This document shows positions 1-64,000 of a stretch of 64,000 nucleotides of DNA, in pieces. Location of the stretch: positions 682,001 to 746,000 of the forward strand of contig NC_016521.1 in assembly GCF_000236905.1 (NCBI RefSeq). The letters run 5' to 3'. The translations under genes were made by a program, and so were the position numbers. The notes beneath the pieces are model-generated. The model searched no databases. It worked only from the letters and a program-made list of their open reading frames with translations, and was not told the DNA's origin. Each line of letters opens with the position of its first letter. Position 1 is the stretch's first letter. This DNA comes from Tetrapisispora phaffii CBS 4417. Lineage: Eukaryota; Ascomycota; Saccharomycetes; Saccharomycetales; Saccharomycetaceae.

Positions 1-599
1 CCGTTATGCATAAGGGCATCCTTACTACTAAAAGCACCCGGCATCGAACCCACTTGATTAGAGTTTTCATCACTTTCATAAATTTTAGGTGGCATCCTTG
101 TTGGTTGATCCTTTTTCACATTGCGCCTGATTGAATTCTCTCTAGAAATCATTTTTTGCTTTTCCAAATCAAAGTCTTGTTCCAATTCATAAACGTCATG
201 AGGTGATTTTTCTTCATAGAAATCTTCATTGTTACTTTTATAATATACATTTTGTGGAGGTTGTATAGGCTGATAAATTACTGTTGCAGGAGGCATCCCC
301 ATTCTATTTGGATTGTAGGAGTCATTTGTTGGCATAGGTTGATTATTCCTATTATCTGAATTCCTACATTGACAGCACCAACAAAAGAACTGTGCTATTC
401 CCGTTACACCCTGTCTAAAACATGTTAAAACCGCACCAATTAGCCATAATGCTACTACACAAGCTAAAACTATACCAACTATTGCAATAATTTTGCATGC
501 TTTGTTATCCATACATGTGTCCCAACTTTTAAAACTATCAGCAGTACTGATTAAATCATTTCTTTTGAATACCCTGGGTACCAGACAAATATCTAACAT
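1..599 (-). CDS. PIN2: PIN2-like membrane protein, C-terminus cut off by the window edge
   Basis: Reading the minus strand from the ATG at 597-599 gives about 199 codons with no stop before base 1, so the C-terminal end lies outside the window. The N-terminal part contains the stretch MDNKACKIIAIVGIVLAC followed by a Cys-rich segment (FFCWCCQC) and a YELEQDFDLEKQK motif, which I recognise from S. cerevisiae Pin2 (YOR104W). There is one membrane span at about residues 36-58; the rest is hydrophilic and rich in Asn, Pro and Gln. In S. cerevisiae, Pin2 is a plasma-membrane and endosomal protein with a prion-like cytosolic tail, exported with the help of exomer. The neighbour is RAS, as on S. cerevisiae chromosome XV (RAS1 YOR101W, PIN2 YOR104W), which supports the call. 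OST2, which lies between them there, is absent here. Confidence 0.88.
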   Translation of the reverse strand, partial: MLDICLVPRVFKRNDLISTADSFKSWDTCMDNKACKIIAIVGIVLACVVALWLIGAVLTCFRQGVTGIAQFFCWCCQCRNSDNRNNQPMPTNDSYNPNRMGMPPATVIYQPIQPPQNVYYKSNNEDFYEEKSPHDVYELEQDFDLEKQKMISRENSIRRNVKKDQPTRMPPKIYESDENSNQVGSMPGAFSSKDALMHN

Positions 600-1257
600 G
601 ACAGTCGATGAGATCCCTTTTTTCTTTTAATACAGGATATTTCTGCAGTTCCAAATATTGAACGTGTAATCTTCAAAATAATAATAATAATATAGATATA
701 TATATATGTGTGTGTATGTGGGTGTAATGTACCAAATGTTGACTATTCCTTGAAGTAAATAAAAAATGCGAGTTCAAAGATAGATATAGATATCTATTTG
801 ATTCATCTTCTTATTAACTGTCATAGTATATTTTTAACATCGCGCAGCGGACATCGGGTTAAAGTCATTATTTTCAATGCTGAACTTTTTTTACCAATAT
901 GGAAATAAGTGAAATCGTGATGTTAGTCGACTTGAAACTTAACAATGTTCAAATAAAGAAGCATATATATATATAAAATATGTATCATTCTAAATGGTTA
1001 TAACTTTAACAATATTAATCTAAGAAAATATTCTTACTGCTTATCATTTAGCATTCCATCACTAATTTTACATGCAAGAATACTATGACGTTGGTAAAAA
1101 AAAATGGATACTTTTTTATAAGTACAATCATGGACTTTTCTTAAACTATATTGTTAATCTGTCCCATGCCTTTTTTTTGGGGAGTACTCTGTGCCTACAT
1201 AAACATATTTATATATATATATATACATATATATATATAACGTTAATTATTTGAAGA
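600..1257. other. Intergenic spacer PIN2-RAS
   Basis: This is the PIN2 promoter and the RAS 3' flank. It holds a TA/TG microsatellite at about 696-725 and a second TA-rich stretch at 1207-1240. Short open frames here are AT-repeat artefacts. No OST2 remnant was recognised. Confidence 0.6.
696..725 (+). repeat. Compound (TA)n(TG)n microsatellite
   Basis: A short TA run passes directly into a TG run. This is one of several such compound repeats in the window, all intergenic. Confidence 0.85.
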
Positions 1258-2175
1258 TTAACAGATGACACAACAGCCACCGCCGCTTGATTTTTCTTTT
1301 GGTGAGGTTGCAGATGATTTAGACTGGTTTGCTCTTGCTGTTTTGGTATCATCACTTTTATGAGAGTTCTTATTGTTTGCTGTATTGCTAGGAAATGCTT
1401 GGTTTTGCTTGTTTTCTTTGTTATGACTATCATGCGCTGTGTGACTAGCATCTCGTTCGCCAACGTTGTTCATGTTATTGTCAATAGTATTGATGTTATT
1501 AGTATTACCAGAGTTTGGATTATTAGCTGCGTTTTCTTCATTTGAATTTGCTGTGTTATTATAAGTATTGCTAACATCATCAGCGATATTAGCATTTATA
1601 TTGTTTTCGTCATGTTCATTGGCATGTTCTATATTTTGGATATTATATGCTCCGCCTTCATCTCTTACAAGACGTGATAATTCATAAAATGCATCTTGAA
1701 CGTTAATATCTTGTTTAGCTGATGTTTCAAAGAATGGGGCGGTCATGTGCTTTGCAAGGTTCATACCTTCTTCGTAACTGACTTGTCTTTCTGTTTCTAA
1801 ATCAGACTTGTTACCTACCACAACAATTGGTATGTAGTCAGCATCTTTTACCCTCTGTATTTGTTGATAGTAGTTCAACAATTCTTCATAGGAATTTCTA
1901 GAGGTAACTGAGTAGACCAATAAGAAACCTTCACCGGTTCTCATGTATTGTTCTCTCATAGCAGAGTATTCTTCTTGACCAGCGGTATCCAAGATATCCA
2001 AAATAGAAACATCATTATCAAGGACAATTTGTTTTCTATATGAGTCTTCGATGGTAGGATCGTATTCATCTACGAAATGAGATTGAATTAATTGGATAGT
2101 CAATGCAGATTTACCAACACCACCACCACCTACTACAACTAGCTTGTATTCTCTTATACTTGATTTACCCAACAT
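1258..2175 (-). CDS. RAS1: RAS1/RAS2 small GTPase
   Basis: A small GTPase that activates adenylate cyclase in the yeast nutrient-sensing cAMP/PKA pathway at the plasma membrane. All G motifs are intact: P-loop GGGGVGKS (about residues 15-22; Gly at the human G12/G13 positions is normal for yeast Ras), effector loop [17 protein letters not shown] with the catalytic Gln, NKSD, and ETSAK. The roughly 130-residue tail is Asn/Ser-rich and low in complexity, as in yeast Ras proteins. The C-terminus GGGCCVIC has the palmitoylated Cys and a farnesyl-type CAAX box. Length is 305 aa, against 309 for Ras1 and 322 for Ras2 of S. cerevisiae. The PIN2 neighbour and the final Cys favour RAS1, but RAS1 and RAS2 are WGD duplicates, so the paralog label is less certain than the family. 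Confidence 0.93.
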
Positions 2176-4765
2176 ATTTCCACAAATAGCAGTAGTGATT
2201 GATTTTTTTTCTAGCTTTTATGAGTTATTATGAATTCCCAATAAAAGTAAATAAGTTATTAACAGGAGCTTCTTTGGATTTGCTCGTTGCTTGCTAGTAG
2301 TAATTAAATTAGGTAATAAAAATAATTTAGGAGTTTATAATGATCGAGCCCAAATATTAATTAGTTTTTGAAAATTAAAATACTGTTCATTACTTGAGGC
2401 ATGCACGTCTTGATTGCCATTAATAAATAAACATAGTATTAATAGAAATGAAAACAAAAAATAAAGATATAATATATAATATCAATAATAATGAAGGATA
2501 CCAAAAAATTATGTTTCTGAAGTTGCCTATTTTATTTCTTATGTTTCAAGTCTGTTTTTGTTTTGTTTTATTGAAGGAAAAAAAACATAAAATACATTGA
2601 GAAATGTTCGACAAAAATAGACTTGTGCTATGAAATCACTGCCGAAATAAAGATACTTACTTTTCTTAATTTTTCTACATTGTAACATTAAATCCTGCCT
2701 CCCGTACCATTTTGCATAATGGAAATCAAACAAAATAAAGAAAAAAAATAATAACAAAATCCGGAGGAGAAAGGAAACGATGAAAAATTTTGTTATTATT
2801 TCTTACAATTCCTATTCCTCTCTCTATTGTTTCTCTAGTCCTCTACCTTATTAATCGGAACATATTATGATGCTTAATGCTGAAATTTTTGAAAAACCCA
2901 TATTATAAGATTATGTTCATGTTGTTTTTTTGCTATATGTCATGTGCAAAAATATGTTAATATTAATTGTTGTTTTTCTTTGGGCTTAAAACGAAATACA
3001 GTAGTGTACATATCAATCACATCAATACGGTGTTTATATTTCGCTCTATGAACGACAGTCTTGGTTCTACACCCATCTTGATAATCAAATGAGTTAAAAC
3101 AGCAAAAACAGCAAAAACGAAAATTAAGCTTTGTTTTCTGGCCAAAATTAACCGCAATGCCTCTCCCCCCTCCCCAAAACGGAATTACCCTATGACTTTT
3201 TCACTTATTTTGCAATAAATATCAAAACCCAATTGATGAGACAAAATGAAGAATAGCAAAGAAAAGAGACATGCAAAACTATTCTGTCCCTCCCTTTCCT
3301 TCCTTCCTTCCTCGTCACTGTGTTTTATGTCTTCATAGCAATGGCTACATCTTTTTCCGTAACCTTTTCCGAATAATTCAAAAACTGAAATTTCATGGCG
3401 GCCCTCCTCCTGCCCCGCCGGAACCCTGGTGGTGCGTTAAGTGAGTGAGTGACGGTGTCGTTAGGGTAATCATATGTTATGATGAGGTCGGTTGTGTACT
3501 TTGATGTCGCAAATAAGGGAATTAACGTAAATGCACGTCACTAAGCGCCATCAAATCAGTTAGTTAATAATGCCTTCAGTATAGTATAATTTATTGAGTT
3601 AGTAGCAATAATGTATTAAAAATAACCTTGCATTTTTTAGATGGTGAGAGGAGGATTGGTTACTTGTCGTGTAATAAAGACAGAGATAACTCCAGTTATT
3701 GATTCTTGTCTTGGTTAAAAACTTATTCTAAAAACTGAACGAATGCATGAGTTCATACTAGTAATGGATTTGTTTGTGTTTTTTTTTTCGAGCTCTTGTC
3801 TCCATCACTTTGTTGTGTGATTCCAGTGAAGCTGTTTATTAAAGAAATGATCCTGTCTTGATAACTATCATGTGTCAAATGTGTAATATCACTCCGATCA
3901 AAGACCAATTAGTTGAAGAGAATCATCTAAAAATTCAATAATGAAATCGATGATAGAATCGATAATCTCTAAATAAAATTCCATAATGGAGAGCCTTGAA
4001 TTTGAAAGAACAACTTGTAAATTGAATGTTAATATATTAGTTATGTCTGGATAACAGCTATGTATAGCCTACCTTACCTTACCTAATTTTCTACCATGTG
4101 AACCAAATGAAACAAACACTATTTAAGAATACATAAACACACTCATATATATATATGTGTGTGTGTGTATGTGTGTTTATGTAGACAATAAATTAGGAAG
4201 TTTAGTTTACTTTAAAGGGCATCCACTGTTGCTATTATCTTTCTTCTTAAGTTTGATGTCTCTTCACCAAAAAATACCCCTTCAGCGAAGACTATTAACA
4301 TTTAACCGCCGAGGTACCCTCTCAATCATGATATTGTTTCGTGAAACGTGATGTATTATTGTATGGCTCTGTTATGTTGTTGTTATTTTTCATTTTGTGT
4401 ACTTTCGTACGAGGTAGAGAAATTGAAACGACCATAGTGATCATAATTCAAAAACTATTACTAGTAATAAAATTACATCTTAATTATCTATATTAAGTAC
4501 GTAGATTGTAAAGGTAACAAACACTTTAAATATATTAATCATCAATAGTTCTAGAGGTTACAAAAGGTATTAATAATTTGCAGTTGCTCAATACTTGGTG
4601 AAAAGTTGTTATACTCGTTTTTTTTTCGCATCTCAGGGAAACTAAAAAATTTCACTATTCAAACAAACATATACAACTTCAATATCTTATTCGTTAGCAT
4701 TTTTTTCATTTTTTCGACTATAAATAACGAACTAATAATACTACTACATCAACTTTAAATACAAT
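2176..4765. other. Long intergenic region RAS-RPB4
   Basis: About 2.6 kb with no convincing gene, between two divergent genes, so it holds both promoters. It contains pyrimidine-rich CCTT repeats near 3290-3315, C-rich patches near 3160-3175, a compact GC-rich patch at 3394-3436, a compound TA/TG microsatellite at 4145-4174, and a T-rich stretch just upstream of RPB4 (4618-4626). The 72- and 64-codon open frames lack recognisable features. Confidence 0.6.
4145..4174 (+). repeat. Compound (TA)n(TG)n microsatellite
   Basis: TA repeat followed directly by a TG repeat, with the same polarity as the copies near 696, 40762 and 45675. Confidence 0.9.
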
Positions 4766-5374
4766 ATGAATATTTCAACATCTAATCAAACAAAAATAAG
4801 AAGACTGAAAAAAGTAGAGGAGGAAGAAAATGCAGCTACTTTACAACTAGGTCCAGAGTTCCAATTGCAACAAATTAATCATCAAGGTGAAGTTGAAGAA
4901 CTAATAGCGTTGAATTTGAGTGAGTCTCGTTTATTGATTAAAGAAGCTCTTGTGGAGCGTAGAAAAATATTTAAAAGATCACAAAAGGGTAAACAAATAA
5001 GTGAAGGTTTGAATAGTGGAGAAGAAGATAATGAAGATAAAGAATTCATGCAGGCTGAAACACGTGAGAAGGAATTAGATTCATTGGATTTATTGCTAGA
5101 ACAAACTACTGGTGGTAATAATAAAGATTTAAAAAACTCAATGGGATATTTAACAAATTTTTCAAGATTCAGAGATCAAGAAACCGTTGGTGCAGTTATC
5201 CAATTATTAAGAAGTACAGGGTTACATCCATTTGAAGTTGCTCAACTAGGTTCTCTTGCTTGTGATACAGCTGATGAAGCAAAAACATTGATTCCTAGTT
5301 TAAACAATAAAATATCAGACGATGAATTAGAAAGAATCTTAAAGGAATTATCAAACTTGGAAACTCTATACTAA
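4766..5374 (+). CDS. RPB4: RNA polymerase II subunit Rpb4
   Basis: Rpb4 pairs with Rpb7 to form the stalk of RNA polymerase II. It takes part in initiation, stress transcription, and mRNA export and decay. The protein is 202 aa, against 221 in S. cerevisiae. The N-terminal RRLKKVEEEENAATLQLG and the C-terminal half (TTGGNNKDLKNSMGYLTNFSR, then DQETVGAVIQLL, and the terminal ELSNLETLY) match yeast Rpb4 closely. The acidic and Lys-rich linker in the middle (about residues 75-115) is shorter than in S. cerevisiae, which explains the length difference. It sits next to YUR1, as YJL140W and YJL139C do in S. cerevisiae. Confidence 0.97.
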   Translation: MNISTSNQTKIRRLKKVEEEENAATLQLGPEFQLQQINHQGEVEELIALNLSESRLLIKEALVERRKIFKRSQKGKQISEGLNSGEEDNEDKEFMQAETREKELDSLDLLLEQTTGGNNKDLKNSMGYLTNFSRFRDQETVGAVIQLLRSTGLHPFEVAQLGSLACDTADEAKTLIPSLNNKISDDELERILKELSNLETLY

Positions 5375-5602
5375 ACTAATCAAGTCAATATCAAATAATG
5401 ATGAGTACTTCTAATAAGTAATTGTATAATATAAATAGATGATAAGAAACGGTATTTCTTTAAATTCTTAATTTATTTTTCTTTGGAGTGAAATTCGATT
5501 TATTTTGTATTTATTATATAATTGTTTCTAATCATCACTTAACAAATAGTATATCTATATTTGTATTGAGTGCATGATATATATATATGTAGTTTTTATT
5601 GA

Positions 5603-6898
5603 TTAATTTTCTTTCGTAAAGAATTTGCCTGCCCCATTTTTCCACCATCTCATTAAACAACTACTGAGGGTTAATGGTATATTGTTCACATTGTCATAAT
5701 CACATTGACATCTGTGCGCAATTCTCATATAATATGAATAAGGGCATGTCATAAATGGTGAATGGCTATAACCTAGCTCATCGAAATGAATTATTTCGTT
5801 TGTCTCTAAGAGTAATGATGCCGCAATACTATGTACAGGAGCGTCACCCCATCTTTCGTAGTAAAAACCACCACTAGCATCCAGATAGTCGAAAAAATCT
5901 TGGTATTTGGTACTTCTGAAAAAGTTCAAATCACCAATTTCAAAATTTGACCAGAAATGGCACATGTTGTAAGAGCAACTACTCTTTCTACCTAAACCAA
6001 ATTTACCTATGATACTTTGGTCAGTTATAAAGTCATATGAATTTGATGTCATATTAATGTCTGTAGTATTAGACTTTAGGTCTATATATTTCTCAATTGT
6101 ATCCCATAAAGTAGGTATGGTTTCTTCATATTCATAGGTTGCTATTACAAATCCATATTTCTTGTTTTTCTCTCTCATTAATTTAAAAGGGTCATATGGG
6201 AAATCACAAAAATACTCAACTGATGGTTCGACTCTAAAATAATAATCATAACTATCTAAAACTGATTGTTTATAAAAATATCCAGAATTGAATCTGCACA
6301 TATTCCTATATGATTTAGAACCACCGTATATCACATCATCCTCGCTCATTTTTTTTAAAGACTCCTCAAAACGTGTTTCATTAATGGATGATGGTCTGTT
6401 CCAATCAGATTTAGGTATTGTCACATAAGTTGTTTTCCCACTAGCCATAGCCGTAGTAGCTTCTTGGAATTCAAACGAAAAAGGGATATCATTCATGAAG
6501 GTCCAATCATAATGGTATCTCCAATTGAACCTATCTTCAAGAGATCTCATAGATTTCAAAACTTCTTTAAGCTCAAAGTTTCGTGTAAGCATTAAAAGAG
6601 TTGCATTCTCCTTTGCATTGATTTGCCCAAAATTATTTGGAAATTTAGAGATAACTTTCGCATCATATGTATTAGTGGAAAATTTTAGATCACTGTAAGT
6701 CTCTCTATTTCTAACCTCATCATATTTAGCTAGAACTTGGTTAGAACTTCGAAACAATGTATTCTCTGATATAAGCAGTTGGATACCACTTTTATATGTA
6801 TAGCTAATGCATAGAATGTATAATACTATTGTTATGGTAAAATAATTCAGTTTTCTGTTAAACATTTCATTTTTTGAAGGTAGGCGATTACTTTGCAA
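5603..6898 (-). CDS. YUR1: Alpha-1,2-mannosyltransferase, GT15 family (YUR1/KTR2)
   Basis: A type II Golgi mannosyltransferase that adds alpha-1,2-mannose from GDP-mannose to N- and O-glycans. A short cytosolic N-terminus is followed by one signal anchor (about residues 18-35, NYFTITIVLYILCISY) and a lumenal catalytic domain. The domain carries family landmarks: YYFRVEPSVEYFCDFPYDPF and FGFVIATYEYEETIPTLW-like segments in the middle, MCHFWSNFEIGDLNFF, and GGFYYERWGDAPVHSIA near the C-terminus. Length is 431 aa (S. cerevisiae Yur1 428). It lies between RPB4 and UTP30/TIF. Both WGD copies in S. cerevisiae (YUR1 beside RPB4, KTR2 beside UTP30) would fit, so the symbol is the RPB4-side choice. 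The gene is convergent with RPB4. Confidence 0.9.
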   Translation of the reverse strand: MQSNRLPSKNEMFNRKLNYFTITIVLYILCISYTYKSGIQLLISENTLFRSSNQVLAKYDEVRNRETYSDLKFSTNTYDAKVISKFPNNFGQINAKENATLLMLTRNFELKEVLKSMRSLEDRFNWRYHYDWTFMNDIPFSFEFQEATTAMASGKTTYVTIPKSDWNRPSSINETRFEESLKKMSEDDVIYGGSKSYRNMCRFNSGYFYKQSVLDSYDYYFRVEPSVEYFCDFPYDPFKLMREKNKKYGFVIATYEYEETIPTLWDTIEKYIDLKSNTTDINMTSNSYDFITDQSIIGKFGLGRKSSCSYNMCHFWSNFEIGDLNFFRSTKYQDFFDYLDASGGFYYERWGDAPVHSIAASLLLETNEIIHFDELGYSHSPFMTCPYSYYMRIAHRCQCDYDNVNNIPLTLSSCLMRWWKNGAGKFFTKEN

Positions 6899-7450
6899 CT
6901 CAATAATTGAATTTTGCTATAGTTTGTTATTGTAATCGATTCCTTTCTAAATAAATACAGTTAATTTAATGTTGCTATAAAATAAAACACAAAGAAGTAA
7001 CATTCAGTTATTGCAAATCTACCAATTGGTTTATAGATTAGTTTTCAATACAAGAATGAAGTTAAATGTACCTTCTTCTTAGATGTAATTTGATTATTTG
7101 TATTTTTGGATTATATAAATTTCAATATCATTAAGATCGGCCTTGCCTTAACACTGCATATGAAAGAAATAGCAACAAAAAGTGCCTGAAATCTCGAATA
7201 ATATTTTATTTATCAATAATTAAAACCAATTATAATAATCATCAACATCATTATATAAGAGATTTAGCTTATATGGATTTGTAACGTTATTAAAAGTAGT
7301 AAATGCAGAAAGTATTATTAGAAGAAATATATAATATATGATGAGAGAAAATAAAAAAATTAAACAATTTTATTAGTTCCCACTGATAGATTCAATAAGT
7401 CGTCAAGGGTTAACACATACTTTGTAGTTGAATCATATTAATGGAGCTCA
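6899..7450. other. Intergenic spacer YUR1-UTP30
   Basis: AT-rich spacer holding the YUR1 promoter and the UTP30 3' flank. I saw no gene or strong motif. Confidence 0.55.
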
Positions 7451-8260
7451 TTATAGCAAGGGTAATTGTTTTTTAGACTCTATTTCTTGAGGCCTTTCAT
7501 ATATTGGTAAACTAGCACTATTGCTTGATTTGACAAAAACGGATGATACACCTCCTTTGATAACACCACCTTGTGGCTTTTTTGATTTATCAGATAAGAA
7601 TGTAACCACATCATTAATATTTTCCATCATTTCTTCGACAGTATGTTTACCAAAGATGCCAATTTTTACACTGACTAAGTTATCATTATTTGGAACATAA
7701 GAAGTATTCTTACATATACTTCTTATTTGTGCTCTTACATATTTAGGATCACACTCTTCTTTTTGTTTTTGGAATCTTAACTTCTCTGCTCTTGATAATT
7801 TCACGACAAAAGGAAGTTTCTTATTACTATTATAAAATTTATTACCCAAAATAGCTGGTAATAAATGATGTACTCTAAAATCAGCTACAATCAAATCAAA
7901 ATCTTTATACAATTGATTTAACTTAGCACCTCTGAATCTCTTTTTTAGATTTTTGACACTGATAATCTCTTTAAACATTTCTGATGTATTTGCATCATTA
8001 GACAATGTTTCTTTGTAAAATTGTGATGGATCTTTTGTGACAAGTAATATATTCAGTTGACTTGGCGTCGTCATCTTCGAAGAAAGTGGAATGATCCTTG
8101 GAACATAATCTTTAGTTATTCCCATTTTTTTACCCATTGTTATTTGTACATGCACATTTTTATCGTTTACAAGCTTTGGATCAACTTCATGGACATGAAT
8201 TAATGACTCTAGCGCTTGTTGAACATTTTTCTTTTTATTCAGTTTTAAATTGGTTGACAT
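7451..8260 (-). CDS. UTP30: Ribosome-biogenesis protein Utp30 (L1-like fold)
   Basis: Utp30 is a ribosomal-protein-L1-like protein found in 90S pre-ribosomal particles. Matches to S. cerevisiae Utp30 (YKR060W, 274 aa) include GKKMGITKDYVPRIIPL, LYKDFDLIVADFRVHHLLPA, CKNTSYVPNNDN and SDKSKKPQGGVIKGGV. The open frame begins 10 codons earlier (ATG at 8288-8290), but that stretch is unlike the family. The ATG at 8258-8260 (MSTNLKLNKKKNVQQ) gives 269 aa and is preferred. The next gene upstream on the same strand is TIF, as in the S. cerevisiae YKR059W-YKR060W pair. A PAC/RRPE-type promoter pair lies about 155-180 bases upstream, which suits a ribosome-biogenesis regulon gene. Confidence 0.92.
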   Translation of the reverse strand: MSTNLKLNKKKNVQQALESLIHVHEVDPKLVNDKNVHVQITMGKKMGITKDYVPRIIPLSSKMTTPSQLNILLVTKDPSQFYKETLSNDANTSEMFKEIISVKNLKKRFRGAKLNQLYKDFDLIVADFRVHHLLPAILGNKFYNSNKKLPFVVKLSRAEKLRFQKQKEECDPKYVRAQIRSICKNTSYVPNNDNLVSVKIGIFGKHTVEEMMENINDVVTFLSDKSKKPQGGVIKGGVSSVFVKSSNSASLPIYERPQEIESKKQLPLL

Positions 8261-8290
8261 CTTCCAATAAAAAGTCCTAATTCTATTCAA

Positions 8291-8809
8291 TTTTATTAAC
8301 TTAATTTAAGCTGAGATTAATAGCATTTGCTCAGTACATTATAATTTTGCAAAATCCATTAAACATAACGGTATAAAATACAAGTCTTGAATTTATATAA
8401 CAGGTAAGTTTCCCGATGAGCTAGCCTAAAATTTTTTTTTCATGTACTTCCTATGTTAAGCGATATTACTATAATGACAAACTTCAGGTCGGTTAGCGCA
8501 GATTGATATAATAACAAGAATATTGAAATATTTGACAAAGTTTATAGTGTCATATAAAAGATTGGCAAACTTCACTATGATACTATATTCATATACAAAC
8601 CAATATTTCTTTGATAACTTTTTCATTGGAACATCATTTACCAATTACTAAATGAATTTATGTAAACTAGGAAATCTAATGTAGATTGAATTTATATTAC
8701 TTATATAAAAATAATTAAAACAGATATTACACAGTTACTTAAACATTAATCAATAAAATAAGGCGTCTTAACAGCTAAACAAATGTATTAAATTTTTAAA
8801 CCATTATAC
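8291..8809. other. Intergenic spacer UTP30-TIF
   Basis: The UTP30 promoter with its PAC/RRPE pair, and the 3' flank of the eIF4A gene. A 62-codon open frame on the minus strand has no support. Confidence 0.55.
8414..8440. promoter_or_regulatory. PAC + RRPE pair upstream of UTP30
   Basis: CGATGAGCT at 8414-8422 is the core of the PAC element (bound by Dot6/Tod6). AAAATTTTTTTTT at 8428-8440 resembles RRPE (bound by Stb3). Together they mark promoters of the yeast ribosome-biogenesis regulon, and UTP30 belongs to it. Distance to the preferred UTP30 ATG is about 155 bases. The motifs are seen; their function is inferred. Confidence 0.65.
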
Positions 8810-10000
8810 TCAAGCGAACATTTCAGCGACATCAGCTGGTAATTCTTCGATTTGAGTGGAGTAGAATTGTTCTAATTCTCTCATAGCACCGACATCTTGG
8901 TTAGTGACGAAGTTGATAGCAACACCCTTTCTACCGAAACGACCACCTCTACCAATTCTGTGAATATAGTTTTCTTTGTTGGTTGGTAAATCGTAGTTAA
9001 TAACCAAGGAGACTTGTTGAACATCAATACCTCTAGCTAATAAATCTGTAGAGATTAAAATTCTGGAAGAACCAGATCTGAATTCCTTCATGATGACATC
9101 TCTTTCCTGTTGTGGTAAGTCAGAGTAAATGGAGGAAACAGTGAAGTTGTTTTCGGTTAATTTCTGAGTTAATTCTTCGACCTTTCTTCTGGTGTTACAG
9201 AAAATAACAGCTTGGGTGACAGAGATAGAATCGTATAAATCGGTCAAACAGTCAAATTTGTAGTCGTCTTCTTCGACGTTAATGTAGAATTGTTTAATAC
9301 CTTCTAAAGTTAATTCATCCTTCTTGACTAAGATTCTAACTGGGTTTCTCATGAATTTAGTGGTAACTTCTAAGACATCATTTGGTAAAGTAGCAGATAA
9401 TAAGACAACTTGGGTGGTTGGTGGTAACATGGTGAAAATTTGGTAAATTTGTTCTCTGAAACCAGAAGATAACATTTCATCGGCTTCATCTAAGATGAAC
9501 ATCTTGATATTGTCAGTCTTGAATCTTCTTCTTTGGATGTTGTCAGAAACACGACCTGGGGTACCAACAACAATTTGAGCATCTCTTAAACCCTCACTAT
9601 CTTCAACGAAAGAAGTACCACCGATACAAGCGTGAACTTTGACGTCCATGTGTAAAGCTAAAGCAATAACAACCTTTTGAATTTGTAAAGCTAATTCTCT
9701 GGTTGGAGCTAAGATCAAAGCTTGTGGGGATTTAATAGAACTGTCGATTCTTTCTAAAGCAGCAATGGAGAAAGTACCAGTCTTACCAGTACCAGATTGA
9801 GCTTGAGCTAAGACATCGTGTTTTTCAACAATTGGTAAGATAGCACGTTGTTGAATAGCAGATGGTTCTTCAAAACCATAACCGTAAACACCCTTTAACA
9901 ATTCCTCTTTCAAGTTCATGTCATCGAAATTGTAGACAACTTTGTCATAGTTGGTTTGGATTTGATTTTCTTCAACTTCAGAAATACCTTCAGCAGACAT
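8810..10000 (-). CDS. TIF1: Translation initiation factor eIF4A, DEAD-box RNA helicase
   Basis: eIF4A is the ATP-dependent RNA helicase of the eIF4F complex that unwinds 5' UTRs for ribosome scanning. All DEAD-box motifs are present: Q motif ([13 protein letters not shown]), AQSGTGKT (I), PTRELA (Ia), TPGR (Ib), DEAD in LDEADEML (II), SAT in LLSATLP (III), [12 protein letters not shown] (IV), RGIDVQQV (V) and [13 protein letters not shown] (VI). Length is 396 aa, against 395 in S. cerevisiae. Codon choice is strongly biased (GGT, AGA, TTG, ACC), as expected for a highly expressed protein and unlike most neighbours. S. cerevisiae has two identical copies (TIF1 next to UTP30, TIF2 next to YUR1). 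This single locus has both neighbours. Confidence 0.97.
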
Positions 10001-11600
10001 CTTGTATTTAATAGTTACGTTAGTTCTATTGGTCTTCTATGGTGACTTAGAAATACTAATATATAAAAAAAGTATAATAATAAACACATAGCAACTAAGA
10101 AAATATAATAATTTATACTATGGACAGTTGAATAAGTATATATATAAAAGCATTTATATATAACATTATTAAAAAAATCATCTAATGGATGATATAAATT
10201 TTGGAAATAGAATGAAATAAAAAAAATTTGTACAGAAAGAGATAGAAAATAAAAAAAATTGTAATTATTTTACACTGTGCGCATATAATAATAATTCAAT
10301 CAGATATGTAGTAAAAGAATACACTATAGTGATTAAGAGACCAAGAGGCAGCAAACAATATTGATTCATAGGTTCTACTGTGTTTTTCTTAAACTATTCT
10401 TGCAAATACAGAGACACTATTAGATAGCGAGACAAGAGATGTTTGTCCACAGCTTTCTTCTAATTACAATGACCAGCCAAGTTTAAACTCATCATATAAT
10501 TAACATAAAAAAATTATCACTGTATATAGTATGTATATGAATGATGATACTTAGCATGGTGAAAGTTTTTTTTAATTTTTATGTTGTTATTGCATATTCT
10601 AGGTTATCTTTTTCTTTTTGAAGCAAACTGTTTGCATCAAATTTTTTTTGTATTGTCATTGTGGTTGTTGCACGCTGCTGTTATTCGTTGGAGTGTATGT
10701 AGTATGAACAAATGGGAAAGACAGAGAGGAGACACACAGAGTGAGATGTGTTACGTACAATATAGATTGTAGGATTGTTAGTAACTGTGATGACTTCTAA
10801 GTGTTAAAAAAAATATTTATTGAAATTTTCGTGAAAAAAAAGTACAATAAAACTTTTTCAAAAAGGTTTGAGCGGAAGCGATGAGATGGAATGAGATGTG
10901 ATGTGATAAGGTAGGATTTATTCGTAGACAGTGATAGTGGTTATTTGTATGGTGACACAGTCAATTATTGATAGTTATGTACTCTTTTTAATATGGGTCG
11001 AGATTAAAAGACGGAATAAGGTATGAACAAATGGCCTTTTAATGCTAGGTTATATGTTCATGGGTTGTTTTGTATTTGATTCTGTATATTGATACTACGT
11101 ACATTGACATTTCATATGTTTAAAGAGGTGAACTAAGGTACATTTTGGGAATCCTGTTACTGGGAATGCTTATTGGTGGGTGGGTGTTTCTTAACTATAT
11201 AATGGAAATCTTGAATTTGCGTCACTTTTGCTTAAAATAAGAACTCGTCTTGTAGAAGTTCGATAATGGTCTTTATAATAGATAGAATAAGTATTTTACA
11301 CTGGCTTATCCTTCAAAATTTGTGCGGCTTAAGTCAATTGAACAACATATGTGTTAGAAATTACTTGAGGTAATGACGCAGTAGTTTATGCAACATGACG
11401 AACTGCACTGATTACCTTTCGGTGTCATTATAAACACCTGTAGAATGAAAGCCTTGATATTTAGAAAAATGCTTGTTATTAGGAGTTTTGTTTATTTTAA
11501 AATTTATAAAAAATATTTTAGCTATTTAAGATAATATATAGTTATAACCTTAAATTAAAATGAATTGAATTTGAGGAAAAAATATTTGTTTATGAATTCT
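10001..11600. other. Long intergenic region TIF-RPS21
   Basis: About 1.6 kb without a credible gene. In S. cerevisiae a glycogenin gene (GLG1 or GLG2) lies between TIF and RPS21 in both duplicated regions; none is readable here, so the glycogenin copy of this track appears lost. The region holds an RRPE-like motif at 10821-10830, a perfect PAC motif at 10878-10887 and a GGTGGGTGGGTGT patch near 11176-11187 resembling an imperfect Rap1 site. A 63-codon open frame at 10581-10772 has no support. Confidence 0.6.
10821..10887. promoter_or_regulatory. RRPE-like and PAC motifs in a gene-less spacer
   Basis: TGAAATTTTC at 10821-10830 resembles RRPE, and GCGATGAGAT at 10878-10887 is a perfect PAC element. 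They lie about 820-890 bases upstream of the eIF4A start codon. They may serve eIF4A, or may be left over from a lost gene. No start of a ribosome-biogenesis gene is visible next to them. Confidence 0.5.
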
Positions 11601-12506
11601 TTAACGGGAGTAAGACCAGACGTTCTTTAATAAACCATCGTTTTGAGCTAAACGGTTTAAAGCGTCATCGGCTTCACCACTACCTCTAACCTTACCGGAT
11701 AAAGCGTACGTGATGTATTCACCTGGGATGGCTCTACCTTCTTCATCGACCTTGGCAACATTGATTTGAACGGAAGCATGGTCCTTAGCTTTGATGATGT
11801 TGTTGGTAGCAGAACACTTTCTTGGAACGTATAATTCGACCTGTAAAAAAATTTTGTATTCGTATTATCAATGTTAAGAAACATAATTATAATAACAAAA
11901 CAAATATGGTTAGTAAACAATAGGACTTAACAAAATTTAATCAATTAGTGTATAGGTAATGTATGATATGCTGAACACTAGTAATGGAAAAAACTGGATA
12001 TCAATTAGTTAATATTTATTACATGTAGTAATACGTTATTAATTTCTTTATCTCATTCATGGTGAAAAATCAAACTTAAGTAACCACTATTATCTGGTAA
12101 CATTTTGTGAACCGTTACAATATTATAGATTCATAATATTGATATTCCAAGCTATTACATTCCCACTATCTTGAATGACGATTATTGCATTGTTAAGCAA
12201 ACACTTTAATCATTAAATATATTAAATGTGTCTACTCTACTTAAAACGTCCACTTATAACTTTAATTCAGTTGACTATCTCCCACTTTATTACTTTAATT
12301 GGTATAACATGTATCCACGTAAAATCTTTAATATGTATAACAAAACACTTCCGTTTGGTATCAATATATCTCAACATCATGTATAGTTATCTAGGTTACT
12401 TTCTTTACTATATTATCGTTTCATTTATTAAATCATCCAGATATCTTATACACTAATATCACTAATGGTAAAATTAACATACTAATTGACCTTTATCGTT
12501 TTCCAT
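11601..12506 (-). CDS. RPS21: Ribosomal protein S21 (eS21), two exons
   Basis: Cytosolic 40S subunit protein eS21, involved in 20S pre-rRNA maturation. Exon 1 is 12483-12506 and encodes MENDKGQL. Exon 2 is 11601-11840 and begins [10 protein letters not shown], ending NVWSYSR. Joined, they give 87 aa, exactly the length of S. cerevisiae Rps21, and the intron falls at the same place (after codon 8). The splice signals are clear: GTATGT donor, TACTAAC branch site and an ACAG acceptor. The second exon alone opens a longer frame into the intron that is not real. S. cerevisiae has RPS21A/B next to the TIF genes with GLG between. A Rap1 site lies about 630 bases upstream. Confidence 0.97.
11841..12482 (-). 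other. Spliceosomal intron of RPS21, 642 bases
   Basis: Donor GTATGT at 12477-12482, branch-point TACTAAC at 11909-11915 and 3' AG at 11841-11842. The branch point is about 70 bases from the acceptor. The length is in the range of large ribosomal-protein-gene introns in yeast. Open frames inside it (for example 12226-12456 on the plus strand) are spurious. I recognised no snoRNA in it. Confidence 0.95.
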
Positions 12507-13420
12507 TGCGGCTTATTTGGTTAATGTGATTGTATGTGGGGATTTGAATAATACAATAATACCTAAGTTATAATATTTTAAATATCTGTTTCTTAAATAC
12601 TGTCTTAAAATCTCTATCTATTTTTATTTTATTTACATATCAAGAAAGAAAGCATTGAATTAATTACTATGTAAATTCGTCTTGAAGCATAGCACTGTTA
12701 GTAGTAGTATGTGGTAAATTAAGATATGTTCATAGACTAACACAGGAACAATATTTCAAACAGAATAAATCAAATCTAATAATAACGAAAATGGACCAAC
12801 AGTGTTATGAATCCGTATAAAATGAAATATATTTGTCTCATCAAACCCATTAATGAGGCAAAAATTACTGGTAGTGGGTAAATGGAAATAACAGACTCTC
12901 TAGAGTAATGAACTTTAGGCAGAACGATATTTTTTGTCAGCCTAAATAATATATGTTTGGCAGAAAAGATTTTTCATTCAGCGTGCACCAGTTTCCCCTT
13001 CTACTGATACCGCGCGTTCCTTCCTGTAACTTATATTTGGTGGATGAATTTTTTAATTTTTTTATGAAATAAAAAAGATGCGATTGAGAAATTTCACTTT
13101 TTCACTAATATATTTATCTTGTATATTTAAGAATGTATGGGTGTATAATACAGTCACTTCTATGCGTTTTTGTTTACATCGAGATAGTCAAATGATGTGT
13201 GTGACAGTTAAGAAAGTTGCCATTATTAAGTGAATATTTACTTTGTGTTATTACGTTATGCTTCTATTATTGAGGTATATGATTAATTATTAAATTATTA
13301 TTAAATTGTTATTGACTAATTGTTAGTCTATGATTAATTTATTATTCATTATGATTGATGGGTATTATTTTAAAAATAATCAGTAGGCATTCAATCATGG
13401 TCATTTAAAAATGGAATATA
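12507..13420. other. Intergenic region RPS21-RHO4
   Basis: The RPS21 promoter and the RHO4 3' flank. It holds a Rap1-type site at 13132-13144 and an ATTA-rich stretch at 13280-13350. TRM2, which would be expected here from S. cerevisiae YKR056W, is not present. Confidence 0.6.
13132..13144 (-). promoter_or_regulatory. Rap1-binding site of RPS21
   Basis: On the minus strand this reads ACACCCATACATT, a full match to the Rap1 consensus ACACCCRYACAYM. Rap1 sites drive ribosomal protein genes in S. cerevisiae. It is about 630 bases upstream of the RPS21 ATG, farther than usual, but no other gene start lies nearby. Confidence 0.65.
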
Positions 13421-14458
13421 TTAAAGCTGCAACATGAGTTCCTTATAATATAGAACATTTTGATCTCTTTTTTTTATTCTTAGTTTTGGTATTGGTATTA
13501 GATGATTGATGTTTATTTTCTTCTTTGTGGGAATGATATTCTTCATGAAATCAGATGCTCCTTGAGTTTCGGCTAACTTTTTGTTAATAAGCATATTAAT
13601 AGTTGAAGAAAACAACTCGTTGACTTTATAATTTGTTTTGGACGAAACTTGTATATGCCCATTTAATTTTAAATTCTTGTAGACTTCTTCTGCTTCTTTG
13701 CTCAGTATCAAATTATCTTCTAAATCTAATGTGTCATCAAAATATAAGTCTCTTTTCAAACCCACTAATATTATAGGAATTCCCGTAGTAAAATGTTTTA
13801 CTTCAGGAACCCAAATATTTTCAGCATTTATTAATGAAGATGGATTATCGATCGAATAACATATGAAAATAATATCTGCCTCGTCATATGCAAATGGTCT
13901 ATAGTTTTCGTCTTTCTTATCTGCCGAAACATCCCATAATGAAAACTCGATTTGTTTATTATAAGGTCCTTCAACATAATGTCTGTATTCGTCCAAGACC
14001 TTCGGTATCTTATTCTCATCAGTGGAATTCTTTTCATTACCATTATTTTGGATATATGTTAAAAGTAAAGAGGTCTTCCCTACACTAGAGTCACCTAGCG
14101 TGACTATTTTTATTGGAATACAATTACTGTATTTAGGAGTGTTTTCATTATTATTCTTCATGTGTTGGTAACTGATCACATCACTATCCTCTATATTCAA
14201 TTCGGGACTATTAATATTTAACAAAACCATGCCTGGGGTATCGACGACGCTAGTATGCGTCTGTGACTTGTTAGAGTTTGATACAATCAATGAATCGGAT
14301 CCATTCATTTTCGTATGACTACTGGAGTTTGTAATGCTGTTCTGGTTAATATCATCAACATAATAATCTAAAACATTTACCTTATCGACATTCTTATTGG
14401 CATTTATAGTATCAGTGACAGCAGTTGTTGCCGAATAACTATCTAATAGATCAGTCAT
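13421..14458 (-). CDS. RHO4: Rho4-like Rho GTPase with frameshifted C-terminus
   Basis: Rho4 is a Rho-family GTPase for actin polarity and bud growth. The gene sits at the YKR055W position and orientation. A roughly 110-residue hydrophilic N-terminal extension precedes the P-loop GDSSVGKT. The stretch IWVPEVKHF...PIILVGLKRDLY matches S. cerevisiae Rho4 (LWFPEVKHF...PIMLVGLKSDLY). Two oddities stand out. First, the switch-II motif, normally DTAGQE, reads DVSADKK, so the GTPase Gln is missing. Second, the open frame ends without a CAAX box. One extra A in the A8 run (plus-strand T's at 13468-13475) would make the end read RIKKKRSKCSIL with a stop at 13443-13445, a polybasic prenylation tail. 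I think this end is the true one, through a sequencing error or a real frameshift. Confidence 0.85.
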   Translation of the reverse strand: MTDLLDSYSATTAVTDTINANKNVDKVNVLDYYVDDINQNSITNSSSHTKMNGSDSLIVSNSNKSQTHTSVVDTPGMVLLNINSPELNIEDSDVISYQHMKNNNENTPKYSNCIPIKIVTLGDSSVGKTSLLLTYIQNNGNEKNSTDENKIPKVLDEYRHYVEGPYNKQIEFSLWDVSADKKDENYRPFAYDEADIIFICYSIDNPSSLINAENIWVPEVKHFTTGIPIILVGLKRDLYFDDTLDLEDNLILSKEAEEVYKNLKLNGHIQVSSKTNYKVNELFSSTINMLINKKLAETQGASDFMKNIIPTKKKININHLIPIPKLRIKKRDQNVLYYKELMLQL

Positions 14459-16178
14459 TTATTGTTTTTCACTTTAATATGCCTATAAATCGGACCTTTA
14501 ATTTGCTAACAATAGATATAAGTATAATCAGCAAGTGTTGGTCATTTAACGGCTGTTGCGGTTACTTCTTTCCCTCTTGTATCAAAGAAATTCAGTTTGC
14601 CGATGGAGAGTTCATCTATATATATATATATATATATTGTTACAATAAGATAATAGTTATATTTTGTAGGAATATGTACATAATTTTCTAGTTCTAAATA
14701 AAAGAAAACAATATATTTCCCTATAAGATTGTGACTACTACACTAATCACCATTTACAGGTTCTATTAAAATAAGTACGTAAAATATATGTAGCTATTAT
14801 TTGCATGTCAATTTATTGGCATATTTACAGCCTATTCAGTAGGAATTTTATCACTACGTAATTTATTCATTGTCTTGTGTGTCAACAAGGAACCATACTA
14901 AGGGGGGAACGAACGAGAAAAGAAAAACAGCTTAAGCTGTTGAAAGTGTCTCCTACTCAATACCATGTTTTTTGAAATAAGTTTAGGTAGTTGCACAAGA
15001 GAGGCATTAACTTTCATCCTATAAGCCTTCATGGTGTTAATTAATATTTTACAAACTATGTTATTATGGAACCATACAATTAACAGTTAATTGAAAAATA
15101 AAATAATTTAATTACTCAATATTCCAAATAGTTCGAAATGTATTTGGTCTCTTTTTCATAATTAACGATGTTTCATTGAGAAATATGTGTCCCTTTTTTT
15201 CTTTTATTTTTTTGCCGTCGTTGCAAAACCACAATATACCTATAATACACCTGTAGAAGGGGAAATAAAGACTAGATAGAGAGATAACAATTGGGAGAAA
15301 CAATTCTCTCAAGCCACGTATAAATTGCCTGGAGCGGTGCGGATGGTGTGTGTTCTTCTGTGTTTTCAGTCACATCACGGAGAGTACTCTTGTAGTATCG
15401 TAGCATTAACTATTAATATTCGGGTAACTCGGAGTTCCATGGTGAAATGTGTATTTGCTATGTTATCTGTAATATGCAGATAACCCTGACATTAGGTGGT
15501 TTGACAGTAATTTGTTAATGTGTCTGTCTCATTTAAGATCAAGGTGTCTGTAATAGTCATAAATGTGTTTAGATGTATGGCTTATATGTTCTACTAGAAT
15601 GTAAACTTACAAACCATGGCAGTTGTCTTGATATTACTGGTGTTCTCTTGAAGTAAAAAGCTATTTCGTTTTTAGTATTGATATTGGAAGAAAATATATT
15701 TTAATATTTTGGTTCCCTAGTAATATATAACCTTGCCGAGTTTGCCAAATCATAAAAAATGTACTGTTGCCAAAATTCTCTGAAACCGTCCTTCAACTAT
15801 GAAAGGGAACAACCATACTAGACATCTACTTACTCCATAATATATGCTTTAGTCTTGAATGTTTGGCAGTGACCTCATATTATATAATGAATTCACTTTT
15901 TTATATGTTTGCTTGCACGGCATAATTTCTGGAAATTATTTGCCAGATCTGGATCTGGACGGAATCCCTTTAAGCCAAATGATAAGGGCAACAAAATAGA
16001 AGGCAATTGGAAAATAATACACTGAACAAATTATATACTAAAAAGAGTACTAACAATTATATATATATATGCATATATATAAGAAAATATTGGTATTCGA
16101 AATATGAAGATTACATGGTTGTATACTATTCTCATCTAGTGATAACTAAAGTTTCCAAAACTTTTACATACCATCTAA
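14459..16178. other. Long intergenic region RHO4-LCB3
   Basis: About 1.7 kb between divergent genes. DYN1 (YKR054C) would be expected here from S. cerevisiae order and is absent. It contains a TA microsatellite at 14617-14638, a perfect 16-base palindrome at 14926-14941 and another TA-rich patch near 16058-16081. No gene recognised. Confidence 0.6.
14617..14638. repeat. (TA)n microsatellite
   Basis: An uninterrupted TA run of about 11 units in the RHO4 promoter region. Confidence 0.9.
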
Positions 16179-17423
16179 TTGACTACAACAATGACACATT
16201 TAACCATAGCCAGAACTAGAAGTCTATCAAATCCGAATGTTTTCAGCGGTTCCAAAGAAAACATTCTGGTCGATCCTGGGAATCATCCAGACTCTCATTT
16301 TGAACCACATATGTCTCCCCTGAGATTCAAAATGAGATCATATCTTTTACAATATACAGACTCACAATCAACTTATTTGGCAAAATGGCAGCAATACTAC
16401 AGATCAGATTTTCTAGATATTTATTTTTCATATTCTGCATCCTTAGCCTCACACACTTTCTATGTTATATGTTTACCAATACCAGTATTCTTTGATCAGT
16501 ATAACTTGGTACGGGATTTGGTTTATATAATCGGCTCTTCAATTTATTTAAGTGGATTCTTAAAGGATTATTGGTGTTTGCCAAGGCCCCAGTCACCACC
16601 AGTGAAAAGAATAACATTAAGTGAGTATACATCAAAAGAATATGGTGCCCCAAGCTCACACACTGCCAATGCAGTTGGTGTAACGTTACTATTTTTATTA
16701 AGAATATGGCAGCATGATTATATTTCAATAGGATGGAAGCTATTTTACTTATGCTTAGCAATATTCTACAATCTGACACTTGTTTTGGGCAGAGTGTACT
16801 GCGGTATGCATGGTATACTAGATATAACAAGTGGAGCAATAATAGGGGTTATTTGCTTCTTGGCAAGATTGACGATTCCACCGTTTTTGAAATCTATGAA
16901 TTTTCACCCGAGCGAGTATTTACTATTCCCTATGATAAGCACAGCATGCGGTTTATTTATTTTGCTATATCAGACCGTACCAATCGATGTATGTCCATGC
17001 TTTGACGACACTGTTGCATTCATCGGGGTTTTAGTAGGTATGGATGTGTCTCATTGGGCAATTGAAAGATATTCACTTGAACATGTGGTGAACAATTTGG
17101 GCGATCTGGAACGTGCAAGCACCTTACTTGTATCGACTAAGTTTTTATTAGGTGTCATACTTGTCGTTGTTTGGAAATATGCATTAAGTAAACCATTTTT
17201 GATATTTTTATTAAAGAACATATTAAGAATCAAAGACGATAGAAAATTAATCGAAGCTAAAGTAACTGCATGGCAAGCTGAACACCCACACGAATGTGCA
17301 CCATACTTTGGTAGGTCTAAATTTGAAATATATTTAAGATTTCTCAGTTATATTGGAATACCATTAACTGTTTTATTATTCTGTCCATACCTTTTCACTA
17401 CAATTGGACTAATCGTCCCATGA
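16179..17423 (+). CDS. LCB3: Long-chain base-1-phosphate phosphatase (LCB3/YSR3)
   Basis: An ER membrane phosphatase that dephosphorylates dihydrosphingosine- and phytosphingosine-1-phosphate, controlling sphingoid base levels and their reuse in ceramide synthesis. It has the three-part PAP2 active site: KDYWCLPRP (KX6RP, about residue 128), APSSHT (PSGH-like motif, about 157) and GRVYCGMHGILD (SRX5H-like with the catalytic His, about 204). About eight hydrophobic spans surround and follow these motifs. Length is 414 aa (S. cerevisiae Lcb3 409, Ysr3 404). A second Met at codon 5 could also start translation. Synteny (YJL134W/YKR053C) fits either WGD paralog. Confidence 0.92.
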   Translation: MTTTMTHLTIARTRSLSNPNVFSGSKENILVDPGNHPDSHFEPHMSPLRFKMRSYLLQYTDSQSTYLAKWQQYYRSDFLDIYFSYSASLASHTFYVICLPIPVFFDQYNLVRDLVYIIGSSIYLSGFLKDYWCLPRPQSPPVKRITLSEYTSKEYGAPSSHTANAVGVTLLFLLRIWQHDYISIGWKLFYLCLAIFYNLTLVLGRVYCGMHGILDITSGAIIGVICFLARLTIPPFLKSMNFHPSEYLLFPMISTACGLFILLYQTVPIDVCPCFDDTVAFIGVLVGMDVSHWAIERYSLEHVVNNLGDLERASTLLVSTKFLLGVILVVVWKYALSKPFLIFLLKNILRIKDDRKLIEAKVTAWQAEHPHECAPYFGRSKFEIYLRFLSYIGIPLTVLLFCPYLFTTIGLIVP

Positions 17424-18899
17424 ACTTAGTTATACAATTTGATAAATAAGAGATGTACATGTCCGCCGTGATATCTGCATGTTTGAAATAAGCAAAATCC
17501 AATACTAATATTTTCAGTCAATGTGAATGTCGACATTTTTTCTTCCCATATTTAACTCAGGTTTTCAATAACTATATGCCATTAAACTATGTACAGACAG
17601 CATGAAAATATATATGCCGAACTAAATATTGTGTAAACCTAAATACTAAGACATAAAATATTGTAACATACTATTACATCTTAATGCTTTTTATGCATAT
17701 TCTATATACTTTATGATGTTCTCGATCTTAATAAATGCCTTAGTAATGCTATTATATTTTTCATTATACATCTTACCCTTTCGAATGGTTAAACATTCCC
17801 ACACCATATAAAAATTTCAAAATTAATTTTCCTAATTAGGTAAACACATGTCTTAATTTGGAAAATTTGACAATTTGATGATTCTGTGTGTGCCCTGAAT
17901 AAATTGGAAAATAAATGTACATTTTAAGACAAGGCTCATATTATTATAACAATGAATATAATATGATAATGATGAGTTATTATTGATATATCTAGAATGA
18001 CAATCGGGTGTCATTGCTCTATAAATATGTATAATAATTCCATATTACTGATAGTTTTGTTCTTCTTTTCTTGGAAGAAGTAAAAACTATCGGTAAAGTG
18101 CAAAGTCACATAGTTAATTCTAATTGAATCACAATACACTCCCTTCAATATTATTCATTCTAATTGAAATTTTGAAAAAACACTATGGTTTTTTTAGATT
18201 CATGAAATTCATATATGTCGCTATGTACTCGTTTAGTGGGCTGGTTCTAAAAAATGTTCCTGACGATGCACAAGTTAGTATGTCTTTTCAGGTATACATT
18301 TCCATCTTTTAATTAGCTTTATTCATGTTTTAAAATTTTCGTAAACTGACCAACTTTTTTTCTTTCAAAAAATTATATAGTCAAGAAATGAGGACATTAT
18401 ATGCAATGAACTTAGTAATCAAACCAGAAATCTTCATAAATACACATACACACACACATATATATATAAAGATACGTATATTAACCGGTAAAATTTAAAA
18501 AAATTCAATTGAGGTATAACTTTCTGAATCTTATCATTCAATCAGTCACTCTCAATTAAATATATTTAATCGATACACATTAAGTCAAATACCAGCCAAC
18601 AAACTTGATTATTTAATATTACGATTTTTTGCAATTTTTCAACTGCCCTTTCTTTTCGTATAAAGAATCAGTGATATTAAAAAAAATAACGCCCATAGTA
18701 AAGTCTATTATATTCGAAAGAATTTAAAGAAAGGATCATTTTATAAATCTTCGAATATCAAGTCAATTTATTGAAATAATTGTATTTAAGAACTCATAAA
18801 TTCTACAATACAGTAAGAACACCTCATTTATCTGTAACTTCTAAGTCAGATATTAAATTACATACACAAGCGCATATATATACATATAGACAATATAGA
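17424..18899. other. Intergenic region LCB3-MRS3
   Basis: AT-rich. It contains a TG/TA compound repeat at 18441-18469. The 62-codon open frame at 18124-18312 has no recognisable domain. It includes the 120 bases in frame upstream of the preferred MRS3 start. Confidence 0.55.
18441..18469 (-). repeat. Compound (TA)n(TG)n microsatellite, inverted relative to the others
   Basis: On the plus strand a CA run precedes a TA run, which is the reverse complement of the TA/TG repeats elsewhere in the window. Confidence 0.85.
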
Positions 18900-19817
18900 A
18901 TGTCTGGTGTTGAAGAAATTGATTATGAGGCTTTACCTGATTCTGCTTCATTAAGTTCCCAATTAATGGCAGGTGCATTTGCAGGTATTATGGAACATTT
19001 TGTTATGTTTCCATTTGATGCATTAAAAACTAGAATTCAATCTCAAACTCAATCTACTTTACCAAAAAATTTAATCAAACAAATTTCCAAAATTACTACG
19101 ACTGAAGGTTCTTTAGCATTATGGAAAGGTGTACAATCGATGATTCTTGGTGCAGGTCCTGCTCACGCTGTATATTTTAGTACATATGAGTACATGAAGA
19201 AAACGTTAATCGATCAAAAAGATATGCAAACACATCAACCTTTAAAAACAGCACTAAGTGGTGCTACTGCCACAATTGCATCTGACGCTTTAATGAATCC
19301 ATTTGATACCATTAAGCAAAGAATGCAATTGAGTGGCTCTGAAAAAACTTGGTCAGTTACAAAAAATATTTATCATAAGGAAGGTCTACGAGCATTTTAC
19401 TACTCCTACCCAACCACAATTGCGATGAACATTCCTTTTGTTTCATTAAACTTTGTTATCTATGAATCATCTACCAAATTATTTAACCCCACCAACGAGT
19501 ATAACCCATTAGTCCATTGTTTATGTGGTGGTTTAAGTGGTGCTACATGTGCTGCTATCACCACTCCATTAGATTGTATTAAGACAGTTCTACAAGTCAG
19601 AGGTTCCAAATCTGTATCATTAGAAGTCATGAAAAAAGCTAATACATTCAGAAAAGCTGCAGATGCTATTTATCACGTTCATGGTTGGAAAGGGTTTTTG
19701 AGAGGTATTAAACCTAGAATTATTGCAAATGTCCCAGCCACTGCTATCTCATGGACTGCATATGAATGTGCAAAGCACTTTTTGATGGAAAATAGAACCG
19801 ATCATGTTAATAACTAA
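18900..19817 (+). CDS. MRS3: Mitochondrial iron carrier (MRS3/MRS4)
   Basis: A mitochondrial carrier of the inner membrane that imports iron for heme and Fe-S cluster synthesis (mitoferrin type). It has three tandem repeats of about 100 residues, each with a carrier signature: PFDALKTRIQ, NPFDTIKQRMQ and TPLDCIKTVLQ. The start chosen (MSGVEEIDYEALP) gives 305 aa, against 314 and 304 for S. cerevisiae Mrs3 and Mrs4, and resembles their N-termini. The frame stays open upstream to an ATG at 18780-18782. That would add 40 residues rich in Arg, Lys, His, Ser and Thr with one acidic residue, so a longer isoform cannot be excluded. The synteny position corresponds to YJL133W/YKR052C. Confidence 0.92.
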   Translation: MSGVEEIDYEALPDSASLSSQLMAGAFAGIMEHFVMFPFDALKTRIQSQTQSTLPKNLIKQISKITTTEGSLALWKGVQSMILGAGPAHAVYFSTYEYMKKTLIDQKDMQTHQPLKTALSGATATIASDALMNPFDTIKQRMQLSGSEKTWSVTKNIYHKEGLRAFYYSYPTTIAMNIPFVSLNFVIYESSTKLFNPTNEYNPLVHCLCGGLSGATCAAITTPLDCIKTVLQVRGSKSVSLEVMKKANTFRKAADAIYHVHGWKGFLRGIKPRIIANVPATAISWTAYECAKHFLMENRTDHVNN

Positions 19818-20114
19818 TCAAAATTATTATAGAATCATATTGAAAAAATCATTTTAGTTTTAATATTTATTAAAAAGATGAATTTAATAGGAAGGTTATT
19901 TATTTTACAATCTCTATAATTCTAAAATCATTACTTGTGAAAAAAGAAAACTAATGTAAAGCATGTATATAAGATCATCATTGTGACTATAAGTAAACAA
20001 GATTCTATCATCTATATTCGGTTTTGCTATATTTAGTCAATGTAAAAAACTTTCTGTAATATTGTAAAAATATATTATATTTTAATTACTTCAAGAATAT
20101 ACAAGTACATTAAT

Positions 20115-21428
20115 TTAATTATATCCATTAGAATTTCGTAAACTCTCACGGATAGTATTCATATCATTGGTATAACGATGACCTGCTACTTCCCAAATTA
20201 CTGGATAGTTCGGATCATCAATTCTATACTGCATTTCTCCTATGCTGTTATCCCAAGCCTCCTCTTCTAGTTCGTGAGATGCGTTTTTGCTTCCATAAGA
20301 AACAGCAGCTCTAAGAGGATCACCATCCAAGATGCTACCATAATCGGTTATTTGATACCTTTGCCTTCCATCATTGCTAAATCGAAATCCTTTATGAAGT
20401 TGCCTATTCCGTGACTCAAAAGACATAGCCGCCATTAAATCCCCGTCCGTATATGTTATGTCAAAGTTTTGATAGGTATAATAATTAGAACCAACGAGTA
20501 AAGTATGTTTGAAATCCCATTTTACATCATACGCACAGAAAGTGTCCCTCAAAGCGTACATGAATTCCATTCTAGCACATTTGGGTAAAATTTTGTACGA
20601 GTAATCTGACCATGAAAATGCTTTAACATGTAGTAAGGCAAAAAATATCATTTCTAAGCATAAGACTGTATTTTGACAAATATAGCTAAAATGAGCTCTT
20701 TCCTCAGGTCCATCTCCGCTGCTACCCATTATTCCAACCGAAATAAGAAGTTCTATTATAACACTTTGCCAATATGATGCAAATATAATTAGTTTAACAC
20801 ATAGAAATTTGCTCCAAGGATGAAACTTCTTTAAATTTGGTGCAAAATATATCCAGAACAAAGCTAAATTGTAGAGGGACCAAGTTACCGATATATTGTA
20901 TAGAAACAATAGTAAGTATCTTGCTTTTATAGATTTCCAGGTTTCCAATGCTAAAAGACTGCAGCAATATAACGGCTTGAACCAAACATATTGAAGGATA
21001 CCTCTCTTTACTTGGAGAAAGTCTTCAGGATCTGAGAGATCTAGTGGTTTCAAAAAATTACCAATGATAAATACCGGCTGCTTTATAGTACCATGTTCCA
21101 ATGATAACTCTGAGACAATTTTCCTTTCACCACCTAATATTAGAGTTAATAACGAGAAGAACGTAAATATGATAAATGCTTCATATACTTCCCTAATTGG
21201 GTCAGTTACGAAATGAGCAAATCCAGGTTTCACTATGGAAATGAAACAAGTCAAACTAAATATAGGTACAACCAGCAGTATCCTAATAGTTAACCTTTGC
21301 TCTAACGGTTTTCTGTAGTTTTGGAAATGTCGAACTATATCATAAAATGATATAGTAATTGCTATAGTAGAAGACAAAAAGCACAAAAATTTAATTACAG
21401 AGAGTACCTTTGAATCATCATTAATCAT
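20115..21428 (-). CDS. TMEM184/Ost-alpha-family membrane protein (YKR051W-like)
   Basis: A multi-pass membrane protein of the TMEM184 / organic solute transporter alpha family; S. cerevisiae YKR051W (418 aa) is uncharacterised. Length is 437 aa. Seven or so hydrophobic spans fill residues 8-285 (for example VIKFLCFLSSTIAITISFYD at the N-terminus and FIIFTFFSLLTLILGG). A soluble C-terminal tail of about 140 residues follows. Family-like segments are the QYVWFKPLYC and FCVKLIIFASYWQSV stretches. Position and orientation fit YKR051W. The substrate is unknown. Confidence 0.85.
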   Translation of the reverse strand: MINDDSKVLSVIKFLCFLSSTIAITISFYDIVRHFQNYRKPLEQRLTIRILLVVPIFSLTCFISIVKPGFAHFVTDPIREVYEAFIIFTFFSLLTLILGGERKIVSELSLEHGTIKQPVFIIGNFLKPLDLSDPEDFLQVKRGILQYVWFKPLYCCSLLALETWKSIKARYLLLFLYNISVTWSLYNLALFWIYFAPNLKKFHPWSKFLCVKLIIFASYWQSVIIELLISVGIMGSSGDGPEERAHFSYICQNTVLCLEMIFFALLHVKAFSWSDYSYKILPKCARMEFMYALRDTFCAYDVKWDFKHTLLVGSNYYTYQNFDITYTDGDLMAAMSFESRNRQLHKGFRFSNDGRQRYQITDYGSILDGDPLRAAVSYGSKNASHELEEEAWDNSIGEMQYRIDDPNYPVIWEVAGHRYTNDMNTIRESLRNSNGYN

Positions 21429-21891
21429 ATCCTCATCAGTAGGTTTTCAACAGGATCTGTTATATAGACCCTATTTAAACTTCATTGAACAAGTTATTTA
21501 CTCGTGATGTACATTCAAAAATATGTCAAATGTTGCAAACATTTAACTTGAAATCAATGAATATACTTTTTTAATATCGTTCTATTTTAGGAGTTATGAA
21601 AATAAGAATATGTCTTAAAATGAAGACCGTAGTAAAAGAGAAAACCTTAAGTGAATTAAATGAAAATAATTTTCTTGATATACATTTATCAATATTAATG
21701 GTGATATATTCATAATTATTTAATTTTTTTATTTATTTATTTACATGTTCTAATCTATAAAGGAAATTTCAATTAAAATTATAATGGAACAAATTACTTT
21801 TTGCTGTGAAACTCAATAACAATGACCTTTATACGTTAACGACTGATTGAACTTTCAATTGATGAAGTCTATTCCTTTTTGTAATATGTTA
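21429..21891. other. Intergenic spacer
   Basis: AT-rich spacer between the 3' end of AIM23 and the start of the YKR051W-like gene. Nothing notable seen. Confidence 0.5.
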
Positions 21892-23046
21892 TCATAACAT
21901 ATTCCGCTTTAGTCTTTCTTGTTTTCTTTTTGTCCTCTCTTCTAACTTTTGTTGTCTTAAAAGTTTTTTCTGAGTTTTTAGATCCTTTGCTTTATTATCT
22001 TTATTGCTGTCACCTTTACTTTCAGTTTTCTCTTGAATAGGTGATAGTTTTATTAGCATTTTTGACTTTATGGAACCTGCAATAATTGGCGATATAGAAT
22101 CTGATTGGAATATTTGCTCAAGGGTCTTCACCAGAGATTCTCTTTTTGTATTTTCACTTTTAGTCAGCTTGTGGTCACTGTCATTTAAATGGAGTTCAAA
22201 ATCAGTTATCCAGTTATTAGATGCATTGTAATTATCATCAATAAATATATGAACTTTCATTCCCCTTTTCAAAGCAGTTTGTATTTCGTGAGCTTTCTGC
22301 CTTCTTAAGTCATCATTTTCTATTCTCCAAGTTATTCTTATGTATTTTATACTTTTTGCAGATTTTTCATTAGGCTTTTTACCTTTAAATTTATTGGCAC
22401 TGGAACCGCTTTCCACTAATTCTTGATTTTTAATCTTGGCTAAATCTTGACTATATTTTTCAAGTGCAATTTTGCTCTCAATGATTTTAACAATAGGTGT
22501 TATCGATTCGTCCATATTTTTTTCAAAATTGACAATTTGAATCCCATTTTTATCTAAATCGATGTTCCTAATTATATCTTGTATTTTGGAATCTGTCAAT
22601 TTGCCTGTTGTGGGATTAATCGTTTTAATTTTCCCAAACTTATTATGTTTTAAAATTTCTTTATATGTTAAAGTTGCTGCGAGTTTTGCCTTCTCAGTAC
22701 CGTTAATCCAATTCGGGAGGTTGCTAGATTTTTTCTGCAAAATAATCGGGTTGCTTTTGAATGACCTGCTTTTGTATGAATTAGAATAATTTGATGATCT
22801 TACATTGGATTTTTGCGTTTTATTATATAGGTCTGCCAAACTAAATTTGATTGATTTCCCATCTTCATTCGATTTAGTTTCCCCTTTTATCTTTTCTGAG
22901 TTTACTTTGATAGATGAATTTAATGCCGTTGATGTTTTATCAAAATTTAGTTCATATAAAATACATCTTGAATGCGAAAAATGTCTAATACAACTCATTA
23001 AGGAAGATGCAGAACTGTATGAAACTTTATCTTTCAACGCTAACAT
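21892..23046 (-). CDS. AIM23: Mitochondrial translation initiation factor 3-like protein Aim23
   Basis: Aim23 is the yeast mitochondrial IF3. Length is 384 aa (S. cerevisiae 356). The N-terminus is basic and rich in Ser and Arg, consistent with a mitochondrial presequence. The middle is Lys/Ser/Asn-rich. The segment KSIKYIRITWRIENDDLRRQKAHEIQTALKRGMKVHIFIDD matches the IF3 C-domain core, and the C-terminus is a Lys/Arg-rich KKLLRQQKLEERTKRKQERL helix. It is placed between the YKR051W-like gene and URA2, as YJL131C lies next to URA2 (YJL130C). The sequence diverges fast outside the core. Confidence 0.87.
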   Translation of the reverse strand: MLALKDKVSYSSASSLMSCIRHFSHSRCILYELNFDKTSTALNSSIKVNSEKIKGETKSNEDGKSIKFSLADLYNKTQKSNVRSSNYSNSYKSRSFKSNPIILQKKSSNLPNWINGTEKAKLAATLTYKEILKHNKFGKIKTINPTTGKLTDSKIQDIIRNIDLDKNGIQIVNFEKNMDESITPIVKIIESKIALEKYSQDLAKIKNQELVESGSSANKFKGKKPNEKSAKSIKYIRITWRIENDDLRRQKAHEIQTALKRGMKVHIFIDDNYNASNNWITDFELHLNDSDHKLTKSENTKRESLVKTLEQIFQSDSISPIIAGSIKSKMLIKLSPIQEKTESKGDSNKDNKAKDLKTQKKLLRQQKLEERTKRKQERLKRNML

Positions 23047-23600
23047 ATTTAGAAAATGAAATTGTATGTCTCGAAAAATAGTATACAGGGCTTATAACCA
23101 TGTCTTCAACTGAATGAAGTCTCTTATGTCTTATATGTTAGAGATTCTTATTCGTATCATTTACAAAGTATACTAATACTTTATAAACAAACATTTCTTT
23201 TACATAACTGCCTTAATACTTAAAGTCGTTATAGTATCAGAGGGTTGAAGAGTTTGCATTTTTATCATAATTGGCATTGATTAATTATCACGTGCTTACA
23301 GATTAAAAATGTCGTTAAGATATAAACTTTTAATGGGACAGGCATGCCTTGCCATATGCTGCAACAAATAAGATATTTCTTTAAGATCATTGGCAGTTTC
23401 GATTTAGTCTTCCCTATATATGGAAGCGTCCATTCTTGAAATTTAATCTTTTATTATTGTACAAAAATGTTAATTATAAAAACTTATAGGAAGAAGAATC
23501 GGTAGTGAAGTTATAAACAAGTAATTATCATTGTTCCGAAAGTCCCAAAACGGAAAAATGAATAAATTAACCATCAATAAGGCAAACTTTAATTACTGAA
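23047..23600. other. Intergenic spacer AIM23-URA2
   Basis: The AIM23 promoter and URA2 3' flank. It contains a CACGTG palindrome at 23289-23294. Confidence 0.55.
23289..23294. promoter_or_regulatory. CACGTG E-box upstream of AIM23
   Basis: The context ATCACGTG fits the Cbf1-type consensus. It lies about 245 bases upstream of the AIM23 start. Function is inferred only. Confidence 0.35.
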
Positions 23601-26600
23601 TCAATGATCATCAACACCGAGAACCATAGCTAACAAAGCCATTCTAACATACAAACCGTATTTCATTTCTCTGAAATAAGCAGCACGATGGTCGTAATCA
23701 ACTTCTTCTTTGATTTCATTTACACGTGGTAGAGGATGCATGATTGCCATGTTTTGTTTAGCATGAGCTAGAATCTTATTATCAATAATGTATGTGTCCT
23801 TCAAACGTTCATAATCATCTCTATTTTCAAATCTTTCTTCTTGAACTCTAGTACAGTATAATACGTCAGATTTAGAAATAATGTCAGAAGTCAATTCTTC
23901 ACTTTCAACTCCCAACATTCCTTTATTAACCAATTCTTGACGTAAAGCGTTTGGTAATCTCAACTCGTTTGGAGAAACTAAGTTAATTCTAAGTTGATAA
24001 AATTGTAATAATCTACATAAAGAATGGATGGTTCTACCATTTTTCAAATCACCCATAAAAGTGACGGTTATACCGTTCACAGTACCTAATTCTTCACGAA
24101 TCGTGAACAAGTCTAGGAATGCTTGTGTAGGATGTTCTCTAGAACCGTTACCGCCATTGATGATAGGAACAGGCGAGTATTTAGCGGCTGTATGTACTGA
24201 CATTTCATCTGGGTGACGCATAACAATCGCATCCGAGTATGAAGCTAACGTTCTAATGGTATCTTGTAGTGTTTCACCCTTTTTGACTGAAGAAACATTT
24301 GGATTAATGTTAACAGTTCTACCACCTAGACGTTCCATAGCCGCAATAAATGAAGAGGAAGTACGTGTCGAAGGTTCGTAAAAGATTGTGGTTATGATAT
24401 GTCTCTTCATTATATCCAAAATACCATATCTTTCAACAGCTGCTCTCATCTCTTGAGCAACTGCAAACAAGGCGTGGAAATCAGAACGTTTGAATTGCTT
24501 GATAGATAAGATGTTTCTACCTTTAAATGGGTTATTTGCCCTGATTAAATTTTGGATGGCTCCTGGTGGAACAATTTCTTTTGGTGGCCTAGATGACATT
24601 AACTTCTGTTCTAGTGGTTGGTCAAATTCTTCTTCATCGTCACTAAAAGTTGGACGTTCAGCAGAAAATGAGAATCTCTTTTTCGAAATAGAACCTCTTG
24701 GAACTATTGGTTCGACAACTGGAACCGGGGCAGATGCGGCAGAAACGATGACATTACCTCTGGTAGTGTCATTCACCAATTCACCGCTCAACACTAGCGT
24801 TTCATTATCAACCACCACTCTTTCAATACCACCATTTAACTTTGTGGTGTTGAATGGTGACCATCTTTTGACATGTCTAAATGGATAGTCCATATCAACT
24901 TCAACAATTGCCTCTGGAAGAGGTAAGTGGAATATACTAATAGGATTGTCGTGTAATTTTGAAACAATATCTTCAATGGTTAATTTACCAGCATCAACAG
25001 CAGATAATAATAATGGAAGAGTATCTTTAACACCAAGACCAGTAGAAACTGGATTAGACGTAACAGTGGCCAATTGAGTTGGGAGAGAACCAACGGAGAA
25101 GGCATCAATCGATTCTAAATTGTTCCAGAAATATTCTTGATCTTCAACTGTTGGCAGGAAAACAGCTTCAGGATAATCGTTCTGAGTAACAAATAAAGAA
25201 TAAACGTTAACATCACAAGTCACTTTCGTATCCTTTTCTTTAACTGTCTTAATCAATGCTAAATCTTCCTTATTTGAAACACCTGTAATATGAATTGATC
25301 TATTCTGTAATGATGCTAATAAAATAATGGAAGCTAGTTCAGATGTTTTTGCTTCAGCAATCACTGGCTTATCGACAGGCCAATTTTTCAATAGATCAGA
25401 AACAGTGGAAAATTTATTCTCTAATTCATGGAATGGTAAAAACAAAGAAGTAACATCAGGTGCAGTTTCAGCTACAGTATCAGAATTATAAGCGGTACCA
25501 GATACAGTGAATGAGTAGTTGGTGTACGAGCAACCATTAGCCGTCGAGTAGGCTGCTCTTAAAGAATGAACATCACTAATTATTGGACCTCTCATTGCTC
25601 TTGCCATAAACATGTTGTGAATAAAACCAGCCTCCAGAGAAACACGACTTAATTCTTTTAACTCATCAACACCCTTAATAACATTAGACACATTAGGGGC
25701 GAATGATGAAATATTAACTAAACCAGGTAAATTAATTGTTCTGTGAGAAGTTTGAGAATCACGTTCCGAAACTTCTAACTTCAAATTTCTAGATAAAGCT
25801 TCAATCAACAATTTGGCACATTTGACATTTGTTACTAAAGGAACAGAATAATCAACAGCCATACGACGTGTCTTGTAACCTTTAGATACATAAGATGCTG
25901 GCCTACGGTATCTGTTAGCTGATGGTAAGTTAATATACAAATCAATCTTGTTATTTGCTAAATGTTGAGTTAAAGAGTATTCTGATTTTTCATTATCTTC
26001 ACTTAATACTTCTAAGTATTGGACAGGAATGTTATGTTCAGTTATGAAATCAGCAGTACCTGCAGTAGCAAAAAGTTTGTAACCCATATTATACAATTTT
26101 TTAACACATGGCAATAACTCTTGCTTTTCCTTGAATGAACCAATGGATAACAAGATGTTTTTCTTTGGTAATTTGAAACCTGTTGCAAGCAAAGCTTTCA
26201 AGTATGCTTCATATTTGGAATGGCCAAAACAAGCAACTTCACCAGTAGAGGCCATTTCGACACCCAAAACTGGATCAGCACCAGCTAAACGTGGGAATGA
26301 GAATTGTGGAACTTTAATAGCGACATAATCCTCTGGTAATTTACTTACTGGGTATGGAGTGATAGGCAATCCCATAATAGCTTTAGTAGCCAATTCAATC
26401 AAATTAACGCCAACAACCTTAGAGATAAATGGGAATGATCTAGAGGCACGAACGTTGCATTCAATAACCTTGATTTCATTATCCTTCGCAATAAATTGAA
26501 TATTGTAAGGACCAGTAATCTTCAAAGCTTTACCAATCTTAGCAGTGGCAACTACAATTCTTTCAACAGTCTTAGGATCTAAATCTTGAGGAGGAACAAC

Positions 26601-29600
26601 TAAAGTGGCATCACCAGAATGAACACCGGCATTTTCAACATGTTCAGAGACAACATGCATCACTAATTCACCGTTTCTTGCAACCGCATCCATTTCAATT
26701 TCTTTAGCGTTTTCAATGTATTTGGTTAAAACAACTGGATAGTCACGAGAAACTTCAACTGCTTGATTCAAGTAAGAAGCCAAATCTGCCTTAGAATAAA
26801 CAGTATTCATAGCTGCACCAGACAAAACATAAGATGGACGAACTAACACTGGGTATCCAACTTTGTCAGCAAATTCTTCAGCTTCATTGATAGAAGTCAA
26901 TTCTTTCCATGCAGGTTGATCGACACCAATTTGATCCAACATACGTGAAAACTTATAACGATTTTCTGCGGAATCAATCATTTCTGGTAAAGTACCTAAA
27001 ATCTTAACATTCTCACGATGCAATGACATAACTATATTATTCGAGGTTTGACCACCCATTGAAACAAGAACACCACTTGACGATTCAATCTCATAGATAT
27101 CTAATACCCGCTCTAAATTAATGGTTTCAAAATATAATCTATCAGCTTCATCATAATCGGTTGAAACTGTTTCAGGGTTATAATTAATCATAATAGTCTT
27201 AATGTTGTTAGCACGTAAGGTTCTTACAGCTGTAACAGCACACCAGTCGAATTCAACTGATGAACCAATACGGTAAACACCTGAACCTAATACCATAACA
27301 CCATTGTCCTCGAAAGTTACATCATTAGAAGAAGCATTATAAGTAATATATAGATAGTTAGTATGAGCTGGAAATTCAGCAGCAACTGTATCTATTTGTT
27401 TAACAAATGGTGTAATACCATATTCTTTTCTCAAATGACGAATAGCAACTTCATTTGAGCCCAAAAATTTAGCAATTTGTCTATCATCAAAACCTAATTG
27501 TTTAGCTTCCTTCAAAACTAAAGATGGCAAGTTTTCTATGGTATTGAAAGATGTAATATTGTTACCAAATTGAATCAAATTGTATAATTTATTCAAAAAC
27601 CATTTATCAATCCTAGTTAGTTCCCACACTTTATCAACAGAATAGCCTAGTTTTGAAAAGGCGTTTGCAATTGCAAAAACACGTAAATCAGATGGGTTAT
27701 TTAATTCATAATCAATATCAATATCCATATCAGTTTCATTGAAACCTAAGTTAGCATATTCAGTTGATCTAATAGCTTTTTGAATTGCTTCTTCAAATGT
27801 TCTACCAATACTCATTACTTCACCGACAGATTTCATGGAAGAAGATAATTCGGTTGAGACTCTGTTGAATTTTTTCAAGTCCCAACGAGGCATTTTAACA
27901 ACACAGTAATCTAAAGATGGTTCAAAACAAGCACAGGTCTTCTTAGTGACTGAGTTTTTAATTTCATTTAATTGGATATTTAAACCCAATTTAGCAGCTG
28001 TGTAAGCTAATGGATAACCAGTTGCCTTTGAGGCCAAAGCTGAAGATCTAGAAAGACGAGCATTAACTTCAATGATACAGTATTCCTTAGAAAATGGGTT
28101 TAGGGCATATTGGATGTTACATTCACCAACAACACCTAAATGTCTAATAACATTAACAGCGGTTGTTCTTAACATGTTATAGTCCTCATCCGACAGAGTT
28201 TGAGATGGAGCAACAACGATAGAATCACCAGTATGAATCCCTAAAGGATCAAAATTTTCCATGTTACAGACAGTGATACAATTATCAAATGCATCACGAA
28301 CAACTTCATATTCAACTTCTTTCCAACCTTTCATGGATCTTTCGACTAAAACTTGTGGTGAGGAAGCGAAAGCAACGTTACATAAATCTACTAGTTCTTT
28401 TTCGTTGTTTGCAAAACCTGAACCCAAACCACCTAGTGCATAAGCAGCACGAACAATAACTGGGAAGCCAATATCTTTAACTGCTGCTAAAGCTTCATCC
28501 ACTGAGTTGGCGGCCTTAGATTTAGCACATTTTTCATTGATTTCATCAATTGCCTTGGCAAATAGTTCACGATCTTCTGTTGTAATAATAGTATCAATTG
28601 GAGTACCTAAAACCTTAACACCTAAAGTTTCAAACTCATCTTTCAATTCAATACCGACGGATAAGGCCGTTTGACCACCAAAGGTCACATAAATTGCATC
28701 TGGACGTTCATGTAAAATAACTTTACGGACAAATTCGGCAGTGACTGGTAAGAAATAGACTTTGTCGGCTAGACCTTTAGATGTTTGAATAGTAGCAATA
28801 TTTGGATTAATTAAAATTGTGTAAATACCTTCCTCTTTTAAGGCTTTAATAGCTTGAGAACCGGAATAGTCAAATTCACCAGCTTGACCAATTGATAAAC
28901 CACCAGAACCTAAAACTAAAACCTTCTTTGGTTGAACTCTTGGATGAGCCTTTAAGTTGTCTTCTAGTTTGCCACCTGGGAATTCGACAGCCTTTAATAT
29001 ACCACTTTCTTTATGCTCTTTTACAGATTGAATAAATACATCAAATAAAAATTCAGTATCTCTTGGACCTGGAGTAGATTCAGGATGGAATTGTACAGAA
29101 AAATATGGTAACTGAGCATTATACATACCTTCATTGGAGCCATCATTTGCATTTGTGAATAATGGTTTCCAGCCATTTTTTAATGAATCAACGTCAACGG
29201 CAAAACCATGGTTTTGAGAAGTAATGTAACATCTACCGCTAATGGAAGATGTACAAGGAATGTTATGACCACGATTACCGAACTTCATTTTAATGGTTGT
29301 GGCACCAGCAGCTCTTGCTAACAATTGATGACCTAAACAAATACCGAAAACTGGGGTCTTCTTTTTTTCCAGAACATAAGATAATTTTTCAATAACTTCA
29401 GTTAATACGGCAGGATCACCTGGACCATTAGAGATAAATAAACCATCATAATCATCATCTTTTGTGAAGTCATAGTTCCATGGGACTACTTTTAGTTCAA
29501 CACCACGTTTGATAAAACAACGGATTTGGTTGTACTTCATACCGACATCTAGAGCTAGAATTCTCAGTATTTTTCCATTCGAAGTTTTTTGTAAAGTAAC

Positions 29601-30251
29601 GTATTTATTATCTTGTGGGGGGGTATATAAAACTGGTTCTTTTGTTGAAACTTTTTCAACTAAATTTTCTACATTTGGATCAACCCATTCTGGGACATTG
29701 AATGATTGTGACCAATTTTCAGTGTTTGCAGATTCGTTACTTGCACCACTATTTTGTAGACATAATCTACCTAAGATAGAACCCGAAACCGTTAAATGCT
29801 TTGTTAAGGCTCTGGTATCAACACCATAAATGGCAGGAATGCCTTCCTCTTTCAACCATTGGCCCAAAGAAGATTTAGCTAACCAGTGCGAGTATTGATC
29901 TGTGTAATGAGAAATAACCAAACCAGCAACGTGGATACGGTTACTTTCGAAATATCTTGGGATAGATTCAACGAATTCATCCATCAAATTACGGTCAGGA
30001 ACACCGTAATTACCAACCAATGGGAAAGTAATGACCAAGATTTGACCCTCATAAGAAGGATCGGTGATAGATTCCGGATAACCTACCATACCTGTTTGAA
30101 AAACAAGCTCACCGGAAATTGATTTCTCAGCACCAAAAGAATAACCTTGTAAAGCGGTACCATCTTTCAATTCCAAGACAATCATTCTGTCACCAGTCGC
30201 CTCCATTGGAGGAGTGATTGGTGCAGTTGGAACAACACTAGAAATCATCAT
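23601..30251 (-). CDS. URA2: Multifunctional carbamoyl-phosphate synthase / aspartate transcarbamylase
   Basis: Catalyses the first two steps of pyrimidine synthesis and is feedback-controlled by UTP. Length is 2216 aa (S. cerevisiae Ura2 2214). Domain order: glutamine amidotransferase (about 20-430, catalytic Cys near 305 in FGICLGHQ); the two ATP-grasp halves of carbamoyl-phosphate synthetase (about 445-1500, with GGLGSG and the two GQTA/GQTS motifs); an allosteric MGS-like segment; a dihydroorotase-like domain (about 1500-1860), known to be inactive in the yeast protein and lacking an obvious metal-binding HxH here; and aspartate transcarbamylase at the C-terminus (about 1908-2216), with [11 protein letters not shown] and HPLPRVNEI. 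The interdomain linker near residue 1850 is Ser-rich with an RKR/KKRFSFS stretch, similar to the phosphorylation site of Ura2. The frame is intact. Confidence 0.98.
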
Positions 30252-32337
30252 TTTTTACTATGTTATTGTTATTGTGGTTGTTGATACTATTCGTTACTAC
30301 TAATTTAAATCTAATGAAAAAAAAACGAATATTTATATGCTTCTGTACTTTTTTGTTCAATCTTTTATTATGAAATCTAATAGATTAGGGGTATTTTCAC
30401 CTTGCACTATTTAATTTTCTTTCTTTCTTTCTTTTTTCTAATTATCGACTTTTGATTTTTTCGAAGATTTATTTAGAAACGATTTTTCAAAAATCTTCAA
30501 TAATATTTCAAAATTCTAAAATTTTAAAATACGTCTATGTGAATTATTATTAACTTAATATCGAATACAATTAAGCTTTAAAACAAAATGGAAGAGTAAA
30601 TTAGAATTGCAGGAGGGGGGGGACTTATTTTTCTTTTACTTTAATATTTTATTTTTTTAAAACTGAAAACTTACAGGATAATTATTATTATTTAAAGGAA
30701 TGTATGTTGTTAATATCAGTATATTTTTTCAATTGTAGTTGTACTTGTAATAGTAAAAAAACCAATTAGATATATCCAATGATAATCAGAAATGTATTAG
30801 ACGTTTCTAGTTTGTTCTGAGAGATCTGTGTTTCTACTTTTTCATATAAATAAATATAAGAATATAAAATTTAATATAAAACAAGATAAAAAGATGGATT
30901 TTATAATTAAAACATACTGTCTTTGTAATTGACTTTACGAAAAATACTTTACCTTAAAAATACAATACAAGAGGAAGCAATATACATATATACCAATATT
31001 GAAAAAAGTTCATAGAAAAGAATCTAAGTTGTAACATACCAAATAAATTTTGGAAATTCATAGCAGTATTTATATTAATTATTATATCGTTATTTTAATG
31101 TTAAAAGTTTTTTAGAATTTGAATATTAACTTTGTCGAGCATCTTACTATATCCAGTTTAATATTATATGTATGTATTGTATGTATGTAAGAGAAATTCA
31201 AGGATTAGTCTATTTATTGCGCTACACCAGTTTGGAATCTACTTTAATTTTATTTATATCATAATAAGCTCGCATGATTAATATATGTATGAGTACTTGG
31301 CGCGATGAAATCATGTCAAACAAAAATTAATGTACACTACACTATATTGTAGTTCTCGCCCGCTATGTCGCCACAGTTTTGATGCCTCTTGATATATGTA
31401 CTTCCTAGGAGTGTTTGTGCGTGTATTGAAGCATGGTACTATTATCATTATGACTCTGAATGGTCTAAGTCACTATCTACTATGGATATATTCTTTGGTA
31501 ATCTGTGCAGATGACTGCAGTGTGATTCTCTCTTTCCTCCTGGTCTTCTAGTCAATTGTGGCAGGAACAACTAAATATATGTAGATATATGTAAAGGCGT
31601 ATAGAAAAACAGGATTTTTTGTACAATTATTTTACTGGACGTGTTGATTGTTTAGCACTTTTGTTCCTCAGTGGTTTTTTCATGGAGAAGAGATCGTGAA
31701 ACTTATCAAAACGTCGCCTTCACGTGATTTGTGAGGAGAAGCAGAACCATCGGCATGAAATTAAATTGTTTGTACGTATATTGTGTAGTAATAAAATTTT
31801 ACTTTCTCTTTTAAATGCCCTAACCACCAGTGTCTTATCAGTAATGATTCAATAATATATGTATGAATATTGTTTTTAGGACTTTTTCAAATACATAGTT
31901 AATGATCGTTAACTATGGATTTGTACTAGAAATAGTTGTCCTATTTGTCATAGTAAAATTTGTTTGACTCTATCTTTGAAGCCGTCGGAAATCCGTCGGC
32001 GACGATTTTTGTGACAAATTTTATTTATTATATGTATCAGTTAATAATGAATGTTTCTTACCTACGTAAAAAACCAAGCCATTAATACACTACCATCTTT
32101 AGGAATGATATCATTTTAATGTAATATATTCAATCGTTAGTTTTTAAATAATGTTCTTATATTCTATTATATATCATTGGTTACAAATGTTTGTTGCTAT
32201 AAATTCAACAGGTTACATATAGATAATCTTATATAATTCTTCTTTCCAGTTAGCCAAGCGTGGTTAAACCTTCTTCAAACGATATGTTGAGTTCTTCAAA
32301 TATTATTAATTCGAACTTTCGTGTCCTACATTCTCTC
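30252..32337. other. Long intergenic region URA2-TRK1
   Basis: About 2.1 kb holding the URA2 promoter and the TRK1 3' flank, with no gene recognised. Near the URA2 start there are CTTT repeats (30418-30436) and a G8 run near 30615-30622, rare in this DNA. Further away are a CACGTG site at 31721-31726 and a CCGTCGG direct repeat at 31982-31999. Confidence 0.6.
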
Positions 32338-35300
32338 TTAATCATTTGCCATTGTTTCATATATATCGCTTTTTAACTTGGAATTCCCTTTGATTATTTC
32401 ATTTGGTGAGATATGGTTTTCTTCATCAATATCTCCATTGACTAAATATTCATACTGCTGATCTCCGTACTGGTCGCTCGTATTCTGGTATTTAGTATTA
32501 GTTTCATTATTATTGTCGTCGTTGTTATTGTTGTGCTCATTATCATCATGGCGATGGCGGTGATGGTGATGACGATGTCCCTTTTTTTGTTTCGACCCAG
32601 TTATTTTATTAAGCACCTTATGATAAGATTTTGATGCTTTTTTGATTGAAGATTTAAGATACGTGTTCAATGGATCTTCAGGTTCGCTATCGCCAGGTTC
32701 TTCTAATATAGTATCTAAATTAGCCATATTTTCATCATCAGTTGGACTCACTGCAATGTATGATTTCCGTCTTGGTTTTATTCTTTCTAATTCTTGCAAA
32801 TGATCCATATCTTCAACTTTACCACTTGGTAACATAATGGCTCTATCAACAGAATATGGTAAACCTCTTGCTCTACCTCTAATTAATAATGCAATGATGA
32901 CTAATTTAGATAAAGTTGTGAATTGTCCAGAAAATGATTGATTGCTATTAGGATAACCTAATGACAAACCAACGGTACCATAAGCACTAACGATTTCAAA
33001 TAAAATAGAAAAAATGTTAAAAGAAGGAATAGAATCATCTTGAATTTTTGAACCTTCACAAATACAAATAATAAACAATCCAAGGAATAAGTACCATAAA
33101 TCAAACGACAGTTGCCTTCTTAAATGTGCTCCAACAAACGATTTGGTCGAGTTCTTTCTCTTTTTGAGTTCCTTCTCTCTTCTTCGTTTCTGTTTTCTCT
33201 TTCTCTTCTTTTCCTTCTTGATTTTAGCAAGTCTCTTTCGTTCACTCTTATCAATCACCAAATTTGACCCTTCAGTAGCATCGCTTTCGTCTGATGAAGA
33301 TGATGAATCACTTAGGTCCTCAAAGGTTTCTTCAGGGAACCCCGAATCAGCAGAATATATACCCAACGATTGTTCTTCATAAACATTGGTTCTTCTGATT
33401 GAAATAGCTAGTGGTAGCACGGATACATACATCATCAACATATAAGAAACTTGAATAGCAGGATGCAATTTGCTTAAGTCTACAACTGCAAAACCAGCTG
33501 TTCTAGTGGATACACCTTGAAATAAACCAACTAATACACGACGACCTTTTGATAAGTCCTTAACTACGGCGGATCCAAAATCGAATATAATAAATAAAAT
33601 TAGATCTGTCGCATTTAAAGCAATCAATGTCACCAAAAGCCATAAAGTAGCTGCATTAGGAAACAATAACGTAAAACAACGACGAGGATGGTCAAGTAAA
33701 AAACCTGAACTTTCTCTAACCGCTGATAGATCCGGTGATAATTTAAATACAAACCAAATAACAATTCTGAACAAAATTGGAAAACCTGTATTACCAATAA
33801 TAATAAACCATATTAATACTACTAATGGAAAAATGGCGGCATTGAAGGATATCATGGAATCTGGAGTTAATGTTAATCCAAGATCATTGAAACCACTCAT
33901 GGCAGTGAAGAAACCCCACCATGCTGGTGATACTCCATCTGCTCTAACAATATGTTCATAGTACTTTCTGTTGATGATCCATGGGACCAAAAAAATAAAT
34001 GTTATGATATGGAATCCAATATAATAAATTAACAACAGAAGGCATAAAAGCTTTGTTGCTCTATATTCTACACCTCCCAACTCATTTTTTTGAAAAGAGT
34101 TTAAACCAACAAAAGTAGAATTACGACCAACAACGGGTTGCCAAGACAGGTAATTAGTACTCATACTTCTAGATAATTTTGGCTTTTGATGAGGTAAAGC
34201 ATAATCTGGGTCAAAATGCAATCTGTAAGGTGTATTGGAATCAGCCATAAAATTGAAGTCATTTTCATTCTCCTTGGAGGATCGTCTATCTAATTTTTTT
34301 GGTAACCTAGAGTAATGCAGAGAACTTGGACTAAAATAATCAATGACTTCTTTAGTATTATTTGGCGAAATTTCACCACTACTTTCATTTAATGTATTGT
34401 GGAATAAATTATTATCTCCTGTATCGTTATAATCATTTCTGCTAATCGATCTCTTCTTTCTATGTTTATTTTTCCAATTTTCATAAACGGCTTTTTGAAA
34501 TTCTGGAGACTCTGACAGTTTTTGAAGATCGATATTATCAAGGACATCAAAGGTTCTTGCTCTAGTTAGATCGTGAATAGTGTGTTCATCATTTTTGCCA
34601 TTATTACCTGCCGAATTAATTGAATTTAATGAGCCTTCTTCTGAAGCTAATTTATTAGAAAATGAGTCTTCTACCTCTGCCCCCTCTGCATTATAAAGAC
34701 CTCTATTGCCTGGGTGGCTTTTAGAAAAGGAAAAATCAAATTTATTCTTATCAAAAGAATTATTGGTAATGGTCCTTTTAATTCTTTTCTTGATTCTATC
34801 ACCTTTAGGGATATGTCGCAAAAATTTGGTTCTGTGTGGCTTATAACTTTTTTTATAACTTTTCGGAGATGGCGATATGTCTTGATACATGCTAGTTGTT
34901 CTTCTTTTCCTTGGTGGCTCTGTTATATCAAATTGAATTCTTGGTGTGTTACGATTTGATGTTTCAATATGATTAGAGAGATCATCTTCCGAATTGCTTT
35001 CCTCATTATTTTTGAGTGATGGTTTTGAACTTTCGGCAGGGCTATCGTCATACGTGGAATTATTATCTAGCGTTTGCATTTCAACCATTGAATTGGATTC
35101 AATAGCTACACTGCTAGAAGCAGAATAATCGGAATTGCTACTCTCAGATGTCACAACAGAATCATCATCATTCGTCATTGTCTGTTCCAAAGGGATATTA
35201 TTCGAATGAAGATGTTTAGTTTTCTGATATTCTTTATTATTTAAAAAATGTCTACTAACATATTCCAATTTATTATGGTTTATTGTGGAACTGCCATTAC

Positions 35301-36525
35301 TGGCGTCACTTCTGGAATCGTCACAGATCTCGCTATCATTATTAGATGATTGTGTGGTGGGATTAGAATCTGTGCTTAGTTTCCTGTTATACATTCTAAT
35401 GCTTTTAAGCGAATTTAAATCTGATCCAATTGTGCTATTAATATTTTCAGATTTAATTTTATTTCCTGAAATGTCTCTGGTCTCACCAGGCTCCAGAACT
35501 CGTTTAATATTTTGCGCATCTATATTATCATTACTATTGTTTTCTAGACATAACTCATCTTGAGAACTGACAGGATATAGTTTGGGCACATTGTCCTTTT
35601 CAACGATCTTTTCTTCATTTGGTGCACCAATGACCAATGCAGGACCATCATCCTCTTCTCTTTCTTGATGTTGTTCTTGCAGCATGGCAATTGATCTATA
35701 CATATCAGCAGGTGAAATGTCAGTTGAATCCCTTCTACCAAGTATTTGTGTCTGGTTAGAGGTATTGGAAGCAACGAATTGCAATTTTCCAGCACCTGAA
35801 GAGCCAACAGGTTCTATATCATTGCCTGAAATTTCTCGAAGTTCATTTGCAGCAGATTGTTTACTAGATGAGTTTCTAGCATTTGCATCAGAGTCTGATT
35901 CGGAGGCTTTCTCATTGTCTCTAATTTGAAGTTTTCCACTAAACAACTGTTCTTGGAAATTAATAGGATTTTTATCATTGGGAGTATTTTTAGTTATGTT
36001 ATGGGAATTGATTGTATCAAATCTTCCTCTAGACATAGTTCTGGCAGTAATCTCTCTGTTCAAAATTGTTCTTGTTCTTCTCATTTTAAAATCTCTTTTC
36101 GATGAGGTTCGAATACCGTCAAAGTGACGTTCAAACCAATAGAGTCGAACGAAGGCAAGACTTCCATGAATAAAAATGGGCGTGGAAATCATGCACATAA
36201 TGTAAATGATAATTTGTTGATACAAAGTTAATGAATTGACGTCGATGGTGTTTAACCCACCTTGGGTAGCTGCACCACATGCTAAAAATAATATATCAAT
36301 ATACTTGTGATTTCTCACTGGATACATTAAAATAGATCCCAATATTGTTATGAGAATAGTGTATGCATAGTGAACTGCGATGAAATTAGGAAACACATAT
36401 TTTTTAATTGGGTGAAAATAGTGACCACAATTTGAGATATAATCACGTATTCGATGCCCCAAAGTTTTCTTATAATAGACAGATACGGAAGTGGATACCC
36501 TGGTTAATGTACGTCGGATTGCCAT
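32338..36525 (-). CDS. TRK1: High-affinity potassium transporter (TRK1/TRK2)
   Basis: A plasma-membrane K+ uptake protein of the Trk/HKT superfamily. Length is 1395 aa (S. cerevisiae Trk1 1235). The first membrane-pore-membrane unit is at about residues 45-135 and includes FLACGAATQGGLNTIDVNSLT. A long hydrophilic Ser/Asn-rich cytosolic loop follows (about 140-790, larger than in S. cerevisiae and the main source of extra length). Three more units follow, with pore segments FTAMSGFNDLGLT, GVSTRTAGF and EIVSAYGTVGLSLG. A charged Ser/Glu/Lys-rich loop (EDLSDSSSSSDESDA, then KKRKRKQKRR) separates the last two. The C-terminus has a His-rich tract near residue 1310. Order URA2-TRK1-PBS2 equals YJL130C-YJL129C-YJL128C, favouring TRK1. 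Confidence 0.95.
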   Translation of the reverse strand: MAIRRTLTRVSTSVSVYYKKTLGHRIRDYISNCGHYFHPIKKYVFPNFIAVHYAYTILITILGSILMYPVRNHKYIDILFLACGAATQGGLNTIDVNSLTLYQQIIIYIMCMISTPIFIHGSLAFVRLYWFERHFDGIRTSSKRDFKMRRTRTILNREITARTMSRGRFDTINSHNITKNTPNDKNPINFQEQLFSGKLQIRDNEKASESDSDANARNSSSKQSAANELREISGNDIEPVGSSGAGKLQFVASNTSNQTQILGRRDSTDISPADMYRSIAMLQEQHQEREEDDGPALVIGAPNEEKIVEKDNVPKLYPVSSQDELCLENNSNDNIDAQNIKRVLEPGETRDISGNKIKSENINSTIGSDLNSLKSIRMYNRKLSTDSNPTTQSSNNDSEICDDSRSDASNGSSTINHNKLEYVSRHFLNNKEYQKTKHLHSNNIPLEQTMTNDDDSVVTSESSNSDYSASSSVAIESNSMVEMQTLDNNSTYDDSPAESSKPSLKNNEESNSEDDLSNHIETSNRNTPRIQFDITEPPRKRRTTSMYQDISPSPKSYKKSYKPHRTKFLRHIPKGDRIKKRIKRTITNNSFDKNKFDFSFSKSHPGNRGLYNAEGAEVEDSFSNKLASEEGSLNSINSAGNNGKNDEHTIHDLTRARTFDVLDNIDLQKLSESPEFQKAVYENWKNKHRKKRSISRNDYNDTGDNNLFHNTLNESSGEISPNNTKEVIDYFSPSSLHYSRLPKKLDRRSSKENENDFNFMADSNTPYRLHFDPDYALPHQKPKLSRSMSTNYLSWQPVVGRNSTFVGLNSFQKNELGGVEYRATKLLCLLLLIYYIGFHIITFIFLVPWIINRKYYEHIVRADGVSPAWWGFFTAMSGFNDLGLTLTPDSMISFNAAIFPLVVLIWFIIIGNTGFPILFRIVIWFVFKLSPDLSAVRESSGFLLDHPRRCFTLLFPNAATLWLLVTLIALNATDLILFIIFDFGSAVVKDLSKGRRVLVGLFQGVSTRTAGFAVVDLSKLHPAIQVSYMLMMYVSVLPLAISIRRTNVYEEQSLGIYSADSGFPEETFEDLSDSSSSSDESDATEGSNLVIDKSERKRLAKIKKEKKRKRKQKRRREKELKKRKNSTKSFVGAHLRRQLSFDLWYLFLGLFIICICEGSKIQDDSIPSFNIFSILFEIVSAYGTVGLSLGYPNSNQSFSGQFTTLSKLVIIALLIRGRARGLPYSVDRAIMLPSGKVEDMDHLQELERIKPRRKSYIAVSPTDDENMANLDTILEEPGDSEPEDPLNTYLKSSIKKASKSYHKVLNKITGSKQKKGHRHHHHRHRHDDNEHNNNNDDNNNETNTKYQNTSDQYGDQQYEYLVNGDIDEENHISPNEIIKGNSKLKSDIYETMAND

Positions 36526-37570
36526 GTTTGATGTGCAAGTCGTTTAATGCAGGTTAAAAAAAATGAAAATATATAAAATGTAATGTATCAAATGATGGAA
36601 TATTTAGAATATTAAATGCTGATGTAGTAATAATTAGAAGTTTTATTGATGTAATTGTTTGGAAGTATATTGGTTATACCCCAATTCCAAAAATCTTAAC
36701 TTAGTTAGCAACTGCTAATATGCTGGATTTTTATATAGGTACTGAAAGTGCAAACTTTTTAATATTTGATTATGTATAAAGTTTTTGAGTAATTGACTTA
36801 TTCGTAATTTATGCTATTGATGTTCTCTTAACGTCATATGATTATAAAATTTTAATTCAGATAGAAATTCAAGTCTTTGAATGCATATGTAATTATATAT
36901 TTCTACAGTTGTTCAAAATATATTACAGTATGAGGCAGCATTTCCATATTACATAAATAATCAGCCATAGCTGTTGATGGATGGATTTTGAAATTTGATA
37001 TTTTATCGTGTAACATATATAAACTAGGAAACCGGCAAAAAAAATCCGATGTCGCCCTGAAACAAGAGTTTCTAAAATTTCAAAATAAAAAAGAAAAATA
37101 AGAAGTCATAATGCGAAAAAGAGCGAATAATATTTGATAGTAATTATTTTTTGTTTATAGTGACATGCACATATTTTAATTGTAACTTGGCAAACGTCTA
37201 TTATTTATAACTCAAATTAAACACGGTTTAAAAAAAGGACGTCATGCGTTGATTTGACGGTGTGTTCGAGATACTGAAACAGTATAGGGTTTGGTATCCT
37301 AATACACAATCTTTGAAAAATTTCATTCTTTAAAAATGACGGGATATAGATAAAATAAACATTAGTTCACGAAAAATGACCAATAATATTTCTAATTTGT
37401 TATACGTATATATGTATCTTGAATATTCTATAAACTAGCATTCGGTGATTTAGTTTGAATTTATTATATAGCTAAACTATTGAGGAGCTGTTTGTTCTAA
37501 TCCTTTAAAACCTCGTTGACGATGCTGTCTTTTGTAAGTTGATAGCAACTTTCGTGTGGTAATTTTAAAT
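36526..37570. other. Intergenic region TRK1-PBS2
   Basis: TRK1 promoter and PBS2 3' flank, AT-rich. A GGACGTCAT CRE-like half site occurs near 37239. No gene seen. Confidence 0.55.
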
Positions 37571-37623
37571 CTATATATCTATATTTACAATCTTATCTTT
37601 GTTTTTCAATATCCATGGGTGCA

Positions 37624-39372
37624 TTAATAATTCTTTATATGACCGTCTTTCGTGTGGATCTTTTTTAAGCATAAAGATATAAAATCTTGCGCATTAGTAC
37701 TGAATTTATCAGAAGGTAAAGTAGGGACTGGACCTGATACAATTGCATTTAATTGTGAAAATATATTATCATATATTTCAGCAGGGTAGGGATAGTAACC
37801 AAGAGCCAATTCTACTATAGTAATTCCTAATGACCAGATGTCGGAGTGAACAGAATAGGGTACCGACGTCTGATCATTAGAGTTAATACGTTCTGGCGCC
37901 ATATATGATTGACAGCCAATATTTGTTTTAGCCAATGAGGCAACTAGATTTCCTGATACACCAAAGTCACATAATTTGATTGAACCTTCAGTCTTTGAGT
38001 ATACAATATTGCTTGGTTTTACATCTCTATGCATTATATTATGTGAATCTTTTAACTCCATTAAACCCCTAATAATGGATTCGGCAATTTTTGATAATTG
38101 TTGCTCCTCAATTCCACTTATTTGTAAGCTTGTATCATCACAATCAGCATGAGTTAATTTTTTATTTTTTTCTGTTACACTTGATAGTGAACCACCATCC
38201 ATATATTCCATGCATATGTAAACTGTGCCTTCAACAAAGAAAGCTCCGTAAAAATCTATTACATAAGGAGAATTACAATTATGTAATACTTCCAATTCCA
38301 TTGATATTTGATTTAATTTAGATGTTTCTAATTCTAACTTTATTTTTTTGAGTGCCATTATTATCCCAGTTGTCTTATGTAAGACTTTAAACACTTGTCC
38401 ATAGTTACCTTCTCCAAGTTTTTCTAAATATTCAAAATCATCAATTGAGAACTTTGAAGATGAACCATTTGAATATTCTATCCCTTGAGGTGATAAAGAT
38501 AATTTACCTTCGAAGTTTATTGAACCAGTATCTATATCTAAAAATGGTGCGAAGCTTTCAAATACTCCTCCGGAAAAGTTGGTAAATTCGTTTGCTTCCT
38601 GTTTACCGAGATCCATTTCAAGTGGTAAATTTGCGGGAGTCAGAGGTGTTGCCATTTGATGTGAAAACATATCATTGTCATCGTCATCATCGTCATCATA
38701 ATTATCACAGACATCTAATGCTGACAATGTAGAAGGAGGAGCGACATTTGTGTTAGAACCTGTCCCAGTGACAGTATCTGTTTGCTTTGTTTTAAACATA
38801 AGATAGTCTTTTTCATTATTATCTTTATGGCTATGTAATTTTTTATTTTTATTCTCTGTAGTTTCCTTCAATCCTAACTTATTCAGTGACAGTCTCATGC
38901 CTCTTCTGGCACTTAAACTTGGTCTTCTTGAAGTTGTGGATTTTAGTTTATCACAATTATTAATCGATGTAGTATGTGAGACTGAAGTTAACTTATCATT
39001 TTCAATTGGTCTCTTTGGTGCAACTCTATTGGGATGAAGATTTAAAAATTCTGAACATTTTAATGTTGGTGAACATGGGGTAGGCGAAATAGATGGTGGA
39101 GTTGAAGGAGAAGAAATATCCTTATATGGCTTATGCGCCATTCTACTTTGTTGAAAATTACTTAATTTATATCTTAATTTTTTGTTTAATGTGGTATAAT
39201 TCTGTTGTATATCGAATTTATGATCATCTGCATTATATGAATTTAATTTGAATGAAGAAACATTTGGTGTATGTAACTGATTATTCTCAGCAGATAGCGT
39301 ATGTGATGCAGATCTTGGTAGATTAAAAGAATGTGCTTTTTCAATGGAGTCTTTAATAAGTCCGTCACCCAT
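37624..39372 (-). CDS. PBS2: MAP kinase kinase Pbs2 of the HOG pathway, frameshifted end
   Basis: Pbs2 is the scaffold and MAPKK that activates Hog1 in osmotic stress. The N-terminal half (1-290) is low complexity and includes an Asp run and the SARRGMRLSLNKLGLKE block. The kinase domain (about 308-575) has GEGNYGQVFK, VAIK-type MALKKIKLEL, HRDVKPSN, CDFGVSGN, the activation loop SLAKTNIGCQSYMAPER with its two phospho-sites, and DIWSLGITIVELALG. The frame then reads LKKIHTKDGHIKNY and stops. Adding one A to the A6 run (plus-strand T's at 37661-37666) gives LKKDPHERRSYKELLMHPW, the expected subdomain XI, with a stop at 37571-37573. The annotated end is therefore probably wrong by a single base. 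Even so the tail is shorter than in S. cerevisiae (668 aa). Confidence 0.93.
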   Translation of the reverse strand: MGDGLIKDSIEKAHSFNLPRSASHTLSAENNQLHTPNVSSFKLNSYNADDHKFDIQQNYTTLNKKLRYKLSNFQQSRMAHKPYKDISSPSTPPSISPTPCSPTLKCSEFLNLHPNRVAPKRPIENDKLTSVSHTTSINNCDKLKSTTSRRPSLSARRGMRLSLNKLGLKETTENKNKKLHSHKDNNEKDYLMFKTKQTDTVTGTGSNTNVAPPSTLSALDVCDNYDDDDDDDNDMFSHQMATPLTPANLPLEMDLGKQEANEFTNFSGGVFESFAPFLDIDTGSINFEGKLSLSPQGIEYSNGSSSKFSIDDFEYLEKLGEGNYGQVFKVLHKTTGIIMALKKIKLELETSKLNQISMELEVLHNCNSPYVIDFYGAFFVEGTVYICMEYMDGGSLSSVTEKNKKLTHADCDDTSLQISGIEEQQLSKIAESIIRGLMELKDSHNIMHRDVKPSNIVYSKTEGSIKLCDFGVSGNLVASLAKTNIGCQSYMAPERINSNDQTSVPYSVHSDIWSLGITIVELALGYYPYPAEIYDNIFSQLNAIVSGPVPTLPSDKFSTNAQDFISLCLKKIHTKDGHIKNY

Positions 39373-40461
39373 AACAAATAATTTTGCTGTGCTGTTGTTT
39401 GTTTGCTTGTTTTTAGCTATAATAACTATTCCAAGTAGTTAAGTTTAATAGCTGATTTGAAGTTTCAGGAATATAAGAGATGAGAAGATGTATGAATATT
39501 GGAAAATGGAAAAAAAAGATTTCAAAGATTGAAAGAACAAATTATTTTGGCAAGTATATATATGCAAAAGATAATAAGGCATTAGAGTATAAAATAGCAA
39601 CAAAATAGCAATTACCCCATATAGTAATTTTCATCTTAATCTGAATGAGGGAAATTCCCAAAGTAGGAACAATGAGATATTCTAAATTGACTCAGAAATA
39701 TACAGTTGTGCGTCTTCATGTAAGCATATATTCGTAAATGGAAATGACTATACCCTAAAAGGGGAACAACATGGAAATATGAAAAATCCATTTGTTCTAT
39801 TTCAGTCATCTCCCCATGAGATACGCTCGTAATAAATGGAAGTGAAAACGAAAAAGAAAAGAAAATATATGGCCCCCACGACCGTAGAAATTAACAATGT
39901 TTTCTGTGATAATGGCACTGGTGGGGTAGGGGAGCACACTGGAAGTGGGGAAACACAATACACAATGAAAGTCATAATCGAGACAACTGCCGCCCATAAA
40001 GCAACTGCAACTGCAACAGAAGAATATGTAATCGTAGTCTACTGCACAATTTTGAAATAACCGGTAAGTTGTAATCCATGAATGTTATGGTGAGATCGTA
40101 GATTATATAAACAAGAAATTATACTTTTCTTTTCCTCTCCTTTGCGTTTCAAAAAACATGGCTAGTGCAATGTGAGTACGTTTGACATATATTAATTATT
40201 TAGTGAAACTATTTAGTTAAATGAATTAAATGTATGTATGAGTAATATTTGTTGCTTTCGGAAAACATGTGTTTGATCATACAATTAAGAGAGGTGTGAA
40301 AGAGGGTCTTGTAAGCAAGGCGAAGTCTAATAAAATGTGTATTGCATCACTCTATTTGTCTCGCTATGTGCGGGTGTTGTTCTTTTATTCACAAATGCAT
40401 CTATTATTGTTTAGTGTCTAATGAATTAAAGGAGTAAATTAGCATATTATCTTAATTCGTA
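39373..40461. other. Intergenic region PBS2-MCO6
   Basis: About 1.1 kb covering the PBS2 promoter and the MCO6 3' flank. Overlapping open frames at 39806-40060 on both strands (purine-rich region) show no protein features. Confidence 0.55.
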
Positions 40462-40620
40462 TTAATCCAAATACGTTGATTGAGTTGCTACTGTAATAAT
40501 CACACAACCACCTAAAAATCCAATAAATTGAAAGAATGCTTTCCTTGATAGTAATATTTGTTGATAAGGGGAATGTGATTCAACGAAAATATTTTTAATT
40601 TGATGGAAAAACGAAGTCAT
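40462..40620 (-). CDS. MCO6: Mitochondrial microprotein Mco6 (YJL127C-B-like)
   Basis: A 52-codon open frame starting at the ATG at 40618-40620 and starting MTSFFHQIKNIF. The upstream in-frame extension to 40725 does not look like this protein. Length equals that of S. cerevisiae YJL127C-B/Mco6 (52 aa), a small mitochondrial protein of unknown function. It has a basic amphipathic N-terminal half and one hydrophobic span (FFQFIGFLGGCVIITVA, about residues 29-45). It lies between PBS2 and SPT10 on the same strand, consistent with the S. cerevisiae name. Identification rests on length, topology and synteny, because I cannot align it. Confidence 0.7.
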   Translation of the reverse strand: MTSFFHQIKNIFVESHSPYQQILLSRKAFFQFIGFLGGCVIITVATQSTYLD

Positions 40621-41144
40621 ATTGCAAGGTTCTCTCTCCGTCTTTCTTCCCTTACCTAAAACGTGTATGCTTGTATAAATAATGTCACCAGACACAAGTA
40701 ATGGCCAGGTGTTCTCTGGTAACAATACTGGGGTAATGCATAATTAATACATATACCCATCATATATATATATGTGTGTGTGTATAATGTATGAAATTTA
40801 TTATTTTAAATTGCAGTGTTTCTTTTTTTGCTGAAATTGGCCGATTATGGTATTACGGCGAGATTGACAATCACGCTTACAAGGATATATGTAACTTTAT
40901 TTTCTATTGAGGATTCAAATTTTTGTTTTCTTTATCTCTTTATATAACAACCGTACAAAGATATACACTTGTCTTTTTCGCTTCTGCCTATTTTATAAAA
41001 GCAAGTATTATAAAGACTAATTAGGAGTAAAGAAATGTGTACAGGTTACGTAAACCATTGTTTGAACTGTGCATGGCGTCGCTTTGTGTAGTTTCCCCCC
41101 CTTCCTCCCTTCCATCTCCCCAGGTGTTTTGTATTTGGACGTAT
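40621..41144. other. Intergenic spacer MCO6-SPT10
   Basis: Contains a compound TA/TG repeat at 40762-40785 and the MCO6 promoter. The boundary assumes that SPT10 really ends at 41145 after frame repair. Confidence 0.55.
40762..40785 (+). repeat. Compound (TA)n(TG)n microsatellite
   Basis: TA run directly followed by a TG run, intergenic. Confidence 0.9.
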
Positions 41145-41284
41145 CTACTGTTTCTCTTCATTTGCCAATTCTACATCAGCAAATACACCATTCTCCAGGT
41201 CTTCTATTGCTGCATTAATCGCTGAACTTGGAGTCATTTGGATGTGGTGGTCTCCCTCATCACTATGTTCATTTGCACCTATAC

Positions 41285-43453
41285 TTATATTGCTACCGCT
41301 GTTATTAGAAGAATTCTTTTTTTTTTATGCTGCTGATGATGATGATTACGACTTTCTGTACTGCTGGTAGTATTATTATGTTTCCTTCTATTTTTATTGT
41401 TATGGTGTGGAAGTGCAACTTCTGCAACCTCCAGATATTTCCTTTTTCTTCTATCATTCTCTTCTCCAATAAATCTGTTAAATGAATTCATTTCTACTTC
41501 TTGATTCGCCGGATTTTCTTCTTGCATTAAGTCTTCATCTTCTTCATTTGCAAGTTGTATATCTCTCCTTTCAATTACCGCATTCGTTCGCATTGCAGTC
41601 TCCGACATTAGTTTTGTATTATTTTCATTTGATAATTTCATTTTGTGCTTATTAGTGGTGTTCGAAGATGTTGGTGATAAAAATGGAGTCGGTAATGTAA
41701 TGTTATTATTTAATGAATCTGGTGGTGTAGGTTCGATGATTTCATCTTTTTCGGTTTCGTTTTGTAGATTTCGTACTGCTGCAGCTGCCATTTGTGATAA
41801 TGTTGAAGAATGATAAAACTCCTCATCTTCATCCATCATTGGTGAAACGGTTTTCCCATTTGAATTTATGTCAGAACGTTTACTCATACTCTTGTCACCA
41901 TTATGTTCAATATTGTTGTCATTATCGTTATTATCATTATCAGTACTGTTACCATTATTATTTGTACTATTATTATTATTATATTTATGAATAGTCATTT
42001 TAGAACTAGTATTCTTATGCATGTTTGTATTTGATTGTAAATGGTTATAATTCATGGGGACATTAACCCCTCCATCTACGTCACTTAAATCATTATCGTA
42101 AATAAATTTTGCGTCTTCGATCATGGATCCAGCGTCATTCCCACGTGAAGGTTTATTTATATGCAGTAAATTGGCTGATGCTATTGCATTTTCGGGTAAC
42201 ATATGTGCTTGAGGAACGTTATCATTTGGCATGACTACCACACCTGTGCCATCTAAATGTCTCATCTTGCATTTTAGACATTGTGCTAAAACTTCAGATA
42301 CTGTATTTTTAATACCTTTCCAATGATACCTTTCTACAATTTTGGATGTAATCTTATTAATACCTTGATGTTCCACTAAATGCATTTCCATTGCAATTTG
42401 TTTTTGTTTCAATGGATCAAATATAATTTCGCGTCCTTTTGTCATTAGTTTACCGTTTAATAAATAATGTGTCTTTGATGAAACACGAAGTCTCGCCTTT
42501 TCATTTCTATCACAATATGGTGGGTATTTTTTAACTTTTAAATAATATATCAATCTTTCATATTTTGAGATATCTTCTGTTTTTTCTGGATCTCTTAAGG
42601 AATCCATTCCTTTTGTGATATGTGTATATTCTTTCCCATATATGAATGAATCCACAGGAACATCAAACCCTTTTAAAATACCAGATTCTGGGATTTTACC
42701 AATTCTTTTGAAGTTTAAAACTTCAAATATTCTTCTTATACCAACGCTAGTACTGTATATTAGCGGGAAATAACATGAAGTAAAACCAAGTCGTTTTGCC
42801 CATTCATTAAATGTTTCGACTAATGTTTTACCAATACCTTTACCCCGGATACCTGCATTAACTAAAAATGACCCAGTAACTACATGCGATGATCTACCAG
42901 GATATGCAGGATTTAAAGAAAACAAACCTAAACATTGCTTTTCCCATTGTATATTTAGACTTAAATTTCTTCTTTGCTTACGTTTTTTATAATACGAAGA
43001 ATTTCTCATCGTTTCAATATTAGTACCATAATTATTCTCTAAATCACTTATATCGTTTTCAATGCTATAATCTAATTCAGGAATTTCACCTAATACCATG
43101 ATACAAATATGGCCATCCTTTTGAAACCATACTTCTTTGAATTTAGATAAAGACAGCGGTTCATAGAATGGGAAACTGTCACCTTTTTCAATTTCCATAT
43201 TAAATTCATCTAACAAAAAAGCTAATAAACCTATTGGTAGTAATTCAGGATTCGCAGGCAATGGATACATTGTAGCTGTAGTCTCACCATCCTTCAATAG
43301 AAGTGTATGCGGTTGTAGAGGCGTGTGATACATCATATTCACGGAATCATCAAATTCACCATCATCAGTTTCTCTACCATGGACATCGCCATTTGATATG
43401 AAATTTTTGTCATAGTTAGGTGACAGTCCACCAACCTGAGAAAATATATTCAT
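41285..43453 (-). CDS. SPT10: Spt10 histone-gene activator (GNAT + zinc finger), frameshifted end
   Basis: Spt10 binds the UAS of core histone genes and carries an acetyltransferase-type domain linked to H3 K56 acetylation. The GNAT fold is at about residues 85-270, with acetyl-CoA-binding-like VNAGIRGKGIGKTLVETF. A zinc finger follows at about 365-410 (HLVEHQGINKI...CLKCKMRH, H-X3-H...C-X2-C), the retroviral-integrase-like finger known from Spt10. The C-terminal part is Asn/Ser-rich. The open frame ends at 41285 in HKKKRILLITAVAI. Adding one A to the A10 run (plus-strand T's at 41317-41326) opens about 59 more codons, starting KKNSSNN and stopping at 41145-41147, of similar composition to the rest. 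I take this as the real tail. S. cerevisiae Spt10 is 640 aa; this one is 722 aa as it stands. Confidence 0.9.
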   Translation of the reverse strand: MNIFSQVGGLSPNYDKNFISNGDVHGRETDDGEFDDSVNMMYHTPLQPHTLLLKDGETTATMYPLPANPELLPIGLLAFLLDEFNMEIEKGDSFPFYEPLSLSKFKEVWFQKDGHICIMVLGEIPELDYSIENDISDLENNYGTNIETMRNSSYYKKRKQRRNLSLNIQWEKQCLGLFSLNPAYPGRSSHVVTGSFLVNAGIRGKGIGKTLVETFNEWAKRLGFTSCYFPLIYSTSVGIRRIFEVLNFKRIGKIPESGILKGFDVPVDSFIYGKEYTHITKGMDSLRDPEKTEDISKYERLIYYLKVKKYPPYCDRNEKARLRVSSKTHYLLNGKLMTKGREIIFDPLKQKQIAMEMHLVEHQGINKITSKIVERYHWKGIKNTVSEVLAQCLKCKMRHLDGTGVVVMPNDNVPQAHMLPENAIASANLLHINKPSRGNDAGSMIEDAKFIYDNDLSDVDGGVNVPMNYNHLQSNTNMHKNTSSKMTIHKYNNNNSTNNNGNSTDNDNNDNDNNIEHNGDKSMSKRSDINSNGKTVSPMMDEDEEFYHSSTLSQMAAAAVRNLQNETEKDEIIEPTPPDSLNNNITLPTPFLSPTSSNTTNKHKMKLSNENNTKLMSETAMRTNAVIERRDIQLANEEDEDLMQEENPANQEVEMNSFNRFIGEENDRRKRKYLEVAEVALPHHNNKNRRKHNNTTSSTESRNHHHQQHKKKRILLITAVAI

Positions 43454-44270
43454 CTTGGTCCAGCAAGCAATGTGATATATTAAATTTGATGGGTATAATA
43501 GTATGCTATGTGCTTGAGTTGAAATAGTAGCTTAATTTCCAACACTACTTTTATATAGTGCTCACTATGGAGAAACACGAAACTTATAATTTTTATATGT
43601 ACTATTTAAATTAGTAAAGTACTTTTACGTAATCGGCGGGTAACATAATACATGCAATCATTTAGGATAAAAAGAAGGTATATAAAGTTAATGCATATAT
43701 ATAAACTATGTTGATATAGTTCAGCTATACTTAGTAAGGAAAGACATGAGATAATAGTTCAAGAATAAATTTACATATAGTATTTGTACTTTCCTTATAA
43801 GTTTTTGATTCTAGCATTAATATTTGGATGTAGTAGAGTACAACATGTCACAACCGTCTCAAATAGTTGTAATGAAATAATATAATTAAATAATGTAATA
43901 TATATAATATTTTATATCCATTGTAAAATAGAGAAGTAGAACTGTGATCATATTGCTTATTTTCCATATCTATATGTTAGTAAACAAATAGATCGGATAT
44001 ATTCAATCCTATGTCTTTGATTATAGGATTAGCACCCATTTCTATTACCTTGCTTTTTGAATTCTTGTACATTCGCCGCAAAGAATAAAGGGGATCTCAG
44101 ACCAAAAATGCAACCGATCTCAAGTCAAATACAATTAAAGACAATCTCTTCGTAATTATAAGTAAAATTAATTTGTTAACTAGGTAACTAGTATACATTC
44201 TTAGCTTGTCAACTCTTTAAGCAGATATATATCCACAGTCTCAAGAATATTTGAACTTACCACCGCCACA
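43454..44270. other. Intergenic region SPT10-FMP46
   Basis: A divergent promoter region for SPT10 and FMP46, AT-rich. NIT2, GCD14, LSM1, MTC1 and ALB1, which follow SPT10 in S. cerevisiae, are absent. Confidence 0.55.
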
Positions 44271-44684
44271 ATGTCACTATTTAGAACTTTACAGAACCAA
44301 CCTCGTGTGATCTCTTTGTTTACGCAAGGCGTAGAGGTGAACTCCGGATCTAAGATTTTATATAATGAATTGAATAAACATTGCAAAAGTGCTGATGCGA
44401 AGACAAGGTTCAACATTGAAGTCCATAAGACGTTTCCCACTCTTGATCAATTAAAATACATGGTTGACATAAATCCAAAGGTAGTAGAACAACAGGTTCC
44501 AAACCTAATGAAAATCATTAGTGCTAAGAATAATTCTGGCATATTTGGCTCAAGTTTGGAAACTTGTATCAAAGAAGGTATATGGAACCCAGAAAAATCG
44601 ATTTGGATGGATTGGGAGAAAAAAAGTATTGGTAATAATCTCAGCAGTTTACAAACCTACTTAAAGAGTTTAGAAACTAAGTGA
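44271..44684 (+). CDS. FMP46: Fmp46-like mitochondrial thioredoxin-fold protein
   Basis: A small mitochondrial protein of 137 aa (S. cerevisiae Fmp46, YKR049C, 133 aa), described as a putative redox protein with a thioredoxin fold. Shared features are the N-terminal TLQNQPRVISLFT, the RF-IEV/FPTLDQL-YM block in the middle, and the C-terminal KEGIWNPEKSIWMDWEKKSIGN. The two Cys residues (in KHCKS and TCIK) are far apart, so a classical CXXC site is not visible. It is next to RPE1, convergent and separated by less than 200 bases. Position and direction match YKR049C when chromosome XI is read in reverse. Confidence 0.85.
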   Translation: MSLFRTLQNQPRVISLFTQGVEVNSGSKILYNELNKHCKSADAKTRFNIEVHKTFPTLDQLKYMVDINPKVVEQQVPNLMKIISAKNNSGIFGSSLETCIKEGIWNPEKSIWMDWEKKSIGNNLSSLQTYLKSLETK

Positions 44685-44862
44685 TTGTGACAATGTCAGT
44701 ATCATTGCCATACAATTATCTTATGTCGAATGTTTCCTTCTATTTGGGAACTAAATTTTATTATAATTATATATTCTTTCTTACTATTTATGTCTCTACC
44801 TTATGTATATTTTTTTCTTCTAATAATAAAGAAAACTCAACAGAAAACTGTTATCAAACATA

Positions 44863-45570
44863 TTAATCAAGAAGATTTTTTGATTTTAAGTTATCATTGA
44901 CTTTTTCTCTCATAAAGCTAATGACATCAACAGGATCGGATGCTTTAAACACACTAGTACCTGCAACGATAACATTAGCACCTGCATTGGCAGCCATTGG
45001 GATCGTCTCCTTACCTAAACCACCGTCGACTTGAATGTCCAGTTGTGGGAATAGTTCTCTTAATTTGGCAACCTTTGGCATCATATCTGGCATGAACTTT
45101 TGACCACCAAAACCTGGTTCAACAGTCATTACTAATGCCATATCCAGATATTTACCTAGTTCGAATAAGACGTCGACTGGAGTACCTGGTTTGATGGCAC
45201 AGGCTGCCCTTATACCATGGGATTTGATTAATTTGACTAGAGCCAGAGGATCCTTTGTAGATTCGTAATGGAAAGTGAATTGATCAGCCCCGCACTTGGC
45301 GAAATCTTCGACCCATTGTTCTGGGTTTGAGACCATCATGTGGCAATCAAAGAACGCTTTTGGTTTATCAGACACATCACCTGGTCTTGGGACTGCTTTT
45401 CTTAGAGATTCTACAATTGGTTGACCAAGAGTGATATTTGGAACAAAATGTCCGTCCATGACATCAATATGTAACCAGTCTGCACCTGCATTGATAACAC
45501 GATGACAGTCACAGCCTAGATTTGAAAAATCAGAAGCTAGAATACTTGGAGCAATAATAGATTTAACCAT
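44863..45570 (-). CDS. RPE1: Ribulose-phosphate 3-epimerase
   Basis: Interconverts ribulose-5-phosphate and xylulose-5-phosphate in the non-oxidative pentose phosphate pathway (cytosol). A TIM-barrel enzyme with metal-binding and catalytic motifs intact: [56 protein letters not shown] and VIVAGTSVF. The frame starts three codons earlier (ATG at 45577-45579), but the second ATG ([10 protein letters not shown]) matches the usual start and gives 235 aa, close to 238 in S. cerevisiae. Codon use is moderately biased. It corresponds to YJL121C. Confidence 0.97.
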
Positions 45571-46412
45571 TGTAATCAATTGTATGAGCGAGTTTGTATT
45601 GTAGGTAGTAGTTGCTCTTCTTGAACACTTTCAGATTTCCACACCCGGCATTGTAATTATGATTAGAGTGGGTTCATATATATATATATGTGTGTGTGTG
45701 CGTGTGAATTGATTAAGCTTACAAAGTTCGATAGAACTATGTACGTCCTTTAATTTCTTTTCTTTTTCGTTTCTTTTCTTTCAGAACAGAAATTGCCAGT
45801 AAACCCCTGCGCACAGTGACACAAGCAGGCCTCGAGGTCTCGACAAACTTTCCAGACACTCAACTCAGTTCGGATCGGATCGCATCAAGGGAAAAGAGCG
45901 TCAGTGCGGTGTTAAAAACCAAATGAGAGACCCGGGTAAGCAGCAGCAGTTGACTATAAGGACAGTGACATTTATTGAATGGGCGAGAGGAGGGCATTCA
46001 GGATGATTAAATAAGGTCGCATTTACTTCTCTTGTGAAGTAAAGATATATGTATATATATATATAGTAGATGTTATGTTTCATATGTTACTCTTCTAATA
46101 TGAAAACATAAATTTGAGTTAGACTACAACCTCAAATCATAACTCACCATCCATACATATATATCATATCGAAGGTATATAATATAATTTCGGGACCGCG
46201 TTAAGTTTTCTTGTAATTGGTTATCTTTTCTAGATGTATAATTTATATAAAATTTCATTTAGACTAAACATAAATATATAGAATATGAGACCATGTCCTA
46301 TTTATATGATTTCATTAATTTCATTTCTGTGAGTACAATAACTGTCTTCAACTAACTAAGCATGAAGAACCATATTTATATCGGAAGATATTCGGTTATG
46401 ACCCATGCTTCA
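45571..46412. other. Intergenic region RPE1-retroelement
   Basis: Holds the RPE1 promoter, a compound TA/TG repeat at 45675-45706 and another TA tract at 46048-46066. The lower part (from about 46085) may be the diverged body of the element's 3' LTR. Confidence 0.5.
45675..45706 (+). repeat. Compound (TA)n(TG)n microsatellite
   Basis: TA repeat running directly into a TG repeat, about 105 bases upstream of the RPE1 start. Confidence 0.9.
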
Positions 46413-46451
46413 TGTTGAAATCTGAATTCAAGTATTACTCATATTTCAACA
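46413..46451 (-). repeat. LTR start, 3' copy
   Basis: 39 bases matching 49726-49764 at 34 positions. The unit ends in inverted TGTTGAAAT / ATTTCAACA. It abuts the polypurine tract at 46452-46460. Confidence 0.8.
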
Positions 46452-49120
46452 CATCCCCCTAATGCTGAATTTGGTATTCATGACCTTCCCTGTGAAGTAC
46501 TCGATTTTGTCTCGAGCAAGGGCCTTTGTCATCATATCGGCTGGCTGTTCATTTGTTCCAATCTTCTTAATAACCAAAGTCCCTCTGCTAGACTGATCAC
46601 GGATTTTATGGTAGTGGAGCGGAATGTGTTTGGTTCGGAAGTGAAACACGGGATGCTTAGCTAGCTCAAGCGCTGGCTGGCAATCGATGTATAAAACAGG
46701 AGGTTATATCTTCAGATCCATGAACTTAAAGAAGTTGACCAGCCATTGACTTTCTTTGACCGCCTCACTCCCAGCTATGCATTCAGCTTCGGTTGAGGAC
46801 AAACAGACGGTGGATTTAATCTTCCTCGAAGACCACGTGACCGCACCATCGGCCATTGTAGTGATATATCCCCCTGTTGAAAAAGGGAGATCATCTTTGG
46901 AAGCGGTCGAAGCATCGGTATAGATAGAGATAGAAAGGGGATGACTCGTTTTGTAACACAGACTATCGTAGCGAGTGGTGTAGAGATACTGGAGCAAACG
47001 TTGAGCAGCAGCGAAATGAACTTGACGTGGGGATTCAAGAAACCGGGATAGAGTGGACACAGCAAACGAGATGTCAGGTCTTCCTGCGTTGGCAGCAAAT
47101 AACAGTTGACCAATCAGGCTCTGATAGGGGGTGATATTGATTAATAGAGGTGAAGTATCACCAAATAAGTCAGTGGTCTTGGATAATGGTGTGTGTACAG
47201 CCTTGTCCACGTTGATTTGGGACGTGCTCGCAGCAGAGCTAATGTACTCAGAGAGATCTAGAGAAATGCTATTCTCGGATTGTTTAATGGTCATTCCGAG
47301 AAACTTATTAACAGGACCTAGATCCTTCATGGAATACGAAGAACAGAGCAACTCTTTTAAGGGAGTCATTGCCTTGGAAGATGGAGCAGCAATCAGTAAG
47401 TCATCAACATATAAGGCGACAAGGACCAAACCATCGGCAGATTTAGAGAAATAGAGACCGTATTCACCAGCATGACGAGTAAACCCAAATGAGAGCAGCG
47501 TCTCGTTAATGTGTGTGTTCCATAGAAACGGGGCTTGTTTCAGACCGTACATCCCACCTTTTAGTTTCCAAACATGAGTCGGATAGTGAGAGTCAAGAAA
47601 CCCTGGAGGTTGACGAACATAGACCTCCCCATCAATAGCAGAATTGAGAAATGCGGTATCCACATCCATTTGATGAATACGAAGTTTGAGAGAGGCAGCC
47701 ATGGCAAGAAACAGGCGAACTGAGTCATAACGAATGACTGGGGCAAAAGTTTCACTATAGTCAATGCCTTCTTTCTGCGAGTTTCCTTGGGCGACTAGCC
47801 GAGCCTTCTTCAGACCATTTGATTTCTCAGTAAATACCCAGCGAGAACCTAAAGAGCGACGACCGGTGGGAAGAGGAACCAGTTCATAAGTTTCATGTGA
47901 GCGAAAGGCAGACAGTTCACGAATGCATGCAGCTTTCCATTCAGCAGCATCGGGATGTGACATGGCCTGATTGATAGTTCGAGGCAGTTGAGCTTCGTAT
48001 GATTGGTGAGCAACAAGAACAGCAGTAAGAACTGGATGGATAGAGTGGGACGATGCCGAGGTAGGTGACGAGGCTAGCTCATCTAGCTCACTGGAGGAGC
48101 TTTGAATGTGCATAAGTTCATTGGTGGTCAGAGGCGAGTCGGCAGTAGCGGGAACAAAAGACTGAGGAAGGACACGAAGGAATGGTGGATCTGGAAATAG
48201 TTGTTGACTAACAGCGACGGGAGGTAATGGAGGTGAAGACTGTGAGGCCTCCGTGTATTGTGCAAGAGCATCCTCAGTAGAAATAATTTTACCATTTTGT
48301 GTATTATATAGATAAATTAACTTTTCCCCAGCAGCTGCTTCAAACTGTGTATACCTAATATTCCGGTCGTGGGACTCGGTTGGATTCAAGTGTCTGCTTT
48401 TAACCAAGCGCACACCGTCGACTTCTGGAAGAGATTGGCCGACAATACTTTCATCGGTATGGTTGTGTCTTTGGTTGTGTGGACGAATGTGTTCTATGTG
48501 TCTTTCGAATTCCTGCTTGGCTTTATTAAGCTCTGTAGTGTGGTTAGCTTTGAGCTCATCTATCTGCTTCATTAATCGAGTATTACTGCTCGTTTGCCTC
48601 TCTATCTCCAGAGCAGCGGCCTCTTGTTGGGCTTTTAAAGCAGAATGAAGCTGTTGGATTTGTGCTTGCAGAGCTGGGCTTTCGGGCTCAACAGATGAAA
48701 CAATGGATCTTCGCAAATACTGAGAAGGGCGAAACTCAGAATCAGAGTTGTCAGGCGAGCTTGTAACATCGTTATTGTTGGCAGAAACATTGTTGGAGAT
48801 AACAGAAATGACGTCACTGGAGTTGATAGTCTCATTTCTTCCCAACAAATTTAAACATGTGGCCTGGTGATCAGGGTTCAATGCAATAAGCATCAGAGCC
48901 TCAAAATGATCCAGGACTTTCTGCATATTATTTTCTTTTTCACTGTCAGACAAGTAAGTGCCTCTTTCTGCAGCAATAATCTGTTTTGCAACAGTTCTAA
49001 GGGATTTACTAGCCCAGGAGTGTTGTTCTTCGATCGACTTGTTAAACATTGACTGGATCTGATTGAATAACATGGCGGTAGTGCCAACTTTTACCCTACC
49101 GTAAGTTTCCTTTAAGAAAG
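46446..49120 (-). pseudogene. gag-RT-RNase H fusion of the copia element, broken
   Basis: A 789-codon frame (46704-49073, open a little further upstream in the same frame) followed after one TAA (46704-46706) by 85 more codons in frame to 46446. The first third is gag-like and hydrophilic, with a coiled-coil stretch (QIQQLHSALKAQQEAAALEIER). From about residue 370 comes the copia RT: SRWVFTEK, ARLVAQGNSQKEGIDYSETF, MDVDTAFLNSAIDGEVYVRQ, GLKQAPFLWN and the catalytic YVDD in LVALYVDDLLIAA. RNase H starts at YTDASTASKD and goes past the TAA to FRTKHIPLHYHKIRD and ADMMTKAL. No zinc knuckle, protease or integrase core is visible between gag and RT. Confidence 0.9.
46452..46460 (-). other. Polypurine tract of the retroelement
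   Basis: AGGGGGATG on the minus strand, directly before the 3' LTR start TGTTGAAA. This is the place expected for plus-strand priming. Confidence 0.75.
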
Positions 49121-49474
49121 CTATGACCTGAATTGATACTGATTGAAATGAGTCGAGGTATACTTTCTAATAACAGCCTGGACATGGGCTTCAGAACTTG
49201 TCAAAATTGCAGTTTTAACGGCCGTGTCCAGTAAATTTAATACGAACTTCTTGATTATAGCATTTTCTTGAACTTCTACAGGAATGCTAGTAACGTTGCC
49301 GTTATTTTCGAAATATTCAAAAAGTTCAAGTCGAATAATAGATAGTTTATTCGAGAAGGATGCATACCAAAAATCAAAGTTGTCTTCTCCATTTAGTTGG
49401 ACGTCGAAGTAGAAGTCATTTGCGACAGGGCTCATAACCTGTTGAGATAGTAATTGGGCGTACTGGGAAGACAT
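49121..49474 (-). pseudogene. gag N-terminus of the copia element
   Basis: 117 codons starting MSSQYAQLL about 15-30 bases inside the 5' LTR end. It contains a capsid-like stretch (NFDFWYASFSNKLSIIRLELFEYF). It ends at a TAG, while the next frame (+1) continues as VIAFLKETYGRVKVG and into the main fusion. A small frameshift near 49121-49135 therefore separates the two, either a decay mutation or the equivalent of the +1 gag-pol frameshift of Ty elements. The position inside gag argues for decay. Confidence 0.8.
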
Positions 49475-49725
49475 ACTACTATTAGTGTTGTTGTAATAAT
49501 AATTTGTACAATTAGTCGAGTTGTAATTGCTTATTGTATTCTATTCTTTTCTTTTATAAATTATATATCTGACATGATTGATACACATGCCTTTTTATAT
49601 CTTTATGTCTGGGAATGACTAAAAATAACTTTGTTAACACATTGTTACAAAGTTATATTGACACCCAGATCTTTTCTCCTATAACTAAATGTTATTAAGA
49701 AAGTTAATTTTCTACGCGGTCACAG

Positions 49726-49764
49726 TGTCGAAATATGAATTCAAGCACTACTCATACTTCAACA
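49726..49764 (-). repeat. LTR start, 5' copy
   Basis: Starts TGTTGAAGTATGAG on the minus strand. The rest of the 5' LTR runs down to about 49490, where ACAACA precedes the gag ATG by about 15-25 bases, and it includes a TATAAAA-like box near 49590. Confidence 0.75.
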
Positions 49765-50232
49765 TAGAATGACCAATGTGTACTAGGATATATCCAATTA
49801 ACTGGTCGATATTCGTTGTCATTAACAGTTGTTTTCGTTACATTCTGTATATGATGAGGTGAGATTAGATGATTGTTTGATTTGTCGAAGTGATTTTAAA
49901 TGCTTCATTTGGTGGTTGGTGGTATATGAGCTTTCTTGATAGTTCCTATTCGGGAGTAGCCGAACGCACGTGAATGATTTTTATTCAGAATGTATAGTTT
50001 ATGCATTGAGAATGAATGGGGTCTATACTTTGTAATTCCTTAAATATTTTGATGACGATCCTTTTTTTTGACCCCTTACTAAATTATATAAATACAAAAG
50101 TATCTTTGTTTATTTATTTATATATAGAAAAATCTATTCTTCGTAAAACTAATAATGATAGCATTATTAATCTTTAGTATACATTGATTCTGTAACAACA
50201 TCTAAGACAGTATTTTCATAAGCTACTACAGT
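49765..50232. other. Intergenic spacer retroelement-perilipin gene
   Basis: Promoter region of the perilipin-like gene, including a T-rich patch near 50062-50070. Nothing else seen. Confidence 0.5.
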
Positions 50233-51318
50233 ATGGGTATCAAGAATACTATTAATGATATAACAATGTCTAATTCAAATAGCAACTCTCAGGATGACTT
50301 TTCGAAACATGAGGTTAAGATTGTTATTGATAAGAAGACAATCGAAAAGTTTACTCAATCTTCCCCTACTTTGAATCATTTAGCAAAATATAAAGTCATC
50401 TCAATATTTTTAAATTACTTTTTGAATTTACCTTTTTTCTCTTCTATTGTCTCCTGGATTATATGTTATAATTATAAATTTAAAAAAACATTATTAGAAT
50501 CGAATAATGTACCAATTGTAGCTAAAAGAATATATCAACGTGCAGAAAATCTAATTTGGAAATGTGACGAAGTCTTCAATTACTTAATTTTAAGAGAAGG
50601 AATTGATCATTTTTTCCTTGAATTAAATAAGAGACATTATTTACCTGGAGTATGGTTACTTTGGTTTTATATCGATTATTTGGCAAATTTCATTGACGTT
50701 TTATTAAAAGAGTTAGTCATTAAACCATTTAAAATTTCTTATATTACAAAAAATGAAAACAATTCAAATTTAGGCTCAAACTCAAATTTAAACTTAGAAT
50801 TAAACTCAAATGCAAAAGATTTAGAAACAAAAAAAAAATCGAACGGTACTACTTATGACAACTTATCGAATTTAAATTACAACAGCAGTAATGAGGATTT
50901 GGAAGAATTAAATAATAAAAATATTGTAGAGTTACCTCATTTATATGAATTAACCAGTACAACTAAAAGTATCTCCAAAGATATACAAGAGAAGTTAAAT
51001 GATAATTATAATAGTTACATCAAACCGACTACTCAAAAATTAACTAATTTATACATTGATGAACCTAAAAAAATAATGTCACAAGTTCATTCAGCAAAAT
51101 CAACTGAAATTTATAAAACTGTCTCCGGAAGTTATGAAGAAAACTTTAAAAAAAATAATGAAAGTATTCCAAGGGCAATAGTCTCAACAGGCAAGGATAT
51201 TGGTTCGTTAACTTTAGAAAAATTGACAAAAACAAAACAACAACAAGCTCATACTGATAAAGCCAAGGAATCTACCACCCCAAAATTTTTTAAAGAAAAA
51301 ATTACGATCCTGGTTTAA
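50233..51318 (+). CDS. PLN1: Perilipin-like lipid-droplet protein (PLN1/PET10), frameshifted end
   Basis: Position and direction match YKR046C (PET10/PLN1), the yeast perilipin that coats and stabilises lipid droplets. The protein starts with a hydrophilic Ser/Asn stretch, then VKIVIDKKTIEKFTQSSPTLNHLAKYKVI and a PAT-like region (about 45-170) of amphipathic segments ending in a WLLWFYIDYLANFIDVLL hydrophobic patch. An Asn/Ser-rich linker (about 180-230) is followed by a charged tail. I infer identity from synteny and the PAT-like layout, not from a remembered alignment. The frame stops at KFFKEKITILV. One extra A in the A6 run at 51296-51301 opens 30 more codons (NYDPGLKDIKPEDF onward) to a stop at 51390-51392, which is probably the real end. 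Confidence 0.7.
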   Translation: MGIKNTINDITMSNSNSNSQDDFSKHEVKIVIDKKTIEKFTQSSPTLNHLAKYKVISIFLNYFLNLPFFSSIVSWIICYNYKFKKTLLESNNVPIVAKRIYQRAENLIWKCDEVFNYLILREGIDHFFLELNKRHYLPGVWLLWFYIDYLANFIDVLLKELVIKPFKISYITKNENNSNLGSNSNLNLELNSNAKDLETKKKSNGTTYDNLSNLNYNSSNEDLEELNNKNIVELPHLYELTSTTKSISKDIQEKLNDNYNSYIKPTTQKLTNLYIDEPKKIMSQVHSAKSTEIYKTVSGSYEENFKKNNESIPRAIVSTGKDIGSLTLEKLTKTKQQQAHTDKAKESTTPKFFKEKITILV

Positions 51319-51479
51319 AGGATATTAAACCAGAAGACTTTACACACAATAATAAACCTTTACAAAACAATGAAACAATAGTAAACATTTAAAATATTGA
51401 CGTTCTAAAAATCTTATTTATTGAGAATCATCTGTTTTCACCTCTTTTTAAAATAAAAAAAAATAAAAATAGAATAACG

Positions 51480-51509
51480 GTGAATATTATCATAGTGAAT
51501 ATTATCATA
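51480..51509 (+). repeat. 15-base unit repeated twice in tandem
   Basis: GTGAATATTATCATA occurs at 51480-51494 and again, identical, at 51495-51509. Confidence 0.95.
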
Positions 51510-51750
51510 TATTCAATTTCATATATAATTTATTTTACATATTAATATGTATTATGGTCACTTAATCACCTTCTAACAGTATAAATCAAATAGCTAATAA
51601 CATTAACTTTCCATTTTCCTGGTTTCATAAAACTGAAATAATCCTTTCATTTGAGATTATCAACCTCTCGATCAATTCTCGATCTGTAATCATTTTTAAC
51701 TGATATTTTATTCTCATTTAATTATTAATTTTAATCTTCTCAGCTCGGTT

Positions 51751-51756
51751 CACGTG
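51751..51756. promoter_or_regulatory. CACGTG (Pho4-type) site of PHO86
   Basis: TTCACGTGTGAG, about 270 bases upstream of the PHO86 ATG. CACGTG is the high-affinity Pho4 core, and PHO86 of S. cerevisiae is induced by phosphate starvation through Pho4. The site is seen; its function is inferred. Confidence 0.6.
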
Positions 51757-52024
51757 TGAGACCGTATGCTACAATTTTAGTTCGCAGAATTAAAATTAGC
51801 GGAAAGGGTCATTGGCCGATATTATTACTTAATAACATATTTCACTTGATCTTTACCACATATGTTGTCTCTATATAAAACGATTGAAAGTTTTATTCAT
51901 TTTTAATTTTATATGTTCTTGTGAATTTATTGCATATTTCATGTTAAATTAGTTCTTATTAAAAAAAATCTAAAAGGGGATAACAGTATAGATTACACTT
52001 CAATATAAACCAACTTAATACACT

Positions 52025-52927
52025 ATGCCACCTAAACATAGTTTGCGCATTCCTCAAATCGATGCTTCATTGGATAAGCCATTGAATGTTGATGCTCCAC
52101 CGACCATATATGGTACTACTTTGAAACCCGAGTTTGCCACTGCTGCTATTAATTTGGCTATTGATTTCATTAAACGAAGCCAATCTATTGCTAACCAATA
52201 TTTATTATTTCATCCATTGACTTTATTTACCATCTCATTATTTTTAGTCACTTACTGGGCAATTAACTTGGTATTTCCAACAAATATAACTGCTACTTCT
52301 GTTAGTGGCTATCTATATCAATTTGCAGTAGTTAACAAGCATGCATTAGGTTCAGGTCTGTTATTCACTGTCATTTTAACTTCATTCGTTTTCACTTTAC
52401 TTTCAAGAGTAACTGATACTTATTTCAAGAGTAAAATCAATGAGATCACAGAAGCCAATGGTGAAACTGTTTTTGGTGTTAATTTAAAGAATTTAATTGT
52501 CAAGGATTCTGAAGAAGGGAAATCAAAACAATTACAAAACACTCATATTGTCGTCTACAGAGAAACACCTATTGCATTAGTCACAGTGAGTGAAAATAAA
52601 GCATTATCCTCTCCAGAATCGCTGGTCATTGCTATTTCTTCTATTGGTTGTCGTAAAGTCTACACCAAAAGTGGTATCTTGGAAGATCTACTTGACTGGA
52701 CAATGATCAGAACAAGATCAATTGCCAAAGAAGGAAATTATGGAAATTCTATGAAGATTTTATACGCTGTGTATTCTTTCGACAAGGACACAAAACAAGT
52801 CTTAAAGTCTAAGGGTTTCAAATTAATTCAGGCTGTAAAAGTTCAAGATAATAGAATTTTAGGAGGGCTTTTCGGTTTAAAGACTGAATTATGGGGTGTC
52901 CAATTCAGAATTGAACAAGATAAATAA
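52025..52927 (+). CDS. PHO86: ER protein Pho86, exit chaperone for the Pho84 phosphate transporter
   Basis: Pho86 is an ER-resident membrane protein needed to package the phosphate transporter Pho84 into COPII vesicles. Length is 300 aa (S. cerevisiae 311). Two hydrophobic spans lie close together, about residues 68-88 (LTLFTISLFLVTYWAINLVF) and 111-132 (GSGLLFTVILTSFVFTLL), followed by a soluble, GNAT-like C-terminal domain. Placed at YJL117W with the same direction, before the SUN gene (NCA3 is YJL116C). A Pho4-type CACGTG lies in its promoter. Confidence 0.85.
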   Translation: MPPKHSLRIPQIDASLDKPLNVDAPPTIYGTTLKPEFATAAINLAIDFIKRSQSIANQYLLFHPLTLFTISLFLVTYWAINLVFPTNITATSVSGYLYQFAVVNKHALGSGLLFTVILTSFVFTLLSRVTDTYFKSKINEITEANGETVFGVNLKNLIVKDSEEGKSKQLQNTHIVVYRETPIALVTVSENKALSSPESLVIAISSIGCRKVYTKSGILEDLLDWTMIRTRSIAKEGNYGNSMKILYAVYSFDKDTKQVLKSKGFKLIQAVKVQDNRILGGLFGLKTELWGVQFRIEQDK

Positions 52928-53077
52928 TTTGATAAACATAATATTTGTATTTTGAAATAGTAATAATGATAATATTATATTCCTATGATATATAAAAAAT
53001 AAATGCAGAATAATGAATTCTAATGGAATGAATTTGATGGTTGCTTATTTTTCAATGAGCTTATACATGATTTTGTA

Positions 53078-54520
53078 TTATTTATATAGTGGTAAACCAG
53101 TACCATGATTTCCATATATCTTTTTTCTATGCTTTAAAATAACTCTGGCATAAACAGAAATGAAATATAATGCAATGATCATAATGGTAAAGAATGCGAT
53201 TTTAAGAATTAATATTATAGAAGCTTTAATCATCCCTGATTCATTTGTGTTATTTGAATTATGGTAAGTATTTTTCATCTTGTTTTCCTTGTCATGGGCA
53301 TTTAGATATGGTTGAGACTTTCGCATTTGCAATTTTATAAAATCATCTTTCTCTATTTCAATTCTTTCACCAAATTCTTGGCTCAAAAATAATTGAATCT
53401 CTTTTGCAAAGTCGAAAGATGTTTCTTCGTCTGATTCTTGTTTATTCAAATCATCTCTATAATGGAATTCATTTGTTTCTATATTCAAGATTTCGATATT
53501 GGAGGATGGTTTATTTTTCGTTAGAGCGCTGACACCAATGTATCTTTCTTGAGTCTTTGGATTCTTAGGTAAATATATTGGATGATTGGTTTGGAATAAT
53601 TCTATCCAAAATTTGCCTTCGTTTGGATATCTGATATCAACTTTTAAAAAGCTGATACTTTCTAAATATATTAATCTTAACTCCACTAATGTTCCATCCA
53701 TTATCGAGTTTTTCAATTTGATATGTTTCTGTGTATTTTTATTAAGCCATACAATGTTATCACTGTCACCATCGTGCTCTAAATCATATTTATGATGAGA
53801 AGGATTAGTTAGGACGAATGCATCAAAAAATGGTGCTGCATATTTTTCATCGGATGCTTGATCAGAATGCATATCTATAACCAATGCCAGACCTGGTAAA
53901 TTGCTAGGAAATCCCATTAACTCGTGATTATTTGATATGATACCGTTAGTATTTAATTCGTATTGTTTTTTGGAGTATGAAGAGTGTAAATTTGCCTTAA
54001 TAAACCCATTTTCTGGTGATATCATAAATACTAACCCTTCATTATAGTTATTTTCAGCTCTTTTCGATTTATAATTATGTTTCTTACTATTAACGTTATT
54101 AGTTGATTTCAATCTAAAGCTTAATATTGTTTCAAAATCGTTAATCTTATTATCCCCAATACTATTTGACATTATCGAACCGTATGAGTTAGGAATATCG
54201 TTGTTCGACAACCGTATGTAGTTTGCATTTCTAATTTCTGTATTACCAGCTATATGCCAGTAATTATTGATTTTATCAAGAAAGGGAATTGAAAGACTTG
54301 CATCTGGATTATTAACTCTCACTATCGATGACTTCCTTTGATTATTTTTTAAGTTAAAATCGGTATTGTAATTGTCCTTAGTTAAATCTTCATTATAAGA
54401 TCTATAACCTGATATTGATCTTGCTTCTAGTGGATTTAAGTGACGAGTAATTAGTTGGAAGATCAAAAAAATTGATGCTATGCCAATGAACTGTACAAAT
54501 TTATTTTTAGCACCTTGCAT
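53078..54520 (-). CDS. UIP5: L-type-lectin-like membrane protein Uip5
   Basis: S. cerevisiae Uip5 (YKR044W, 443 aa) interacts with Ulp1 and is associated with the ER and nuclear envelope. Length is 480 aa here. The N-terminal hydrophobic segment (FVQFIGIASIFLIFQLITR, about 8-26) is a signal anchor or signal peptide. A lumenal domain (about 75-350) resembles a legume-type lectin fold: YWHIAGNTEIRNANYIRLSN, ETILSFRLK, GLALVIDMHSD. The C-terminal span (ASIILILKIAFFTIMIIALYFISVYA) is followed by a short basic cytosolic tail. It neighbours SHB17, divergently, as in YKR044W-YKR043C. The function is not established. Confidence 0.85.
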   Translation of the reverse strand: MQGAKNKFVQFIGIASIFLIFQLITRHLNPLEARSISGYRSYNEDLTKDNYNTDFNLKNNQRKSSIVRVNNPDASLSIPFLDKINNYWHIAGNTEIRNANYIRLSNNDIPNSYGSIMSNSIGDNKINDFETILSFRLKSTNNVNSKKHNYKSKRAENNYNEGLVFMISPENGFIKANLHSSYSKKQYELNTNGIISNNHELMGFPSNLPGLALVIDMHSDQASDEKYAAPFFDAFVLTNPSHHKYDLEHDGDSDNIVWLNKNTQKHIKLKNSIMDGTLVELRLIYLESISFLKVDIRYPNEGKFWIELFQTNHPIYLPKNPKTQERYIGVSALTKNKPSSNIEILNIETNEFHYRDDLNKQESDEETSFDFAKEIQLFLSQEFGERIEIEKDDFIKLQMRKSQPYLNAHDKENKMKNTYHNSNNTNESGMIKASIILILKIAFFTIMIIALYFISVYARVILKHRKKIYGNHGTGLPLYK

Positions 54521-55776
54521 TACTTCCTCTATCCATATATCACCAGTTTATTCTAACCTTGACAAGCACCAGAAAGATAATTGATTCTATGAAGCAGTAG
54601 AGTTGATTTATATGTAATTGATATTTCTATATGCATGTATACATGTAAGTTGGTTATGACAAGAACAAATTTGAAAGCCAAGTATTTTATAGATATATTT
54701 TATAGATACAAATTGAAATATTAGTACGTCAGGAAATAGGATCCTCTAATGACATTTAGCTCTCTCTGGAGCTACATGCAGCTCCTCCAGAAGCACTTAA
54801 ACTCAGGTCATCTAATGGTGTTCTTACTATACATTGAGGTTCATTTATTACAGTGTAGCAACACCATATCTTACAATTCAGATGATCTTGAAATAACTAC
54901 TATAAAAGGAAATAATCTCGAACTGGGCAAAGAATTTGATATTTGTTGCAAAATATGCTTACAGTTTCGCGTCAGATATTTGAAAAAGGGACTGCGCATG
55001 TAAGAAACAGTTTCGTACCCCAAACCACCTATCAAGTAAAGACGTCTAAGAGATGATTTTAAGAGTTACAGTAAGATTCATACACATCTATATATAAGAC
55101 TTAATTATTGTTGTTTTTCATTGACGAAAAATGAAAATATCTGTGTTGTTTGTAATAGTAGACCCTGCACTGTGGGCAACATAACATGCTTGTGATTTGA
55201 AAACCCATTCATTGTATAAACTTGCCCAGATAACTCCGCTTGGAACTGAGAGAGATTCATGTCTTACCAGGTGTTACTCTAAATATACAGAAAACGTAAT
55301 CCACCATTTCAAAAGAGTATTCCCTGGTGTCGGCGACACATAAAACATGATTACTATCAATATCATTTATTAGCTCTTTTTCCATAATTTCTCATTCCCT
55401 CCTTTGTATGCCAACACTAGTTCGTATCATCTAAAGTTATTTCTTTTTGAAAGAACGGAGCTAGGCGATTACCACCTAGCCATCTCTCTTTATGCGGTGA
55501 AAACGTTTCGAAAGTTTAAAAGTTGCAAAAACATATCGATGAAAGAATAAATTACAGGCTGACGTACAGTCTACATCGAACGAATGAGCATTGAAATTTA
55601 TCGATTTATAGATTTATATATAAAGTGTAAATTACATTTGGCAACTGGAAACATTGGATTCAAGTTCCAAGAATTAGCAAGAAGACATTCACTAAAAAAA
55701 GACTGAGATACGTCTTTAATTTCAATTAATTTCTTTTCTACTGATATTCGCAAACAAATATAGCAATTGATATAAT
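54521..55776. other. Intergenic region UIP5-SHB17
   Basis: About 1.25 kb, a divergent promoter region. It contains a small inverted repeat GCTAGG/CCTAGC (55460-55480) and a GGAGCT/AGCTCC pair near 54770-54787. The 84-codon open frame at 54749-55003 (containing TISYNSDDLEITTIKGNNLELGK) has no match I know and is left as non-gene. Confidence 0.5.
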
Positions 55777-56583
55777 ATGGCTCCAACTCCAAGATTAGTA
55801 GCTATTAGACATGGTCAAACTGAATGGTCGAAGAGTGGCCAATACACAGGTTCAACTGACTTACCGTTAACTGAAGATGGTGTTGAAGAAATGAGAACAG
55901 CTGGTTTATCTATTTTCCAAAAAAATAATTTGATTTCACCAGAACGTGTCACTTATATAGTCGTTTCTCCAAGAACAAGAGCTCAACAGACAATGAATTT
56001 GATGTTGGAAAGTGTTCCAGAGGAAAGGAAGAAGCACATTAAAGTTATTGTCGATGAAGATGTTAGAGAATGGGAATACGGTGATTATGAAGGTAGACTA
56101 ACTTCTGAAATTATTGAATTGAGAAAATCTAGAGGTTTAGATAAAGAAAGACCTTGGTTGATTTGGAGAGATGGTTGTGAAAACGGTGAATCATCCGAAC
56201 AATTTGGATTCAGATTATCTAGAGCCATTCAGAGAATTCGTCAATTGCATAAGATCAGTCATGAAAAAAATGAGGCTGCTGATATTTTATTATTTGCACA
56301 CGGTCACTCCATTCGTTATCTATCCGCACTATGGTTTGGTCTAGGTGTTGAAAAAGAATGTTCAGAAGAGCAAAAGAAGGAAGTTGTCCATCGTTATGAC
56401 AACAACGGTGAATTAATCCCAGACGTTCATATGGAAACTTACTCACATATGGTATCCAATCCAAACTTCTTATTATGTCCAGGTGGCATGGTAGTCTTGG
56501 GCTATAGTCATGGTTGTCTAGATGAACCAGCTTTGGAGTTATCTGGTGCTTTTATTCCACAAAATTCTATCTGTTTAACATAA
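55777..56583 (+). CDS. SHB17: Sedoheptulose-1,7-bisphosphatase
   Basis: Hydrolyses sedoheptulose-1,7-bisphosphate to sedoheptulose-7-phosphate, making ribose from triose phosphates independent of oxidative NADPH production. It belongs to the histidine-phosphatase (phosphoglycerate-mutase-like) family. The catalytic motif RHGQTEWSKSGQYTG is at about residue 11, followed by SPRTRAQQT, the proton-donor Glu context VREWEYGDYEG, WRDGCENGE and FAHGHSIRYLSA with the second His. Length is 268 aa (S. cerevisiae Shb17, YKR043C, 271). It is convergent with the SUN gene. Confidence 0.96.
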   Translation: MAPTPRLVAIRHGQTEWSKSGQYTGSTDLPLTEDGVEEMRTAGLSIFQKNNLISPERVTYIVVSPRTRAQQTMNLMLESVPEERKKHIKVIVDEDVREWEYGDYEGRLTSEIIELRKSRGLDKERPWLIWRDGCENGESSEQFGFRLSRAIQRIRQLHKISHEKNEAADILLFAHGHSIRYLSALWFGLGVEKECSEEQKKEVVHRYDNNGELIPDVHMETYSHMVSNPNFLLCPGGMVVLGYSHGCLDEPALELSGAFIPQNSICLT

Positions 56584-57197
56584 CTGAATACCATAGTTCT
56601 GAATTTATAATTTGTAATTTGTAATCTTTAAATAATTTAATTCGAAGAGATATACCGATAAAAGAAAGGATATCTCATTACAAATTATGGTAATTATTTA
56701 GTAAGAAGATATTGAATATTGTAACGATTTTTAATAACTGTTTTTTTAATAGTACATAAAATTATATAAATATAAGAATTCTTACCTTTTTTTAGCTGAA
56801 ATATTGAGTGTAAGCCAATGGTAAAAGTATATTATATGGAACATCTTTTAAATATGTTAAAACATAGATATATTTTTGAAAGTTAAACATGAATTTGTAA
56901 AACATATAGAGGGGTTCGTAAAAAATTCTAATTTCATAGTTTGCGTTTTAGGCAATGCCTAAATATGAAATTAGCAATTTAAATGGATGGATATCATTTT
57001 AGAAAAACTTGTGGATGCTAGGGTATAATAGTCACAATTAACTAATAATTGTTTTAAAAATGGGAAATAAGGTATAATAATACTATTATCACGACTTTAA
57101 TGGCAGCTTAAATGTCGGATAATAAAGAAGAACAAAGTGTCTATGATAGCTAAGTGTTAATAAATGCTAATAATTAGAATGGAGCAACCTCTTAAAA
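56584..57197. other. Intergenic region SHB17-SUN gene (convergent)
   Basis: A 3' flank for both convergent genes. It contains a two-part hairpin at 56928-56974. No gene. Confidence 0.6.
56928..56974. repeat. Bipartite inverted repeat / hairpin
   Basis: Outer arms CTAATTTCATA (56928-56938) and TATGAAATTAG (56964-56974) are perfect complements. Inside, TTTAGGCA (56947-56954) and TGCCTAAA (56956-56963) are perfect complements around a single base. An eight-base bulge (56939-56946) sits on the left side only. The structure lies about 345 bases past SHB17 and 225 past the SUN gene. Confidence 0.85.
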
Positions 57198-58322
57198 CTA
57201 ATAGAAAACGAATTCAGCGGAACCGCTGGTGACAGAAACGGTACAACCATCAGTAGAACCACCGGTGTAAACACCGTTTTCGTACTTACAGTCACCATTA
57301 ACGGTGGAACCGTCCGTAGCAACGATTTTAAGGTTAAAGTTTGGAGTTTCGCTGTTGTTTGGGTTTGGGATTATGGATAAGTAAGTAATACCGTCAGTGT
57401 AACCAGCACCTAAGACAACTGGAGCCCAGTTACCGACACCAGAACCTTCACTACCCCAGATACAACCGTCTTCGACAGAGACACCAGCGTTGTTGACGTA
57501 GTATTGAGTGGAGGTCTTCTTACCTTGCCAGGTGTAGTATGAGTCTTGGTTGACGACAGAAATAGGTTTAGAAGAGCCAGCACCGACTAGAGTTGGGATG
57601 TCCATGTTTTCAGAACCTGGGTAGTCAGTTCTACATAGAGAAATAGACTCAGAAGATAATTGGTTTACAGCAGAAGCAGATTGTTGTCCCCATTCACATA
57701 AGTAGTCTGTGTCGGTGTTGGATCTGTATAGATAACCATCCTTGCAGTACAGACCACCGATGGAGGCACCATTACTTGGTTGTTCTGATGGCCATTGAGT
57801 CTTGGACATACCAGCTTGACAAGCGTACGAACAGTAGAAACCATCGGTACATTCGCTACTGGTATCACCATTAGAGTTTAAGATTGAAGTCCAACCGTTC
57901 ATACCAATCCAACTTACTGGAATGACACCTTGACCAGATGGGAAATCTGAACATTTGATGGTACCATCGACGAATTTTTTGGATGGAGCAGAAAAATCAG
58001 ACAAGTCACCATCAATAGAAGAAGATGAGGATGAAGATGAAGAGGATCCAGAAGTGGAAACAGCGGCGACGGCAGTTGTAGCGGTAGTGGCAGAAACAAC
58101 GACATTCTGAACAACATTAGAATTACCAACTAGAGTAGTGGTAGCCTTTAGTTGCCCTAAATTATTGATGACATTACCATTAACATCGACGACTTCGGTG
58201 ATAGTGACGATATCTCTTTTATCTTGTTTACCATGTTCATGTTTACCATGATTATGAGCAGGAGCGGCGTTAGTACTGGCGGCTAAAATGGACGCGGATA
58301 AAATAAGTTTTGAAAATTGCAT
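57198..58322 (-). CDS. UTH1: SUN-family secreted wall protein (UTH1/NCA3)
   Basis: A secreted cell-wall protein of the SUN (Sim1-Uth1-Nca3-Sun4) family, linked to septation, wall remodelling and mitochondrial quality control. Length is 374 aa (Uth1 365, Nca3 337). Signal peptide at about 1-20 (ending TNAAP), a Lys-Arg Kex2 site at 35-36, a Ser-rich linker (about 95-105), and the SUN domain from about 120, with the Cys-rich [40 protein letters not shown] and YLCEWGQ segments. Codon use is strongly biased, as in a highly expressed gene. Synteny fits both duplicates (UTH1 next to SHB17, NCA3 next to PHO86), and here one gene has both neighbours. Confidence 0.93.
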
Positions 58323-59177
58323 TTTTTAATTTTTAAAATTGGAATGAGCGGTGGCGGTTAAAATTTAAAATAATGTAAAAGAATGAAATTGATTAAAATA
58401 AAAAGTGATAGTAATTAACTTATAAAATGAATGTAATTGAATTAGTGAAATAAACAGCTCCCGTCGAGAATTGTTTGATTTTGAAAAATGAAAGGATTGA
58501 TATAATATACTTTGTTTGAACTTTTTAGATTGACTTTCTAGGTTGGAAACAAAAATTAAGAAAGGACTAATGTTAATGTAAGAAATAAAACTAGTAATAA
58601 TAGTAATAAGATAAAGAGAGAGAGAAAGTGTATTTGACATAATTGATCCAAGATTGCTCTTCTTATATATCAAAAATATACAAGTATAATTTATTAGATC
58701 AACTTCATGTAAATCTACTAGATGTTTTCGAGATTCTCGAGGTTCTTGATGTTCTAGATGAAGCTGATCAACAAAAAAAGGCATCACCGTTTCTTTTCTT
58801 TTTCAATATAACCCTTTTCAGTTAATTGAATATAGGCATTGATGATGAATAAAAGCTGTTAATAATGCTAAACTGTTGAACTATAAAAACAATCTGTACA
58901 GTGAAGAACAGTAGGAAAAAAGCGCTGATGACTATTGCATCGCAAAAAGACAGTAGTCAAAAACAGTTCAGACACTTAACGTTGATGTAAGAGATGTGTT
59001 TTAAATAACGAGACACGACACTAAAGTTTTAGTGTTGAATCGAACTCATTCTATTTTTTTGTATTCTTAGCTGACAGGTTCCAAGGTAGTTAAGTCGTAT
59101 TGCATAGATGACCAGAGGAAGGTCCTCACACCAGTCCCCCATAATAAATGAATGTTTGTATTACACACACTGCAGGA

Positions 59178-59211
59178 AGAACTGCAGTGAGGTTATTTAG
59201 CCTGCAGTTCT
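59178..59211. repeat. Perfect 10-bp inverted repeat
   Basis: AGAACTGCAG (59178-59187) and CTGCAGTTCT (59202-59211) with a 14-base loop. A third CTGCAG is at 59170-59175. Confidence 0.85.
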
Positions 59212-60130
59212 TTGTGTGTTTTTATAAAGACTGCTCATCGCATTATATTATAATATGAAAGAACGCCAATGATTGGCTCGTATGCTTTGAAACATGAAAG
59301 TGATCATCATTTTCCAAATGACGAATCTTCGTACGATTTAACCATTAAGATTACTGCTTCTAAACAACTAAGTGGTAATCCATTTCGGTATTAATACTTC
59401 TGGATTTGCGTTAAGAGTAAAACCTCTTTTCCGTGTACACGCTGGTTACGGTGCTTGTAAATTTCTGAACCTGAAATAATTTTATACTCGTCACACAGTT
59501 GGAGGCCTTCTCTGCAGACTGCTCTCTGTTAGGCTAAGATGCAAGGATGGATAAGAAAAGAAAAAAAGAAATGCTATTAAGTTGTTGTTTTTGTCTTACT
59601 ATATCATCGGAACAGATATACTATTCTAGTCGTAAAAGAGTGTTTGTGTTCAATATTAAGTTAAAACAATTTAGAAACCAATTACAAACAGTCTAGAGAC
59701 AGAAATCGAGAAATTTTTTTTTAATATTAGACTATTAGTGGTAGAACTCTGTGTTATAAATAACGATAATAATTTCTAGGGTCACATAACAGTATATAAA
59801 TTTCTAACTCTTCTCTTCCTTCCTGCAAGAACCCAAGCAAAGAAGAAATGGAAACTTTAAAAACCAAAGTAAAAATTACTTATGCAAGGGTGTTATTGTA
59901 CTCAACAGTGAGAATGGCATAAAATAAGAATGTGTGTCGTAGCTAACAGAGGTAATTATTTACCCTTTTAGGATAACAGAAGACATCCTTTATAAGTGGC
60001 TTATACGGTGTCCGACAAAAGGTTAAGGTGGCAAATATTTAGATTAGATGACGCTCTGAAGAGATGTGACGGAGACTATTTTTAAAACGGATTTAAAAAA
60101 AATAAAAGACGTGCTCAGGACAATTCTTAG

Positions 60131-60149
60131 ATATATATATATATATATA
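60131..60149. repeat. (TA)n microsatellite
   Basis: A plain TA run in the spacer, followed by a short CACA. Confidence 0.85.
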
Positions 60150-60415
60150 CACATCAACTTCGCCGCGTGTGTTTGTTTGTCAAACCAGAATAAGAACTGC
60201 GGTCTAGAATAGCAATTAAGTTAACTGCACATGACTATTTAGAGGTTGGATTCAAAATTCAATTTAAGAAGAACCAGTGCAAGAGATCTTGTTATTCTCT
60301 GGCCAGATGCCGGGATTAATTCTATATCTATAAAGTTAAGTTGAAATGATTGTAGTAAAAACTCAATAATACCCTGCTTTGGGACTTTGTTAAAGAGAAT
60401 AAAAAATTTTAATTT

Positions 60416-60508
60416 TTTTGCCGCTTTCCATCAGTTCATAACTTTTCCCTTTTAAGCAAAGTTATGAAATTATAACTTCGCACATCCATCATTTCCATAG
60501 CGGCAAAA
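60416..60508. repeat. Nested inverted repeats
   Basis: Outer arms TTTTGCCGCT (60416-60425) and AGCGGCAAAA (60499-60508); inner arms TTCATAACTT (60435-60444) and AAGTTATGAA (60459-60468). Both are perfect 10-bp pairs. They are about 645-740 bases upstream of the ribulokinase start. Confidence 0.85.
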
Positions 60509-61152
60509 TAAAAAAAAATTGGGCGCCTACATTCGTGGTCCAGAAGCCCCCTCGAGATGCACTCGTTTAACATTATAAGAATTTACTATGCTAATAATTA
60601 GGTTACTTAACGGAACACCGATTAATTGTGCAAAGAATTAAAACACATTTCTGTGGAATTGCCGCAACAGTAAAAATATCTTGTTGGATGTGTGTTAACT
60701 ATAATTGGTCTTACTGACATAGATAGTGGTATCTTTCCCCCCGATAGAGAGGGTGGTATAAGGTTAAATAATTACCGCCGATAAAACTGAATATGTGGAA
60801 TACTCCCATATAAAAACACTTTAAATATTATTACCCGGATTTACATCAAATGATTGAGCTTGGTATATTTTTTCTTCCACTGAGATTCGTTCCCGAGATT
60901 CTTTTTCGCAATTTTTCATCGCATCGATATCATATTCCCCTAACTCTATGTTTCATGATGTTTCTTTTTCAATGCAATTTATGTCAGTGTTCAATTATTC
61001 GATGACCAATCTAAATTTCAGAACTGAGTTAATCGATGAGTTTAATTTACATACTTTTAATGTCTTGTAACAGTCATTAAGTCATAGCTTTACCTACAAG
61101 ATTAAACCTGAAAAATAATTAGATATTCTTCGGAACTCGAAGTTGCAGATAA

Positions 61153-62910
61153 ATGTCGAACTATATTGGCGTAGACGTGGGCACTGGGTCTGCAAGAGCC
61201 TGTATAACAAACAAAAACGGTGAAATCCTGGCAGTAGAGGTTAAAGATATATCAAAACAGGAACTGCAGCTAGGTTTTATTACTCAATCTTCTAATGAAA
61301 TTTGGGATGCAATATTGGACATAATTAAACGAGTTATTGATATATCAAATGTAGATCCGTCATCGATTGATGGTATTGCATTTGATGCCACTTGTTCTTT
61401 GGTGGTTTTTGATAAGAATAGCCTGGAACCAATTGCAGTTGGGCCGAATTTCGATGATAGTAATCAGAATATTATATTATGGATGGACCATCGTGCAGCA
61501 AGTGAAACAGACCTGATAAACTCAACTAATGATAAAAGATTAAAATATGTGGGTGGTAAAATGTCTGTGGAATTCGAATTGCCAAAGATAAAATGGTTGA
61601 AGGATCACTTATCTCCAGAGACTTTTCACCGGTGCGTATTTTTAGATTTAGCAGATTTTTTAACATACAAAGCCACAGGTAAAATTGTACATTCATTTTC
61701 CTCAGCGGTCTGTAAACAAGGATTGCTTCCTACTGGAGTTGAAGGATCGAAATTAGGCTGGTCGAAAGAGTTCTTGGAGAAGATAGGCTTGGAGGAATTG
61801 TCGACTAACAATTTTGAAAAGCTTGGGGGTTCTATCAACCTAAAGGAAGGAAACTTTTTAATACCTGGAGACTTAGTTGGCCATGTGGATAAGAAATTTG
61901 CTGGATTAGCTAACTTACCAAACCATTGCGTTGTTGGGACAGGTGTTATTGATGCATATTCCGGATGGGTAGGAACTGTTGCAAGTGATGTTTCTGATCG
62001 GGTCTGCTCTGACTCGCCTCAAGAGCTGAACAAAATAGAAGGCAGTTTGGGGAGAATTGCTGTCGTCTCTGGAACTTCTACATGTCATATTGTTCTTTCA
62101 AAGCAGCCATTGTTCATTTCTGGGGTTTGGGGACCATACCGAGACGTTTTGGCAGAGAATATGTGGGCTACTGAAGGTGGCCAGAGTTTTACTGGAGCGC
62201 TTTTGGATAATATTATAGAAACCCATCCTGCATACCAAGAATTAGAACGAATTACATCGAGGCAAAACAAAAATATCTTTGTATATTTGGATGAGAAATT
62301 AGAAGAATTGAGAGTCAACAGAAAACTTGATTCGGTGTTTTATTTAACAAAAAATATGTTCATATACGGTGATTATTATGGAAACAGATCACCGTTAGCT
62401 GACCCGTTAATGAGCGGCATGATAATTGGCCAAACTATGGATAGTTCAATAAACGATCTTGCCATTAAATACCTGGCAGCATGCGAATTCATAGCTCTGC
62501 AGACAAGGCATATTATAGATACGCTTGTTACCCATGGCCATGGGATCACTGCAATATATATGTCAGGTGGTCATTGCAAGAATAAACTACTTATGGAATT
62601 AATTTCGAATTGTTGTGTGTTGCCTCTTGTCTTATCAAAATATATCGATTCATCGGTAGTCTTTGGAGCTGCAATCTTGGGTTCTGTTGCTGCAAAAATC
62701 AATTCAATGAAAGAGAATAAATTGGAATACTCCTTGAACGACGTACTGTGGTCACAAATGAAGCTGATGACACCGAAGGGTACTTTAATGATGCCTAAAA
62801 GCGAAAAGTCAGTGTTGCGTAAGTATTTACAAGCAAAGTATGAGGTGTATCTTGATATGATAGATACAAATATAAAATATAGAAAGAAGATGGAAGAGGT
62901 ATACAAGTAA
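61153..62910 (+). CDS. FGGY-family D-ribulokinase (YDR109C-like)
   Basis: A carbohydrate kinase of the FGGY family. S. cerevisiae YDR109C and human FGGY are reported to phosphorylate D-ribulose to ribulose-5-phosphate. Length is 585 aa (YDR109C 715). N-terminal phosphate-binding loop GVDVGTGSARACI, then FDATCSLVVFD, ILWMDHRAASET, GKMSVEFELPKIKWLKDHL, the domain-2 motifs VSGTSTCH and WGPYRD, and a late ATP-site segment YMSGGHCKNKLLMELISNCC. It starts at the first ATG of the frame; no N-terminal extension is visible. The locus does not follow the YJL/YKR order, so a synteny breakpoint lies between the SUN gene and here. The product would enter the pentose phosphate pathway at the substrate of RPE1. 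Confidence 0.88.
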   Translation: MSNYIGVDVGTGSARACITNKNGEILAVEVKDISKQELQLGFITQSSNEIWDAILDIIKRVIDISNVDPSSIDGIAFDATCSLVVFDKNSLEPIAVGPNFDDSNQNIILWMDHRAASETDLINSTNDKRLKYVGGKMSVEFELPKIKWLKDHLSPETFHRCVFLDLADFLTYKATGKIVHSFSSAVCKQGLLPTGVEGSKLGWSKEFLEKIGLEELSTNNFEKLGGSINLKEGNFLIPGDLVGHVDKKFAGLANLPNHCVVGTGVIDAYSGWVGTVASDVSDRVCSDSPQELNKIEGSLGRIAVVSGTSTCHIVLSKQPLFISGVWGPYRDVLAENMWATEGGQSFTGALLDNIIETHPAYQELERITSRQNKNIFVYLDEKLEELRVNRKLDSVFYLTKNMFIYGDYYGNRSPLADPLMSGMIIGQTMDSSINDLAIKYLAACEFIALQTRHIIDTLVTHGHGITAIYMSGGHCKNKLLMELISNCCVLPLVLSKYIDSSVVFGAAILGSVAAKINSMKENKLEYSLNDVLWSQMKLMTPKGTLMMPKSEKSVLRKYLQAKYEVYLDMIDTNIKYRKKMEEVYK

Positions 62911-63715
62911 AAAATCGATGCGTCACTATCGAGTGTGGCAGTAATGGTTTGACAATTGGTAATATGAGGATATTCTCTACTAATATCTTTGCTTAAAAAA
63001 TACAAAATGTGAGCGTTTCAGAACGACATGAAGTCTTCTTTGATCAATAGTAACTATACCTTAGAAAAACCATTCAGGTGGTACTTCCTAATCATGAGCT
63101 AGTCTGGTAGGAACAAGACAACCATCAACCATCAGCCACTAACCGCCAAACAACTTGAGCTGTTTTATATCATTCTCATCAACTAGCCTCTAGGTTCTCC
63201 ATAGTGTATCTCAAGCTCTTGACCATTTAAGTTTCCTCTTTAGGAAACTAAATCGTTCTTTCGCTTCGTCTTGTTTATCGATTTCCTAAAGTGGCATCGG
63301 CCATCAGTTATTTCGAGGAAATTTTGTAGCAAAGAAAGCGAAAATATCAAATAATCATAGTGCTTATATAGTGTAGAATACTTTAATTAAGCTCTATCAT
63401 ACTATGATAATGCTAATAATCACAATCAACATATTTACTATTTCATACTATCACTCTTCAATTATTATAATGAAGTTAAACATTCTATTAAATTTGATTT
63501 GCTATTTACATATGTTGATTTTCTCACTTTTTTTACAGTTATTTTTATATAAGTGAAACAACATTTTATAAAACAATACTACCTAATAAAAGATTTCATA
63601 CACTTACTGACATAAAAGCATTGAAAATAAAATAATATTGTGTGTGTGTGTGTGTTTCTATATTCAAGACTATAAATAAAACTGATAAGGGAGGAATATT
63701 ACGTTATTTGAAACA
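62911..63715. other. Intergenic region ribulokinase-RAX2
   Basis: Promoter region of RAX2, with a (GT)n run at 63639-63655. No gene seen. Confidence 0.55.
63639..63655 (+). repeat. (TG)n microsatellite
   Basis: An uninterrupted TG run of about eight units, about 60 bases upstream of the RAX2 start. Confidence 0.85.
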
Positions 63716-64000
63716 ATGAGTATAATTTCCACTATTGTGCGACTGGTGGTTCTTTTTTCTTTAGCAAATAATGCCACTGCATCAAGTTTATCAAATATTT
63801 TGAAACTATTAAATATCCAAGAATTCGAACTCCCCAATTTGAATTTTAATAATACTTCTAATTCGATACAATTGTTAGGAGATGTAGAAAATCTACAATT
63901 TTATCATTATGAAGGCCAACAAAACTTTACTGATGACGGGAACTCAGGTATAAGTTCGACTAATAACTTAATATACTATTCTGATGATGTTTTAATACAA
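63716..64000 (+). CDS. RAX2: RAX2 N-terminus, runs off the window
   Basis: 95 codons from the ATG at 63716-63718, open to the last base. A signal peptide (about 1-22, VRLVVLFSLANNATAS) is followed by LNIQEFELPNLNFNN and FYHYEGQQNFTDD, then NLIYYSDDVLIQ. These match the start of S. cerevisiae Rax2 (YLR084C), which has FYEYTGQQNFT and LVYYSNN. Rax2 is a large glycosylated plasma-membrane protein marking cell poles for bipolar bud-site selection with Rax1. Only the first few percent of the protein is in view. Confidence 0.85.
   Translation, partial: MSIISTIVRLVVLFSLANNATASSLSNILKLLNIQEFELPNLNFNNTSNSIQLLGDVENLQFYHYEGQQNFTDDGNSGISSTNNLIYYSDDVLIQ

Follow-up and report, generated by a model that had tools for sequence, protein, structure and literature searches.

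One-base breaks at A-runs in Tetrapisispora phaffii CBS 4417 are probably homopolymer errors left in a Roche-454 assembly

Background

The closest described case is that of the yeast genomes sequenced by the Wolfe laboratory. According to the available text of the YGAP paper, its laboratory sequenced multiple yeasts via Roche-454 and de novo assembly, and reading frames were repaired on the basis of pairs of TBLASTN matches lying in different frames (PMC3507789). In T. blattae this correction inserted 398 bases (194 A and 184 T) and deleted 48; in N. castellii the additions numbered 81 and the deletions 28, with 75 sites left flagged; where reads were lacking, one or two N were inserted as a stand-in (PMC3507789). 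In the accessible part of a review, a table attributes the genome of T. phaffii CBS 4417 (12.1 Mb, 16 chromosomes) to Gordon et al. 2011, and the genomes of N. castellii and T. blattae are attributed to Gordon et al. too (PMC5499181). Since the review credits these two species to Gordon et al., we infer that the 454 project of YGAP is the Gordon et al. project, T. phaffii included; the word 'phaffii' is absent from the available text of the YGAP paper (PMC3507789).

We analysed a stretch of 64,000 nucleotides of T. phaffii CBS 4417, here called the window, together with the 200 kb upstream of it on the same contig (264 kb in all; the assembly has 12,115,070 bases in 17 contigs). The region holds six candidate sites at which a base appears to be missing and two at which a base appears to be extra, the start-proximal one of the latter being uncertain. 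Both directions are therefore present, with missing bases in excess (six versus two), and this mixture resembles the published corrections: as in the available accounts of the Wolfe-laboratory 454 genomes, we find one-base indels in A or T, mostly missing and some extra, and N stand-ins inside genes. The present case differs from those genomes in that T. phaffii is unnamed there and in that the sites considered here are the survivors of any repair.

Two other systems also produce a break of frame at a run of A. Transcriptional slippage at poly(A) tracts is described for the endosymbionts Buchnera and Blochmannia, in a paper whose available text also reports that bacterial slippage occurs where A or T is repeated nine times (PMC5009743). 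What these cases share with our sites is a frame interrupted at an A-run and conserved sequence beyond the break; the differences are that here we deal with a yeast nuclear genome, that half of the six missing-base runs are no longer than A6, and that the breaks are known from DNA alone. The site of -1 programmed ribosomal frameshifting is a heptamer of the form X XXY YYZ. Entry into the -1 frame is common to that system and to the sites studied here, and a heptamer lies in phase at four of the six missing-base sites; in contrast to it, PLN1 and BFR1 have no heptamer, the downstream folds give no common signal, and the homologues that we compared need no shift.

Results and discussion

Four reading frames that stop at an A-run

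In the window, as the initial annotation had described, the ORFs of RHO4, PBS2, SPT10 and PLN1 each stop shortly past an A-run (A8, A6, A10 and A6, respectively), while the -1 frame stays open beyond the run and forms a tail. The features are the following, in positions of the window:

13421..14458, minus strand: RHO4 ORF as recorded, 345 aa, Ras/Rho family (the name RHO4 is that of the initial annotation)
13468..13475, minus strand: A8 run, RHO4 switch to the -1 frame
13446..13475, minus strand: putative RHO4 tail in the -1 frame, KKKRSKCSIL, a CAAX-type end, aligned to the V. polyspora homologue
37624..39372, minus strand: PBS2 ORF as recorded, 582 aa, kinase domain (the name PBS2 also comes from the initial annotation)
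37661..37666, minus strand: A6 run, PBS2 switch to the -1 frame, heptamer A AAA AAG in phase
37574..37666, minus strand: putative PBS2 tail in the -1 frame, 31 aa, predicted final part of the kinase domain, from homology
41285..43453, minus strand: SPT10 ORF as recorded, 722 aa
41317..41326, minus strand: A10 run, SPT10 switch to the -1 frame
41148..41324, minus strand: putative SPT10 tail in the -1 frame, 59 aa, from homology and a coding score of 17.0
50233..51318, plus strand: PLN1 ORF as recorded, 361 aa, Perilipin_2
51296..51301, plus strand: A6 run, possible PLN1 switch to the -1 frame, without a slippery heptamer
51294..51389, plus strand: possible PLN1 tail in the -1 frame, 32 aa, coding score 7.4

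Homology of the RHO4, SPT10 and PBS2 tails

The RHO4 tail KKKRSKCSIL aligns with KKKKFKCTIL, the C-terminus of the one close homologue found (P0138 of Vanderwaltozyma polyspora), with a score that was matched by none of 200 shuffles, against 159/200 and 71/200 for the other two frames. Its coding score in our scan of tails is 0.4, so that the case is carried by homology, and the alignment shows the predicted tail, prenylation box included, to belong to the RHO4 gene. For SPT10, the 59-aa tail scores 67 against 65 homologues, a value reached by 0/200 shuffles (for the other frames the counts are 27/200 and 77/200); the same comparison shows the predicted tail to be the C-terminus of SPT10. In the homologue search the best named relative of both RHO4 and SPT10 is V. 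polyspora, and its homologues of the two genes have the same C-terminal part inside one predicted protein. A conserved shift was thus not found in these two V. polyspora homologues, and this speaks against the idea that the tails are normally reached by recoding.

The PBS2 ORF was read in the table of a Pkinase profile search (128 matches), and its match breaks off at profile position 248 of 263. When the 31-aa tail was searched by itself, protein kinases were all of the 60 matches listed (of 114); these matches are weak, the best having an E of 0.0041 and six lying below 0.05 among the matches listed. The tail has a coding score of 2.1 in the tail scan and receives no missing-base call from the HMM described below; here too the case is one of homology, which shows the predicted tail as the end of the PBS2 kinase domain.

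Most Ras, Rho and Rab small GTPases terminate in a prenylation motif, and therefore their ends can be predicted beforehand, giving a control for RHO4. A panel of small GTPases comprised 31 matches, two of them inside the window, and 18 of the remaining 29 were inspected. An in-frame prenylation-like end was present in 16 of the 18, including three genes in which the stretch from domain to box contains runs of 6 or 7 A, four in all. The two genes without such an end resemble, we assume, Ran and Tem1, small GTPases that lack prenylation; in the second of them a 630-base stretch contains one motif-like end in each of the other frames, which we take as chance. As 16 of 18 GTPases keep the box in frame, this genome does not generally carry the box out of frame and RHO4 is an exception, a result that also counts against productive recoding at A-runs.

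Survey of the window and its flank

Among 92 ORFs, the tail scan for a missing base gave scores above 5 to BFR1 (19.4), SPT10 (17.0), PLN1 (7.4) and RSC8 (6.3), and the scan for an extra base in the same 92 ORFs had a maximum of 2.6. One of the flank genes with a missing-base site is presumably BFR1, for which a Pfam match was not found. The RSC8 ORF matches RSC8 in PDB, and an RSC8 match was not found when its tail was compared with PDB. It is their coding statistics alone that make BFR1 and RSC8 missing-base candidates.

A corresponding scan of gene starts, with a scorable candidate in only 68 ORFs (missing base) and 19 ORFs (extra base), returned one extra-base candidate (score 18.2), located at an A8 close to the start of a gene which we take to be ROM2-like; after it came scores of 1.2 (missing) and 1.1 (extra). 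The 83-aa head of this ROM2-like gene may be a separate small gene. The other extra-base candidate lies in a small gene at C2:543.5-544.0 kb, in which the coding frame changes mid-gene near an A7. The claim of the initial annotation that the breaks always lack one A and always fall at the 3' end holds for the four window genes; in the flank, the two extra-base candidates, one mid-gene and the other close to a gene start, contradict the uniformity of direction and position alike.

Shifts were also called by an HMM that is blind to homopolymers, with four shift penalties. There were 66 calls at 0.01 (41 missing, 25 extra), which were left unused, and 23 at 0.002. Of the latter, 13 (one of them RHO4) lay at the extreme end of a gene and were set aside as an artefact, on account of this location and of the way in which the HMM handles stops. 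The remaining ten calls include SPT10, PLN1, BFR1 and RSC8, the two extra-base candidates, and two in a gene patched with NN; the last two fall in what are presumably an RPS21-like gene with an intron and a copia-like element.

The patched gene matches Mrp51 in Pfam and has NN twice inside its ORF, at C2:654509 and C2:654573. We interpret these patches in the MRP51 ORF as a probable stand-in repair of the YGAP type. Elsewhere in the flank there are two single N, which adjoin simple repeats.

PLN1

The tail of PLN1 has no support from 15 homologues (172/200 shuffles reach its score), and the part of the protein conserved among homologues is contained in the ORF as recorded. A 32-codon open frame should not be rare in AT-rich DNA, and PLN1, alone among the four, might be unbroken, its recorded stop being the natural end and the open frame beyond it due to chance. 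We regard this as possible and somewhat unlikely; it would be compatible with a miscall at the other three genes. Against it, the coding score of the tail tops every one of the 92 extra-base controls, and the homopolymer-blind HMM calls a missing base at PLN1 at penalties of 0.002 and 0.0005, though not at 0.0001. The proposal that all four tails belong to their genes is therefore borne out by homology for RHO4, PBS2 and SPT10, whereas for PLN1 it has coding statistics behind it.

Position, length and composition of the runs

The interval in which the shift can have occurred contains a run of at least 6 at 6/6 missing-base sites, compared with 364 of 5000 random anchors that were not length-matched. 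This test is indicative only, for two reasons: three of the six intervals, at 69, 105 and 138 bases, far exceed the control median of 36, and a run-anchored scan had supplied four of the sites. The same four sites were found by the homopolymer-blind HMM.

The restriction to A follows from composition. In 93 ORFs the coding strand has 201 A-runs and 62 T-runs of at least 6 (33 versus 5 in the last 13% of the ORFs), and because of this excess the probability that all six runs are of A is 0.43 at the local run ratio. With the T. blattae ratio of insertions to deletions, all six sites would lack a base with a probability of 0.50; with that of N. castellii the value is 0.17. The uniform deficit, which had been put forward as a signature of 454 sequencing, is thus compatible with it and, at these probabilities, says little by itself.

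Breaks become more frequent with run length: 3 of 18 runs of at least 8 are broken, compared with 3 of 248 among those of length 6 or 7 (p 0.0046). This trend fits miscalls and also real slippage mutation. As regards position, 5 of the 38 runs of at least 6 in the last 13% of the ORFs are broken, and the BFR1 break lies just outside, at 0.87. Taking the T. blattae corrections together with the run density, and supposing 8 Mb of coding DNA, we arrive at a very rough miscall rate of ~3% of runs; about one break would then be expected among these 38 end runs. The excess near gene ends would mean either that the raw data were worse for this genome or that some real changes are tolerated there.

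Origin of the breaks

We attribute the breaks, with a probability of roughly 90%, to miscounted homopolymers that survive in what is probably a Roche-454 assembly of T. phaffii CBS 4417. The support for a 454 miscall is circumstantial, and the interpretation of the initial annotation, that of errors left near 3' ends by curation, stands: both the indel counts of YGAP and its BLAST-based repair fit it. According to this explanation, the run on record for each of the four window genes would be one base shorter than in the organism, and the deposited frame would consequently meet an early stop. A BLAST-based repair would have cleared most of the breaks wherever a gene matched well, and those followed by a short or weakly conserved tail would have escaped it; such a repair being blind to short tails, the leftover errors would concentrate at gene ends. 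The 3' bias thus probably comes from curation, and the NN patches would be traces of frame repair. The available texts of PMC12202755 and PMC6196229 make no mention of these sites.

Real and recent one-base deletions in the strain, arising by replication slippage in A-runs and tolerated near gene ends, are an improbable alternative. The end positions and the rise with run length agree with them, and so does a break density near gene ends above the rough error-rate estimate. However, the tails retain conserved sequence, the deletions would cost RHO4 its membrane-anchor motif and PBS2 the end of its kinase domain, one extra-base candidate sits in the middle of a small gene, and the NN patches suggest that frames were edited in this very assembly.

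Still less probable, to a degree that we give it very little credence, is productive recoding at the A-runs, in which -1 ribosomal frameshifting or polymerase slippage would yield full-length proteins or C-terminal isoforms. It can claim the in-phase slippery heptamers of RHO4, PBS2, SPT10 and RSC8 and the bacterial precedent, in which the runs are of nine. On the other hand, the missing-base runs have lengths of 6, 6, 6, 8, 8 and 10, so that nine is reached by SPT10 only, and the downstream fold z-scores of the six sites, computed for folds without pseudoknots, range from -2.53 (PLN1) to 1.15 with no signal in common. With two sites devoid of a heptamer, half of the runs being A6 and no common signal in the folds, a shared recoding mechanism is unlikely. 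The narrower version, in which the lengths recorded at A8 (RHO4), A10 (SPT10) and A8 (RSC8) are exact and slippage of polymerase or ribosome gives short and long forms, for example RHO4 both with and without its membrane anchor, is equally hard to credit.

Conclusions

If the breaks are indeed homopolymer errors left by Roche-454 sequencing, a reference yeast genome carries A-runs that are wrong by one base, and proteins predicted from it are too short in consequence. Anyone trusting the deposited sequence would conclude that RHO4 lacks its anchor and that the kinase domain of PBS2 is incomplete. The finding is a caution about data quality and not a new mechanism or a discovery: in work on gene loss, protein ends or frameshifting in T. 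phaffii, the lengths of the runs need to be checked first.

Candidate homopolymer errors in the upstream flank

In the surveyed flank of C2, the contig that carries the window, candidate frame breaks at A-runs occur in both directions, and one ORF has NN patches (L015, L024 and L026 are excerpts with their own local numbering):

C2:657768-659264 (L026 5768-7264), presumably a BFR1-like gene, missing-base candidate at A6
C2:639564-641177 (L024 7564-9177), RSC8 gene, missing-base candidate at A8
C2:543525-543993 (L015), minus strand, small gene, frame of the coding signal switching mid-gene
C2:550721-554572, minus strand, gene that we take to be ROM2-like, head in another frame ahead of A8
C2:653945-655060, Mrp51 ORF, by Pfam match

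In the tail scan, the BFR1-like gene continues past its A6 run in a coding-like tail of 44 aa with a score of 19.4, and the RSC8 candidate has a tail score of 6.3; a search of the RSC8 tail against PDB gave no match to RSC8. The switch in the small gene lies close to an A7 run and its direction is that of an extra base. The start scan found a coding-like head of 83 aa (score 18.2) before the A8 run of the ROM2-like gene, and this head could be a small gene of its own. The Mrp51 ORF contains NN at two places, C2:654509-654510 and 654573-654574 (L026 2509-2510 and 2573-2574), and this pair looks like frame repair by N-insertion.

Frameshift calls in the window

Among the calls of the HMM, a frameshift caller blind to homopolymers, are those at two features of the window:

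46704-49474, minus strand, ORF of 789 aa, presumably a copia-like reverse transcriptase
11601-11884, minus strand, exon that we assume to be RPS21-like, missing from the list of ORFs of at least 120 aa

The copia-like ORF, where a frame change was called at 49139, lies where GC content is raised (0.393 at 44-48 kb), and the call at the RPS21-like exon is probably due to an intron.
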